Positions 1-45,768 of a stretch of DNA of 45,768 nucleotides are shown piece after piece. The stretch's first letter is position 1. Each line of letters starts with the position of its first letter. The position numbers were made by a program, and so were the translations under genes. This DNA is from Telmatospirillum sp. Lineage in GTDB: Bacteria > Pseudomonadota > Alphaproteobacteria > Rhodospirillales > Magnetospirillaceae. Location of the stretch: positions 1-45,768 of the forward strand of contig WASQ01000090.1 of assembly GCA_009712185.1 (NCBI GenBank), read 5' to 3'. The notes beneath the pieces were generated by a model that saw only the letters and a list, made by a program, of their open reading frames with translations, did no database searches and was not told the origin of the DNA.

Positions 1-2
1 TC

Positions 3-38
3 AATTCCAAGGCCAAGGACGACGCATCGCCGCGCTGA
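3..38 (+). CDS. possible C-terminal tail of a plus-strand gene cut by the window edge
   Basis: An open frame from base 3 ends in TGA at 36-38 and encodes a short hydrophilic lysine/aspartate-rich tail (NSKAKDDASPR). It would converge on hppA. Only eleven codons are visible, so this may be chance and no family can be named. Confidence 0.25.
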   Translation, partial: NSKAKDDASPR

Positions 39-93
39 GGCGGTCCGGCCTTTTCAGGGGACGCCCGAGACTGATTCCAACAAGCGGTGAGGA

Positions 94-131
94 CTGCGCC
101 GATCGGTGTCGACCGGCGCAGGTTGGTATCA
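94..131 (-). repeat. stop-codon-overlapping palindrome downstream of hppA
   Basis: Read on the minus strand, the hppA stop codon opens the motif TGATACCAACCTGCGCCGGT. Its arm CTGCGCCGGTC pairs with GATCGGCGCAG (94-121; 11 bp with one G.U pair, six-base loop). No T-run follows, so it is not a textbook intrinsic terminator. The plus-strand bases near 71-80 (TGATTCCAAC) resemble a displaced outer arm. It belongs to a family also found at 4340, 13281, 15043, 15467, 29263 and 39370. Confidence 0.7.
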
Positions 132-2210
132 GCCGGCGACGATCGCCAACAACAGAAGCGCCACGATATTGATGATCTTGATCATCGGGTTGACGGCCGG
201 GCCGGCGGTATCCTTGTAGGGATCGCCAACGGTGTCGCCGGTGACCGCCGCCTTATGGGCGTCGGACCCCTTGCCGCCATGGTTGCCGTCTTCAATGTAC
301 TTTTTGGCGTTGTCCCAGGCGCCACCGCCCGACGTCATGGACAAGGCCACGAAAAGACCGGTCACGATCGTGCCCAGCAGCATTGCACCCAGAGAGGAGA
401 AGGCCGCCGTCTGTCCGGCGACGGAATACACCACCAGATACAACACGACCGGGGCCAGAACAGGCAGAAGCGAGGGGACGATCATTTCCTTGATCGCCGC
501 CCGCGTCAGCATGTCGACGGCACGGCCGTAATCCGGCTTCGCCGTGCCGGCCATGATGCCGGCGATTTCCTTGAACTGACGGCGCACTTCGATGACGACG
601 GAACCGGCCGCGCGGCCGACCGCCATCATCCCCATCGCGCCGAACAGATAAGGCAGCAGACCGCCGATGAACAGACCGATGACGACGAAGGGGTCCTGAA
701 GCGAGAAGGACACCGACAGATTCGGGAAGTAATGGTGAAGATCCTCGGTGTAGGCCGAGAACAGCACCAGCGCCGCAAGACCGGCGGACCCGATGGCGTA
801 GCCCTTGGTGACGGCCTTGGTGGTGTTGCCGACGGCGTCCAGGGCATCGGTGATCTTGCGGACGTCCTTGGGAAGATCCGCCATCTCGGCGATGCCGCCG
901 GCGTTGTCGGTGACAGGGCCATAGGCGTCGAGCGCCACCACGATCCCGGCCAACGCCAGCATGGTCGTCGCCGCGATCGCGATGCCGTAAAGGCCGGCGA
1001 CCAGATAGGTCACAATGATGCCGACAGAGATCACCAGCACCGGAAGCGCCGTTGCCTCCATCGAGACCGCGAGGCCCTGGATGACGTTGGTGCCATGACC
1101 GGTGGTCGAGGACAAGGCGACACTGCGCACCGGACGATAATCGGTCCCGGTGTAATATTCGGTGATCCAGACCAGAAGACCGGTGATAACAAGACCGACG
1201 ACAGAGCAGATGAACAGGGACTTCACCGAAATGGTGAGGCCGCTGGTGGTCGTGAAGACGGCATCAAAGCTGCCGAACAGCCACTGCGCAACCAGTCCGA
1301 TCGCCACCAGGGACAAAAGACCGGTCGCGATCAATCCCTTGTAAAGGGCACGCATGATCTTGTTCGACGAATCGAGACGAACGAAGAAGGTGCCGATGAC
1401 CGACGCGATAATGCAGACGCCGCCGATCAACAGCGGGAACAGCATCAGCTTTTCCTGGTCGGCCCCGGAGAAGAAAATAGACCCCAGCAGCATGGTCGCC
1501 ACGGTCGTCACGGCATAGGTTTCGAACAGGTCGGCGGCCATACCGGCGCAATCGCCGACGTTATCGCCGACGTTATCGGCGATCACCGCCGGATTGCGCG
1601 GGTCGTCCTCGGGAATCCCCGCCTCGACCTTGCCCACCAGATCGGCGCCGACATCGGCGCCCTTGGTGAAGATGCCGCCGCCCAGACGGGCGAAAATGGA
1701 AATCAGCGACGCGCCAAAGGACAGCGCGACGAGTCCCTCGAGCAGCGACCGCCCCTCAAATCCTGCATGACGAAGCGTGGTGTAGTACCCCGTCACGCCC
1801 AGGAGCCCCAGACCAACCACCAGCAGGCCGGTCACCGCGCCCGAGCGGAACGCCACGGACAAAGCGGGGGCCAGACCGCCCGAACGGGCCGCCTCGGCGG
1901 TACGGACGTTGGCCCGGACAGAAACATTCATGCCGACATAGCCGGCGACGCCCGACAGCACCGCACCGATGACATAGCCGACGGCGACGTGAAGTCCCAG
2001 CCGCCAGCCGAGAATGACGCCGACGACAATGCCGACGATGCCGATGGTGGTGTATTGGCGGTTGAGGTAGGCGCGCGCGCCTTCCTGCACAGCCGCCGCG
2101 ATCTCTTGCATACGGCTATTGCCGGCCGGAGCCGACAGCACCGCGCGACCGGCCCAGCCACCGTAAAGTAGCGCCAGTACGCCGCAAGCCAAAACGAACG
2201 TGTAGGCCAT
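129..2210 (-). CDS. hppA: K+-independent membrane-bound proton-pumping inorganic pyrophosphatase
   Basis: This integral membrane enzyme couples pyrophosphate hydrolysis to proton translocation across the cytoplasmic membrane (or intracytoplasmic membranes) and so conserves energy from biosynthetic PPi. The 693-aa product is almost entirely hydrophobic helices, the usual size for the family. The substrate-binding signature is clear: [13 protein letters not shown] followed by [20 protein letters not shown]. The later [10 protein letters not shown] segment carries lysine where K+-dependent enzymes have alanine, which marks the K+-independent class known from Rhodospirillum rubrum. The ATG at 2210 was chosen because the protein starts MAYTF and is preceded by AGGAAGGACGAG; an in-frame extension upstream encodes non-membrane sequence. 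The gene stands alone, with a palindrome overlapping its stop codon. Confidence 0.97.
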
Positions 2211-2744
2211 TCTCGTCCTTCCTATCCCCTTGAGATGCCGTTCGATACATCCGCCCACCCCTTTCCACACACAAATCCGGGGGTGCGCACGGATGCCGGA
2301 TGAAGGCAGCGCCACAAACTGCCAGAATGAAAGACCCCACGCAACTGCGGGATCTGTCTTTTTTGTCTCCCTGTCTCAATATTGCTACAGAGGAACCGGG
2401 TGTTCAGGACTATTTTTGGTAAACTTGACTGACAAATTTGTCATATCTTTTGCAGAAATTGGTCAACTCATCATATCTTTTGGCGGCGGGGCGCAATTGG
2501 TCATATCTATTCCCATGGCCGCGCCAAACGGCGCACCACAGATTTCATATGATGATTTGGGAGCTGACTGTCCCCTTCCCTTTTTCGGCCATGATCGGAC
2601 CGAAGGCGTCCCCATGCAACCCGAGCATCCGCCATAGGACGCCGGAACCGGTGGCGCCGGGGCAACGGGGCGGTTAGCGGTCCCCGGTTCGACGGTCTTT
2701 TTTCATCCGTGCCGGACCCAAGACCCCCGCTGGGAGCAGGAAGG
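2211..2744. other. intergenic region between divergent hppA and the GNAT gene
   Basis: This 534-base stretch has no convincing gene. It holds the 5' leader of hppA (ribosome-binding AGGAAGG near 2216-2222 on the minus strand) and the 30-nt-periodic repeat block at about 2400-2525. Small open frames here have GC-shadow composition and no ribosome-binding site. Confidence 0.6.
2400..2525. repeat. 30-nt-periodic direct repeats with nested palindrome (possible relic IS21-type end or operator array)
   Basis: TCATATCTTT occurs at 2441 and 2471, and TCATATCTAT at 2501, spaced exactly 30 nt apart. The flanks are also alike (AATTTG, AACTCA, AATTGG before the unit). A perfect 14-bp palindrome TGACAAATTTGTCA lies at 2430-2443. 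The stretch begins TGTTCAGGAC at about 2401. Several evenly spaced repeats next to a TGT end are typical of IS21-family termini (established for that family). No transposase gene or opposite end is visible, so tandem operators upstream of hppA or of the acetyltransferase remain possible. Confidence 0.6.
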
Positions 2745-3305
2745 ATGTCCACACCCGTCCCGACATTGACCACCCCCCGATTGACGCTGATTGCGCTCAG
2801 CCTCACCGATTGCGCAGACTACGAACGCCACTTCATCGATTACGAGGTCATCCGGCACCTGGCGCGTGACGTGCCCTGGCCCTATCCGGCGGGCGGTGCG
2901 GCAAAATTTATCCGGGATCGCGTCCTGCCGGGCCAGGGACAGAACCGGTGGGTCTGGGGTCTGCACCGGCGGGAGGTTCCAGGCCTGATCGGCGCCGTCG
3001 ATCTGTGGAGAGAGGGACGGCCGGAACATCGCGGCTTCTGGCTGGGACGACAGTTCTGGGGACAGGGCCTGATGACCGAGGCGGTGATCAGGATCACCGA
3101 CTACGCTTTCGACGTTCTGGAGTTCGAGGAGCTGATCTTCGCCAACGCGCTCGGCAACGAACGGTCACACAATATAAAAGAGAGAACCGGTGCCGACCTG
3201 GTCGAGGTCCGCCCCGGTTCCTTCGTTGATCCCGCCTACGATCGCCGGGAAATCTGGCGCCTGACCCGTGATAAGTGGAGGCGATGGAAGAGGGGACCGG
3301 CGTAG
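2745..3305 (+). CDS. GNAT-family N-acetyltransferase (RimJ/RimL-like)
   Basis: The 186-aa product is a probable acetyl-CoA-dependent N-acetyltransferase. The N-terminal TPRLTLIALS strand matches the opening of RimJ/RimL-type enzymes. The segment FWLGRQFWGQGLMTEAV matches the acetyl-CoA pyrophosphate-binding region of these proteins, followed by the usual helix and the NERSHNIKERTGADLVE segment. The substrate (ribosomal protein, amino acid or drug) cannot be read from sequence. The ATG at 2745 follows AGGAAGG at close spacing and is preferred over an in-frame GTG at 2709. The gene has no operon partner and lies beside the AT-rich PEP-CTERM patch. Confidence 0.85.
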   Translation: MSTPVPTLTTPRLTLIALSLTDCADYERHFIDYEVIRHLARDVPWPYPAGGAAKFIRDRVLPGQGQNRWVWGLHRREVPGLIGAVDLWREGRPEHRGFWLGRQFWGQGLMTEAVIRITDYAFDVLEFEELIFANALGNERSHNIKERTGADLVEVRPGSFVDPAYDRREIWRLTRDKWRRWKRGPA

Positions 3306-3371
3306 TTTCTGCCGAAACAGCATTCAGACGGTGATATTTTACACCCTGATCACCCAGATATCCGTTGTCTA

Positions 3372-4103
3372 TCAGATTTTGACGAGACTCCGTGGCCTCG
3401 CGAACAACCCGATCCCGATCAAACCGACGCCGAAAAGGAAAATCGATACCGGCTCCGGCACATTTGACATCACGACGATGTTATTGACACCAAAACCTTC
3501 ATTCGGCCAAGGCTCGGAGGAGCGTCCGCTGAAACCGAATGAAATAGTTCCATCACCCCCAGCGGTGGCGTTTAGAGAAATATTATATATGCTCACCATG
3601 CTATAAGTTGATTGCATTCCAAATGCAGGAACATCGAATGCACTTTGACCAGAACCAGCCTTACTATTATTAACGGGATAGTTTTGCGTAGTTGTACTTG
3701 GCGCTAGGTATCCGGAAAACGTATTACTCATAATACTTTTATTATTTGCATATACGCTGAAAATATCCGGCCCATAGCCATCCTGCCCATCCCCATCAAG
3801 ACTATTTAGGGCGTAAAGATCAAAGTTTAGACGGACGAACTCATAAGGATTCAGACCGGTCAACCTCAGAGTCGCCGTAGCTCCTTGAGTAAGAACACCT
3901 AAAAAAGAAATCGGCTTATTACCGGTAAATGCGTCACCTGGTGCGGTTGTTACCGCATTTGCACCAGTGAACTCTGAAGCATGATGAGACGAAGAATTTT
4001 TAGAAAAATCGCTCGAATAAATAACACCCGCCGATGCCTTATCAAAAATTCCGCAAATTGATAGTAGGAGAGCAAATGCTATAATTTTTATATTATTTAT
4101 CAT
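3372..4103 (-). CDS. PEP-CTERM sorting-domain secreted protein, AT-rich
   Basis: The 243-aa product has an N-terminal signal peptide (about residues 1-25, ending near KASAG) and a C-terminal PEP-CTERM signal: VPEP, a hydrophobic helix (VSIFLFGVGLIGIGLF) and a basic end (ARPR). PEP-CTERM proteins are exported and processed by an exosortase, usually in exopolysaccharide-producing bacteria (established knowledge); no exosortase gene is in this window. The middle is rich in Ser, Thr, Asn and Gly, with no recognised catalytic motif. Base composition is far more AT-rich than its neighbours, suggesting horizontal transfer. The ATG at 4103 is used because GGGG and GAG precede it; a TTG lies two codons upstream. 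Confidence 0.85.
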   Translation of the reverse strand: MINNIKIIAFALLLSICGIFDKASAGVIYSSDFSKNSSSHHASEFTGANAVTTAPGDAFTGNKPISFLGVLTQGATATLRLTGLNPYEFVRLNFDLYALNSLDGDGQDGYGPDIFSVYANNKSIMSNTFSGYLAPSTTTQNYPVNNSKAGSGQSAFDVPAFGMQSTYSMVSIYNISLNATAGGDGTISFGFSGRSSEPWPNEGFGVNNIVVMSNVPEPVSIFLFGVGLIGIGLFARPRSLVKI

Positions 4104-4339
4104 TCTCAAACCCCATCAGCCAAATTGATGCCACTCCCAATTGAGTCGCGCAACGCAAACTCTTTTGATTGGTGGTCGCTTGAGCAATATCGATTATCAT
4201 TTATTAAAATTTTATGAAATCATTCACATTACCAGATGCACGCGGAAAACCATTTTTCAGGCAGTCTGCGACATGGTCGCGAACGCCGAACTCCGCCACA
4301 TTTTTATTCATAAGCAGTTCAGCGGTATCCCTGTACCAG
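4104..4339. other. AT-rich spacer upstream of the PEP-CTERM gene
   Basis: The AT-rich composition of the PEP-CTERM gene continues to about 4330 and then changes abruptly to the GC-rich pattern of the rib operon. It presumably holds the PEP-CTERM promoter. No gene, repeat end or tRNA remnant was recognised. Confidence 0.45.
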
Positions 4340-4378
4340 CCCGCGCCGATCAGATCTGATCAGCGCGGGTTAGCATCA
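4334..4378 (-). repeat. stop-codon-overlapping palindrome after the fliL-like gene
   Basis: On the minus strand the stop codon begins TGATGCTAACCCGCGCTGAT. The arms CCCGCGCTGATCAG and CTGATCGGCGCGGG (4340-4369) pair over 14 positions with one G.U, and the outer sequence continues symmetrically as GCTGGTACA. It is the most complete two-sided copy of the family and probably serves as the 3' end of the long rib operon transcript. Confidence 0.75.
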
Positions 4379-4843
4379 CCGGTCGTAAAGCGACTTGATG
4401 ACCACGTCGCGGACGGAATTGTCCCCGAACATCTTGTCGGCCACTTTCCGAAGATGCTGGTGGATCGCCTCGCGGTCGGTTTCGGACCGCGTGTCCGCAT
4501 GCTGGGGAACGAAGTCATAGAGATCGACCAGGATGGCATTCTGGAGACGGGGAAGTTGGGCGCCGATCTTGGGCGCGGCCGCCTCCGTCACGACGATGGA
4601 CAGATCCATGCCAACCTGCCGGCCGATGGCCCGGCTGGACACCAGGGGAATAATGAAAGTGCCAAGATCGTAGGTGCGGTCCTTGACGACCGGAGGCGGT
4701 GGCGGGGCTTCCTTCTTCGCCGTGTCCGTCTTCGATTGATGGATCAGATCGGGAAACGGTCCCATCCCGAACGCCGACAGACCACCGATCACCCCGACGC
4801 CCAGGACCAGAAGCAGTACGACGATCAGGATGATCTTCTTCAT
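4376..4843 (-). CDS. FliL-like flagellar basal-body-associated membrane protein
   Basis: The 155-aa product has one N-terminal membrane helix (residues about 3-27), a proline-rich linker (PPPPPVV) and a periplasmic domain with the FliL pattern: YDLGTFIIPLVSS, a central LSIVVTEAAAPKIGAQLPRLQNAILVDL-type helix region, and a conserved C-terminal VRDVVIKSLYDR. FliL proteins stabilise the stator around the flagellar motor (family knowledge). The ATG lies three bases after the thiL stop, so it is the last gene of the rib-nusB-thiL operon rather than of a flagellar cluster. The motA-motB stator genes lie 14 kb away. Family assignment is fairly secure; a role at the motor is inferred. Confidence 0.75.
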   Translation of the reverse strand: MKKIILIVVLLLVLGVGVIGGLSAFGMGPFPDLIHQSKTDTAKKEAPPPPPVVKDRTYDLGTFIIPLVSSRAIGRQVGMDLSIVVTEAAAPKIGAQLPRLQNAILVDLYDFVPQHADTRSETDREAIHQHLRKVADKMFGDNSVRDVVIKSLYDR

Positions 4844-4846
4844 CGC

Positions 4847-5833
4847 CTATCCGCCAAAATGACGATAACCGCCACCCCCCAGCGGCAGTGACCGTCCGGC
4901 CGCGTCCACGGCCGTCACACCCCTGTCCTCAATGATCCGCCCGATTTTGGTCAAGCGCAAGTCAAGCCTCCGCCCGACCTCGGCGAGCTGGCCGGCGGCG
5001 ACGGCGGGCGCCGTGAACAGAAGTTCGTAATCGTCACCACCGGTCAGCGCCAGATCGATCCCCCCCAGGCCGAAGGCCATCGCCTCCTCTGCGGCCGCTG
5101 ACAGCGGCACATCGGACGCCTCGACCACCGCCCCGACATGGGAGGTCTCGCAAATATGGCCGAGATCGCCGATCAGTCCGTCGGACACATCCATGGCCGC
5201 GCGGGCAAGGCCCCGGAGGGCGGGCCCCAACGCGCAACGCGGTGTCGGCAGACGATATCGGCCAAGCAGACCATCCGCCGCGGCAGCGGACAGACCCGAC
5301 GCCCGCCCCTTGGCCACCAGGAGCCCGAAGGCCGCGTCGCCAATGGTCCCCGATACCCAGATCTCATCCCCCGGCCGGGCGGTCGATCGAAGCAAAGCAC
5401 CGCCCTTCGGCACCGATCCGATGGCGGTCACGGACAGGGTCAGCGGACCGGGTGTCGCGACCGTATCGCCGCCGATCACCGCAACCCCGAAGGCCGAACA
5501 GTCCTGGCGCAAGCCGCCGGCGAACGCATCCAGCCAGCCGGCATCGACATCGCCCGGAAAACAGGTCGCCAGCAGAACCGCAAAAGGGGTCGCCCCCATC
5601 GCGGCAAGGTCGGACAGATTGACGCGGAGAAGCTTGCGGGCGATCAGGTCGGGCGGGTCGTCGGGCAGGAAATGAACGCCCGCCACCAACGCGTCGGTGG
5701 TGATCGCCCACTCCGTCCCGACTGGTCCATCGATCAGAGCCGCGTCGTCAGACAGCCGCAGCGCGCCCGGATGAGAAAGGGACAGAGGAACGAACAGACG
5801 CTCGATCAGAGAAAACTCATCGAGACCGGACAT
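4847..5833 (-). CDS. thiL: thiamine-monophosphate kinase
   Basis: ThiL phosphorylates thiamine phosphate with ATP to give the cofactor thiamine diphosphate. The 328-aa product is full length, with the PurM-like fold signatures: DDAALI near the N-terminus, TTDALVAGVHF, RVNLSDLAAMGATP, GGDTVATPGP, MDVSDGLIGDLGHI and LTGGDDYELLF. The ATG at 5833 gives the typical start SGLDEFSLIERLF and overlaps the nusB stop by 17 bases, which implies translational coupling; an in-frame upstream extension is shadow sequence inside nusB. The nusB-thiL order is a conserved alphaproteobacterial arrangement. Confidence 0.97.
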   Translation of the reverse strand: MSGLDEFSLIERLFVPLSLSHPGALRLSDDAALIDGPVGTEWAITTDALVAGVHFLPDDPPDLIARKLLRVNLSDLAAMGATPFAVLLATCFPGDVDAGWLDAFAGGLRQDCSAFGVAVIGGDTVATPGPLTLSVTAIGSVPKGGALLRSTARPGDEIWVSGTIGDAAFGLLVAKGRASGLSAAAADGLLGRYRLPTPRCALGPALRGLARAAMDVSDGLIGDLGHICETSHVGAVVEASDVPLSAAAEEAMAFGLGGIDLALTGGDDYELLFTAPAVAAGQLAEVGRRLDLRLTKIGRIIEDRGVTAVDAAGRSLPLGGGGYRHFGG

Positions 5834-6353
5834 CGTCGCCCATTTCCTGGGCCCGGACCACATGGGCAATCCGGTCGAGGACGGCATTGACCAGACCCGG
5901 TTCCGGCCCGGCATAAAAGGCATGGGCGATATCGACATATTCCGAAATCACGACACGCACCGGAACATCCGGGCAATCCGCCAGTTCAAAGGCGCCGCAC
6001 CGCAGGATCGAACGCAGCACCGCCTCCAGCCGCTCGACGGTCCATTCCCCCGACAGTGCCCCGGCAATCATACCATCCAGCGCGTCGAGCCGGATCAAAG
6101 CCCCCCGGAAAATCGCCGCCAGCAACAGGGCGTCGGGCTCCGCCAGAAGATGCTCCTCCTCGGTTTCGGTATAGTCATCGGCCGCCGCACCGGGAACCAG
6201 CACCCGCGATCCGATTCCATAGGTCAGGAAGTCGTCAAGGATGCGATCCGGCGACTGTCCGGTGAGTTCGCTTTGATAAAGGGCCTGCACGGCGGCAAGT
6301 CGCGCTGTGGAGCGCCGGACGGCCGATTTCTTCCTGCCTTTGTTCGCTGTCAT
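5817..6353 (-). CDS. nusB: transcription antitermination factor NusB
   Basis: NusB binds boxA RNA together with NusE (S10) and keeps RNA polymerase processive on rRNA operons. The 178-aa all-helical product has the basic N-terminus (KKSAVRRSTARLAAVQALYQSEL) and the C-terminal pattern ERLEAVLRSILRCGAFEL, VVISEYVDIAHAFY and GLVNAVLDRIA. It is slightly longer than the E. coli protein because of an acidic insertion (DDYTETEEEHLL). The start codon overlaps the ribH stop in an ATGA, so the two are coupled. Confidence 0.96.
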   Translation of the reverse strand: MTANKGRKKSAVRRSTARLAAVQALYQSELTGQSPDRILDDFLTYGIGSRVLVPGAAADDYTETEEEHLLAEPDALLLAAIFRGALIRLDALDGMIAGALSGEWTVERLEAVLRSILRCGAFELADCPDVPVRVVISEYVDIAHAFYAGPEPGLVNAVLDRIAHVVRAQEMGDDVRSR

Positions 6354-6811
6354 TTCGGTAAAAGACTAAGCTCGCGTTTGATGTCAACCATGCGCAGGCA
6401 CGCCCGCGCCGCCTGGCCGCCGAAATTCCGCCGGTCCGGCGAACAGCGTTCCATAGCTTGCGCGCGGTTATGCACGGTCAAAATGCCATTGCCAACAGCC
6501 AAGGTGTAATCCAGGGCCAATTTCTGAATACCGGACATCGCCTCGCGGCAGATATGCTCGTAATAATCCGTTTCTCCGCGGATCGCACAACCAAGAGCAA
6601 TGTACCCCGCATAGCGCTCGTCGGTCGCGCGGAGTTCCATCGCGCGGATCGCGTAACGGATCGCTGACGGAATTTCGAGAATGCCGGGAACGATCAGTCT
6701 CTTATATCCGGCCCCGACAGCAGCAAGCTCCCTCACGGCTCCCTTGACCAGATTGTCCGTGATCTCGTCGTAAAACCGCGATTCGACGATCAGAATGCGT
6801 ACACCCGCCAT
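6350..6811 (-). CDS. ribH: 6,7-dimethyl-8-ribityllumazine synthase
   Basis: RibH condenses 5-amino-6-ribitylaminouracil with 3,4-dihydroxy-2-butanone 4-phosphate, the penultimate riboflavin step. The 153-aa product has the family order: ILIVESRFYDEITDNLVKGA, VPGILEIPSAIRYA, the YIALGCAIRGETDYYEHI segment including the phosphate-binding GET, and VGNGILTVHNRAQAMER. The usual FGVLT is replaced here by NGILTV. The ATG at 6811 sits behind AGGAGAGGCA; an upstream in-frame extension lacks homologous sequence. It is co-transcribed with ribBA and nusB. Confidence 0.96.
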   Translation of the reverse strand: MAGVRILIVESRFYDEITDNLVKGAVRELAAVGAGYKRLIVPGILEIPSAIRYAIRAMELRATDERYAGYIALGCAIRGETDYYEHICREAMSGIQKLALDYTLAVGNGILTVHNRAQAMERCSPDRRNFGGQAARACLRMVDIKRELSLLPK

Positions 6812-6966
6812 TGCCTCTCCTCTGCCCCGGGGCTGTCGGCCGATGCCATGACGGCACCCCCTCCACCAGATCGGTTCCCGGAAACTGACACAAAACAAGA
6901 ATAGCGGTTCTTTATTCCGCCGTCGTCCCCGTAATCCCGGAACGACGGCAAAAAGCGGATGCGGCG

Positions 6967-8103
6967 TCAGGCCTTTCGCGCGGGCTCCGGCACAATGTCG
7001 GCGATCGGACGCTGCCCCACCACACGCAGGCCATAACCGTCGAGACCGATGATCGTCTTTTGAGTGTTGGACAAAAGAATCATCTCGGAAATACCCAGGT
7101 CGATCAGAATCTGGGCGCCGATGCCGTAGTCACGCAACTGCCCCGGTTCCTCGGTTCCGGCGATCCGGGCGCGAAGGCGGTCGCTGAGACTGGTCGGCAG
7201 GGCCTCGCGAAGCAGCAGAACCACGCCGCGCCCCTCGGTCGCGATCATTCCCATCGCCTTGTGAATCAGGGCACCCTTGCCGGAATCGGCGTCCCCCAGA
7301 ACGTCATCGAGGATATTGAGCGCATGAACGCGGGCGGGGACCGGCCCACCGGAGGACAGGTCACCCTTGATCAACGCGACATGCTCGGCACCGGCCACGA
7401 CATCGCGATAGCCCACCATTCTCCAGTCGCCGCCATTCAGCGAATGGAAATCCGTTTCCAGGCTTCGACAGACGATTTTGTCGTGGCGGCGTCGATAGGC
7501 GATGAGATCGGCAATCGTACCGATCTTCAGACCGTGGAACTGGGCGAACGCGATGAGGTCCGGAGTCCGGGCCATGGTCCCGTCATCGTTCATGATCTCG
7601 CAGATGACCCCGGCCGGAGTCAGACCGGCCAGCCGCGCGACGTCGACCGCAGCCTCCGTATGGCCGGCGCGGACCAGAACGCCACCCTCGCGGGCCATCA
7701 GCGGAAACACATGTCCGGGACTGACGATGTCCTCCGCGCCACTTGCCGGATCGATCGCCACCGCCACCGTCCGGGCGCGGTCCGCCGCAGAAATGCCGGT
7801 GGTCACACCTTCGCGCGCCTCGATGCTGACGGTGAACGCCGTCTGATGCCGCGACGCATTGGACTGAGCCATCATGGACAGGCCCAGATGCGCAATCCGG
7901 TCCTGCGTCATGGCGAGACAGATCAGGCCACGGCCATGCTTGGCCATGAAATTCACGGCATCGGCCGACGCCATGTCCGCGGGGATCACAAGGTCTCCCT
8001 CGTTCTCCCGGTCCTCATCATCGATCAGGATGAACATCCGGCCCTTGCGGGCCTCCTCGATGATGTCCTCGATCGGCGCCATTGCGTCGTGCGTTTTTGG
8101 CAC
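6967..8103 (-). CDS. ribB: 3,4-dihydroxy-2-butanone-4-phosphate synthase fused to a degenerate GTP cyclohydrolase II domain
   Basis: The N-terminal domain (about residues 8-205) makes DHBP from ribulose 5-phosphate and keeps its active-site pattern: [27 protein letters not shown] and [12 protein letters not shown]-like residues. The C-terminal domain (about 210-370) has the GTP cyclohydrolase II length but lacks its zinc cysteines: where active enzymes read RVHSECLTGD followed by a CDCG box, this one reads [10 protein letters not shown] and DADSGKG. The later [11 protein letters not shown] segment also loses the QEGRGIGL catalytic stretch. It is therefore likely bifunctional in layout but monofunctional, like proteins called RibBX. 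The start is a GTG at 8103 behind AGAAGGA; an ATG at 8082 is an alternative. Confidence 0.92.
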
Positions 8104-8107
8104 GGAG

Positions 8108-8695
8108 TCAGTCCTTCTCCATCAGCCGCGCGACATAGCGCGCCAGCATGTCGATCTCAAGATTTACCCGCGATCCCACCTGATAACCGCCAAAGGCCGT
8201 CACGGAACGAGTGTGGGGGATGATATTGACACCGAACCTGTTCCCTTCAACCTCGTTGACCGTGAGCGATACGCCATCGATGGCGACAGACCCCTTGGGC
8301 GCGACATAGCGTTTCAGGCTGTCGGGAACCTCGAAGGTGAACCGCAGGGACTCATTTTCCGGACGGATCGCCGCCACGGTCGCCACGCCATCGACATGAC
8401 CCGACACGATATGCCCGCCCAGTTCGTCACCGATCCGCATGGCCCGTTCGAGATTGACGCGGGTTCCCGGCACCCAGCCGCCGAGAGTGGTCTTATCCAG
8501 GGTCTCCGCCGACGCCTGCACCTGGAACCAGTCGGCCCCCCGGTCGATGACCGTGAGACAGACGCCGTTATTGGCGATCGACGCGCCGATCGGCACCTCG
8601 GCCGCGTTGAACGAGGTCCGGACTTTGAACAGAACGTCTCCCTTGCCGGAAATCTCCAGAACCTCACCAAGATCGGTAACAATGCCTGTGAACAT
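8108..8695 (-). CDS. ribE: riboflavin synthase alpha subunit
   Basis: This enzyme dismutates two 6,7-dimethyl-8-ribityllumazine molecules into riboflavin. The 195-aa product starts with the diagnostic MFTGIVTDLGEV and contains two lumazine-binding repeats: the first with SIANNGVCLTV (residues about 40-50), the second with GSVAIDGVSLTVNEVEGNRFGVNIIPHT. GHVDGVATV between them is also characteristic. The start at 8695 is four codons inside the longest frame because MFTGIV is invariant. It lies between ribD and ribB, with four bases separating it from the ribB GTG. Confidence 0.97.
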   Translation of the reverse strand: MFTGIVTDLGEVLEISGKGDVLFKVRTSFNAAEVPIGASIANNGVCLTVIDRGADWFQVQASAETLDKTTLGGWVPGTRVNLERAMRIGDELGGHIVSGHVDGVATVAAIRPENESLRFTFEVPDSLKRYVAPKGSVAIDGVSLTVNEVEGNRFGVNIIPHTRSVTAFGGYQVGSRVNLEIDMLARYVARLMEKD

Positions 8696-8775
8696 GTTGT
8701 TTTCCAATTCCCTATTACTGTCCTGCGACTCCCGCGTCCTGGCGTTTCCAAAGGCCGCCCGACGGAGTCGTCGCC

Positions 8776-9885
8776 CTATTCCCGGGTAAAGAACTCAAAC
8801 AGGTCGCCCGCCATATCGGCAACAGACAGACGGGTGAAACGCGGGGCCTGCGCCAACTGATCGATCCCGAAAGAGACGGCGGCCGGCAAAGCGTCCCCGC
8901 CCAGCAGAAGCGGCGCCCGGAACCAAGCCACCCGGTCCACCAGATCCGCTCGAAGCAACGCCGCGGCCAGATGGGCCCCCCCTTCCACCAGAATACGGGT
9001 CAGACCGCGTTGCCCCAGTTCGGCCATCGCGGCACCGAGATCGATCCGGCCGCCGCCGGACAGGGGAACCGGAATCACCGTGACCCCGCAATCCCGATAG
9101 GCCTCAAAGCGATCGGGATCGGCATCCTCACGTGTGATGACCCAGGTCGGCAGATCGGACGCGGTGGAGACGAGCTTCGACGTCAGGGGCAGACGGAGAT
9201 GTCCGTCGATCACCACCCGCACCGGCGACCGGTCGGAAAGCCCCGGAAGCCGGCAGGTCAGTTCGGGATTGTCGACCACGGCCGTGGCGCTGCCGACCAG
9301 GATGGCATCGTTCTCCGCCCGGAGCCGGTGTCCGGCATCGCGCGCCGCCGGTCCGGTAATCCATTTGCTTTCGCCGGTGTGCGTGGCGATGCGGCCGTCG
9401 AGCGAGCTGGCCACCTTCCATGTCACCAGGGGACGCCCCTTGAGGACGCGCTGGAAAAAGCCCGCGTTGATCTCCGCCGCCGCCTCGGCGCAAATGCCGA
9501 GACAGACCTCGACGCCGGCGCGGGACAATCGCTGCAGGCCGCGGCCGGACACCCGGGGATCGGGATCCTCAAGCGAGACCACGACGCGGGAAACGCCGGC
9601 GGCGATCAGGGCGTCGGCGCAGGGCCCCGTCTTGCCGCGATGGCTGCAGGGCTCCAGGGTGACATAAGCCGTCGCGCCGCGGGCCGCCTCCCCCGCCATG
9701 GCCAATGCCCGGGTTTCGGCGTGCGGACGCCCCCCTTTGGCGGTCCAGCCACGCCCGACCACCCGGCCGCCGGCGACGAGGACGCAGCCGACGGACGGAT
9801 TGGGCCAGGTCTGGCCCAATCCACGCCGCGCGAGCGCGAGCGCCGCGCGCATATGGTCGATATCAGTCGTCGTCGAGAATGTCAC
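8776..9885 (-). CDS. ribD: bifunctional diaminohydroxyphosphoribosylaminopyrimidine deaminase / 5-amino-6-(5-phosphoribosylamino)uracil reductase
   Basis: RibD performs the deaminase and reductase steps of riboflavin synthesis. The N-terminal cytidine-deaminase-like domain shows the zinc motifs HAETRAL and [11 protein letters not shown]. The C-terminal reductase domain (from about residue 150) shows [43 protein letters not shown] and the NADPH-binding [14 protein letters not shown]. At 369 aa it is full length. The GTG at 9885 is preferred because AGGAAAG lies about eight bases upstream; it overlaps nrdR by 23 bases. An ATG at 9852 has no comparable ribosome-binding site. Confidence 0.96.
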
Positions 9886-10330
9886 CGCCGAGCTTTCCTA
9901 CGAAATCCTCGAAGTCTTTGGCTTCATGGAAATTCCGGTAAACCGAGGCGAACCGCACATAGGCGACCTGATCGAGGTTGGCAAGAGCCTCCATCACCAG
10001 TTCGCCGATCACCGTCGTCGAAATCTCGGCCTCGCCGCAGCTTTCCAGACGCCGCTGAATGCTGTTGACAATTCTTTCCACCCGATCCGGATCGACGGGC
10101 CGCTTGCGGACGGCGATCGCAATCGAACGGGCCAGCTTGTCCCGGTCAAAGGGGGCACGCTGCCCATTCTTTTTCACGACGATCAGTTCGCGCAACTGCA
10201 CCCGTTCGAATGTCGTGAAGCGGGACCCGCAGGCGGTACAGAAACGCCGCCGGCGAATCGCAGAGTTATCCTCCGTCGGCCGCGAGTCCTTGACCTGCGT
10301 GTCGTCCTGACCGCAAAACGGACAGCGCAT
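9863..10330 (-). CDS. nrdR: transcriptional repressor NrdR of ribonucleotide reductase genes
   Basis: NrdR binds NrdR boxes upstream of nrd genes and responds to ATP/dATP. The 155-aa product opens with the zinc ribbon [17 protein letters not shown] and the second cysteine pair in [18 protein letters not shown]. The ATP-cone follows (about residues 49-139: [18 protein letters not shown] and [13 protein letters not shown]). It has the typical length, plus an acidic tail (DILDDD). It is nested between glyA and ribD, the standard alphaproteobacterial position, and shares the operon transcript. Confidence 0.97.
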
Positions 10331-10378
10331 TCTCCCCCCCTATCATTTCTTCCGGTCCCCTGGCAGGTTTCCCGGCCG

Positions 10379-11671
10379 TCACGGCTGATAGATCGGAAAT
10401 CTCCGGCAAAGATCGTCGACCTGGGCGTGAACCGCCTTTTCCTGGGCTGAATTGTCATCGGGAGAAACCGTCAGCCCGTCAAGAACGTCGCCGATCAGGT
10501 TTCCGACCAGCCGGAACTCCTCCACCCCGAATCCGCGGGTTGTCGCGGCCGGCGTACCCAACCGGATCCCGGAGGTGACAGTCGGCTTTTCCGGGTCGAA
10601 GGGGATTCCATTCTTGTTGCAGGTGATGCCGGCGCGCTCCAGGCTCGCTTCGGCGGCCTTTCCGGTCAGCTTCTTCGGACGCAGGTCGACCAGCATCACA
10701 TGCGTATCGGTCCCTCCCGACACGATATCGAGACCGCGCCGCACCAGCGTATCGGCGAGAACCGCCGCGTTGTCCTTAACCGCGCGCGCATAGGCTTTGA
10801 ACTCGGGGCGAAGGGCCTCACCCAGCGCCACCGCCTTGGCGGCGATCACATGCATCAGGGGACCGCCCTGCAAGCCCGGAAAAATGGCCGAATTGATCTT
10901 CTTGCCGATCTCAAGGTCGTTGGACAGGATCATGCCGCCCCGCGGACCGCGCAATGTCTTATGGGTGGTCGTGGTCACCACATGGGCGTGGGGCAGCGGG
11001 CTGGGATGGACGCCGCCCGCGACCAGTCCGGCGAAATGGGCCATATCGACCATGAAATAAGCCCCCACCTCGTCGGCAATGGCGCGGAAGCGGGCGAAAT
11101 CAATGGTCCGCGGATAGGCGGAGCCGCCGGCGATGATCAGCTTCGGCCGGTGTTCCCGGGCAAGGCGCAGGACTTCATCGAAATCGATCAGCGCGTCCTG
11201 CTTGCGCACGCCATACTGAACGGCCTTGAACCATTTGCCCGACATGTTCGGGGCGGCGCCGTGGGTCAGATGCCCGCCGCTCGCCAGTCCAAGTCCCATG
11301 AAAGTGTCGCCGGGTTGCAGCAGGGCCAGGAACACCGCCTGATTGGCCTGCGACCCCGAATTCGGCTGCACATTGGCATAGGCGCAGTCGAAGAGCGCCC
11401 GGGCCCGGTCGATCGCCAGTTGCTCCGCCACATCGACAAATTCGCAACCGCCGTAATAACGTTTGCCGGGATAGCCTTCCGCATATTTGTTGGTCAGAAC
11501 CGACCCCTGGGCCTCGAGAACCGCCTTCGAAACGATGTTCTCCGAGGCGATCAGCTCGATCTGCCCCTGCTGGCGCTCAAGCTCCCGGCCGATGGCGGCG
11601 AAAATTTCGGGATCGGCATCCGCAAGCGGGGCTCCGAAGAACTGTTGAAGAGAGCCATGAGCGATCGACAT
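10379..11671 (-). CDS. glyA: serine hydroxymethyltransferase
   Basis: GlyA interconverts serine and glycine using tetrahydrofolate, supplying one-carbon units. The 430-aa PLP enzyme shows the family signature sequence: [41 protein letters not shown], the PLP lysine in [16 protein letters not shown], and [17 protein letters not shown]. The ATG at 11671 follows AAGGAAGGTTCAG. It lies 42 bases after rpiB and 48 bases before nrdR, so it is within the same operon. Supplying glycine and formyl units fits the purine/riboflavin context. Confidence 0.98.
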
Positions 11672-11713
11672 CTGAACCTTCCTTCCTAACTCTTACCCGG
11701 CCCGCCGGCCGGC

Positions 11714-12187
11714 CTACTTTCCCTGGGGGACCGGAGAACACCCGCGACGGTCCGCGCCCATCTTGGCAACCCGGGCCGCATGCCGCCCCCCTTCAAACGG
11801 GGTCGACAGGAACACGGACAGGCAATCCCTGGCAACCTCGACGCCCGTGGTGCGACCACCGAACACAATGACATTGGCGTCATTGTGCTGGCGCGCCAGC
11901 CTCGCGCCGAAGGCATCGTGAACCAGGGCGGCGCGCAGAACCGGATACCGGTTTGCGGCGATGCTGATCCCGATCCCGGTGCCACACAAAAGCACGCCAA
12001 CTTCCGCCCGCCCGTCACCGATGGCTGCGGCCATGGCATCGGCATAGTCCGGATAATCGACGGATTGGGGACCGTCGGTCCCAAGATCGAGCACAGACAT
12101 CCCCTGGGAAACGAGCGTCTCCTTCAGAATGGTTTTCAATTCGTAGCCCCCATGGTCGGAGGCCAGCGCGATAATTTTCGAAGACAT
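11714..12187 (-). CDS. rpiB: ribose-5-phosphate isomerase B
   Basis: RpiB interconverts ribose 5-phosphate and ribulose 5-phosphate, the latter being the substrate of RibB downstream. The 157-aa product has the LacA/RpiB motifs ALASDHGGYELK, VDYPDYADAMA, the catalytic cysteine in GVLLCGTGIGISIAANR, and HDAFGARLARQHNDANVIVFGGR. The ATG at 12187 begins the conserved domain; a 58-codon upstream extension is not conserved-looking. It is the first gene of the operon running to the fliL-like gene. Confidence 0.95.
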   Translation of the reverse strand: MSSKIIALASDHGGYELKTILKETLVSQGMSVLDLGTDGPQSVDYPDYADAMAAAIGDGRAEVGVLLCGTGIGISIAANRYPVLRAALVHDAFGARLARQHNDANVIVFGGRTTGVEVARDCLSVFLSTPFEGGRHAARVAKMGADRRGCSPVPQGK

Positions 12188-12630
12188 GTCCACTGAAACA
12201 CTAAATAAGGTGTAAGCAGGGTCTAGATACCATATGTCGAACAGCCTTGCCAAGGAACCACAAACCCTTTGAGCCCGTGGATCCGGGCGGGATCCCCTCC
12301 CTTTGAGCGAAACGCGACCGGACGCGGCAGGACTGCCGCCATCGAGCTCCTGCCGCACCATTGTTGTCGGCGTGCCATGATTTGGAACGCCACGAACGAT
12401 ATTCCTGTCAATTTGTGGGGGTATTGAACCACGACGATCGCCCCCAAGTCATACCACGAATGAAGTACTAAGGACTTCCGTCCTTGGAAGGATCTTTCGC
12501 GTGTTTTTTATTGGTTCCCGCGGCTGCGTAAAGAATTCAGTATTCAATTGAACCGTTTTTGCATTGACAGCAGAATCCCATCATGCGATTAGTTATAGCA
12601 TTCGATATTCTTGTATCAGGTCGCAGCAAA
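12188..12630. promoter_or_regulatory. divergent rpiB-mucR intergenic region
   Basis: This 443-base gene-free stretch must hold the promoter of the rpiB-glyA-rib operon (minus) and that of mucR (plus). For mucR, TTGACA at 12564-12569 is followed after 17 bases by GATTAG at 12587-12592, a plausible sigma-70-type pair. The part from about 12400 to 12620 is AT-rich, as expected for a target of MucR-type proteins, so autoregulation is possible. No riboswitch fold was recognised. Confidence 0.45.
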
Positions 12631-13098
12631 ATGAGCGAAGCTAACGTGGAAAAGATTTCGCGCGACGACATCCTTCGCATGGCTGTCGACGTCGTTGCCG
12701 CTTATGTCAGCAAGAATCCAATTCCCTCCGGGCAGATTCCCGAGGTCATCCACACAGTCTACAATTCATTGAGCCTGCTGGATGGCCAGGTTCCGGAAGT
12801 CAAGCCGGAGGCCCCTCGTCCTGCCGTGCCGGTGAAAAAGTCCATCACTCCGGACTACATCGTCTGCCTGGAGGACGGGAAGAAACTGAAGATGCTGAAG
12901 CGGCATCTGCGCACCACTTATAACATGACGCCCGACGAATACCGGGCGAAGTGGAGCCTTGCCCCCGACTATCCGATGGTGGCGCCGAACTATGCCGCGC
13001 AGCGATCGGATTTCGCCAAGAAGATCGGTCTGGGCCGTAAAGGTGCGGAAGTTCCTGCCGGCGACAAGCGGGGACGGCGCCCGCGCGGCGGACGCTGA
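12631..13098 (+). CDS. MucR/Ros-family transcriptional regulator with an eroded zinc site
   Basis: The 155-aa product is a global-regulator-type DNA-binding protein of the MucR/Ros family. The N-terminal half (IL RMAVDVVAAYVSKNPIP-type helix) matches the oligomerisation region. The C-terminal half holds the prokaryotic zinc-finger domain: DYIVCLEDGKKLKMLKRHLR, TTYNMTPDEYRAKW and DYPMVAPNYAAQRS. Of the Ros ligands, Cys79 and His92 are present, but the second Cys is Asp82 and the His pair is Thr96-Tyr97, so metal binding looks lost. The chosen ATG begins MSEANVEK; its ribosome-binding site is weak. The tail is basic (RKG, KRGRRPRGGR). Confidence 0.9.
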   Translation: MSEANVEKISRDDILRMAVDVVAAYVSKNPIPSGQIPEVIHTVYNSLSLLDGQVPEVKPEAPRPAVPVKKSITPDYIVCLEDGKKLKMLKRHLRTTYNMTPDEYRAKWSLAPDYPMVAPNYAAQRSDFAKKIGLGRKGAEVPAGDKRGRRPRGGR

Positions 13099-13280
13099 GA
13101 AGCCCCCTCCCTGACGCTCCGGCTGGCGGAACAGGGGCCGGTTCGGGCACAGGGTTCCTGACGTCACTGTCACAGCCCCCCAGGGGGGCAAGGATGGCGG
13201 TCTGCGTCTGACGTCTTCGGGGTGCGTCCCTGCGCGGTACCGGTTTGAGCCGGTCGAAGCCGGCCCTCGAGATCCTTCGA

Positions 13281-13325
13281 TAATTTCAAGCTGCAATGAG
13301 CCACCCTCATTGCAGCTTGAAATTA
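13281..13325 (-). repeat. 20-bp perfect inverted repeat starting at a stop codon
   Basis: TAATTTCAAGCTGCAATGAG (13281-13300) and its exact complement (13306-13325) flank the five-base loop CCACC. The complement includes the TAA stop codon of the 62-aa gene. The GATGAG/AATGAG-type inner end links it to the copies after metY and galM. No T-run follows the stem on either strand. Confidence 0.85.
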
Positions 13326-13511
13326 CCCTCCCGGCTGACCGCGGCGGTTGAGAACAAAATTCAGCTTCCTGAGCGCCGCCATTTTCAATGCGTGCTCGCC
13401 GGCCGTGGCCGGGCCGACGATAGAAACCTCCGTGTTGCTCACGGGGTCCACCGCGGAAACCTTGACCGAATTTCCAATCCGTCGGAATTCGAAAATCACT
13501 TCCCCCGCCAT
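13323..13511 (-). CDS. conserved small alphaproteobacterial protein (DUF6898-like)
   Basis: The 62-aa product begins MAGEVIFEFRRIGNSVKVSA and continues VDPVSNTEVSIVGPATAGE, then a lysine-rich helix HALKMAALRKLNFVLNRRG. I recall this small protein as widespread in Rhodospirillales; its function is unknown. The sequence suggests a beta sheet followed by one helix, with no signal peptide. The ATG at 13511 is preceded by GGAAGGTGGAG; a GTG two codons upstream is less likely. It is divergent from metY, and its stop codon lies inside a perfect palindrome. Confidence 0.75.
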   Translation of the reverse strand: MAGEVIFEFRRIGNSVKVSAVDPVSNTEVSIVGPATAGEHALKMAALRKLNFVLNRRGQPGG

Positions 13512-13604
13512 CTCCACCTTCCAGCCGTAATATCAACCGGTGCTGATTGCCCCGCAGGCGGCGCCACTATACCCCGGGATGCACCCGCGCGAAAACCGCG
13601 GACA

Positions 13605-13752
13605 TGACGCTTCGATATACAACATAATTTATATGTTCTTTTGTTTGTTTTCACATTTTTATATCGCACTAACGCTTGACACCTCCGCAACATCAGTGCC
13701 TTACTCGATCCCGCAGAAGTCGCATCGCCCGAACAAAAAAAGGACCGAGCTC
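13605..13752 (+). promoter_or_regulatory. AT-rich metY leader with candidate promoter and inverted repeats
   Basis: The region contains AACATA-ATTTA-TATGTT (a small dyad), the wider dyad CGATATA...TATATCG, and TTGACA at 13676-13681 with poor -10 candidates (TTACTC near 13701). The dyads could bind a methionine or SAH-responsive repressor, but none can be named. I looked for a SAM-II aptamer because it often precedes metY-type genes in alphaproteobacteria, and did not find its conserved core. Confidence 0.4.
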
Positions 13753-15045
13753 ATGAGCGTCGCCAGTCACCATCCCGAGACCCTGGTCTTACACGCGGGA
13801 TATCGCGCCGACCCGGCCACCAACGCCGTCGCTGTTCCGCTTTATCAAACCACCTCCTACCAGTTCAAAAACACGGAACAGGCGGCTGACCTGTTCGGCC
13901 TGCGCGAGCTCGGCAACATTTACACGCGCATCATGAATCCGACCACCGACGTGCTGGAACAGCGCGTCGCGGCGCTGGAAGGCGGGGTGGCCGCGCTGGC
14001 CGTGGCCTCGGGTCAGGCCGCCAGCACTTTTTCGATCCTGAATGTTGCCGAGGCGGGCGACAATTTCGTTACCTCGACCGATCTCTATGGCGGTACCTGG
14101 AATCTGTTTGCCAACACCTTCAAACAGTTCGGAATCGAAGCCCGTTTCGTCGACCCGGCAGACCCGGAAAACTTCCGCCGCGCCACCGATTCCCGCACCC
14201 GGGCCTATTACGCCGAGACACTTCCCAATCCGAAGCTCCAGGTCTTCCCCATCGCCGAAGTCGCAAAAATCGGCAACGAGCTTGGCGTACCGCTGATCGT
14301 CGACAATACCGCCGCCCCCATCATCGCTCGGCCGATCGATCACGGCGCCTCCATCGTGGTCTATTCCACGACGAAATACATCGGGGGCCACGGCACCTCG
14401 ATCGGCGGCCTGATCGTGGACTCCGGCAAGTTCGACTGGGAAAAGCACGCCGACCGTTTCCCGCTGCTCAACCAGCCGGATCCCAGCTATCACGGCGCCG
14501 TCTGGACCCAGGCCGTCAAGCCACTGGGACCGATCGCCTATGTCCTGCGCGCCCGCGTGATCCTGCTGCGTGACGTCGGCGCCGCCGCCAGCCCGTTCAA
14601 CGCCTTCCAGACCATCCAGGGCCTGGAAACACTGCCGCTCAGGATCCGCGAACATGTCCGCAACGGGCAGGCCGTGGCTGACTATCTGGCGAAGCATCCG
14701 AAGGTCATCCGCGTCATTCATCCGTCGCAGCAGACCGGCGAGGCGCGCCGACGCGCCGATGCCGTCCTGAAAGGCGGCTATGGCGCCCTGGTGGGGTTCG
14801 AGGTGAAGGGCGGTGTCGACGCCGGACGACGTTTCATCGATGCCCTGAAACTGTTCTATCATGTCGCCAATATCGGCGACGCGCGAAGCCTCGCCATTCA
14901 TCCCGCCAGCACGACCCACTCCCAGCTTTCGCCGGAAGACCAGCTCGCCACCGGCGTGACGGAGGGCTATGTCCGGCTTTCCATCGGCATCGAGCATATC
15001 GATGACATCATCGCCGATCTCAGCCAGGCGCTGGAGGTCGCGTAA
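13753..15045 (+). CDS. metY: O-acetylhomoserine sulfhydrylase (Cys/Met metabolism PLP enzyme)
   Basis: The enzyme makes homocysteine directly from O-acetylhomoserine and sulfide. The 430-aa product shows the family features: PLYQTTSYQFKNTEQAADLF, YTRIMNPTTDVLEQRVAALEGG, SGQAASTFSILN, DNTAAPIIARPIDHGA and the PLP lysine in VVYSTTKYIGGHGTSIGG. Near the C-terminus GDARSLAIHPASTTHSQLS is the sulfhydrylase-type ending. The start at 13753 (MSVASHHPETLVLHAG) is the conserved one; an upstream open frame of 71 codons runs through the AT-rich leader. It is a single-gene unit, with a palindrome beginning at its stop codon. Confidence 0.95.
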   Translation: MSVASHHPETLVLHAGYRADPATNAVAVPLYQTTSYQFKNTEQAADLFGLRELGNIYTRIMNPTTDVLEQRVAALEGGVAALAVASGQAASTFSILNVAEAGDNFVTSTDLYGGTWNLFANTFKQFGIEARFVDPADPENFRRATDSRTRAYYAETLPNPKLQVFPIAEVAKIGNELGVPLIVDNTAAPIIARPIDHGASIVVYSTTKYIGGHGTSIGGLIVDSGKFDWEKHADRFPLLNQPDPSYHGAVWTQAVKPLGPIAYVLRARVILLRDVGAAASPFNAFQTIQGLETLPLRIREHVRNGQAVADYLAKHPKVIRVIHPSQQTGEARRRADAVLKGGYGALVGFEVKGGVDAGRRFIDALKLFYHVANIGDARSLAIHPASTTHSQLSPEDQLATGVTEGYVRLSIGIEHIDDIIADLSQALEVA

Positions 15046-15078
15046 GACCAAGCGGCGATGAGGATGACTCATCGCCGC
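15043..15078 (+). repeat. stop-codon-anchored hairpin after metY
   Basis: Starting at the TAA stop codon the sequence reads TAAGACCAAGCGGCGATGAG. GCGGCGATGAG (15052-15062) pairs perfectly with CTCATCGCCGC (15068-15078) around the loop GATGA. No T-run follows. It closely matches the galM-side copy at 15467-15501 and probably ends the metY transcript. Confidence 0.8.
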
Positions 15079-15118
15079 TGATCCCGCCCGATGACGATCC
15101 GCGAGCGGGTGGGAGGGC

Positions 15119-15253
15119 GTGTGAAAGAATCAGTAGCACAGGCCTCCGCGCCTGTGTCCCGGCGGAGCCGGAGCCACTGGTGGAATTTTTTCACACCCCC
15201 GGAGGGGGAAAATCCTCAGCAGATACGGCGGTCCGCGCTACTGATTTTTCACA
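15119..15253. repeat. MITE-like element with about 18-bp terminal inverted repeats and internal hairpins
   Basis: GTGTGAAAGAATCAGTAGC (15119-15137) is mirrored by GCTACTGATTTTTCACA (15237-15253), with one base missing. Inside are CACAGGC/GCCTGTG (15137-15143 with 15150-15156), a CCCCC-GGA-GGGGG hairpin (15196-15208), and a second TTTCACAC (about 15189-15196) that could compete for the left arm. There is no open frame. It could be a small non-autonomous mobile element or a structured RNA. Confidence 0.55.
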
Positions 15254-15314
15254 AGCTCAGGAGCCGGCTCACCCCTGATTCAGGAACTCATCGGCCGTGG
15301 TTTTCTCCACCAGC

Positions 15315-15393
15315 GCATCGGTACAAACAAAAGAGTCACAAAGCAAGTCGATGCTCTTTATTCTAAGTGGCATTTAACCATTGAAAAAGCGGA
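15315..15393. repeat. dispersed ACAAACAAAAGAGTC element, copy 1
   Basis: The core ACAAACAAAAGAGTCAC (15323-15339) lies between GCATCGGT (15315-15322) and GTCGATGC (15347-15354). These arms can pair as RNA through six Watson-Crick and two G.U pairs. About 60 bases downstream AAGCGGATATTTTTCTC resembles the corresponding position of copy 2. It sits between the convergent genes metY and galM. Confidence 0.6.
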
Positions 15394-15466
15394 TATTTTT
15401 CTCCCGCGCAGAGTCCCATGTTCTGGAAATTTTTTAATAAGCCAGTTCACTGAGTGGTTGTCTGTT

Positions 15467-15501
15467 CCAACCGGCGATGAGCAGCACTCATCGCCGGTTG
15501 G
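15467..15501 (-). repeat. 15-bp perfect hairpin downstream of galM
   Basis: CCAACCGGCGATGAG (15467-15481) and CTCATCGCCGGTTGG (15487-15501) are exact complements around CAGCA. On the minus strand the preceding bases give CAATACCAACCGGCGATGAG, matching the family outer motif, but here the element starts about 30 bases past the stop codon instead of on it. It probably terminates the galM transcript. Confidence 0.8.
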
Positions 15502-15530
15502 TATTGCCAGTTATTTCCCGCCTTGAGGTC

Positions 15531-16685
15531 CTATTTCTGCACACCAAACTTATAGACGATCTTGCCCTTGTACCAATCGCCAGGGTTCAGGACGGTGGAC
15601 GGGAAATTGGGTTTGTTGACGCTGTCCGGGAAATGCTGCGGCTCCAGACTGAAGGCGTCGTGGATCTTGTAGAGCTGACCGCCCTTGCCAAGATCGCGCG
15701 GGGCCTTTCCTTCCAGGAAATTGCCGGAGTAGAACTGGATTCCGGGCTCCGTCGTCAGGATGTCGAGCACGCGCCCCGACTTGGGATCATAGACATGCGC
15801 CGCAAGCGCAAGATCTGATCCTTTGCGGTTCAGGACATAGTTCACGTCATAGCCCGGACCATATTTGATCTGATCATAGTCGGCGGTGATCCGCGCCCCG
15901 ATCGGGGTGGGCTTGGTGAAGTCCATCGGCGTGCCCTTGACGGGGCGGAACTCGCCGGTCGGGATCAGGGTCTGATCGACGGGCGTGATAGCGTCGGCCG
16001 GAATGGTCAGGACATGGTCGAGAATATTGCCGCTGCCCGCCAGATTGACGAAGAGATGGCTGGTGAAATTGGCGATCGTCGGCTTGTCGGTCGCCACCGC
16101 CTCATAAGAGATATCCAGGGCATTGCCATCCGTCACCTTGTAGATCACACGGGTCGGCAGAGTCCCGGGAAAGTTTTCCTCCCCATCCTTGAAGGTGTAG
16201 GACATCTCGACAGCGGACTCGTTGATCTGGTGGGCGTCGAACACCACGAACCGGGACCCCTTCACTCCGCCATGAAGGGTATTGGGCGCATTATTGATGT
16301 TGAGCTGGTATTCCTGACCGTTCAGCGCGAAATGGCCCTTGGCGATCCGGTTGGCGACACGGCCGATGAACGCATTCATCGACCCCTGACCGTTCATGAC
16401 CTTATCGATCGACTCATAGCCCAGAACCACATCACCCAGCGTCCCGTGGCGATCCGGAACCAGGATCTGCTCGACGCGGGCGCCATAGTTGGTGATCTTG
16501 ACGACCATCCCTTTCTTATTCTTGATCGTGAACAGATCCACCTTCTTGCCATCCACCTCCTTCTGGAAGTTGGCACGGTCAAGGTCGACATAATCCTTGG
16601 CGGCCGGTGCGGCCATGGCGCCCGACGACAGCGCGACCAGGGCGGCAACGGCACAGGCTGTGCCCAAAGTGGCGAGGTTTCTCAA
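15531..16685 (-). CDS. galM: exported aldose 1-epimerase (mutarotase)
   Basis: The enzyme interconverts alpha and beta anomers of aldoses such as galactose and glucose. The mature domain shows NTLHGG (catalytic His), FTSHLFVNLAGSG (second His), DVNYVL and EPGIQFYSGNFLEG (catalytic Glu). A signal peptide precedes it: RNLATLGTACAVAALVALSSGAMA, so the protein is periplasmic or secreted, unlike most cytoplasmic GalM. The best start is a TTG at 16685 behind AAGCTAGGGGATAGG; the longer frame upstream has no ATG near the signal peptide. With this start the product is 384 aa. It follows the alpha/beta hydrolase gene after about 160 bases. Confidence 0.9.
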   Translation of the reverse strand: MRNLATLGTACAVAALVALSSGAMAAPAAKDYVDLDRANFQKEVDGKKVDLFTIKNKKGMVVKITNYGARVEQILVPDRHGTLGDVVLGYESIDKVMNGQGSMNAFIGRVANRIAKGHFALNGQEYQLNINNAPNTLHGGVKGSRFVVFDAHQINESAVEMSYTFKDGEENFPGTLPTRVIYKVTDGNALDISYEAVATDKPTIANFTSHLFVNLAGSGNILDHVLTIPADAITPVDQTLIPTGEFRPVKGTPMDFTKPTPIGARITADYDQIKYGPGYDVNYVLNRKGSDLALAAHVYDPKSGRVLDILTTEPGIQFYSGNFLEGKAPRDLGKGGQLYKIHDAFSLEPQHFPDSVNKPNFPSTVLNPGDWYKGKIVYKFGVQK

Positions 16686-16842
16686 TTTCCTATCCCCTAG
16701 CTTATGGTTGACCGCCCCGGATTGTCGCGGGTGCGGCGGATCGCGGCGGGTCGCCACGAAGGGGAAAGGATACTCCGGCACCGGATGGGCGGCAATGGTC
16801 AGGCCATAATATGGTCAGACCAATATCAACCGCTTTTGCGGC
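16686..16842 (-). promoter_or_regulatory. galM upstream region with dyad
   Basis: AATATGGTC-A-GACCAATAT at 16808-16826 is an imperfect dyad upstream of galM. Between it and the hydrolase stop codon lies a short CCGC-AAAA-GCGG hairpin (minus strand) followed by a TT step, a weak terminator for the hydrolase. The dyad could be an operator for galM; no regulator can be named. Confidence 0.3.
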
Positions 16843-17691
16843 TCAAAGACGATCGAGCCAGGCCGCGATCAGGGAGATCTGGTCCTTCTCGAACAGCGCG
16901 GGGGCATGGCCGCATCCCGCGACCTCGGCCAGATCCGACGTCGGGCCGCGCGTGAGCATCTGCCGGGCCGTCTCGGCGAGCAGAACATCGGACTGCTCGC
17001 CCCGGAGAATCAGGGTCGGACAGGTGATGGAGTCCCAGATCCGCCAGAAGGAAATATCGCCGACCGGCTCGGATTCGTAATAGGCCGACAGGATCCCGGG
17101 ATCGTAGTGCAGCCGCAGATGCCCCTCCCCGTCGGGACGGGTTCCGGTTTCCACCACATGCCGCCATTCCTCCGGACGCTTGACGCCGAACCGCGCCATC
17201 GCCTTATGGAAATATTCCTCCGCCTCCTCCGCATCGGCGAACCGGGGATCGCCGGACAACAGACCGACGATCCGGCGCAACCCGGCCGCGGGTACGACCG
17301 GCCCCACATCATTGACGATCAGGCCCTTGACCGGATTGCCGGGCATGGCCGCCAGGTTCATCCCGATGATTCCCCCCATTGAGGTGCCCAGCCAGACGAT
17401 CTCATCGACATCAAGACGCGCGATCAGGGCCGCACAGTCGGACAGATAGGTGGAAAGAGAATAGGCGGCCTTGTCGTCGAGCCAGTCGCTGTCGCCCCGT
17501 CCCGGCATGTCGGGACAGACGACCCGCCATCCCCCGGCCAGGGCCTCGGCCAAAAAATCAAAGTCCCGCCCGTTCCGGCATAATCCGTGGACACAGACCA
17601 GCACGCGGGGATTGGCGGGATCCCCCCATTCCGTGTAGGCGACCTGGTGAAACCCGGATGACCCGAGGGATTTGAATACTCTATGCCGCAT
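16843..17691 (-). CDS. alpha/beta-fold hydrolase
   Basis: The 282-aa cytoplasmic hydrolase has the oxyanion HGLCRNGRDFDFL segment, the nucleophile elbow GTSMGG (Ser near residue 103), an acid in the GEQSDVL segment and the catalytic His in AGCGHAPALF. There is no signal peptide. A cap domain fills residues about 140-215. The substrate cannot be deduced; relatives include esterases and carbon-carbon bond hydrolases. It has no obvious operon partner, although a flavin reductase lies 36 bases upstream on the same strand and could be co-transcribed. Confidence 0.88.
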   Translation of the reverse strand: MRHRVFKSLGSSGFHQVAYTEWGDPANPRVLVCVHGLCRNGRDFDFLAEALAGGWRVVCPDMPGRGDSDWLDDKAAYSLSTYLSDCAALIARLDVDEIVWLGTSMGGIIGMNLAAMPGNPVKGLIVNDVGPVVPAAGLRRIVGLLSGDPRFADAEEAEEYFHKAMARFGVKRPEEWRHVVETGTRPDGEGHLRLHYDPGILSAYYESEPVGDISFWRIWDSITCPTLILRGEQSDVLLAETARQMLTRGPTSDLAEVAGCGHAPALFEKDQISLIAAWLDRL

Positions 17692-17727
17692 CCGCCCCCC
17701 CTTTTCATCGCCCTTTTGCGAAAAAGT

Positions 17728-18204
17728 TCAGCTCAGATCCGCGTACCGGCCGCGGCAATAGACCAAAGGCTTCCCCTCTTCGGCGTAACCGATCCGCAAA
17801 ACCTCGCCCACGATGATACGATGGTCGCCGCCGTCATGCACCGCCCGGATCACGCATTCGAAATTGGCCTGGCAATCAGGAAGCAGGGGCGCGCCGGTCT
17901 CGCCAAGGTCATAGGCCAGACCGGCCCATTTGTCCCTCACCTGCCCCGAGAATCGCAGCGACAGATCCCGCTGGCTGTCCGACAAAACGTTGACCGCGAA
18001 AGTCCCGCCGCACTGAAACCGGGCGAGACAGTTGCTTTTGTCATCGAGACAGAACAAAACCATCGGTGGAGACAGCGAGACCGAGGTAAATGAACTGATG
18101 GTTACACCGACGGGCGCTCCATCCGCACCGGTCGCGGTGACAACTGTCACACCGGTTGGAAAACAACCCAGGGCGTTGCGAAATGTGCGGGCGTCGAAGG
18201 TCAT
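17728..18204 (-). CDS. flavin reductase domain protein (HpaC-like)
   Basis: The 158-aa product matches the NAD(P)H:FMN oxidoreductase component of two-component monooxygenases: FRNALGCFPTGVTVVTA, GVTISSFTSVSLSPPMVLFCLD (flavin-binding strand), FAVNVLSDSQRDLSLRFSG, and C-terminal DHRIIVGEVLRIG with PLVYCRGRY. No monooxygenase partner is present; the adjacent alpha/beta hydrolase might belong to the same pathway. The ATG at 18204 has AAGGATT about eleven bases upstream. It is divergent from motA. Confidence 0.9.
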   Translation of the reverse strand: MTFDARTFRNALGCFPTGVTVVTATGADGAPVGVTISSFTSVSLSPPMVLFCLDDKSNCLARFQCGGTFAVNVLSDSQRDLSLRFSGQVRDKWAGLAYDLGETGAPLLPDCQANFECVIRAVHDGGDHRIIVGEVLRIGYAEEGKPLVYCRGRYADLS

Positions 18205-18407
18205 TCTGCAGCCAATCCTTGTGTGTCGATGGCCAGTCTAATACAGCAAAGGGTCCATCCCATCAAAGTGCACAGACGGCAGATATGCCCGACACTCACC
18301 TTTTTTTAACGTAACCTGTTGTTCACTGACGACAAGGTGCTCGAATTATCGCATTCTTTCCCATCGCTAGGAACTCGCTGACAGCGTTGGCGCGACAGAG
18401 GTAACGG

Positions 18408-19268
18408 ATGTTCGTAATCATTGGTACGGTGGTGGTGCTCCTCGCCGTTCTTGGCGGCTACGTCGGAAACGGCGGCGAGGTCGGCGTCCTTATTCAGCCG
18501 TTCGAATGGCTGATCATCCTGGGCGCGGCGATCGGCAGTTTCATCATCGGCAACCCCAAGGAGGTCGTGCTCGGCATTGGCAAAGCCTTCGGCACCATGT
18601 TGAAGGGCTCGCGGCACAACAAGCAATCCTATCTTGAGCTGTTGAGTCTTCTCTACTCGCTGTTCAAGCTGGCTAAGACCAAAGGCGACCTCGCCCTTGA
18701 AAGTCATGTGGAAAAGCCTGATGACAGCTCGCTTTTCCAGCGCTTTCCCGGATTCTCGTCTGACCACCACACTCTCGAATTTCTCTGCGACTATCTGCGT
18801 CTTCTCACCCTTGGCACCAACAATGCCCACGAGGTCGAGTCGATCATCGACGCGGAAATCGAGGCGCATCATCATGAGATTGTGACGGTGGCCACGGCCA
18901 TCAATACCATGGCCGACGCGATGCCCGCGCTCGGCATCGTCGCCGCGGTGCTGGGCGTCATCCATACCATGGGCTCGATCACCGAGCCGCCGGAGGTTCT
19001 GGGCCATCTGATCGGCGCCGCCCTGTGCGGCACCTTCATGGGCGTGCTGTTGTCCTATGGATTCTTCGCCCCCTTCGCCCGCAATCTCGATCTCGTCTAC
19101 AAGACCGAGAGCGACTATCTGATCTGCATCAAGAATTGTCTGCTGGCCCATATGATGGGCTATGCTCCGCAGGTCTCCATCGAGTTCGGACGCAAAACCC
19201 TGCCGTCCCATGTACGACCCTCCTTCCAGGAGGTTGAGGAGACCGTGACCAATCTGGCGCCGGACTGA
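18408..19268 (+). CDS. motA: flagellar motor stator protein MotA
   Basis: MotA forms, with MotB, the proton-driven stator that turns the flagellum. The 286-aa product has four membrane segments: residues about 3-20 and 30-50 near the N-terminus, then the pair around 169-190 and 203-222. The large cytoplasmic loop lies between. Signature stretches are GYVGNGGEVGVLIQPFEWLIILGAA, AINTMADAMPALGIVAAVLGVIHTM and GAALCGTFMGVLLSYGFFAPFA, typical of the long alphaproteobacterial MotA. The ATG at 18408 follows GAGG at good spacing. motB begins 16 bases downstream. Confidence 0.96.
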   Translation: MFVIIGTVVVLLAVLGGYVGNGGEVGVLIQPFEWLIILGAAIGSFIIGNPKEVVLGIGKAFGTMLKGSRHNKQSYLELLSLLYSLFKLAKTKGDLALESHVEKPDDSSLFQRFPGFSSDHHTLEFLCDYLRLLTLGTNNAHEVESIIDAEIEAHHHEIVTVATAINTMADAMPALGIVAAVLGVIHTMGSITEPPEVLGHLIGAALCGTFMGVLLSYGFFAPFARNLDLVYKTESDYLICIKNCLLAHMMGYAPQVSIEFGRKTLPSHVRPSFQEVEETVTNLAPD

Positions 19269-19284
19269 GTTTTAGGCACCCTCC

Positions 19285-20370
19285 ATGGCCGAACAACAAC
19301 CAATCATCATCAAGCGTATCAAGAAGGGGCACGCCGCCCATCATGGCGGCGCCTGGAAGGTCGCCTATGCCGATTTTGTGACGGCGATGATGGCGTTTTT
19401 TCTGCTTCTGTGGCTGCTGAACGCAGTTACTGAGGAGCAATTGCAGGGCGTTGCCGACTATTTCGCTCCGACCACCGTCTCCAGTTCGAAGAGTGGCGCC
19501 GGCGGCATGCTGGGCGGCAAAGTCGTGGGGGAGGGCTCGATGTCCTCCAACGGCACAACGCCCAGCTTCACGTTGTCGCTGCCCCCGCCGACCATCGGCC
19601 AGGGCGGCGACGCCCTCAGCGAACCGAAGGAGGGCGCCGAGGAGGGAGCCGGAGCCGGCGAAGGCGGAAGCGCGCAAAGCCAGGGCGCCGATGGCAAGGC
19701 GCAGGGGCTGACCGAAGAGCAGATCATCAAGGCGAATGCCCAGCGGGAGCAGCAACAGTTCGAACGGGCGCAGGCGGCACTCCAGAAAGCGATGAATTCG
19801 ATCCCGGAACTCAGCAAGCTGGGGAACAGCCTGATGGTCGACAACACCCCGGAGGGCTTGCGCATCCAGATCGTCGACCAGGACGGTCTGGCCATGTTCC
19901 CGAAGGGGTCGCCCGATATGTACGGCCACACGCGGGCCCTGCTCGACATGGTCTCCCGCGTGATCAGGCAACTGCCCGAGAAAATCGCGATTTCCGGCCA
20001 CACCGACTCGACGCCGTTTTCCAGCAGTTCCGGGTACACCAACTGGGAATTGTCCGCCGATCGCGCCCTGGCCACCCGGCGGACACTGTTGTCGTCCGGG
20101 GTTCCTCAGTCGCGGGTCGACCGTGTGGTCGGCCGCGCCGATACCGAACCGCTGAACACTCAGAATTCGGCCGATCCCCGCAATCGCCGGATCACAATCG
20201 TGCTGCTGCGCGACACGCAGCCGCCGCCGGCCGTCACGGTGACTCCCGATGCGGCCAAATCGGGAAACCTGCCGCCCGAGCTCAAAGGATCAGCGCCAGC
20301 CGGATCGTCGTCGCCTGTGCCGGCGCAGGCTTTGCCACCGCCTCCGAAGCCCGCCGGCGGGAACCGGTGA
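19285..20370 (+). CDS. motB: flagellar motor stator protein MotB
   Basis: MotB anchors the stator to peptidoglycan. The 361-aa product has the N-terminal plug/membrane segment WKVAYADFVTAMMAFFLLLWL with the proton-binding aspartate at residue 30. A long low-complexity periplasmic linker (Gly/Glu/Ser-rich, about 70-160) follows. The OmpA-like peptidoglycan-binding domain comes next (ISGHTDSTPFSSSSGYTNWELSADRA, and RVVGRADTEPLNTQNSADPRNRRITI). A proline-rich tail (about 315-361) extends beyond the usual end. It is the second gene of motAB and its transcript ends at a palindrome at 20443. Confidence 0.96.
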   Translation: MAEQQPIIIKRIKKGHAAHHGGAWKVAYADFVTAMMAFFLLLWLLNAVTEEQLQGVADYFAPTTVSSSKSGAGGMLGGKVVGEGSMSSNGTTPSFTLSLPPPTIGQGGDALSEPKEGAEEGAGAGEGGSAQSQGADGKAQGLTEEQIIKANAQREQQQFERAQAALQKAMNSIPELSKLGNSLMVDNTPEGLRIQIVDQDGLAMFPKGSPDMYGHTRALLDMVSRVIRQLPEKIAISGHTDSTPFSSSSGYTNWELSADRALATRRTLLSSGVPQSRVDRVVGRADTEPLNTQNSADPRNRRITIVLLRDTQPPPAVTVTPDAAKSGNLPPELKGSAPAGSSSPVPAQALPPPPKPAGGNR

Positions 20371-20442
20371 CCTTCCCCCTCAAAGAGGGGACATCAAGGG
20401 CACTGATCGGCTCCGCCTGAGCATCCTGGGCGGCGGGATAAC

Positions 20443-20466
20443 CCGGGCAATCACGTGATTGCCCGG
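20443..20466 (+). terminator. 24-bp perfect palindrome downstream of motB
   Basis: CCGGGCAATCAC is followed directly by GTGATTGCCCGG, a perfect dyad with no spacer bases, 72 bases past the motB stop. There is no clear T-run. It probably marks the 3' end of motAB. Confidence 0.6.
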
Positions 20467-20622
20467 ATGTCCGGACTTGGCGAACGGAGTCATTTCGTCC
20501 AAGCTATAACGGTTGAATTAGCGCCCCGGCGTTTTCATATAGCGTTCTCCGGAGGGTGATGATGCCGCTCCCCGGCAGAGGGTGTTGACGCGTTTGGCTG
20601 AGAGAGGAGACTGGCCGAACCC

Positions 20623-21390
20623 ATGGATCATATTCCGCTGAAGCGGCCGCACTTTTTTTTCACCACCGCCCCCCTGCCCTGCCCCTATCTTCCGGACCGG
20701 CAGGAACGGAAGATCGTTACCGAACTGTCGGGGCCCGACGCCGAATCGCTCCATGAGGCCCTGTCGCGCGCCGGATTCCGCCGCAGTCACTCCATCGCCT
20801 ACACCCCGGCCTGCCCCGGCTGCAACGCCTGTGTTCCGGTCCGTATCCGGGTCGACGAATTCGCCCCGCACCGCACGCTTCGCCGCATCGCACGGGCCAA
20901 CGAGACCTTGTCGGCCCGCCAGTCGGTGGCCCGCGCCACCGCCGAACAATACCGTCTGTTCGCCCGTTATCAGGAGGCGCGCCACGCCGGCGGAGACATG
21001 GCCCTGATGGGGTTCTACGACTATCGTTCGATGGTCGAGGACAGCCCGATCGAGACATTCCTGGTCGAATTCCGTTCACCCGACAACCAACTGCGGGCGG
21101 CCGTTCTGACGGATCGCATGAACGACGGATTGTCCGCCGTCTACAGCTTCTATGATCCGGATCTGCCGCAGGCCAGCCTCGGCACCTATATGATCCTGTG
21201 GCTGATCGGGGAATCCCTCCGGCGCGGCCTGCCTTACGTCTATCTGGGCTATTGGATCGCCGAAAGCGGCAAGATGTCCTACAAGGCCCGCTTTACGCCC
21301 CTTGAGGCCTATGGACCCGGCGGCTGGCGTTTGCTGGCGCTCGACGCCGGCGGCCACCCCGTTGTCGATGAGGGGTGTCGTTCCCCCTGA
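20623..21390 (+). CDS. bpt: aspartate/glutamate leucyltransferase (N-end rule)
   Basis: Bpt transfers leucine from Leu-tRNA to proteins with N-terminal Asp or Glu, marking them for ClpS-ClpAP degradation. The 255-aa product shows the family signature: CPYLPDRQERKIVTELSG, GFRRSHSIAYTPACPGCNACVPVRI, FDDYRSM-type segment (GFYDYRSMVED), GLSAVYSFYDPDL, SLGTYMILW and YVYLGYWIAESGKMSYKARF. Start choice rests on the conserved N-terminus (HFFFTTAPLPCPYLP); the nearest purine-rich site GAGAGGAGA is about 13 bases upstream. It is a single gene. Confidence 0.94.
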   Translation: MDHIPLKRPHFFFTTAPLPCPYLPDRQERKIVTELSGPDAESLHEALSRAGFRRSHSIAYTPACPGCNACVPVRIRVDEFAPHRTLRRIARANETLSARQSVARATAEQYRLFARYQEARHAGGDMALMGFYDYRSMVEDSPIETFLVEFRSPDNQLRAAVLTDRMNDGLSAVYSFYDPDLPQASLGTYMILWLIGESLRRGLPYVYLGYWIAESGKMSYKARFTPLEAYGPGGWRLLALDAGGHPVVDEGCRSP

Positions 21391-21428
21391 CGGCGAAGGC
21401 CGGGGCGCCGCAAAGCGGGACGATCCGA

Positions 21429-21950
21429 TCAGTCAAACCGGACGGCATCGCCGGGGCAAAGCGTGATCCCGCCGAAATTTTCCCAAATCCACTGGTGATG
21501 CCGGTTGATCGCCGCCGCGGGAAGATGCGGCCGGTCACGGGTCGTATGCGCATCAGTGACGACAACGGTATCCAGTCCCATGGTGGCAGCCCTGCGCACA
21601 TTGGTATCGACGCAGAATTCCGTGGCGTACCCGCACACAACCAACCGGCCTATTCTCCGATCATGGAGATGCTGCCACAAACCCGTCCCTTCGAACGCAT
21701 CACATCGGGACTTCGGACTGACGAGATCGCCGGGAACAGGGGCAATGGCCGCGGGGAATTGCCAGCCAACCGATCCCTTTCGCCACGGACCGTCCTCTTC
21801 ACCATGCTGGACGTAAATGACCTCGGCAGCAGCGGCCCGGGCTTTCCGGATCAGCATCGCAATACGTCCGAGAATTTCGTCGGCTTGATAGGCGGCGGGC
21901 AGGTCGAAGACCGTTTGCTGAAAATCGATGATCAGAAGCGCGGAGGTCAT
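21429..21950 (-). CDS. isochorismatase-like cysteine hydrolase
   Basis: The 173-aa product carries the catalytic triad of this superfamily: Asp9 (ALLIIDFQ), Lys80 (DLVSPKSRCDAF) and Cys113 (VCGYATEFCVDTNVR), with the cis-peptide-type Gly-Tyr-Ala before the cysteine. It could act on nicotinamide, N-carbamoyl compounds or related amides; true isochorismatase activity is not implied. The ATG at 21950 has GGGGCTCCTG upstream. It follows parC on the same strand but is separated by a strong hairpin. Confidence 0.88.
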   Translation of the reverse strand: MTSALLIIDFQQTVFDLPAAYQADEILGRIAMLIRKARAAAAEVIYVQHGEEDGPWRKGSVGWQFPAAIAPVPGDLVSPKSRCDAFEGTGLWQHLHDRRIGRLVVCGYATEFCVDTNVRRAATMGLDTVVVTDAHTTRDRPHLPAAAINRHHQWIWENFGGITLCPGDAVRFD

Positions 21951-22023
21951 CAGGAGCCCCTTTTCGACCGGAACCCAGGAACGCAGTCCGCCTGTGCCGA
22001 CCGCAGCGGACTGGTCCGATCCT

Positions 22024-22056
22024 GTCCCCCCTCCGGCAAAATGCGGGAGGGGGGAC
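22024..22056 (-). terminator. 11-bp perfect stem downstream of parC
   Basis: GTCCCCCCTCC (22024-22034) pairs exactly with GGAGGGGGGAC (22046-22056) around an eleven-base loop, six bases past the parC stop. No T-run follows on the minus strand, so efficiency is uncertain. Confidence 0.6.
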
Positions 22057-22061
22057 CGTCA

Positions 22062-24284
22062 TCACAAAAATTTATTGCTGCGGGGGAAGCCGTTGGGCGG
22101 CATGCGGCCCACGGTCGCCCGCTTGCCAAGCCAGGGCATCAGATTGGTCTCAGTGCGGGTCCTCTCCCCCATCTTCCAGCTCAGACCGTCGGCCAGCGTG
22201 AAGATCAGGATGTCCGAAACGCCGCCATCCCGATACTTCTGCAGGATGACACCGCGTCCCCGGGTCATCTCCGGGATTTCGTCGACTTTGAACACCAGCA
22301 ATTTCCGGTTCTGTCCGACGATGGCGACGGCGTCACCCTCCACCGGAAGACAGAAGGCCGCCTGTTCCCCGTCGCCGAGATTGAGGATCTGTTTGCCGGC
22401 CCGCGTCTGAGCCAGAACCTCGTCGGTCTTGACCAGAAAGCCGTGCCCGCCGGTGGACGCCACCAGCAGCCGTCCACCGGGACGGTAAGGAAAAATCGAG
22501 ACGATTTCAGCGTCGTTGGGCAGATCGATCGACAACCGAAGGGGCTCGCCATGACCACGCCCGCGCGGGAATTTGTCGCCGCCGATGGTGAAAAACCGGC
22601 CGTTGGTGGCGAAAAACAGCAGCTTTTCCGTCGTCTGGGTATGCACGGCGGCTTTGAGCTGATCCCCGTCCTTGAATTTGAAGTCATCGGGATTGTCGGC
22701 ATGTCCCTTGGCGGCGCGGATCCAGCCTTTCTCGGACAGAATGACCGTGATGTCCTCGCGCTCGATGAAGGCCTCGATCGGCACGATGACGGCCGACGGG
22801 GCATCGCCCAGTTCCGTCCGCCTGCGACCCAGGTCGTCATCGCCGCCGAACGCCGCCTTGACCGCCTGAACTTCGGTTGCGATGCGGCTCCAGCGCATCC
22901 CCTCGTCGGCCAGCAGGGCCTTCAGTCCGGCGCGCTCCTCGCTCAGGGTCGCGTGTTCCCCCTTGATCTCCATTTCCTCAAGCTTGCGAAGGGACCGCAG
23001 GCGCATATTGAGGATCGCCTCGGCCTGCATCTCCGTCAGGTCGAATGTCGCCATCAGGACGGGCTTGGGCTCGTCCTCGCTGCGGATGATGCGGATCACC
23101 TCATCAAGATTGAGATAGGCCTTGAGGAAGCCCTCCAGCACCTCGAGACGCTTCTCGATCTTGGCGAGCCGGTGGTTGGACCGCCGGATCAACACCACAT
23201 GGCGATGGTCGAGGAATGCCCGCAAGACCTCCTTCAAGGTCATTACCCGGGGAACGGATTCGGCATCCAGCACATTCATGTTGAGCGGAACCCGGACCTC
23301 CAGATCGGTTTGCCGGAAAAGCTGTTCCATCAGGGTTTCGGCATCCACCGTGCGGTTGCGCGGCTCCAGCACGATCCGCACCTTGTCGGTGGATTCGTCG
23401 CGGATGTCGGCCAGCAGGGGCAGCTTCTTCGCCTCCAGAAGCTCTGCCACCTTCTCGATCAGCTTCGACTTCTGAACCTGATAGGGTATTTCGGTGACGA
23501 TGATGTGGTAGAGGCCGTGGGAGAGCTTTTCCATCTCCCAACGACCACGCAGCCGGAAACTGCCGCGCCCGGTCCGATAGGCCTCCAGCACCGCGTCCCG
23601 CGTTTCGACCAGAACGCCGCCGGTGGGAAAATCAGGCCCCGGCAACCGCATCACAAGATCATCGACCGAACAGTCGGGATGATCGATCAGGTGAATCAGG
23701 GCATCGCAAATCTCGCCGGCATTGTGCGGGGGAATGCTGGTCGCCATGCCCACCGCGATACCGGAGGCGCCATTCGCCAGCAGATTTGGGAAGGCCGCCG
23801 GCATCACCGCCGGCTCCTCCTCCGTTCCGTCATAGGTCGGGTTGAAATCGACCGCGTCCTCGTCCAGACCTTCCATCAAGGCTGTGGCGACGGCCGTCAG
23901 GCGGGCCTCGGTATATCGCATCGCCGCGGCGTTATCGCCGTCGATGTTGCCGAAATTCCCCTGTCCCTCGACCAGCGGATAGCGGACGGCGAAATCCTGG
24001 GCAAGACGCACCATCGCGTCATAGACCGCGACATCACCGTGGGGATGGTATTTACCGATGACGTCGCCCACGACGCGGGCGCATTTCTTGAAACCGCCTT
24101 TGGGGTCCAGTTTCAACTGCTGCATCGCGTACAGCAGCCGTCGGTGAACGGGTTTCAGTCCGTCGCGAACGTCGGGCAACGAACGCGACACAATGGTGGA
24201 CATCGCATAGGCGAGGTAACGCTCCCCCAGGGCTTCTGCCAGCGGCGTATCTCTGACGTCGCCCTCAACGGCGGTCTCAGTCAT
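22062..24284 (-). CDS. parC: DNA topoisomerase IV subunit A
   Basis: ParC is the DNA-cleaving subunit of the chromosome-decatenating topoisomerase. The 740-aa product has [29 protein letters not shown], the [49 protein letters not shown] with the catalytic tyrosine, and the beta-pinwheel C-terminal domain. It reads as ParC rather than GyrA because the C-terminal part lacks a GyrA box (QRRGGKG). At the E. coli Ser80 position it has Val, and at Glu84 it has Asp. The ATG at 24284 follows AGAGGAAGGT. recO lies 35 bases upstream on the minus strand in the direction of transcription toward the left, so parC and recO are not one transcript by necessity. Confidence 0.95.
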
Positions 24285-24319
24285 ACCTTCCTCTACTGTA
24301 AATTACTATATTTAGTAGA

Positions 24320-25030
24320 TCATGCCTGCAGCCGATCTACAAGTCGCGATCTCGCCGGTGGCAAGGCCCGCCCTTGCGGTCCCAGCACATGGCGTTCGAA
24401 AAAATAGCCCGACAGCCGGAGCGCGGCGACCACCTCGGGACGCGTACCGACCGATCGGTCGAGAAGAAAACCCGGCAGCGGAAGCAACCTGTCCCGGTAG
24501 GATTCTCCGGCCTCCCGTCCCACCGCCCGGCCGCTTTTGGGCGACACATAGGCCAGATCGTCGGTCCGGCCGGTGACGGCGCATTGGGACAGATCGATCC
24601 CGTACCCCATTTCACCCAGCAATCCCAGCTCCCAGCGCGCATAAAGACCGGGCCAGCCATCGTCGGCCAGCGCTCCCAACAGGGCATCCAGGCCATGATA
24701 GGCGGCGGGATGGGGTTCCCGCTCCGGCAGGACCGCGACCATGGCGCAGGCAGCGGAAACCGCGGCCAGACGCAAGGGATCGCCCAGCCAGAGGGCTCCT
24801 GTTGCCGCCAGAAGGTCCCAGGCGAAGGACCCGAGCTGCTCCGTCAGCCGCGCCTTCCACACGACCTGGAGGCGGTTGCCCGGCTGGAGTGCGGCGCGCG
24901 CCGTTTTGCTTCCCCCGCCCCGGATCATCCCGGCATGTCGACCATGGTCCCGCGTCAGCAGGGTTGCGACCACCGAGGTCTCGCCCAACGACCGTACCGA
25001 AAGAACAATCCCCTCGTCCGTCCAATCCAT
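24320..25030 (-). CDS. recO: DNA repair protein RecO
   Basis: RecO works with RecR to load RecA at gaps. The 236-aa product has the N-terminal OB-fold MDWTDEGIVLSVRSLGETSVVATLLTRDHGRHAGMIRGG and the helical C-terminal part (YHGLDALLGAL, YARWELGLLGEMGYGIDLSQCAVTG, YVSPKSGRAV). The four-cysteine zinc motif of some RecO proteins is reduced to one Cys in SQCAVTG. The start at 25030 is the conserved MDWTDEG; a 95-codon upstream extension covers the palindrome at 25068 and is not coding. It follows era in the standard alphaproteobacterial order. Confidence 0.93.
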   Translation of the reverse strand: MDWTDEGIVLSVRSLGETSVVATLLTRDHGRHAGMIRGGGSKTARAALQPGNRLQVVWKARLTEQLGSFAWDLLAATGALWLGDPLRLAAVSAACAMVAVLPEREPHPAAYHGLDALLGALADDGWPGLYARWELGLLGEMGYGIDLSQCAVTGRTDDLAYVSPKSGRAVGREAGESYRDRLLPLPGFLLDRSVGTRPEVVAALRLSGYFFERHVLGPQGRALPPARSRLVDRLQA

Positions 25031-25067
25031 GGTCTGTGGACTACTCCTCCCGCCATATCGCCTGGTG

Positions 25068-25116
25068 GATCCCGTCACCCGGGCTCCCCGGCTGCGGGGG
25101 CCCGGGTGACGGGATC
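25068..25116 (-). repeat. 49-nt nested hairpin upstream of recO
   Basis: GATCCCGTCACCCGGGC (25068-25084) and GCCCGGGTGACGGGATC (25100-25116) are exact 17-bp complements, and the 15-base interior itself holds CCCCG/CGGGG around GCTG. It lies 38-86 bases upstream of the recO ATG. A stem this strong could attenuate readthrough from era into recO, or form a cruciform. Confidence 0.7.
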
Positions 25117-25338
25117 GTGACGCATTCAACGGACGTCGCGGGCCGGAGAGCGTGGGAAAAATCCGCCAGTGGGTCCTGCGTCCCTGCCGGACTCCGTTCT
25201 CGAAAGCGACGGAATTGCTGAAGTCCGGCTTTGCCCGGACACAGGCATAAAGACCTGTCCACCGATTTTTTCTCAAAACCCCGGACGCCCGGCCCGCTCC
25301 TGGTTTCAGGATCAATAGGTCAGATTTTCACACCCCCT

Positions 25339-25418
25339 GGACCGACACAAACAAAGGAGTCGCGAAATCTGTCAATGCGCGAGCCCCCGCGCAGCGCCCG
25401 GGCGTTGATGAAGCGGAT
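25339..25418. repeat. dispersed ACAAACAAAAGAGTC element, copy 2
   Basis: The core ACAAACAAAGGAGTCGC (25347-25363) is followed, 24 bases from its start, by GTCAATGC (25371-25378), exactly the spacing of copies 1 and 3. The left arm is degraded (GGACCGAC). GAAGCGGATCTTTATCG at about 25410 aligns with the matching position of copy 1. Confidence 0.6.
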
Positions 25419-25460
25419 CTTTATCGCTCGTGCTCTCAACCTTTTGAACGAGCGCGTGCA

Positions 25461-26369
25461 CTAGACGTCGAACTCCAGGCCCAGGTCACGGTAATGCTGG
25501 CGGTCGTCGGACCAGTTCTCCTGGACCTTCACATGCAGAAAAAGGTGCACGCGATGTTCCAGAATCCCTTCCAGTTCGGTACGCGCCCGCTCCCCGATCG
25601 CCTTGATCTGCCGCCCAGCTTTACCGAGGACGATGCCTTTCTGGCTTTCACGCAGGACATAGATCACCTGATCGATCCGGACGCTGCCGTCGTCGCGTTC
25701 CTGCCACTGCTCGGTCTCGACCGTCACAGCGTAGGGAAGTTCCTGGTGAAGCTGAAGGAAGACCTGCTCTCTCGTGATTTCCGCGGCCAGGAGTCGCATC
25801 GGCATATCCGAAACCTGATCCTCAGGAAAATGCCAGGGTCCGGGCGGCAGCAGGCCCGCGAAATAGGTCAGAAGATCGCCCGTGCCGTCCCCGGTACGCG
25901 CACTGACCATGAAGACGCGGTCGAACAGTCCGGCGGCATCCGCCTCGGCGGCGAGCGCCAGCAAACTGTCGCGTTTCACCAGATCGATCTTGTTCAGCAC
26001 CACGACGCCGCGCCGTCCGGCCTCCTTCAGCCTCTCGACGATCGACCGGCTGTTGTCATCAAAGCCGCGTTCGGCATCGATCACCACCGCCACCAGATCG
26101 GCATCCGCGGCACCGCTCCAGGCCGCCTGGACCATCGCGCGCTCCAACCGCCGCTTAGGCTGGAAAATGCCGGGCGTGTCGATGAAAATCACCTGCGCGC
26201 CCAGATCCTCCCTCATGGCGATGCCCAAAACGCGGCTTCGCGTGGTCTGGACCTTGGGCGACACGATCGACACCTTGGTGCCGACCATCTGATTGACGAG
26301 GGTGGATTTACCGGCATTCGGTGCGCCAACGATGGCGACGAAGCCGCAACGGGTTTCAATGTCGCTCAT
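25461..26369 (-). CDS. era: GTPase Era
   Basis: Era is a GTPase that binds 16S rRNA and assists 30S maturation. The 302-aa product has G1 GAPNAGKST, G3 DTPG (IFIDTPGIFQPKR), G4 NKID (VVLNKIDLV), and a C-terminal KH domain containing the VLGKAGRQIKAIGERARTELE loop and VHLFLHVKVQENW. The ATG overlaps the rnc stop by four bases, so the two are translationally coupled. Confidence 0.98.
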   Translation of the reverse strand: MSDIETRCGFVAIVGAPNAGKSTLVNQMVGTKVSIVSPKVQTTRSRVLGIAMREDLGAQVIFIDTPGIFQPKRRLERAMVQAAWSGAADADLVAVVIDAERGFDDNSRSIVERLKEAGRRGVVVLNKIDLVKRDSLLALAAEADAAGLFDRVFMVSARTGDGTGDLLTYFAGLLPPGPWHFPEDQVSDMPMRLLAAEITREQVFLQLHQELPYAVTVETEQWQERDDGSVRIDQVIYVLRESQKGIVLGKAGRQIKAIGERARTELEGILEHRVHLFLHVKVQENWSDDRQHYRDLGLEFDV

Positions 26370-27067
26370 TTGGTCACCTTTTCGAGCATGGCGGTGGCGG
26401 CGGCCTGTTCGGCCACCCGTTTCGAAGCGCCCCGTCCGGTCAGTGGCGGAAATCCCTCCACACTTACCGAAACCAGGAACACCGGATCATGCTGCGGTCC
26501 CTCGACCCCCAGCGTCTGATAGACCGGAAGCGGCTTTCCCCGCCCCTGGGCCCATTCCTGCAACCCGGTCTTGGCGTCCTTGGGCGGGGTCACCGATTCG
26601 GCCATCAGCGGCTCCCACAGACGCTGGACGATGGTCCGGGCCGAATCGAGACCGCTGTCGGCATAGACCGCCCCCAGAACAGCCTCGCAGGCATCGGCAA
26701 GAATCGTCGGATTCTGACGGCCGCCGCTGTCCTCCTCCCCTTTCGACATCACCAGGGCATCGGGCAGGCCCAGGGTCTCGGCGACGCGGGCCAACGCCTC
26801 ACGCCTCACAAGGGCGGCATGACGGCGAGCCAAAGCCCCCTCATTTTCCTTGGGAAAATGAAAAAAAAGCATCTCCGCGACGGTCAGTCCCAGGACACGG
26901 TCGCCCAGGAACTCGAGACGTTCATAGGATGCCCGCGCTTTTCCCGAAGCGCCGCCACGCCCGCGTGCCGGACAGGCGCTGGAGTGGGTCAAAGCCTCCT
27001 CCAGCAGGTCCAGACGGCGGAACTGGTAGCCCAGCGCCCGGGAAATATTGTTCAGGCGCAGTTCCAT
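26366..27067 (-). CDS. rnc: ribonuclease III
   Basis: RNase III cleaves double-stranded RNA during rRNA and mRNA processing. The 233-aa product has the catalytic signature ERLEFLGDRVLGLTVAE, a second acidic site in NPTILADACEAVLGAVYADSG, and a C-terminal dsRNA-binding domain (TGLQEWAQGRGKPLPVYQ... GRGASKRVAEQAAATAML). The ATG at 27067 follows GAAGGACC. It lies 13 bases after lepB and is coupled to era. Confidence 0.98.
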   Translation of the reverse strand: MELRLNNISRALGYQFRRLDLLEEALTHSSACPARGRGGASGKARASYERLEFLGDRVLGLTVAEMLFFHFPKENEGALARRHAALVRREALARVAETLGLPDALVMSKGEEDSGGRQNPTILADACEAVLGAVYADSGLDSARTIVQRLWEPLMAESVTPPKDAKTGLQEWAQGRGKPLPVYQTLGVEGPQHDPVFLVSVSVEGFPPLTGRGASKRVAEQAAATAMLEKVTK

Positions 27068-27080
27068 GGTCCTTCAACAA

Positions 27081-27830
27081 TCAATGTATCGACACAAAAA
27101 ACCGGTCCCAGCGGATCGCCCAAGGCCATTTCCACAGCTCCCACAGGGCGGCGCTTCCGTCGTGCGAGAAAAAGATGACCTCGGCCCGCCCGACGAGATT
27201 TTCCGCCGGGACATAGCCGACGACGCTGAGATAACGGCTATCCTGGGAGTTGTCCCGGTTGTCCCCCATCATAAAGTAATGATTTTCGGGGACCACATAT
27301 TCCGGCGTGTTATCGGCCTGACTTTCGCTACCGGGATATTCCAGAATCAGATGCGAACGGCCATTGGGCAGCGTCTCGATATACTGATTGTAGATCTGGG
27401 CGCCGCCACGCGGATCGCGGTCGGTATAATCGGCGATCTGCTTGCGTTCGACCGGGGTGCCGTTGATATAAAGGACACGGTGAATGACCTGGATATGGTC
27501 GCCCGGCAACCCGATCACGCGCTTGATGTAGTCTGTCCGGTTGTCGGACGGCACCTTGAAGACCACGACGTCACCCCGCGCCGGTATCCGCTCCAGGATA
27601 CGACCATCGAACAGATGCAGGCTCTGCGGCATGGAATGGCGGCTGTAGCCATAGGAATATTTGGAAACGAACAGATAATCGCCGACCAGAAGGGTCGGCA
27701 CCATTGATTTGGATGGGATATTGAAGGGCTCGAAGGCGACTGTCCGCACAACGAGAGCGATAAGGATAGCGTAGACGATCGTCTTGATCGTCTCACCGAT
27801 TCCACTGGTTTTCTTTCGTGAATTTCCCAT
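27081..27830 (-). CDS. lepB: signal peptidase I
   Basis: LepB removes signal peptides from exported proteins at the periplasmic face of the membrane. The 249-aa product has one N-terminal membrane helix (about 14-33), the nucleophile box FNIPSKSMVPTLLVGDY with Ser42, and the general-base lysine in TDYIKRVIGLPGD, plus the late box VPENHYFMMGDNRDNSQDSRY. The ATG at 27830 begins MGNSRKKTSG; its ribosome-binding site is weak. It is the first gene of lepB-rnc-era(-recO), and a promoter plus terminator-like hairpin precede it. The exported GalM, PEP-CTERM and PepSY-like proteins would be substrates. Confidence 0.96.
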   Translation of the reverse strand: MGNSRKKTSGIGETIKTIVYAILIALVVRTVAFEPFNIPSKSMVPTLLVGDYLFVSKYSYGYSRHSMPQSLHLFDGRILERIPARGDVVVFKVPSDNRTDYIKRVIGLPGDHIQVIHRVLYINGTPVERKQIADYTDRDPRGGAQIYNQYIETLPNGRSHLILEYPGSESQADNTPEYVVPENHYFMMGDNRDNSQDSRYLSVVGYVPAENLVGRAEVIFFSHDGSAALWELWKWPWAIRWDRFFVSIH

Positions 27831-27846
27831 GGATCACGGTTCTGTG

Positions 27847-27879
27847 AAAAAAATACGCCCTTCCGGCAAGGAACGGGCG
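27847..27879 (-). terminator. intrinsic terminator-like hairpin in the lepB leader
   Basis: On the minus strand CGCCC-G-TTCC pairs with GGAA-GGGCG around TTGCC (nine pairs, one bulged G), then TA and seven T residues. The run ends 16 bases before the lepB ATG. With the promoter at 27897-27925 it would terminate most transcripts within about 45 bases, suggesting attenuation or an antitermination control. Confidence 0.7.
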
Positions 27880-27896
27880 CCTTTTGAAGGTTTCCG

Positions 27897-27925
27897 ATCA
27901 AGCCCTAGCCGGACGCGCCTGTCAA
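27897..27925 (-). promoter_or_regulatory. candidate sigma-70-type promoter of lepB-rnc-era
   Basis: On the minus strand TTGACA (27920-27925) and CTTGAT (27897-27902) are separated by exactly 17 bases. The consensus -35 and partly matching -10 lie about 65 bases upstream of the lepB ATG. Confidence 0.6.
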
Positions 27926-28104
27926 TAGCGCAGCAAATCATTCCCGGGCAATCGCTGTCGCCAATTGCACGTTTCCCGGGCCGGCCGATCGGAAAATGCG
28001 GAACCCGGGAGGGCGGGAATGAAGGATATGACGGACGCCATATCCGCACCGTCCCGCAAGGAGGGCGGGGATCCGTCCCGATCGGGCCCGATACCGCGCG
28101 CCGG

Positions 28105-28142
28105 TGTCCCTCTCCCGGCGTCCCTCTCCCGGCCTCCCTCTC
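28105..28142. repeat. three short tandem repeats at the 3' end of the isonitrile-hydratase-like gene
   Basis: TCCCTCTCCCGGC is present twice (about 28105 and 28120), followed by a partial third copy TCCCTCTC running into the gene's stop region. This looks like simple slippage expansion. No function is proposed. Confidence 0.5.
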
Positions 28143-28839
28143 ATTGATAAAGCGACGCGGCTGCCCGTTCCGTCGCCGCGCGCCGTCCCTCCTGCAGGGA
28201 ATGGGTTTTCTCGCGGTACTGATCGACCAGCACCCGCCCGGCGCGATCGGGCGTTCCTGCGTCAAAGGGCGGCGCCGGATCATATTCCAAGCCAAGCTGA
28301 ATGGACCGCGCGACGGATTCACCCGCCAGATGGCAGACGACGGCCAGGGCGAAGTCGATTCCCGAGGTCACGCCCGCGGCGGTAATGCGGTTGCCATCGA
28401 ACACGACGCGTTCGGAGACAGGAATGGCGCCCAGCATCGCCAGTTGGTCACGTGCGGACCAATGGCAGGTCGCGCGGAATCCGCGCAAAAGCCCGGCCGC
28501 CCCCAGGACCAGTGATCCGGTGCAGACGGACGTCACATAGCGGCAGCTTTCCGCCTGAACGCGCAGGAAGTCGAGCACCTCGCGGTCCTCCATCAGGGCA
28601 ACCTGCCCCGGCCCGCCTGGAACGCAAATCAGATCGAGACGCGGCGCATCGGCAAGCGTCCCGGTCGGCAGAATGATCATTCCCCGGTCGGAACGGACCG
28701 GCTCCATGGTCTTCCACAAGAGATGGACCTGCCCTCCCGGAATTCGGCTGAAAACCTCGTAAGGACCGGCAAGATCGAGCTGAGTGACGCCGGGAAACAA
28801 CAGAAATCCAATGGATGGAACCGTAATTTCCCCGGACAT
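28141..28839 (-). CDS. inhA: DJ-1/PfpI-family protein, isonitrile hydratase-like
   Basis: The 232-aa product has the class I glutamine-amidotransferase-like fold and reads very like Pseudomonas isonitrile hydratase: IGFLLFPGVTQLDLAGPYEVF, VHLLWKTMEPV, LDLICVPGGPGQVALMED, the nucleophile Cys106 in YVTSVCTGSLVLGAAGLL, ATCHWSARDQLAMLGAIPV and SIQLGLEYDPAPPFDAGTPD. That enzyme hydrates isocyanides to N-formamides. The match is from memory of the family, so the substrate is a strong inference, not proven. The ATG at 28839 has GGAGG six bases upstream; an ATG two codons earlier overlaps the ribosome-binding site. Confidence 0.8.
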   Translation of the reverse strand: MSGEITVPSIGFLLFPGVTQLDLAGPYEVFSRIPGGQVHLLWKTMEPVRSDRGMIILPTGTLADAPRLDLICVPGGPGQVALMEDREVLDFLRVQAESCRYVTSVCTGSLVLGAAGLLRGFRATCHWSARDQLAMLGAIPVSERVVFDGNRITAAGVTSGIDFALAVVCHLAGESVARSIQLGLEYDPAPPFDAGTPDRAGRVLVDQYREKTHSLQEGRRAATERAAASLYQ

Positions 28840-29297
28840 CGTCATCCTCCTCAGCCGATCGCAGTCTTTGTCAGGATCCCGTTCCCGCAGGGTCGCCGGA
28901 TAACCCTCCGGCAGACCGGTCCGGGGGGCTGCGACACCGGAGGGACCGATGCCAGCCGGAAGGACCAGTGCCAGCCGGACTGGAGCAGAGCGTGGAAGCG
29001 AGGGGCGTCCGGACGCCGGGAACGGCGTCTGTCGCAGACAGCGGAGCGACAGACGCGCGATCTATATTGCGTCTTCGGGATCGTGATCACAACCCCGGTC
29101 TGGCCCCACACCAGGGTCATCAACCGCTATCCGCCCGCAGGCCCGGGGGTGGGCCCGCCGGCAAACAGCGAGCGGGAAGCCCAAGGATTTCGGAGAAACT
29201 TGGCTCCGGGCCGCCCGAGGACGTCGGTGATCGGCCCCGATCACCGGGATATGGCATGACGGCTGTGCTGATCGGTCCCGATCAGCACAGGCTGGTA
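28840..29297. other. gene-free, hairpin-rich spacer before the helicase
   Basis: This 458-base stretch has no supported gene. It contains perfect dyads: GGCGTCCGGACGCC (29004-29017), GCGTCTGTCGC/GCGACAGACGC (29025-29035 with 29046-29056), CGGTGATCGG/CCGATCACCG (29225-29246) and the stop-codon palindrome at 29263. TGCCAGCCGGA is also repeated directly near 28948 and 28970. It may hold a structured non-coding RNA or only 3' ends and the inhA promoter. Confidence 0.5.
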
Positions 29298-29300
29298 TCA
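29263..29300 (-). repeat. stop-codon-anchored 13-bp perfect palindrome after the DEAD helicase gene
   Basis: On the minus strand the stop codon starts TGATACCAGCCTGTGCTGAT. CTGTGCTGATCGG and CCGATCAGCACAG are exact complements around two bases (29263-29290). Same family as at 94, 4340 and 39370. Confidence 0.8.
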
Positions 29301-30566
29301 GGCCGCGCGGCGCGCCCCTCCGGGACGGCCGCCACCGCCACGACGCTGGTGTCCTCCCTGCGGACGCGTCTTTCCGGCCTGCGGACCCTTGGTCTTGGGC
29401 ACCGGCCCCAGCCGCAGATGGGCGATGGCCTCGGAATGGAATCGGTGGCTTTCGTCGGCCGGAACCGGCTGGCGGATCACTTTCTCGATCGCCTTCAGAT
29501 AGGCGATCTCATCCGCGTCGCAGAAGGACAGGGCGATACCGTCGGCACCGGCCCGCGCGGTGCGGCCGATCCGGTGCACATAGCTTTCCGGCTCGTTGGG
29601 CAGATCATAGTTGATCACATGGCTGATACCGTCGACATCGATTCCGCGCGCGGCGATATCCGTGGCAACCAGGGTCGTCACCCGGCCGGAATGAAAATCC
29701 GCCAACGCGCGCTGACGGGCGCCCTGCGACTTGTTGCCGTGAATGGCCTCGGCCTTGACGCCGCTGCGCACGAGCTGTTCGGCAAGACGGTTCGCGCCAT
29801 GCTTGGTCCGGGCAAAAACAATGGCACGGGTCACATTGCCGGCCCCCAGGATGTCCAGCAACAGATCGCGCTTCTTGTCCTTGGCGACAAACATCACCCG
29901 CTGCTCGATCCGTTCGACGGTGGTTGCCTGGGGCGTCACCTCCACACGGACGTGGTCCTTCAGCAGGCTGGCGGCCAGACTGGACACCGCCGGCGGCATG
30001 GTGGCGGAGAACAGCAGCGTCAGCCGCTGCGCGGGCAGCAACGCCGCGATCTTCTTGACGTCGTGGATAAAGCCCATGTCCAGCATCCGGTCGGCCTCGT
30101 CCAGGACGAAGGTCTCGACGGAATCAAGACGGGCATGCCCGCGCATGGCGAGATCCAGGATGCGGCCGGGGGTGGCGACGACGATGTCGCACCCGGCCTG
30201 AAGCGACTGGATCTGCGGCTGCATGCCGACACCGCCGGTAATCACGGTCCGTTTCATCCGGAGGTGCACGCCATAGGTGGCGAAGCATTTTCCGATCTGC
30301 TGGGCCAGCTCCCGGGTCGGCGCCAGGATCAGCGCCCGCATTCCCTTGGGCTGCGGACGGCGGCGGTCGGCGGCGAGACGTTGCAGGATCGGCAGCGCGA
30401 AGGCCGCGGTCTTGCCCGTCCCCGTCTGGGCCACACCCAGCACGTCACGGCCTTCGAGGACCGTCGGAATGGATTGCTCCTGGATCGGCGTCGCAACCTC
30501 GTAGCCTTCCGCGGAAACCGCGTGGCAGATCGGTTCGATCAGGCCCAGTTCAACAAATGTGGTCAT
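29298..30566 (-). CDS. DEAD-box RNA helicase, RhlE-type
   Basis: The 422-aa ATP-dependent RNA helicase shows the motifs in order: Q motif (FVELGLIEPICHAVSAEGYEVATPIQEQSIP), I AQTGTGKT, Ia PTRELAQQI, Ib TPGRI, II DEAD (VLDEADRMLDMGF), III SAT, IV AIVFARTKHGANRL, V VATDIAARGIDVDG, VI YVHRIGRTARAG. The C-terminal tail is Gly/Arg/Lys-rich (RRGGGGRPGGARRAA), as in RhlE-type proteins. The ATG at 30566 follows AGGAAAG by about 12 bases; the longer frame upstream is non-coding. Likely role is in RNA remodelling, ribosome assembly or decay. Confidence 0.95.
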   Translation of the reverse strand: MTTFVELGLIEPICHAVSAEGYEVATPIQEQSIPTVLEGRDVLGVAQTGTGKTAAFALPILQRLAADRRRPQPKGMRALILAPTRELAQQIGKCFATYGVHLRMKRTVITGGVGMQPQIQSLQAGCDIVVATPGRILDLAMRGHARLDSVETFVLDEADRMLDMGFIHDVKKIAALLPAQRLTLLFSATMPPAVSSLAASLLKDHVRVEVTPQATTVERIEQRVMFVAKDKKRDLLLDILGAGNVTRAIVFARTKHGANRLAEQLVRSGVKAEAIHGNKSQGARQRALADFHSGRVTTLVATDIAARGIDVDGISHVINYDLPNEPESYVHRIGRTARAGADGIALSFCDADEIAYLKAIEKVIRQPVPADESHRFHSEAIAHLRLGPVPKTKGPQAGKTRPQGGHQRRGGGGRPGGARRAA

Positions 30567-30817
30567 GAAGAGTTCGTTCTTTCCTATCATGACGGCATCC
30601 GGACGCAAAAAGCCGCTGACGCCTCCCGGCGGGGCCGCAATGGCACGGATCAATCCGGCGGCGCGGCCCTGTTCGATGGCGAAACAAAATACGGATGTCG
30701 TCTTGCCGGCAAATGCCGGCGGTTCATGGTCCGGGCAGCCACCCCCGTCGCGCCGGCCGAAAAGCCTGCTGCACAAGCGGGGCCGGCAGCACAGGCGGGG
30801 AACGTCCGTCCAGAAAC

Positions 30818-30845
30818 GGATCCAGGCCCCCTTGGGCCTGGATCC
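30818..30845 (-). terminator. 12-bp perfect stem downstream of infA
   Basis: GGATCCAGGCCC (30818-30829) pairs exactly with GGGCCTGGATCC (30834-30845) around CCTT, six bases past the infA stop. A T-rich stretch (TTTCTTTT) follows it on the plus strand and a short GTTTC on the minus strand, so it could act on either strand. Confidence 0.7.
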
Positions 30846-30851
30846 TTTCTT

Positions 30852-31121
30852 TTAACGCCGCCTGGGCGTGTTCGGACGCGGTCCCGGCTGGGGACCACGC
30901 TCGTCCTTGTGACGAAAATTGATCCGGCCCTTGGTCAGGTCGTAAGGGGTCATTTCCACTGTGACGCGGTCACCAGCCAGAACACGGATGCGATTCTTCT
31001 TCATACGCCCCGAGCTGTAAGCCAGAACCTCGTGACCACTGTCCAGGGTCACACGGAAACGGGCATCGGGCAGGACTTCGCTGACCACACCCTCGAATTC
31101 GATGAGATCTTCCTTTGCCAA
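30852..31121 (-). CDS. infA: translation initiation factor IF-1
   Basis: IF-1 binds the ribosomal A site during initiation. The 89-aa OB-fold protein reads [65 protein letters not shown] and RHKDE. A Pro/Arg-rich tail (about 16 residues) beyond the E. coli length is usual for alphaproteobacteria. The only start that preserves the conserved N-terminus is a TTG at 31121, unusual for so essential a factor and possibly lowering its translation. The terminator at 30818 follows. Confidence 0.95.
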
Positions 31122-31336
31122 GATCGACTCTGTTTGCCTTATTATTCAGGTTTTACTCTTACCGGTATGGCCGCGACTGAACGCGAATGCCCGAATTCTT
31201 TTGGGAAACACCAGAACCGGCACCGAGAATCGATGGCGGGAGAACCCGAAGCATTAAGATCGCTGTTATATGGCCTGATAACCGGGAAATCGCAAGCATT
31301 ATTCCAGCCATTCGATTTATGGCAGCCATGCGGCCA

Positions 31337-32269
31337 TCAAAGTCCAGCCAAGGACAGCAGGCTGCGCAGATGTGTTTCGGAGGCCAGAAATTCGTTCTGT
31401 TCCTGCCGGGTGAACTGATAGTTCAGAATCTTTCTGACGCCCTCGGCGGCAATCACGCAGGGAACACTCATCACCACATCCTCTATGCCATATTCCCCGT
31501 CCAGCAGCACACCGACGGGCAGAACAGAATGCTCATTCGCGGCAATTGCACGAATGACACGGAAGACGCTGGCGGCGATGGCGTGATTGGTATTGCCCTT
31601 GCGATTGAAAATCTCGATTCCGACATCCAGGACACGACGGCGGACCTCCGCCTTGTCGACCTCGGCAATCCCGTTCAGGCGGCAATAGGTATCGATATCG
31701 AGACCGCAGACGTTGCAGACGCTCCAGGGGATAAAACCGGTGGAGCTGTGATCGCCCAGCACATAGCCGAAAATGTTCTTTGGATCGACATCGAGATGAT
31801 CCGACAGAATCCGCATCAGGCGGGCCGTATCGACGATCGTGCCGGCGCTGATCAGACGTGTCCGGGGATAGGAGGAATGGCGGAGCGCGACCTGGGTGAT
31901 CACATCGACCGGGTTGGTGACGATCAGCACAATGGCCTCCGGGGAATGGCGCTCCACCTGACCGATGATGTCCTTGATGACCTGCGCGTTGATCTGGACC
32001 AGGGAATCCCGGGTCTGCCCGCGCTGCAACTGGGCGCCCGCGGTAATCACCACGACGTCGCTGCCGGCCGTATCCGGGTAGTCGCCCGCCACCAGACGGG
32101 GATTCTTGGCATAGATGAACGATGTGGTATGGCCGAAGTCCCAGATCTCCGCTTCCGCTTTTTCAGCGGCCTTATCAACCGCGACGATCTCGGACACCTC
32201 GGACAGATTGACCAGATAGCCAACCAGTTCCGTGCCCACAGCCCCCATACCGATCACCGACACCTTCAC
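31337..32269 (-). CDS. LDH/MDH-superfamily 2-hydroxyacid dehydrogenase of unsettled specificity
   Basis: The 310-aa NAD-dependent dehydrogenase has the Rossmann glycine motif MKVSVIGMGAVGTEL with Asp32 for NAD, catalytic pair Asp147 and His174 (IVDTARL, GDHSSTGF), substrate-binding Arg150 and Arg87, and TNPVDVIT. The specificity residue usually numbered 102, Gln in lactate and Arg in malate dehydrogenases, is Leu81 here (GAQLQRGQTR). The loop sequence GDHSST also departs from the usual GEHGDS. It may therefore act on a bulkier 2-oxoacid. RBS AAGGAGG precedes the ATG. A hairpin and a 16-bp palindrome lie upstream. Confidence 0.88.
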   Translation of the reverse strand: MKVSVIGMGAVGTELVGYLVNLSEVSEIVAVDKAAEKAEAEIWDFGHTTSFIYAKNPRLVAGDYPDTAGSDVVVITAGAQLQRGQTRDSLVQINAQVIKDIIGQVERHSPEAIVLIVTNPVDVITQVALRHSSYPRTRLISAGTIVDTARLMRILSDHLDVDPKNIFGYVLGDHSSTGFIPWSVCNVCGLDIDTYCRLNGIAEVDKAEVRRRVLDVGIEIFNRKGNTNHAIAASVFRVIRAIAANEHSVLPVGVLLDGEYGIEDVVMSVPCVIAAEGVRKILNYQFTRQEQNEFLASETHLRSLLSLAGL

Positions 32270-32291
32270 GACAACCTCCTTGCTGCTGACC

Positions 32292-32311
32292 CCGGAGCGA
32301 GGACGCTCCGG
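32292..32311 (-). promoter_or_regulatory. hairpin in the dehydrogenase leader
   Basis: CCGGAGCG (32292-32299) and CGCTCCGG (32304-32311) are exact complements around AGGA, about 12 bases upstream of the ribosome-binding site. It may modulate translation or stability of the dehydrogenase mRNA. Confidence 0.5.
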
Positions 32312-32329
32312 CCCGAATGCTGCTCATTT

Positions 32330-32345
32330 TTTAGGCATGCCTAAA
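32330..32345. promoter_or_regulatory. 16-bp perfect palindromic operator upstream of the dehydrogenase
   Basis: TTTAGGCATGCCTAAA is a perfect dyad preceded by a run of T, 61 bases upstream of the start codon. The TTAGG half-site resembles those of DtxR-family metal-dependent regulators (family knowledge), but no such regulator is encoded nearby, so the link is an inference. Confidence 0.55.
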
Positions 32346-32552
32346 CGATGCGCACACTATGACTCAGCCAACAGAAGCCGTCTATACACTTGCATTCATT
32401 ACGAAAAGCCGCAGTCATCGGCAATATTCACGACGACTGCGGCATCTCAATGTAATTTTTGATTTGAAAAGAGCAAACAAGCCTCGGGAAGATCCTCTCC
32501 CCCTTCCTCAGGGCATGCCCCCTTGAGAACTTGGAGCAATGATGCCGCCCTC

Positions 32553-34274
32553 TCACCCGGCGCGGGCGGCGGCCGCGACCGCATTCAGGAACCCGTCGAT
32601 CACCGACTTGAGTCGTGCCGACTGTCCCGCAAGCTCGTCAGAGGCCGCCAACAGATCCCTTGACGAGGCGCTGGTCCGATTCGCAGCCGCCTGAACGGCG
32701 GCGACATTGCCGGAGACCTCGGCCGTTCCCGCCGCCGCCTGTTCGACATTCAGCGCGATTTCCCGGGTGGCTGCCGACTGTTGTTCGACACCGGCCGCGA
32801 TCCCCTCGGCGATCTCGCCGACCTCCACGATAATCTTCAGAATGCTGCCGATCGCCGCGACCACTTTTCCGGTCCGCGCCTGGACCGTTGCAATTTGCTC
32901 GGCGATCTCCCCGGTCGCCCGCGAGGTCTGGTTGGCCAGGTTTTTCACCTCTCCGGCAACCACGGCAAATCCTTTGCCGGCCTCCCCGGCCCTGGCGGCC
33001 TCGATCGTGGCATTCAAGGCCAAAAGATTGGTTTGACCGGCGATGTCCGTGATCAGCGCGACCACGGCGCCGATCCGGTCCGCGGCGTCAGCCAGACCGG
33101 CCACCTCCGCCTCGGTCCGGCGGGCCTCCTCGACCGCATCCCGCGTAATCCCGGCGGAACGGACGACCTGCCGGCTGATTTCCCCGATAGACGAAGACAG
33201 TTCCTCGGCGGCGGACGCCACCGTCTGGACATTGGCCGAAGCCTGCTCCGAAGCCGCGGACACATTCGACGCGCGAACGCTGGTCTCGGTCGCCGTCTCG
33301 CTCATGCCGGTCGCCTCCCGCTGAAGCTGCCGGGCCCCACCGGAAAGGCTGTCGACGATCTGACCGGCCGATCGGTTGAAGTCTGCCGTCAGAGCGTCCA
33401 ACCTCTGGGCGCGCGCCCGTTCCGCCGCATGCCCGGCCTCGCGCTCCCGCTCCATCTGACGCTGCCGGATCATGCCGGTTTTGAACACGTCGACCGCCCG
33501 CGCCATCTCGCCGGCTTCGTCTCCACGCTCGCGCCCCGGAACATCCACGTCGGTATCGCCGCCCGCCAGCCGGCGCATGGTGTCCGTCATCGCCGACAAT
33601 GGACGGCTCACCACGCGGCCGAAGATCGCCCGGATGGCGATCACGGCGGCGGCCGTCGCCACCAGCGCTGCCAGCGCCATCGCCATCACCATCCGGCGCA
33701 GCCGGGCCAGATCGGGGCCGGCATTGAGGCTGCTGGAAAACACGCCCATGACGTCGCCCTGAACCTGATCCATCAAACCGGCGTGACAAGACCGGCAACT
33801 GGGGGAGCTGGCCGCCGGAGTGACACCGAAAATGACCGGCATGCTGAACCGGTAGCTGTCGCCGACGAAACGCCCGACCGGCCTGCCGGTTGCCAGAGCC
33901 TCCTCATCGATCGGATCCAAGGGCCGCTTCACCGGCTTCGCGGGGTCTTTTTCCGCCATATAGGGAATCTCTTTCGGCCCCCAGACGCTCCAGAGCTTGC
34001 CGGGATAATCGGCATTCCGCCTCTCGAACCAGTTCTCGAACACCGCGCCGGCAATATTGGCGCGGTCCTCCCGCCTCTTGTCATGCGCCGCCGCGCCGAG
34101 CGCATTCAGCGAGTTCAGTTCATTTTCCGAAAATCGCTGCAACCTCTCCTCAAGTCGGTTTCGCTCGCTGGCGGCAAAAATGGCAGTGGCGACGATCGCC
34201 AGGAAAAGAACACCCGTTCCACAGATGACCATGAAACGGGCCTGAAGAGTCAGAGTTCTCAACCATTGAGACAT
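32553..34274 (-). CDS. methyl-accepting chemotaxis protein with a periplasmic CxxCH haem motif
   Basis: The 573-aa chemoreceptor has TM1 at about residues 14-35, a periplasmic domain to about 194, TM2 at about 195-217, HAMP to about 272, and a signalling domain with the conserved tip region ([24 protein letters not shown]). The periplasmic domain contains Cys160-Arg-Ser-Cys163-His164, a c-type haem attachment site, in a setting resembling the DUF3365/Tll0287-type haem sensor domain. It would sense redox state, oxygen or NO and signal to CheA. The next upstream gene on the same strand encodes an oxygen-binding hemerythrin. The ATG has only GGAA upstream. Haem attachment is inferred from the motif. 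Confidence 0.92.
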
Positions 34275-34373
34275 TTAAAATTCCATGAAATTAACTTATA
34301 GTTTGGTAGCCCGTTCCAGATAACTTGTCCAATCGAAAATTGGCCTCCGCTCCCCCCGGAACGGGGCACCATG

Positions 34374-34820
34374 TCAATAGGGCCGGCCGTTCGAACGCGT
34401 CCACAATCCTTCCGGCTCCGGCGCGGGATTGCGGAGATAGCTCTCGTATTTCCGGTCCTCACCCAGAATGTGCTGGATGAGCCAGTTGTAGATGATGTCG
34501 AACAGCGCCTTCGCATCCAGCGCGCGGCCATGTTCGACATCGGATTTCAGACCAAACACGACATCATACATCCGGTCATGTTGCTCCTTATGCTCACGCC
34601 AGTCGGGATAGCCGGCCTTCTTCATGCACAGCTCCTCCTCGCTGAAGTGGATCAGCACGAATTCCTCAAGACTGGCTAAAACCGCATGAATCTCCTCATC
34701 CCGCCCTTCGGCGCCGATCAGGGGATGAAGACGGTTCAGACAATCGATGATCATCCGGTGATGTCCGTCGAGGACATCCGAACCCACCGACATTTTCGGG
34801 GACCACTCGATGAACTGCAT
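34374..34820 (-). CDS. bacteriohemerythrin
   Basis: This 148-aa four-helix protein binds oxygen at a non-haem diiron site. All expected ligands are present: His21 (DGHHRMI), His58 and Glu62 (LIHFSEEE), His77 and His81 (REHKEQH), His117 and Asp122 (IQHILGED). There is no membrane segment or fused domain. It is on the same strand as, and 99 bases upstream of, the haem chemoreceptor, suggesting an oxygen-delivery or oxygen-sensing partnership. The start at MQFIEWSP is the conserved W-containing N-terminus. Confidence 0.93.
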   Translation of the reverse strand: MQFIEWSPKMSVGSDVLDGHHRMIIDCLNRLHPLIGAEGRDEEIHAVLASLEEFVLIHFSEEELCMKKAGYPDWREHKEQHDRMYDVVFGLKSDVEHGRALDAKALFDIIYNWLIQHILGEDRKYESYLRNPAPEPEGLWTRSNGRPY

Positions 34821-34939
34821 TTTCCACCCCCATCCGGGGGCGTGACCTCACGCCCGGTTGACCTTTGCCGGCCGCGGCCCGTCGCCGCTGCCCCTCCCTT
34901 TATCGCAAGACCGTCAGGCCGTCCGCGTACCGCCGGACG

Positions 34940-35869
34940 TCACCCTTCCATCAGAGCCCGGACATGGGATGCCACGCAGGCGGCAAGCGCGCGCGTGTCG
35001 TATCCCCCCTCCAGGACGGACACCAGACGGCCATCGCAGCATCTGTCGGCGATCGCCAGGATCTGTCGCGTCACCCAGTCGAAATCGGCGACCTGAAGAC
35101 GCAGATCGGCCATGGGATCGGCCGCATGGGCATCAAAACCCGCGGAAATGAAGACGAAATCCGGCTCGAACGACGACAGGCGCGGCAGAATGATCCGGCT
35201 GTAGGCATCGCGAAACGCCTCCGACCCGCTGCCGCCGGGCAGGGGAACGTTGACGGCGACACCGCGTTCGCCCTGCTCATCGGGCGATCCGCTGTAGGGA
35301 TAGGCGTCCTGTTGATGGGTCGAGGCGTAAAAGGCACCGGGCGTGTCCCAAAGGATCTGCTGGGTCCCGTTCCCATGGTGAACGTCGAAATCGATGACGG
35401 CGACCCTGGCGAATCCCCTGGCCTGGGCATGAAGGGCACCGATGGCGGTATTGGAAAACAGGCAAAAACCCATCGCGGCCGACCGTTCGGCATGGTGCCC
35501 CGGGGGACGCACCGCGCAAAAGGCGTTGCGGCACCGCTTCGCCGCGACCTCCTCGACGGCGGCGCAGACCGCACCCGCCGCCCGCAGGGCCGCCTCGCCC
35601 GATCCCGCGGAGATGAAGGTGTCATCATCGATCTGACCGATCTCTCCCGCTCCGGGGAGCAAACCGAACACATGGTCGATATGGTCCATGGAATGGGCGC
35701 GCAGCAATTGTTCGGTCGTCGCCTTCGGGGCCTCGTCCCTCTGAAGGAACAGAAAATCCTCATGCTCCAGAATATGGGTAATCGCCACAAGCCGGTCGGC
35801 GCATTCCGGATGGTAGGGACCGGTATCATGTCCGAGGCACGCCGGGTGGGTCAGGAGAAGGGTTGTCAT
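34940..35869 (-). CDS. histone deacetylase-like / acetylpolyamine amidohydrolase family protein
   Basis: The 309-aa zinc hydrolase belongs to the bacterial class II HDAC-like group. It shows TTLLLTHPACLGHDTGPYHPECADRL, a catalytic His pair in RPPGHHAERSAAMGFCLF, zinc ligands in VIDFDVHHGNGTQ, SAGFDAHAADPMADL, and the terminal VLEGGYDTRALAACV. Substrates may be acetylated proteins, acetylpolyamines or acetoin-related compounds. Two starts are possible: ATG at 35869 (13 bases from GGGAGG) or at 35881 (immediately after it). It follows the HDOD regulator on the same strand after 277 bases containing the dispersed element copy 3. Confidence 0.9.
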   Translation of the reverse strand: MTTLLLTHPACLGHDTGPYHPECADRLVAITHILEHEDFLFLQRDEAPKATTEQLLRAHSMDHIDHVFGLLPGAGEIGQIDDDTFISAGSGEAALRAAGAVCAAVEEVAAKRCRNAFCAVRPPGHHAERSAAMGFCLFSNTAIGALHAQARGFARVAVIDFDVHHGNGTQQILWDTPGAFYASTHQQDAYPYSGSPDEQGERGVAVNVPLPGGSGSEAFRDAYSRIILPRLSSFEPDFVFISAGFDAHAADPMADLRLQVADFDWVTRQILAIADRCCDGRLVSVLEGGYDTRALAACVASHVRALMEG

Positions 35870-36012
35870 TGCGTTTGTCATCCTCCCTGGCGGCGACTGT
35901 TTTGGGCTTATCCCGCAGCCGTCCTTTTGACACAGGCCAGGGTATCGCAACCCCGGCTTTCACACCAGTGACGCGCAACACCCGATAACCACACACGCAA
36001 TAGGAATATAGA

Positions 36013-36097
36013 GCATTGACACAAACAAAAGAGTCACGTGGCAGGTCAATGCATTTAAGCCCGAGCGGCGCTTGAGCCGGACAGGAATGGAGCGGAA
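36013..36097. repeat. dispersed ACAAACAAAAGAGTC element, copy 3
   Basis: GCATTGAC (36013-36020), core ACAAACAAAAGAGTCAC (36021-36037) and GTCAATGC (36045-36052) form a perfect 8-bp inverted repeat round the core. Compared with copy 1, T-A becomes C-G in both arms together (GCATTG/CAATGC versus GCATCG/CGATGC), a compensatory change. AGCGGA recurs at 36091, close to its relative position in copies 1 and 2. Confidence 0.65.
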
Positions 36098-36146
36098 ACC
36101 CCACAGGAAAACCGAGAGCTTGAAGCGATGATGTCGCGAAAGTCCC

Positions 36147-37358
36147 TTAGCGGTGACTTTCCGCAGCGGCCTCAGCCGCCCAGCGCTCGAACCGCGCGCG
36201 CCCGCCCAGATGGTCGAGATACCGGGTGTCGAGCGGAACCCCGGCACTGTCGGAAGAGACACCGGCGTAAACCGGTGAGGGCCCGGCCAGGACCCGGGCA
36301 AAATGAACAACGCCGGCAACGTCCAGTTCGGGAGCCGGCGCGACACTGGGCTGTCCCAGCAGGGCAACCGCCTCGACCACCTCCTTGTTGAAACCCCAGA
36401 GCCCCAGGAGATAGGCGCCGAGTTGAAAATGGGTTGCGCCGAAAACACGCATTTCGGCGTCGAGGGGATTGGCCCCCTGGGCGACGGCCGCCTTGACGGA
36501 CCCGACATCCTGCGGCCTCTGGTCAAGCAACACCAGCAGCCCGATGGAGCTCAGCATTCCGGCGCAATAGGCCTCCTCCTGGCCGTGAATGTCGAACCCT
36601 TCGGCCTTGCCGATCCGCCTGGCAATCCGTCCGACCAGGAAACTGTCGCGATTGGTGTCCTCCACCAGTTTTCCCGCGGCCGGCAGGCCTTTGAAACTGC
36701 GAAAAATGCCAATTCGCAAGACCAGAGCACCGACGGTTTCGAACCCCAGAATCCGAACCGCCTGCAACGGATGGGTCAAGCGGCTCGACAGACTGAAATA
36801 GGAGGAATTGGTAAGCTTCAGCAGTTCCGCGGTCATGGCGACGTCACGGGCGATGATTTCGGCCACGCCATTGGCAGAGGCGTCACTGCGCCCCATGTAG
36901 GCGACCAGCGAATAGAACGTGTCCGGGGGCGTGGGAAGATTGGCAAGCCCCGACAACAACGAGCGCAAATGCTCCGACCCCAGAATCCGCTCCAGCTCCA
37001 GAGCCCGGCGGATCACGTCGACAAGAACCTGGGGAGCACAGGGTTTCGCCAGGAACTGATGCGCCAGCCCCACCGTTTTCATCACGCTGTCGGCATCGGA
37101 ACATCCCGAAAGAACGACCCGCACGGTCGCCGGATGCCGCTTCGCCACCTCGGAAAGCAGCGCCATGCCATCCATTCCGGGCATTCGCATATCCGACACG
37201 ATGGCGTCGAAATGCTGTTCCTCCATCTGGCGCAGGGCGGCCTCGCCGCTGTCCGCGAAGCGCATCTCCCATTCCAGACGCATATGCCGGAGCATGCGTT
37301 GAAGCCCCGACAGCACATTCGGCTCGTCATCGACGAAGATGACGCGGGCACGGCTCAT
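36147..37358 (-). CDS. response regulator with HDOD output domain
   Basis: The 403-aa product has a receiver domain (residues about 4-120) with acidic pair Asp10/Asp11, phospho-acceptor Asp56 (IVSDMRMPG) and Lys105, then an HDOD domain (from about 140: LANLPTPPDTFYSLV, IIARDVAMTAELLKLTNSSYFSL, VRILGFETVGALVLRIGIF). HDOD domains act in signalling and stress responses but lack a defined catalytic activity (family knowledge). Its start overlaps the stop of the upstream kinase gene by four bases, so the two are an obvious pair. A GCGAAAGTC/GACTTTC-type hairpin spans the stop codon. Confidence 0.93.
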   Translation of the reverse strand: MSRARVIFVDDEPNVLSGLQRMLRHMRLEWEMRFADSGEAALRQMEEQHFDAIVSDMRMPGMDGMALLSEVAKRHPATVRVVLSGCSDADSVMKTVGLAHQFLAKPCAPQVLVDVIRRALELERILGSEHLRSLLSGLANLPTPPDTFYSLVAYMGRSDASANGVAEIIARDVAMTAELLKLTNSSYFSLSSRLTHPLQAVRILGFETVGALVLRIGIFRSFKGLPAAGKLVEDTNRDSFLVGRIARRIGKAEGFDIHGQEEAYCAGMLSSIGLLVLLDQRPQDVGSVKAAVAQGANPLDAEMRVFGATHFQLGAYLLGLWGFNKEVVEAVALLGQPSVAPAPELDVAGVVHFARVLAGPSPVYAGVSSDSAGVPLDTRYLDHLGGRARFERWAAEAAAESHR

Positions 37359-39022
37359 GGCAGGTCCGCGGGCATGGGCAGGCCGCCGTCAACCGGCAGG
37401 GAAATCACGAAGCTGGTCCCGATCCCTTCCTGCGTCTCGACCGAAATGGTTCCCGAATGCTTGCTCACCACGACATCGCGGCAGATCGCCAATCCCTGGC
37501 CGGTTCCCTTGCCAACCGCCTTGGTGGTGAAAAAAGGATCGAAGATCCGTTGGCGAACGGCCTCCGACATGCCGATGCCGTTGTCCGAGACCAGGATCTC
37601 CACGCGGTTATCCCGCCAGCGGGTCCCCACCGTGATCCGGCCGGTCGCGCCATCCGCGCGCGATTGGATCGCATGGGAGGCATTGACCACAAGATTAAGC
37701 AGAACCTGGTTGATCTCGCCCGGAAGGCACAGAACCATGGGCAGATCAGGAGCCAGTTCGGTCACGACCTCAGCCACATGCTTCCATTCGTTGCGACTGA
37801 CCGCGAGGGTGTTTTCGATGGCCTTGTTGAGATCGACCGGCGTCTTCTCGCGCTCTCCCGGATGGGAAAACTCCTTCATTGCCAGGACGATGCGGGCCAC
37901 CTGTCCGACCCCGTCCAGCGACTGGCTGATCGCCTGCGGCATTTCGGCCAGCAGATAGTCCATGTCGGCATCGAGGAACGCCTGATCGAGGCCGGCGCGG
38001 ACCTCCCCGGGGATCAGATCACCGTGGGAGGAAACGACAGACCGGTAGCGGTCCAGCATCTCAAGAAAGCTTTGCAGGCCATCCCCCAGAAAGCGGAGAT
38101 TGTCCCCGATATATTGGATGGGAGTGTTGATCTCGTGAGCGATACCCGCGGCCAGTTGCCCCACGCTCGCCAGCTTCGAGGCCTGAAGGGCCTCCTGCTG
38201 CGCCCGCTTGAGATTCCGGTTGTCGCGGAAGGAAATGATCACGCCCTTGTGCTCTCCATGTTCCACCATCGGGGAACAGGCGTAAGCGACCACAAGGGAC
38301 CGTCCGTCACTCATCTCGAACAGGGCGTCGTCATCGCGCAAGGGCACGCCGGTCGCGGCCACCTTACGGAAAGGCCCCTCCGCGAAACGAAGGGTGCCGC
38401 TATCGCCGCGCAACGCGAAAACGGCGTCGACATAGCGTCCCGAAATGCGTGGAAAGGCGGCACAACCCAGCAGCCGGTCGGCGGACTGATTGGAAAAGAT
38501 CACGAAACCGTCGCTGTCCGTGACCAGAACGCCTTCGAAAATACTCTCGGTAATGGCGCGGATGCGGTCCTGGCTTTCCCGCAAGGCCTCTTCCATCCTC
38601 CGGCGCTCCGCGGTCTGGCGCGTCAGCTTTTCGAATTTCCGCTGGAACTCCATCCGCTCGATGGAATAGCGGATGACCCGGCGCAGGGCCTCCGGAGTGA
38701 TCCTCGCCTTGTTCAGGTAATCCTGGGCACCCGCCTTTACCGCCGACGCGCCAGCGTCCTCGTCTTCCGCCCCGGTCATGACCACCAGGGGGATCCCATG
38801 GGCTGCCGCCACCATTGTCGCTATTTCGGAGATACGGCCGTTTTCCGCGCGACCGACATCGAACAGAATCGCATCGAACCCTTCGGCCATCAGCACATCC
38901 TGTGCCTGCCCCGGCGTCATCACCGTCTCGACCTGATAGTCGGGACCGGGACGGGCTGCCAGCATATCGGCAATTCCGGCGTCGTCCTCACCGTCGAGAA
39001 CCAGCAAAACTTTCGACCGCAT
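37355..39022 (-). CDS. receiver-PAS-histidine kinase hybrid sensor
   Basis: The 555-aa soluble sensor has an N-terminal receiver domain (about 4-120; Asp55 in ILFDVG and Lys105 in DYLNK), a coiled segment, a PAS domain (about 150-270; ITESIFEGVLVTDSDGFVIFSNQSA), and a kinase core with His296 (GIAHEINTPIQYI), N box VVNASHAI, G1 SDNGIGM and G2 GTGQGLAI. No membrane segment is present, so it senses a cytoplasmic signal or takes phosphate from another kinase. The ATG at 39022 follows GAGGGC; an in-frame GTG at 39148 is less likely. It is coupled to the HDOD regulator. Confidence 0.93.
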   Translation of the reverse strand: MRSKVLLVLDGEDDAGIADMLAARPGPDYQVETVMTPGQAQDVLMAEGFDAILFDVGRAENGRISEIATMVAAAHGIPLVVMTGAEDEDAGASAVKAGAQDYLNKARITPEALRRVIRYSIERMEFQRKFEKLTRQTAERRRMEEALRESQDRIRAITESIFEGVLVTDSDGFVIFSNQSADRLLGCAAFPRISGRYVDAVFALRGDSGTLRFAEGPFRKVAATGVPLRDDDALFEMSDGRSLVVAYACSPMVEHGEHKGVIISFRDNRNLKRAQQEALQASKLASVGQLAAGIAHEINTPIQYIGDNLRFLGDGLQSFLEMLDRYRSVVSSHGDLIPGEVRAGLDQAFLDADMDYLLAEMPQAISQSLDGVGQVARIVLAMKEFSHPGEREKTPVDLNKAIENTLAVSRNEWKHVAEVVTELAPDLPMVLCLPGEINQVLLNLVVNASHAIQSRADGATGRITVGTRWRDNRVEILVSDNGIGMSEAVRQRIFDPFFTTKAVGKGTGQGLAICRDVVVSKHSGTISVETQEGIGTSFVISLPVDGGLPMPADLP

Positions 39023-39369
39023 GCCCTCAAACCCGTTTATTCCCGCGGGCCCGTTTTCCCGCGGGCGGCCCATCACCGACCGGACAGTCGCCACCGATGG
39101 TCCGGCCCCGGCGTCACCGGCCGGCCGGTGACCGGCTCCTTGTCTCACACTTTAAAGAGGGTTCGCCCCGGACGGAAGAGGGGTTCGCCCGATGCGCCGG
39201 GGCAATCGCCCCTCAACCGCCCCGGTTGACCGGACAGCCGGTCCCCTTGCGAGTGGGACGGACATCCCCCCGCCTCCGACGCGAAAGAGGAGGACGCCAG
39301 GACCGACGGATGTCCGACAGCCGACGCACAAGGGCGGCGCGGACAGGTTTCGATCAGCGCGGGTCGGTA
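39023..39369. other. gene-free spacer with palindromes upstream of the kinase
   Basis: These 347 bases hold a perfect 20-bp palindrome GTCACCGGCCGGCCGGTGAC (39113-39132), a near-duplicate GAGGGTTCGCCC/GAGGGGTTCGCCC pair (about 39158 and 39178), and a CGGACATCC/GGATGTCCG dyad (about 39263 and 39307). The kinase promoter should lie here, but no convincing -35/-10 pair was recognised. Confidence 0.45.
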
Positions 39370-39390
39370 TCAGTCGGGCGAACCGGCGGG
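39370..39390 (-). repeat. stop-codon-anchored repeat after the PAS-like gene (half copy)
   Basis: Reading leftward from the gene end, the minus strand starts TGATACCGACCCGCGCTGAT at the stop codon and continues GAAACCTGTCCGCGC to 39335. The outer motif matches the family; the pairing arm GCGCTGAT/GTCCGCGC is imperfect (one mismatch, one G.U). The listed span is the stop-codon side; the element runs from about 39335 to 39372. Confidence 0.55.
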
Positions 39391-39759
39391 ATCGGGATGC
39401 CAGCGGCAGAGGAGATCCGGGCGGTCTGAGATAATCAACATATAAAGGGTCCGGCCCATTTTGTCGGGAAGACGGACATGACGCAGATGAAGAGCAGAAA
39501 GAACCTGATTAAGGGGAGGAACCTCCCAATGGTCGAAGGTAATTCCTTCAGAAATCATCCCGGCCAGGGGATCCTGCACGCCGAGGCACCAGAGAAGCTC
39601 CCTCGTCTTGAGATGCTTCATCGCCGTCGGACGAATACCGAATTCGTCCGAAAACGCCTGATTCCCCCACTCAACGAACCCGTCGCTGTGGACCAGCAGA
39701 GGACAGGGAATGGAGGCTATCGTTTCAGGCATTTGCCTTTCGGGCTTTTGTCTTTCCAT
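39370..39759 (-). CDS. small PAS-like protein of unknown function
   Basis: The 129-aa product has no named match. Residues about 12-50 (TIASIPCPLLVHSDGFVEWGNQAFSDEFG) resemble the first strands of a PAS domain, and the C-terminal LRHVRLPDKMGRTLYMLIISDRP resembles the last PAS strands. The middle is short, so it may be a stand-alone, reduced PAS. No signal peptide is present. The ATG at 39759 has AGGG about nine bases upstream; one at 39813 has no ribosome-binding site. It is divergent from the LuxR-type regulator and may modulate it or the kinase. Confidence 0.6.
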   Translation of the reverse strand: MERQKPERQMPETIASIPCPLLVHSDGFVEWGNQAFSDEFGIRPTAMKHLKTRELLWCLGVQDPLAGMISEGITFDHWEVPPLNQVLSALHLRHVRLPDKMGRTLYMLIISDRPDLLCRWHPDPAGSPD

Positions 39760-39851
39760 CGCTCGCAACCCTGTCGATAACAACCCTTGCGCCCTTACGG
39801 GCGTATCGCTCATAGTGGTTGAGGTTATGGTTTGGCCTCCGTGATCGATAT

Positions 39852-39888
39852 CCCCATTTGGGGACAACAAAAGGATCGAACGTCCCCA
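39852..39888 (+). promoter_or_regulatory. alternative hairpins in the LuxR-type regulator leader
   Basis: CCCCATTTGGGG (39852-39863) is a 12-bp dyad, and its right half TGGGGAC (39859-39865) can instead pair with GTCCCCA (39882-39888). The two folds exclude each other. It lies 42-78 bases upstream of the GTG start. It could be a protein operator or a switching RNA. Confidence 0.4.
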
Positions 39889-39929
39889 CAAATAATGCCG
39901 AGGCCCTGAAAGCGGAGGGCGTTATTATC

Positions 39930-40961
39930 GTGAAGAAGCCACGGGTCCTTTTCGTCGACGACGAACCACACGTTCTCGATGCGTTGCAACGCGCATTCCG
40001 CAGCCGTATCAGCCAATGGGAGATGGTCTTCAAGGTCTCTCCGTCCGAGGCCGTAGCCGAGCAACGGCGTTCGGCCTTCGACGTCGCCGTTGTCGACATG
40101 CGGATGCCTGAAATGACGGGCGTGGAGTTGATCAAAGCCCTGACCGCCGTCTCGCCCGACACCGTCTCGATCGTTCTGACCGGCGCCACCGATATCGAAT
40201 CGGCAATCGCGGCGATCAACGAGGCCAATGTCTTCCGTTTTTATGCGAAACCCAGCACCTCTGAGGTCCTGGCTGCCGGCATCACCCAGGCCCTTCTGCA
40301 GTCGCGGAGCCACGACGCGGCCGCCGCCCAGCCCCAGGCCAATCTCGGTCTGGCAGCCCTTAACAGGTTGCCGACCGGAATCATCGTGGCGAACGCCGTT
40401 CCATCGGTTCTGTTCATGAACAGCCGCGGGGCGGAATATCTGGCGGACAACGATGGCCTGACGATGGGACACAATGGTGTCTTCCGGGCCAGCCGGCCAC
40501 AGGAAACACAGGAACTCCACCGCCTGATCAAGGCGGCGGTCGACGGCACCGACGACGGGCTGGCGCACGCGCTCAGCATCAGCCGCGACAACACCGACCG
40601 CCCCCTGTCGGTGGTGGTCGCGCCGCTTCCCGCGGAAACCGGAAGCGGCCGGGTGGCGGTGATCCTGGTCAGCGACCTGGAGCGGCAGTCTCTCCCCACC
40701 CAGGACACCATCGCCAAGCTGTTCGATCTGACCGATGCCGAGGCCAGGCTCGCCCTTGTCCTGGGCGAGGGCCTCCGGATCGAGGATGCGGCCGAACGCC
40801 TGGGGATCACCGTAAATTCGGCACGAACCTACCTGAAGCGCATTTTCAGCAAGACCGACGTCACCCGTCAGGCGGAGCTGGTCCGACTCATCATGGCGGC
40901 TCCGACGCTTCTCGATCTCGGAGCCGTCCGGCGAGAAAGTTCCCGCCCGCGCCCGTCCTGA
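39930..40961 (+). CDS. response regulator: receiver - PAS-like - LuxR helix-turn-helix
   Basis: The 343-aa product has a receiver domain (Asp10/Asp11, phospho-acceptor Asp56 in VVDMRMPE, Lys107), a middle PAS-like part (about 130-250: LNRLPTGIIVANAVPSVLFMNSRGAEYL), and a C-terminal LuxR-type helix-turn-helix (about 280-335: FDLTDAEARLALVLGEGLRIEDAAERLGITVNSARTYLKRIF). The receiver closely resembles that of the HDOD regulator (FVDDEP, DMRMP), so both may answer to related kinases. The start is a GTG at 39930 with GGAGGG about eleven bases upstream; the longer frame upstream is not conserved-looking. It is divergent from the small PAS-like gene. Confidence 0.9.
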   Translation: MKKPRVLFVDDEPHVLDALQRAFRSRISQWEMVFKVSPSEAVAEQRRSAFDVAVVDMRMPEMTGVELIKALTAVSPDTVSIVLTGATDIESAIAAINEANVFRFYAKPSTSEVLAAGITQALLQSRSHDAAAAQPQANLGLAALNRLPTGIIVANAVPSVLFMNSRGAEYLADNDGLTMGHNGVFRASRPQETQELHRLIKAAVDGTDDGLAHALSISRDNTDRPLSVVVAPLPAETGSGRVAVILVSDLERQSLPTQDTIAKLFDLTDAEARLALVLGEGLRIEDAAERLGITVNSARTYLKRIFSKTDVTRQAELVRLIMAAPTLLDLGAVRRESSRPRPS

Positions 40962-41178
40962 CCGGTGGGCTGTTCTGAACAGTGTATGACCTGAACAATG
41001 TATGGCCTTCGGGCCGGTACCGGACGCAAAGCGCTATTCCGCCAGGACGGTTGGCGCGCTGGCGACAATGGCGTTAAGGTTTGAAACGGACCTGGTTCGA
41101 ATGCCTGGCGGTGACGCCCTGGCCGATGTCCCGCCTTCAGGATCCGCGCATCGGCCGGCTGGAACGAAAGAGGAGCCG

Positions 41179-41418
41179 ATGCCCCAGTCATCCGACCATC
41201 CCTTCGTCCATGAAGTTTTCCGCAGACAAGGGCTCACCTTGCCATCCGAACGGCTGGCGGCCCTGACCCACACGGCCGTCAAACTGTCCGCCGCGAGCCG
41301 GACGCTGGAGGAGCGTCTGTCGATGTCGGCGGACATTTTCGGCTTTCTGACCGCCCTGCGGTCCTCCGTTCCGCCATCGGCCACTCCGTCTTCCGATGTT
41401 CCGGGAGACAAGCGATGA
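41179..41418 (+). CDS. small GatC/AtzG-like amidase partner protein
   Basis: The 79-aa product has two predicted helices (HPFVHEVFRRQGLTLPSERLAALTHTAVKLSAASRTLEERLSM). This matches the general plan of GatC and of the AtzG/DUF4089 proteins that wrap around amidase-signature enzymes: a GL-x-LP turn between helices. The usual C-terminal PAPVF-type ending of DUF4089 is replaced by FGFLTALRS and a Ser/Pro tail. It has GAGGAG four bases before its ATG, and its stop overlaps the amidase ATG (ATGA), so the two are coupled. Family assignment is moderate; a partner role is inferred from the coupling. Confidence 0.65.
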   Translation: MPQSSDHPFVHEVFRRQGLTLPSERLAALTHTAVKLSAASRTLEERLSMSADIFGFLTALRSSVPPSATPSSDVPGDKR

Positions 41419-42827
41419 CCCCTTCGGAATTGGGCACCCTGTCGGCGACCGCGCTGGCCGCCGCCATCAGAGCCGGCGACGTCACCGCCGAACAGGCGGT
41501 CAGGACGGCCCTGACCCGTGCGGAGGCCGTCACCGCGGCGACCAACGCGGTGGTCTCGCTGGATGGGTCCGAGGCTCTGGCCGAGGCCCGCGCCATCGAC
41601 GCGGCAAGACGGCGTGGAGCCTTTCCCCGGGGGGCATTGACCGGAGTTCCCCTTGCGCACAAGGATATGTTCAACCGCATCGGCCAGATCGCGACCTGGG
41701 GCGCCCGGATCCGACCGATGACGCCAGCAACCCGCGACGCCACCGTGATCGGCCGCCTCAAGGCCGCCGGATCCGTCACCATTGGCGCCCTGCACATGGC
41801 GGAGTTCGCGTTCAGCATCACCGGTCACAACGAATTTCTCGGGGATTGCCGCAATCCGTTCTCACCCGACCACATTCCCGGCGGCTCCTCCAGCGGTTCC
41901 GCCACAGCGGTGGCCTCGGGGGTCATCCCCTTCTCCCTGGGGTCCGACACGGGAGGATCGATTCGCGTGCCCGCCGCCTGTTGCGGCCTTTACGGACTGC
42001 GCCCGACCTGGGGACTGATCAGCAGGGCCGGAGCCCTGCCTCTGGCGCCATCGCTGGATGCGATCGGGCCGCTTGCCCGCAATGTCGGCGACATCGCCCT
42101 GGCGCTCAGCCTGCTGGCCGGCGCCGATCCAGACGACGCCACCGCGCATGCTCCAGGGGCCGACTATCTCGGGGCGCTGACCTCCTCCGTCAAGGGGATG
42201 CGGGTCGGGTACGACCGCAAGCTGCTGGAACGGGTGGATCCCGACATTGCCCGCCTGATGGACCGGGCCCTGGCGATCCTCGTGGAAACCGGGGCCGTGG
42301 CCGTTGAGGTGACGCTGCCGGACCTGCGTGAACTCGACCGCTATGCCCAGTTGGTGCAGTTCGCGGAGGCGACCGCCTATCATGCGGTCTGGATGCGCGA
42401 TCGCCCGCAGGATTATTCCAATCCGGTCCGCAGCCTTCTCGAACATGGCTACGCCATCCCGGCCACGGACTATATCCAGGCCCTCCGGGCCCGCCCTCTG
42501 GTGCTGGAGGATTGGCTGCGGGGCCCCTTCCGCCATGCCGATGTCCTGTTCCTGCCGGTGATGACGGGGCCGGTTCCCACCCTTGCGGAAACCGCCGCCG
42601 ACCGCGTTCTGATCACGGCGATCGGGAGCCTGCTGCATTTCAACCGGCCGCTGGCCTATCTCGGACTTCCGGCACTCTGCCTGCCCACGGCACGCGACCG
42701 GAAAGGCATGCCGAACGGATTCCAGCTTCTGGGCCGTCCCTATGCCGAACCCGCGTTATTGAGTATCGGACAGGCGTATCAGAACCGCGTCGGGGTCCCC
42801 AAACCGGTGATATCCCCGCGCCCGTGA
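41415..42827 (+). CDS. amidase-signature enzyme (AtzE-like)
   Basis: The 470-aa amidohydrolase has the Ser-cisSer-Lys triad: Lys83 (PLAHKDMFN), Ser in GGSSSGSATAVASG (about 158-160) and Ser182 (SDTGGSIRVPAACCGLYGLRPTWG). The C-terminal part continues NRPLAYLGLPALCLPTARDRKGMPNGFQLLGRP. A small coupled upstream gene, as in AtzG-AtzE and GatC-GatA, points to AtzE-type amidases acting on carboxybiuret-like or other small amides. No other cyanuric-acid or urea pathway genes lie nearby, so the substrate is open. GatA is excluded by lack of GatB. Confidence 0.9.
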   Translation: MTPSELGTLSATALAAAIRAGDVTAEQAVRTALTRAEAVTAATNAVVSLDGSEALAEARAIDAARRRGAFPRGALTGVPLAHKDMFNRIGQIATWGARIRPMTPATRDATVIGRLKAAGSVTIGALHMAEFAFSITGHNEFLGDCRNPFSPDHIPGGSSSGSATAVASGVIPFSLGSDTGGSIRVPAACCGLYGLRPTWGLISRAGALPLAPSLDAIGPLARNVGDIALALSLLAGADPDDATAHAPGADYLGALTSSVKGMRVGYDRKLLERVDPDIARLMDRALAILVETGAVAVEVTLPDLRELDRYAQLVQFAEATAYHAVWMRDRPQDYSNPVRSLLEHGYAIPATDYIQALRARPLVLEDWLRGPFRHADVLFLPVMTGPVPTLAETAADRVLITAIGSLLHFNRPLAYLGLPALCLPTARDRKGMPNGFQLLGRPYAEPALLSIGQAYQNRVGVPKPVISPRP

Positions 42828-42906
42828 CGGCCAACCGGGGCCAGGATGGCAGGGCAGCCAGGCCGGAACAGGCCCCCCCTCCCCGTTCCGGCGAAGCGTT
42901 CCTTTG

Positions 42907-43197
42907 CTACCGGGAAATCCCTCCGGCATCCGGATCAATGTGAAGCTTCCGGGCCACACCGTCCCGGACCGCATAGGCGGAAAAACCGGGCCCGTCCGTC
43001 TCGAACTGCGCATAGCTTCCCAATGGATTGCGCGATCCCAGAGGGATGCCGTAACCATTGTTTTCGAGAAGGTTCAAAGCCGCTGTCGCCCGGTTATCCT
43101 CGGCATGGGACGCCTCTGCCGCCATGGCCGCAGAGGACAGGGCGGCCGTCAGAGCGGTCGCCAGGATGGCCGACAGAACTGTTGATCGGATCATCAT
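42907..43197 (-). CDS. small exported protein, PepSY-like
   Basis: The 96-aa product has a clear signal peptide (MMIRSTVLSAILATALTAALSSAAMA, cleavage near residue 26). The remainder has a helix ATAALNLLENNGYG and strands AQFETDGPGFSAYAVRDGVARKLHIDPDAGGI. This order (helix, then strands with a DG turn and a ID-x-x-x-G end) resembles PepSY domains, which are common periplasmic inhibitor-like or sensing modules. AAGGAGAC precedes the ATG. It stands between the amidase and the crotonase genes. Family call is tentative. Confidence 0.7.
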   Translation of the reverse strand: MMIRSTVLSAILATALTAALSSAAMAAEASHAEDNRATAALNLLENNGYGIPLGSRNPLGSYAQFETDGPGFSAYAVRDGVARKLHIDPDAGGISR

Positions 43198-43436
43198 GGA
43201 AGTCTCCTTTCGGACCAACACCTCCGGTCCATGACCGGCCGCCTGTTGGTTTTGCAGGCGGCACCGCTTGGACCCGAGGCGGGATGCGGCGACTCGATGG
43301 CTCCCGCATCCCGGGATCGGATGGGGCGGACCAGTCCGCCCCGATCCTTGAAACCACACTCTGCGACATCCGGCATGACCGGACGATGTCCGCATCATGA
43401 TCAATAATTTAGTTTCGCCTTGCGAACAATTGCGTC

Positions 43437-44198
43437 TCAAAGACGGCTGAAATCGGCGGGACGCCGTTCCAGAAAGGCGGCGACCGCTTCCTTCAACTCC
43501 GGCGAGGTCAGCGCCGCCTCGAACAGCCGCGCCTCCCGCGCGATCCGGTCGGCGACCGGCTCGCTTTCCGCCTTCAGGAGTGCCTTGGTGTTCCTCAGGG
43601 CCTGACGGGGACGCAGCGCCAGTCTCTGGGCCAGGACCATCGCCTGGGCCTCCTCCTCCCCGGCCGGCACCACACAATTGACGAGGCCCGCCTCACGGGC
43701 TTTCGCGGCATCGAAAGGCTCGCCCAGGAGCAACAACTCCGCCGCCCGCTGATAGCCGGCCAGGCGGGGCAGCAGGAGACTGGACGCGGCCTCGGGGACA
43801 AGGCCCAGATTGACAAAGGGGAACTGGAACCGGGTTCCCGTGCTGGCGATGACCAGATCGCAATGCAGCAACATGGTCGAGCCCACGCCGATGGCCGCCC
43901 CCTTGACCGCGGCAACCACCGGCTTGGTGAGGCCGGCCAGAACGTCGAGAAAACGTCCGACCTCGGATCCCGTCAGACTCCGGACCGACAGAAAGTCGTT
44001 GAGATCGTTCCCCGCAGTGAAATCATCACCGGTCCCGGCCAGAACATGGACCGCCACCGCATCATCCGCCTCACCGGCGGTCAGCGCATCGGCTAGCGCG
44101 CCATACATGGCCTGGGTCAGGGCATTTTTCTTGTCGGGCCGGTTCATCCGGACGGTTTGCACCGCGCCCTCGCGCTGCAAAAGGATCAGATCGGTCAT
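43437..44198 (-). CDS. enoyl-CoA hydratase/isomerase family protein
   Basis: The 253-aa crotonase-fold protein has oxyanion-hole strands in DDFTAGNDLNDFLS and VKGAAIGVGSTMLLHCD, and the segment FPFVNLGLVPEAASSLLLPRLAGYQRAAELLLLGEPFDA. The Glu in VPEAASS is typical of the enoyl-CoA isomerase-like subgroup; a second hydratase Glu is not evident. It probably acts in fatty-acid or aromatic-acid beta-oxidation-type chemistry. The ATG at 44198 is the only sensible start. It is divergent from the 44378 membrane-protein gene. Confidence 0.9.
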   Translation of the reverse strand: MTDLILLQREGAVQTVRMNRPDKKNALTQAMYGALADALTAGEADDAVAVHVLAGTGDDFTAGNDLNDFLSVRSLTGSEVGRFLDVLAGLTKPVVAAVKGAAIGVGSTMLLHCDLVIASTGTRFQFPFVNLGLVPEAASSLLLPRLAGYQRAAELLLLGEPFDAAKAREAGLVNCVVPAGEEEAQAMVLAQRLALRPRQALRNTKALLKAESEPVADRIAREARLFEAALTSPELKEAVAAFLERRPADFSRL

Positions 44199-44377
44199 AG
44201 GGGAAATCTCCGGTCCAGAACAATGGGAGGGGACAAAATGCCCGCAACCACGCCCGTCGTCGCCCCTGACTTATGGCATGCCGACCATCGGCAGCCCTCC
44301 TCACGCCCGGCAAGGGGACTGGGAACCGGTCCTGTGAGACACTGTTCCCGAACAGATCGGGGAAAAGGCGACGCGTC

Positions 44378-44887
44378 ATGACCGAATTGCCGAAGACGTT
44401 CCTTCAGCGAACCGACGACCTGCTCCGCTGGACCGGGATGCCGGCACAGGTCGCGCGCGACTGTGTCGATCCCGGCGAATTCACCGGACGCGCGGTTCGC
44501 TGGCAACCGGTCATTCCCACCGCCATTTTTGTCGGCGCGCTTGTTGCCGCCTGCCGGCTGGCGCCGGTGGAGATCACAGCGACCCTCATCCTGCTCGCGA
44601 TGATGCTTGCGGGCTCCATTTTCTCGCAAGGACCGCTCGGTCGTCATGCCAAGGGAATATATGCCCCGTCGAAAATCCTCCGCCGGCGGGCCGATCATTT
44701 CCGGCTGACGGTTCTGGTCACCCTCCATATCGGCGGACATCTGCTTTCGTCCACCTGCCTTTTTCTGGACGGGGCGCTGCAACGGATCGCAGGGATCGAA
44801 GCCGTTCTGCTTACCGCCACTCTGTCCCTCTGGTTCCTGTTGCCAACCTGGTATACGAGCTGGCGATTGCCGGGGGTGAGACGGTAG
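44378..44887 (+). CDS. membrane protein of unknown function
   Basis: The 169-aa product has about four hydrophobic segments: VIPTAIFVGALVAACRLA and ITATLILLAMMLAGSIF in the first half, and FRLTVLVTLHIGGHLLSSTCLFL and AVLLTATLSLWFLLPTWYTSW in the second. The N-terminus (MTELPKTFLQRTDDLLRWTG) is hydrophilic. No family motif was recognised. A weak AAAGGCG precedes the ATG. It has no operon partner; the crotonase gene is divergent. Coding status rests on length, hydrophobic pattern and codon use. Confidence 0.6.
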   Translation: MTELPKTFLQRTDDLLRWTGMPAQVARDCVDPGEFTGRAVRWQPVIPTAIFVGALVAACRLAPVEITATLILLAMMLAGSIFSQGPLGRHAKGIYAPSKILRRRADHFRLTVLVTLHIGGHLLSSTCLFLDGALQRIAGIEAVLLTATLSLWFLLPTWYTSWRLPGVRR

Positions 44888-45070
44888 CGGAAGGGTTTCC
44901 GCAGCTCGGGGGGGGCTCGGGCCACAATCACGGGCCAGAACGCCGATGCCCCGGGTGCCTGGCATTGAACGTCGGGAAGTGCCCGCAGCCATTATGGCTT
45001 TTGCCGGGCACGCCAGATGCGCACGCCCGGCAAGAGTTTAGGAATGAATCCGGGGGCTTGAGGCCGCGCT

Positions 45071-45577
45071 TTAAGGCGTGACCATCTCTCCCGCCATCCC
45101 CTCTCGGATCTGCCGCAGCCGCAGGGAATGGGACATTTCCTCGCGGCCGCTGGTGCGCATCAGCATCGCGGCCTCTTGGTTCGGACAATTGGCGGCCCAG
45201 GTTTCATAAAGCGTCTGTCCGTTGGCTTCGGCCTCGATCAGATGATCCAGCAAAGGGATGGACAGATCGGGCTTGCCACGTCCGGCGAGATAGGGATTGT
45301 CGCTGTTTTCCGGAACCAGGTACGGAACCCTGGTCAGAAGCTGAAGGACCTCCGCCATCCGATGGGCATGAACCATCTCGTCACGGCCGCTATCCTGCAA
45401 CAGCCGTCGGACGCCGGCATCCGCGCAACCGTCGGCCAGATCGTCATACATCTGCTTGCCGGCGGCTTCGACAAGCATCATCACCGTCAGATCGGTAACG
45501 GTAGGGACGCGGACGGAGGCCAGATGATCGAAAGCATCCGCCAGATTGGAAGGGGCTCCGGGGGGAAGCGCATACAT
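45071..45577 (-). CDS. ferritin-like diiron protein with an internal duplication
   Basis: The 168-aa product consists of two four-helix-type halves 80 residues apart. Each has a Glu and an ExxH ligand set: Glu37, Glu67-x-x-His70, then Glu117, Glu147-x-x-His150. The local sequences SGRDEMVHAHRM and SGREEMSHSLRL make the duplication plain. Such halves form a diiron centre in ferritins and rubrerythrins, so iron handling or peroxide protection is likely; no rubredoxin domain is present. The ATG at 45577 has AAGGAG nine bases upstream. Upstream on the minus strand lies a strong terminator. Confidence 0.85.
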   Translation of the reverse strand: MYALPPGAPSNLADAFDHLASVRVPTVTDLTVMMLVEAAGKQMYDDLADGCADAGVRRLLQDSGRDEMVHAHRMAEVLQLLTRVPYLVPENSDNPYLAGRGKPDLSIPLLDHLIEAEANGQTLYETWAANCPNQEAAMLMRTSGREEMSHSLRLRQIREGMAGEMVTP

Positions 45578-45703
45578 GAAGGCTCACTCCTTGAGGGGGA
45601 CAGGGAGATCCTCGCGGAGGACTGACCGGGGATCCCGGTTCTGTTGACGCTTCCGGGCGGTGTTTTATTGCGGTCCCCGTTGTTCTAAAAGCGGATGAGC
45701 CAT

Positions 45704-45734
45704 AAAAAAAGCGGCCGGATCCTTCCCCGGCCGC
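45704..45734 (-). terminator. intrinsic terminator of a gene beyond the right edge
   Basis: On the minus strand GCGGCCGG (complement of 45727-45734) pairs with CCGGCCGC (complement of 45711-45718) around eight bases, followed by seven T residues (45704-45710). This is a textbook Rho-independent terminator for a minus-strand gene outside the window, separating it from the ferritin-like gene. Confidence 0.85.
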
Positions 45735-45768
45735 CACGTCGCCCGCCGCCAGCGTAGGAGGGCGGCAG

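Follow-up and report, generated by a model that had tools for sequence, protein, structure and literature searches.

Seven palindromes in a 45,768-nucleotide stretch of Telmatospirillum sp. DNA (contig WASQ01000090.1; hereafter the window), six of which begin exactly on the stop codons of unrelated genes, are very probably shortened or degraded members of a single MITE family from the Telmatospirillum group, and this reading includes their position at stops, explained by insertion at TNA. Copies are dispersed, a 3-bp TNA sequence is duplicated at their flanks, a near-identical population exists in another genome (G013), the same stop positions are used in relatives without the element, and the stems covary.

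In the first-pass annotation, six palindromes were placed at stop codons and a seventh about 30 bases past galM. The six positions are the ends of open reading frames, with the motif standing directly after each stop, and the seventh palindrome starts 27 bases after the galM stop (TAG, 15531-15533). The outer motif that the copies were said to share is also real: ATACCAACCNGCGNTGA has 10 matches in the window with at most three mismatches, against 0.89 expected from 100 dinucleotide shuffles (shuffle maximum 3). When the window was searched with a profile made from 28 genomic copies at least 140 bp long, the copies of hppA, fliL, metY, galM, the DEAD-box helicase and the PAS-like frame were matched with E values from 2.4e-14 to 0.0075. 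The elements and the stops on which they begin are as follows:

75..128, minus strand: shortened element after hppA, 54 bp (profile match 128-88, E 1e-4); the flanks on this strand differ, TGA (129-131, the stop) against TCA (72-74).
129..131, minus strand: TGA stop of hppA, the target triplet TNA (ortholog comparison).
4334..4375, minus strand: shortened element after the fliL-like gene, 42 bp; flanks TGA and CAG, no identical triplets.
4376..4378, minus strand: TGA with which the fliL-like gene stops, serving as target triplet; the end residue is shared by three orthologs.
13284..13322, minus strand: perfect palindrome, 39 bp, after a 62/64-aa frame (TAA, 13323-13325), of the G002-like right-hairpin type; flanks TAA (the stop) and TTA.
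15043..15045, plus strand: TAA stop of metY, again the target triplet; the ortholog stops at the same residue in each of three relatives.
15046..15110, plus strand: truncated element after metY, right hairpin and some interior (profile match 15110-15047, E 1.5e-7); no second end recognised in this element.
15465..15503, minus strand: solo right-hairpin element, 39 bp, 27 bp past the galM stop (motif and profile); flanks on this strand CAA and CAG, not at a stop.
29139..29297, minus strand: two element pieces in tandem after the DEAD-box helicase gene, a left end at 29297-29255 and a longer piece at 29244-29139 (profile).
29298..29300, minus strand: TGA stop of the helicase gene, target triplet; the sole ortholog found (G004, TAA) has the same end residue.
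39323..39369, minus strand: left end of the element, truncated and diverged, following the PAS-like frame (TGA, 39370-39372); profile E 0.0075.

The weakest family member is the copy after the 62-aa frame, whose profile E value of 0.15 falls below the inclusion threshold; it was put in the family because its arm GCAATGAG..CTCATTGC is the arm found in the relative G002. Both the 62-aa and the PAS-like frame are weak as genes (the gene finder scored the former low and did not call the latter), and their C-termini are conserved in no relatives. Identical flanking triplets occur in none of the four window copies that have two recognisable ends. Upstream of metY, the sequence TAATATCAACCGGTGCTGA (13530-13546) is an end motif with two mismatches and may be a remnant copy.

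What is the complete form of the element? Scanning the 6.1-Mb genome of the same organism (the own genome, G000) with the end motif, in place of a covariance model, gave 144 matches against 2 for the reversed motif (at most two mismatches). Many of the matches form outward-facing pairs about 135-150 bp apart. A full copy measures about 140-154 bp, runs from TACCA to TGGTA with a hairpin at each end, has the layout TACCAGCC-hairpin-CCTCAGGC-...-GGGTTTCTCCGAAACCCTTGG-...-hairpin-GGTTGGTA, and contains a conserved central hairpin, GGGTTTCTCCGAAACCC. BLAST with one copy found at least 75 matches in the own genome (the best 40 of 172 candidates were scored), and a 145-bp copy found at least 41 long matches in G013 (the best 40 of 221 scored). 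The element is thus short, multi-copy and bounded by terminal inverted repeats, as a MITE should be, and the window palindromes are mostly shortened or decayed copies of this non-coding unit of about 150 bases.

Full copies reveal the target. In 34 own-genome pairs of at least 137 bp, which include one (L001 1478-1631) that is probably no real element, flank position -1 is A in 62 of 68 cases, position -2 can be any base and position -3 is T in 57 of 68; the triplets on the two sides are identical in 14 pairs (permutation mean 5.7, p 0.0004) and differ in 20. The copies of G013 are 92-100% identical to the query copy in 35 cases and 76% in one. There, TNA forms the left flank of every one of the 36 elements, and the triplets on the two sides agree in 31 (permutation mean 10.5; 21 at most in 20000 shuffles), the 36 being those kept from 40 loci after removal of copies cut by contig ends and of short partial matches. 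A palindromic extension instead of a duplication was ruled out, as reverse-complementary flank pairs number 0 of 36 in G013. Among 12 further genomes, counting loci whose ends fit the pattern and omitting L128 (right end mis-parsed), a false L257 match, a shorter L130 duplicate and the rows of G000 and G013, identical TNA flanks were found in 14 of 16 parsed copies, the two mismatches being L130 and L142. In the own genome, 57 of 144 ends have no preceding TNA. The 3-bp TNA flank repeat is a target site duplication of the kind that staggered cuts at TNA leave behind, and it gives the family the target duplication of fixed length (3 bp, TNA) that is a further mark of MITEs.

A search for an empty site, made for L317 in G023, found none; a different TACCA-ended element stands at the same stop. 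This one stop codon carries an element with TTA on both sides in G023 and an element of 145 bp in G013, and because the two genomes carry different elements there, several types of MITE may use a common transposase and a common target.

The stop codons themselves do not depend on the element. In the congeners G001, G002 and G004, the orthologs of hppA, fliL and metY stop at the residue at which the window proteins stop, the hppA ortholog with TGA, TAG and TAA, respectively, and no element was found in the 110 bases after the ortholog stops (hppA, fliL and metY in these three relatives and the helicase in G004). The same protein end without the element is found in relatives for 4 of the 6 genes, those with conserved ends. 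It had been suggested that the palindromes might be a common termination signal that also supplies the stop; this idea is not borne out, since the stop is present in element-free relatives for the four testable genes and the element occurs at stops in both orientations. A scan of window positions 1-20000 listed 23 terminator-like sites, among which were none of the five palindromes there, and no T tract was seen at the five. Rfam gave no match in the window; of the matches at five loci, a tRNA alone passed the gathering threshold (L290), and it lies outside the element, while a tpke11 match inside the element of L012 reached 22.2 bits against the 43 needed. More generally, a conserved 3′-end RNA signal (a terminator or an mRNA stabiliser) that evolved at gene ends, stop included, without mobility would fit the strong hairpins, their covariation across 15 sequences and the position directly at gene ends. 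We nevertheless regard it as very improbable in the face of the direct 3-bp duplications, the absence of the element at orthologous ends, the missing T tracts at those five sites and the scarcity of G-U intermediates described below. Both orientations are represented at the stops of G013 (9 and 7), which argues against a directional terminator in particular. Inserted copies may play a secondary part in the decay of mRNA.

How strongly, then, is the element drawn to stops? Genes were called with a codon-usage model trained and calibrated on 28 window genes and applied to G013 too, which calls only 71% of the own-genome stretches coding and probably misses genes. The own-genome ends are 145 distinct motif matches in 322,093 bases of stretches around the listed matches, not in the whole genome; the stretches partly overlap, and some control sites count twice. 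With one near-edge end left out, 144 ends were counted (138 with the other gene caller, seven being left out). Exactly after a called stop lie 17 of 144 ends in the own genome and 16 of 72 in G013 (16 of 36 elements), and every other distance upstream of the element is represented at most three times. Relative to non-coding TNA sites, the odds ratio for a stop is 10.7 in the own genome (17 of 87 TNA ends against 180 of 8135 sites) and 4.9 in G013 (16 of 69 against 53 of 909). Within 30 nt of a gene end, however, the difference is not significant in the own genome (17/25 against 180/352, p 0.15) and modest in G013 (16/20 against 53/106, p 0.015). The enrichment at stop codons, 5-11 times the odds of non-coding TNA sites, is thus mostly a matter of closeness to 3′ ends, and whatever bias the stop adds to this is weak. 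Frames running into the element's own TGA at +13 number 6 of 138 or 2 of 144 in the own genome, depending on the caller, and 7 of 72 in G013.

If insertion itself truly favoured stops or 3′ ends, over and above the choice of TNA, this would be in keeping with both odds ratios, with the excess near gene ends in G013 and with the different elements that G013 and G023 carry at one stop codon. We think such a preference unlikely, as the test in the own genome was not significant and selection against promoter and coding insertions alone gives an excess at 3′ ends.

A REP-like mobile element targeting gene ends was the other proposal of the first-pass annotation, and its two halves fared differently. 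Mobility agrees with the dispersal, the 3-bp duplication, the near-identical copies of G013 and the excess at stops, but the target is TNA and not the gene end itself; the likeness to REPs does not stand, as the head is not GTAG or CGTC, a target duplication is present and the copies do not flank RAYT-type genes. According to the available text of PMC3733652, REPs lie close to 3′ ends and the TAG of GTAG REPs can serve as a stop; CGTC REPs, defined by a CGTC head, a stem of 8-9 bp and a CCA tail, are there said to occur mostly in alphaproteobacteria, apparently without a dedicated transposase. Another paper (PMC12306157) deals with REPs of E. coli that lie no more than 15 nt from a stop. The TACCA family shares with CGTC and GTAG REPs, as the former source outlines them, the occurrence of palindromes near 3′ ends, whereas these REPs are 20-40 bp long with an unpaired tag and the TACCA family has a unit of about 150 bp, TACCA ends and a target duplication (PMC3733652). 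Assignment to the CGTC REPs was rejected, the CGTC head and the CCA tail not fitting the element sequences.

Movement of a REP/REPIN family by a RAYT (Y1) transposase, with a stop overlap like that of the TAG in GTAG REPs, would be favoured by two Y1_Tnp genes (PF01797) in the own genome, by the paired, inverted hairpins and by the published GTAG termini that provide a stop (PMC3733652, in the part available). We give this hardly any credence, however: the head is TACCA, and a Y1_Tnp match is absent in 10 of 19 searched relatives (present in 9), while an element match occurs in 18 of the 19. A copy lies within 1.5 kb of the Y1 locus in 1 of 10 cases among relatives, that of G013, whose copies are so dense that chance could account for it, and the 17-base motif was found at neither of the two own loci, with one 10-base match carrying a mismatch. 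Moreover, target duplications, which are not expected of RAYT transposition, occur in both the own genome and G013. The two own Y1_Tnp genes (L031 and L032, contig C86) lie in tandem 1.65 kb apart, have no link to the TACCA family, agree fully in roughly their first 150 residues and have near-identical DNA just upstream.

The enzyme that would move the MITE family was sought among four Pfam families. No transposase gene with paired TACCA ends, that is, no autonomous relative with the same ends, was found with PF13340 in 1 genome, PF01609 in 7, PF13359 in 12 (without any match) or PF13586 in 11. The paired-end scan covered 25 PF01609 loci and the PF13340 loci with one mismatch allowed; end pairs in L273 and L277 were taken as chance, since TNA does not stand on both sides and 11 and 13 of 20 end bases agree. 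At 29 PF13586 loci, exact TNATACC[AG] gave a single match each in L354, L355, L359 and L363, and no pair. Some of the transposase genes are flanked by other inverted repeats: TAGGACCTGTTGACA in L267, CTAGGTTCTG in L351 and a third type, presumably ISAs1-like, in L263 and L264. In its TNA target and 3-bp direct repeat the TACCA element resembles the IS1031 subgroup of IS5, which prefers TNA and makes a 3-bp repeat according to the accessible portion of PMC12016507. The one IS1031-group end printed there (PMC12016507), GAACCTG..., differs from the TACCA ends, and no transposase of the element was found here in the genomes listed.

Element matches were found in 29 of 99 genomes, the own genome included, with at most the best 8 candidates scored per genome. 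Within the family 27 of 54 other members match, and in other families of the order 1 of 44, by an end hairpin only; G013, of the same family but another genus, has a more uniform population of copies than the own genome. Fifteen copies from 13 genomes, with L142 left out, were aligned to a hand-written structure of four helices, in which 95.0% of the alignment cells are paired. Changes on both sides occur in 18 of 36 pairs (shuffled mean 8.8; slid structures 3 to 4), and 60 double-changed cells stand against 6 one-sided changes (G-U). Further pair types are not above the shuffles (28 against 26.0; 88/500). The small number of G-U intermediates hints at selection on DNA hairpins or at copying between arms. 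In G092 (L294-L301), of another family, a TACCAACC end hairpin is found on elements with a GGGGGCTTTGCCCCC interior, which suggests a wider set of elements with the same ends.

Tourist-like MITEs and PIF-Harbinger elements of eukaryotes make a 3-bp target duplication, and their transposases are related to IS5; the TACCA family is likened to them by that duplication. Among bacterial MITEs, Correia/NEMIS, RUP and YPAL, most of which have TA ends and are A+T-rich in the description available (PMC2229807), share with it a length below 200 bp, the lack of coding capacity, terminal repeats, target duplication and stem-loops. As compared with these MITEs, so far as that source describes them, the TACCA family has a TNA target, is GC-rich and possesses several hairpins that covary across genera (PMC2229807). 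No published description of the family was found within the literature and terms searched, and a plasmid collection gave no match for three element types.

Other repeats occur nearby. A second dispersed repeat, which starts AGGGCGTGTGAAAGAATCAG (window 15114-15220; L043 2590, minus strand; L263 2563) and has three fixed-pattern matches in the examined own-genome stretches, seems to cut off the metY element. The pattern AGTGGGGCGGNCGTCC has six matches and is also present in an inverted repeat that borders a transposase of L271. A GCATTGACACAAACAAAAGAGTCAC..GTCAATGC-like sequence occurs in three copies that are 71-77% alike (window 15312-15371, 25344-25378 and 36010-36069), the clearest with inverted ends GCATTGAC/GTCAATGC, and a similar sequence is present in L041; it is possibly a regulator site or another repeat.

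The following model would explain the position of the MITE copies. A trans-acting transposase, probably of the IS5/IS1031 type to judge from the target, would cut TNA with a 3-nt stagger and insert the element. TAA and TGA are TNA triplets, and insertion there would therefore keep both the stop and the protein: the first copy of the duplication would stay an in-frame stop, so that the protein would be unaltered and the insertion would survive, and insertions inside reading frames would mostly be lost. The stop pattern would then reflect target specificity and purifying selection, any further preference being modest at most, and the hairpins would matter more as DNA than as RNA. A bolder version, which we consider rather doubtful, is a transposition system in which folded DNA ends are recognised, hairpins are kept up by compensatory changes throughout the family and the stop codon is a favoured safe landing site; the G000/G013, G023 and G092 types would share only the TACCA ends and would all be served by one enzyme.

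Duplication of TNA can copy a stop codon and leave the protein intact, and this gives a reason why a palindrome may sit exactly on the stops of unrelated genes. What would be noted as 'REP-like repeats at gene ends' in these alphaproteobacteria becomes a testable question of transposition, in which a stop codon followed by TACCA serves as a marker of insertion, and attention is directed to a missing transposase. The compensatory changes indicate that a MITE has preserved its structure, and not its sequence alone, while a family diverged. If each insertion puts hairpins at the 3′ end of an mRNA, the decay of the message may hypothetically be affected as well.
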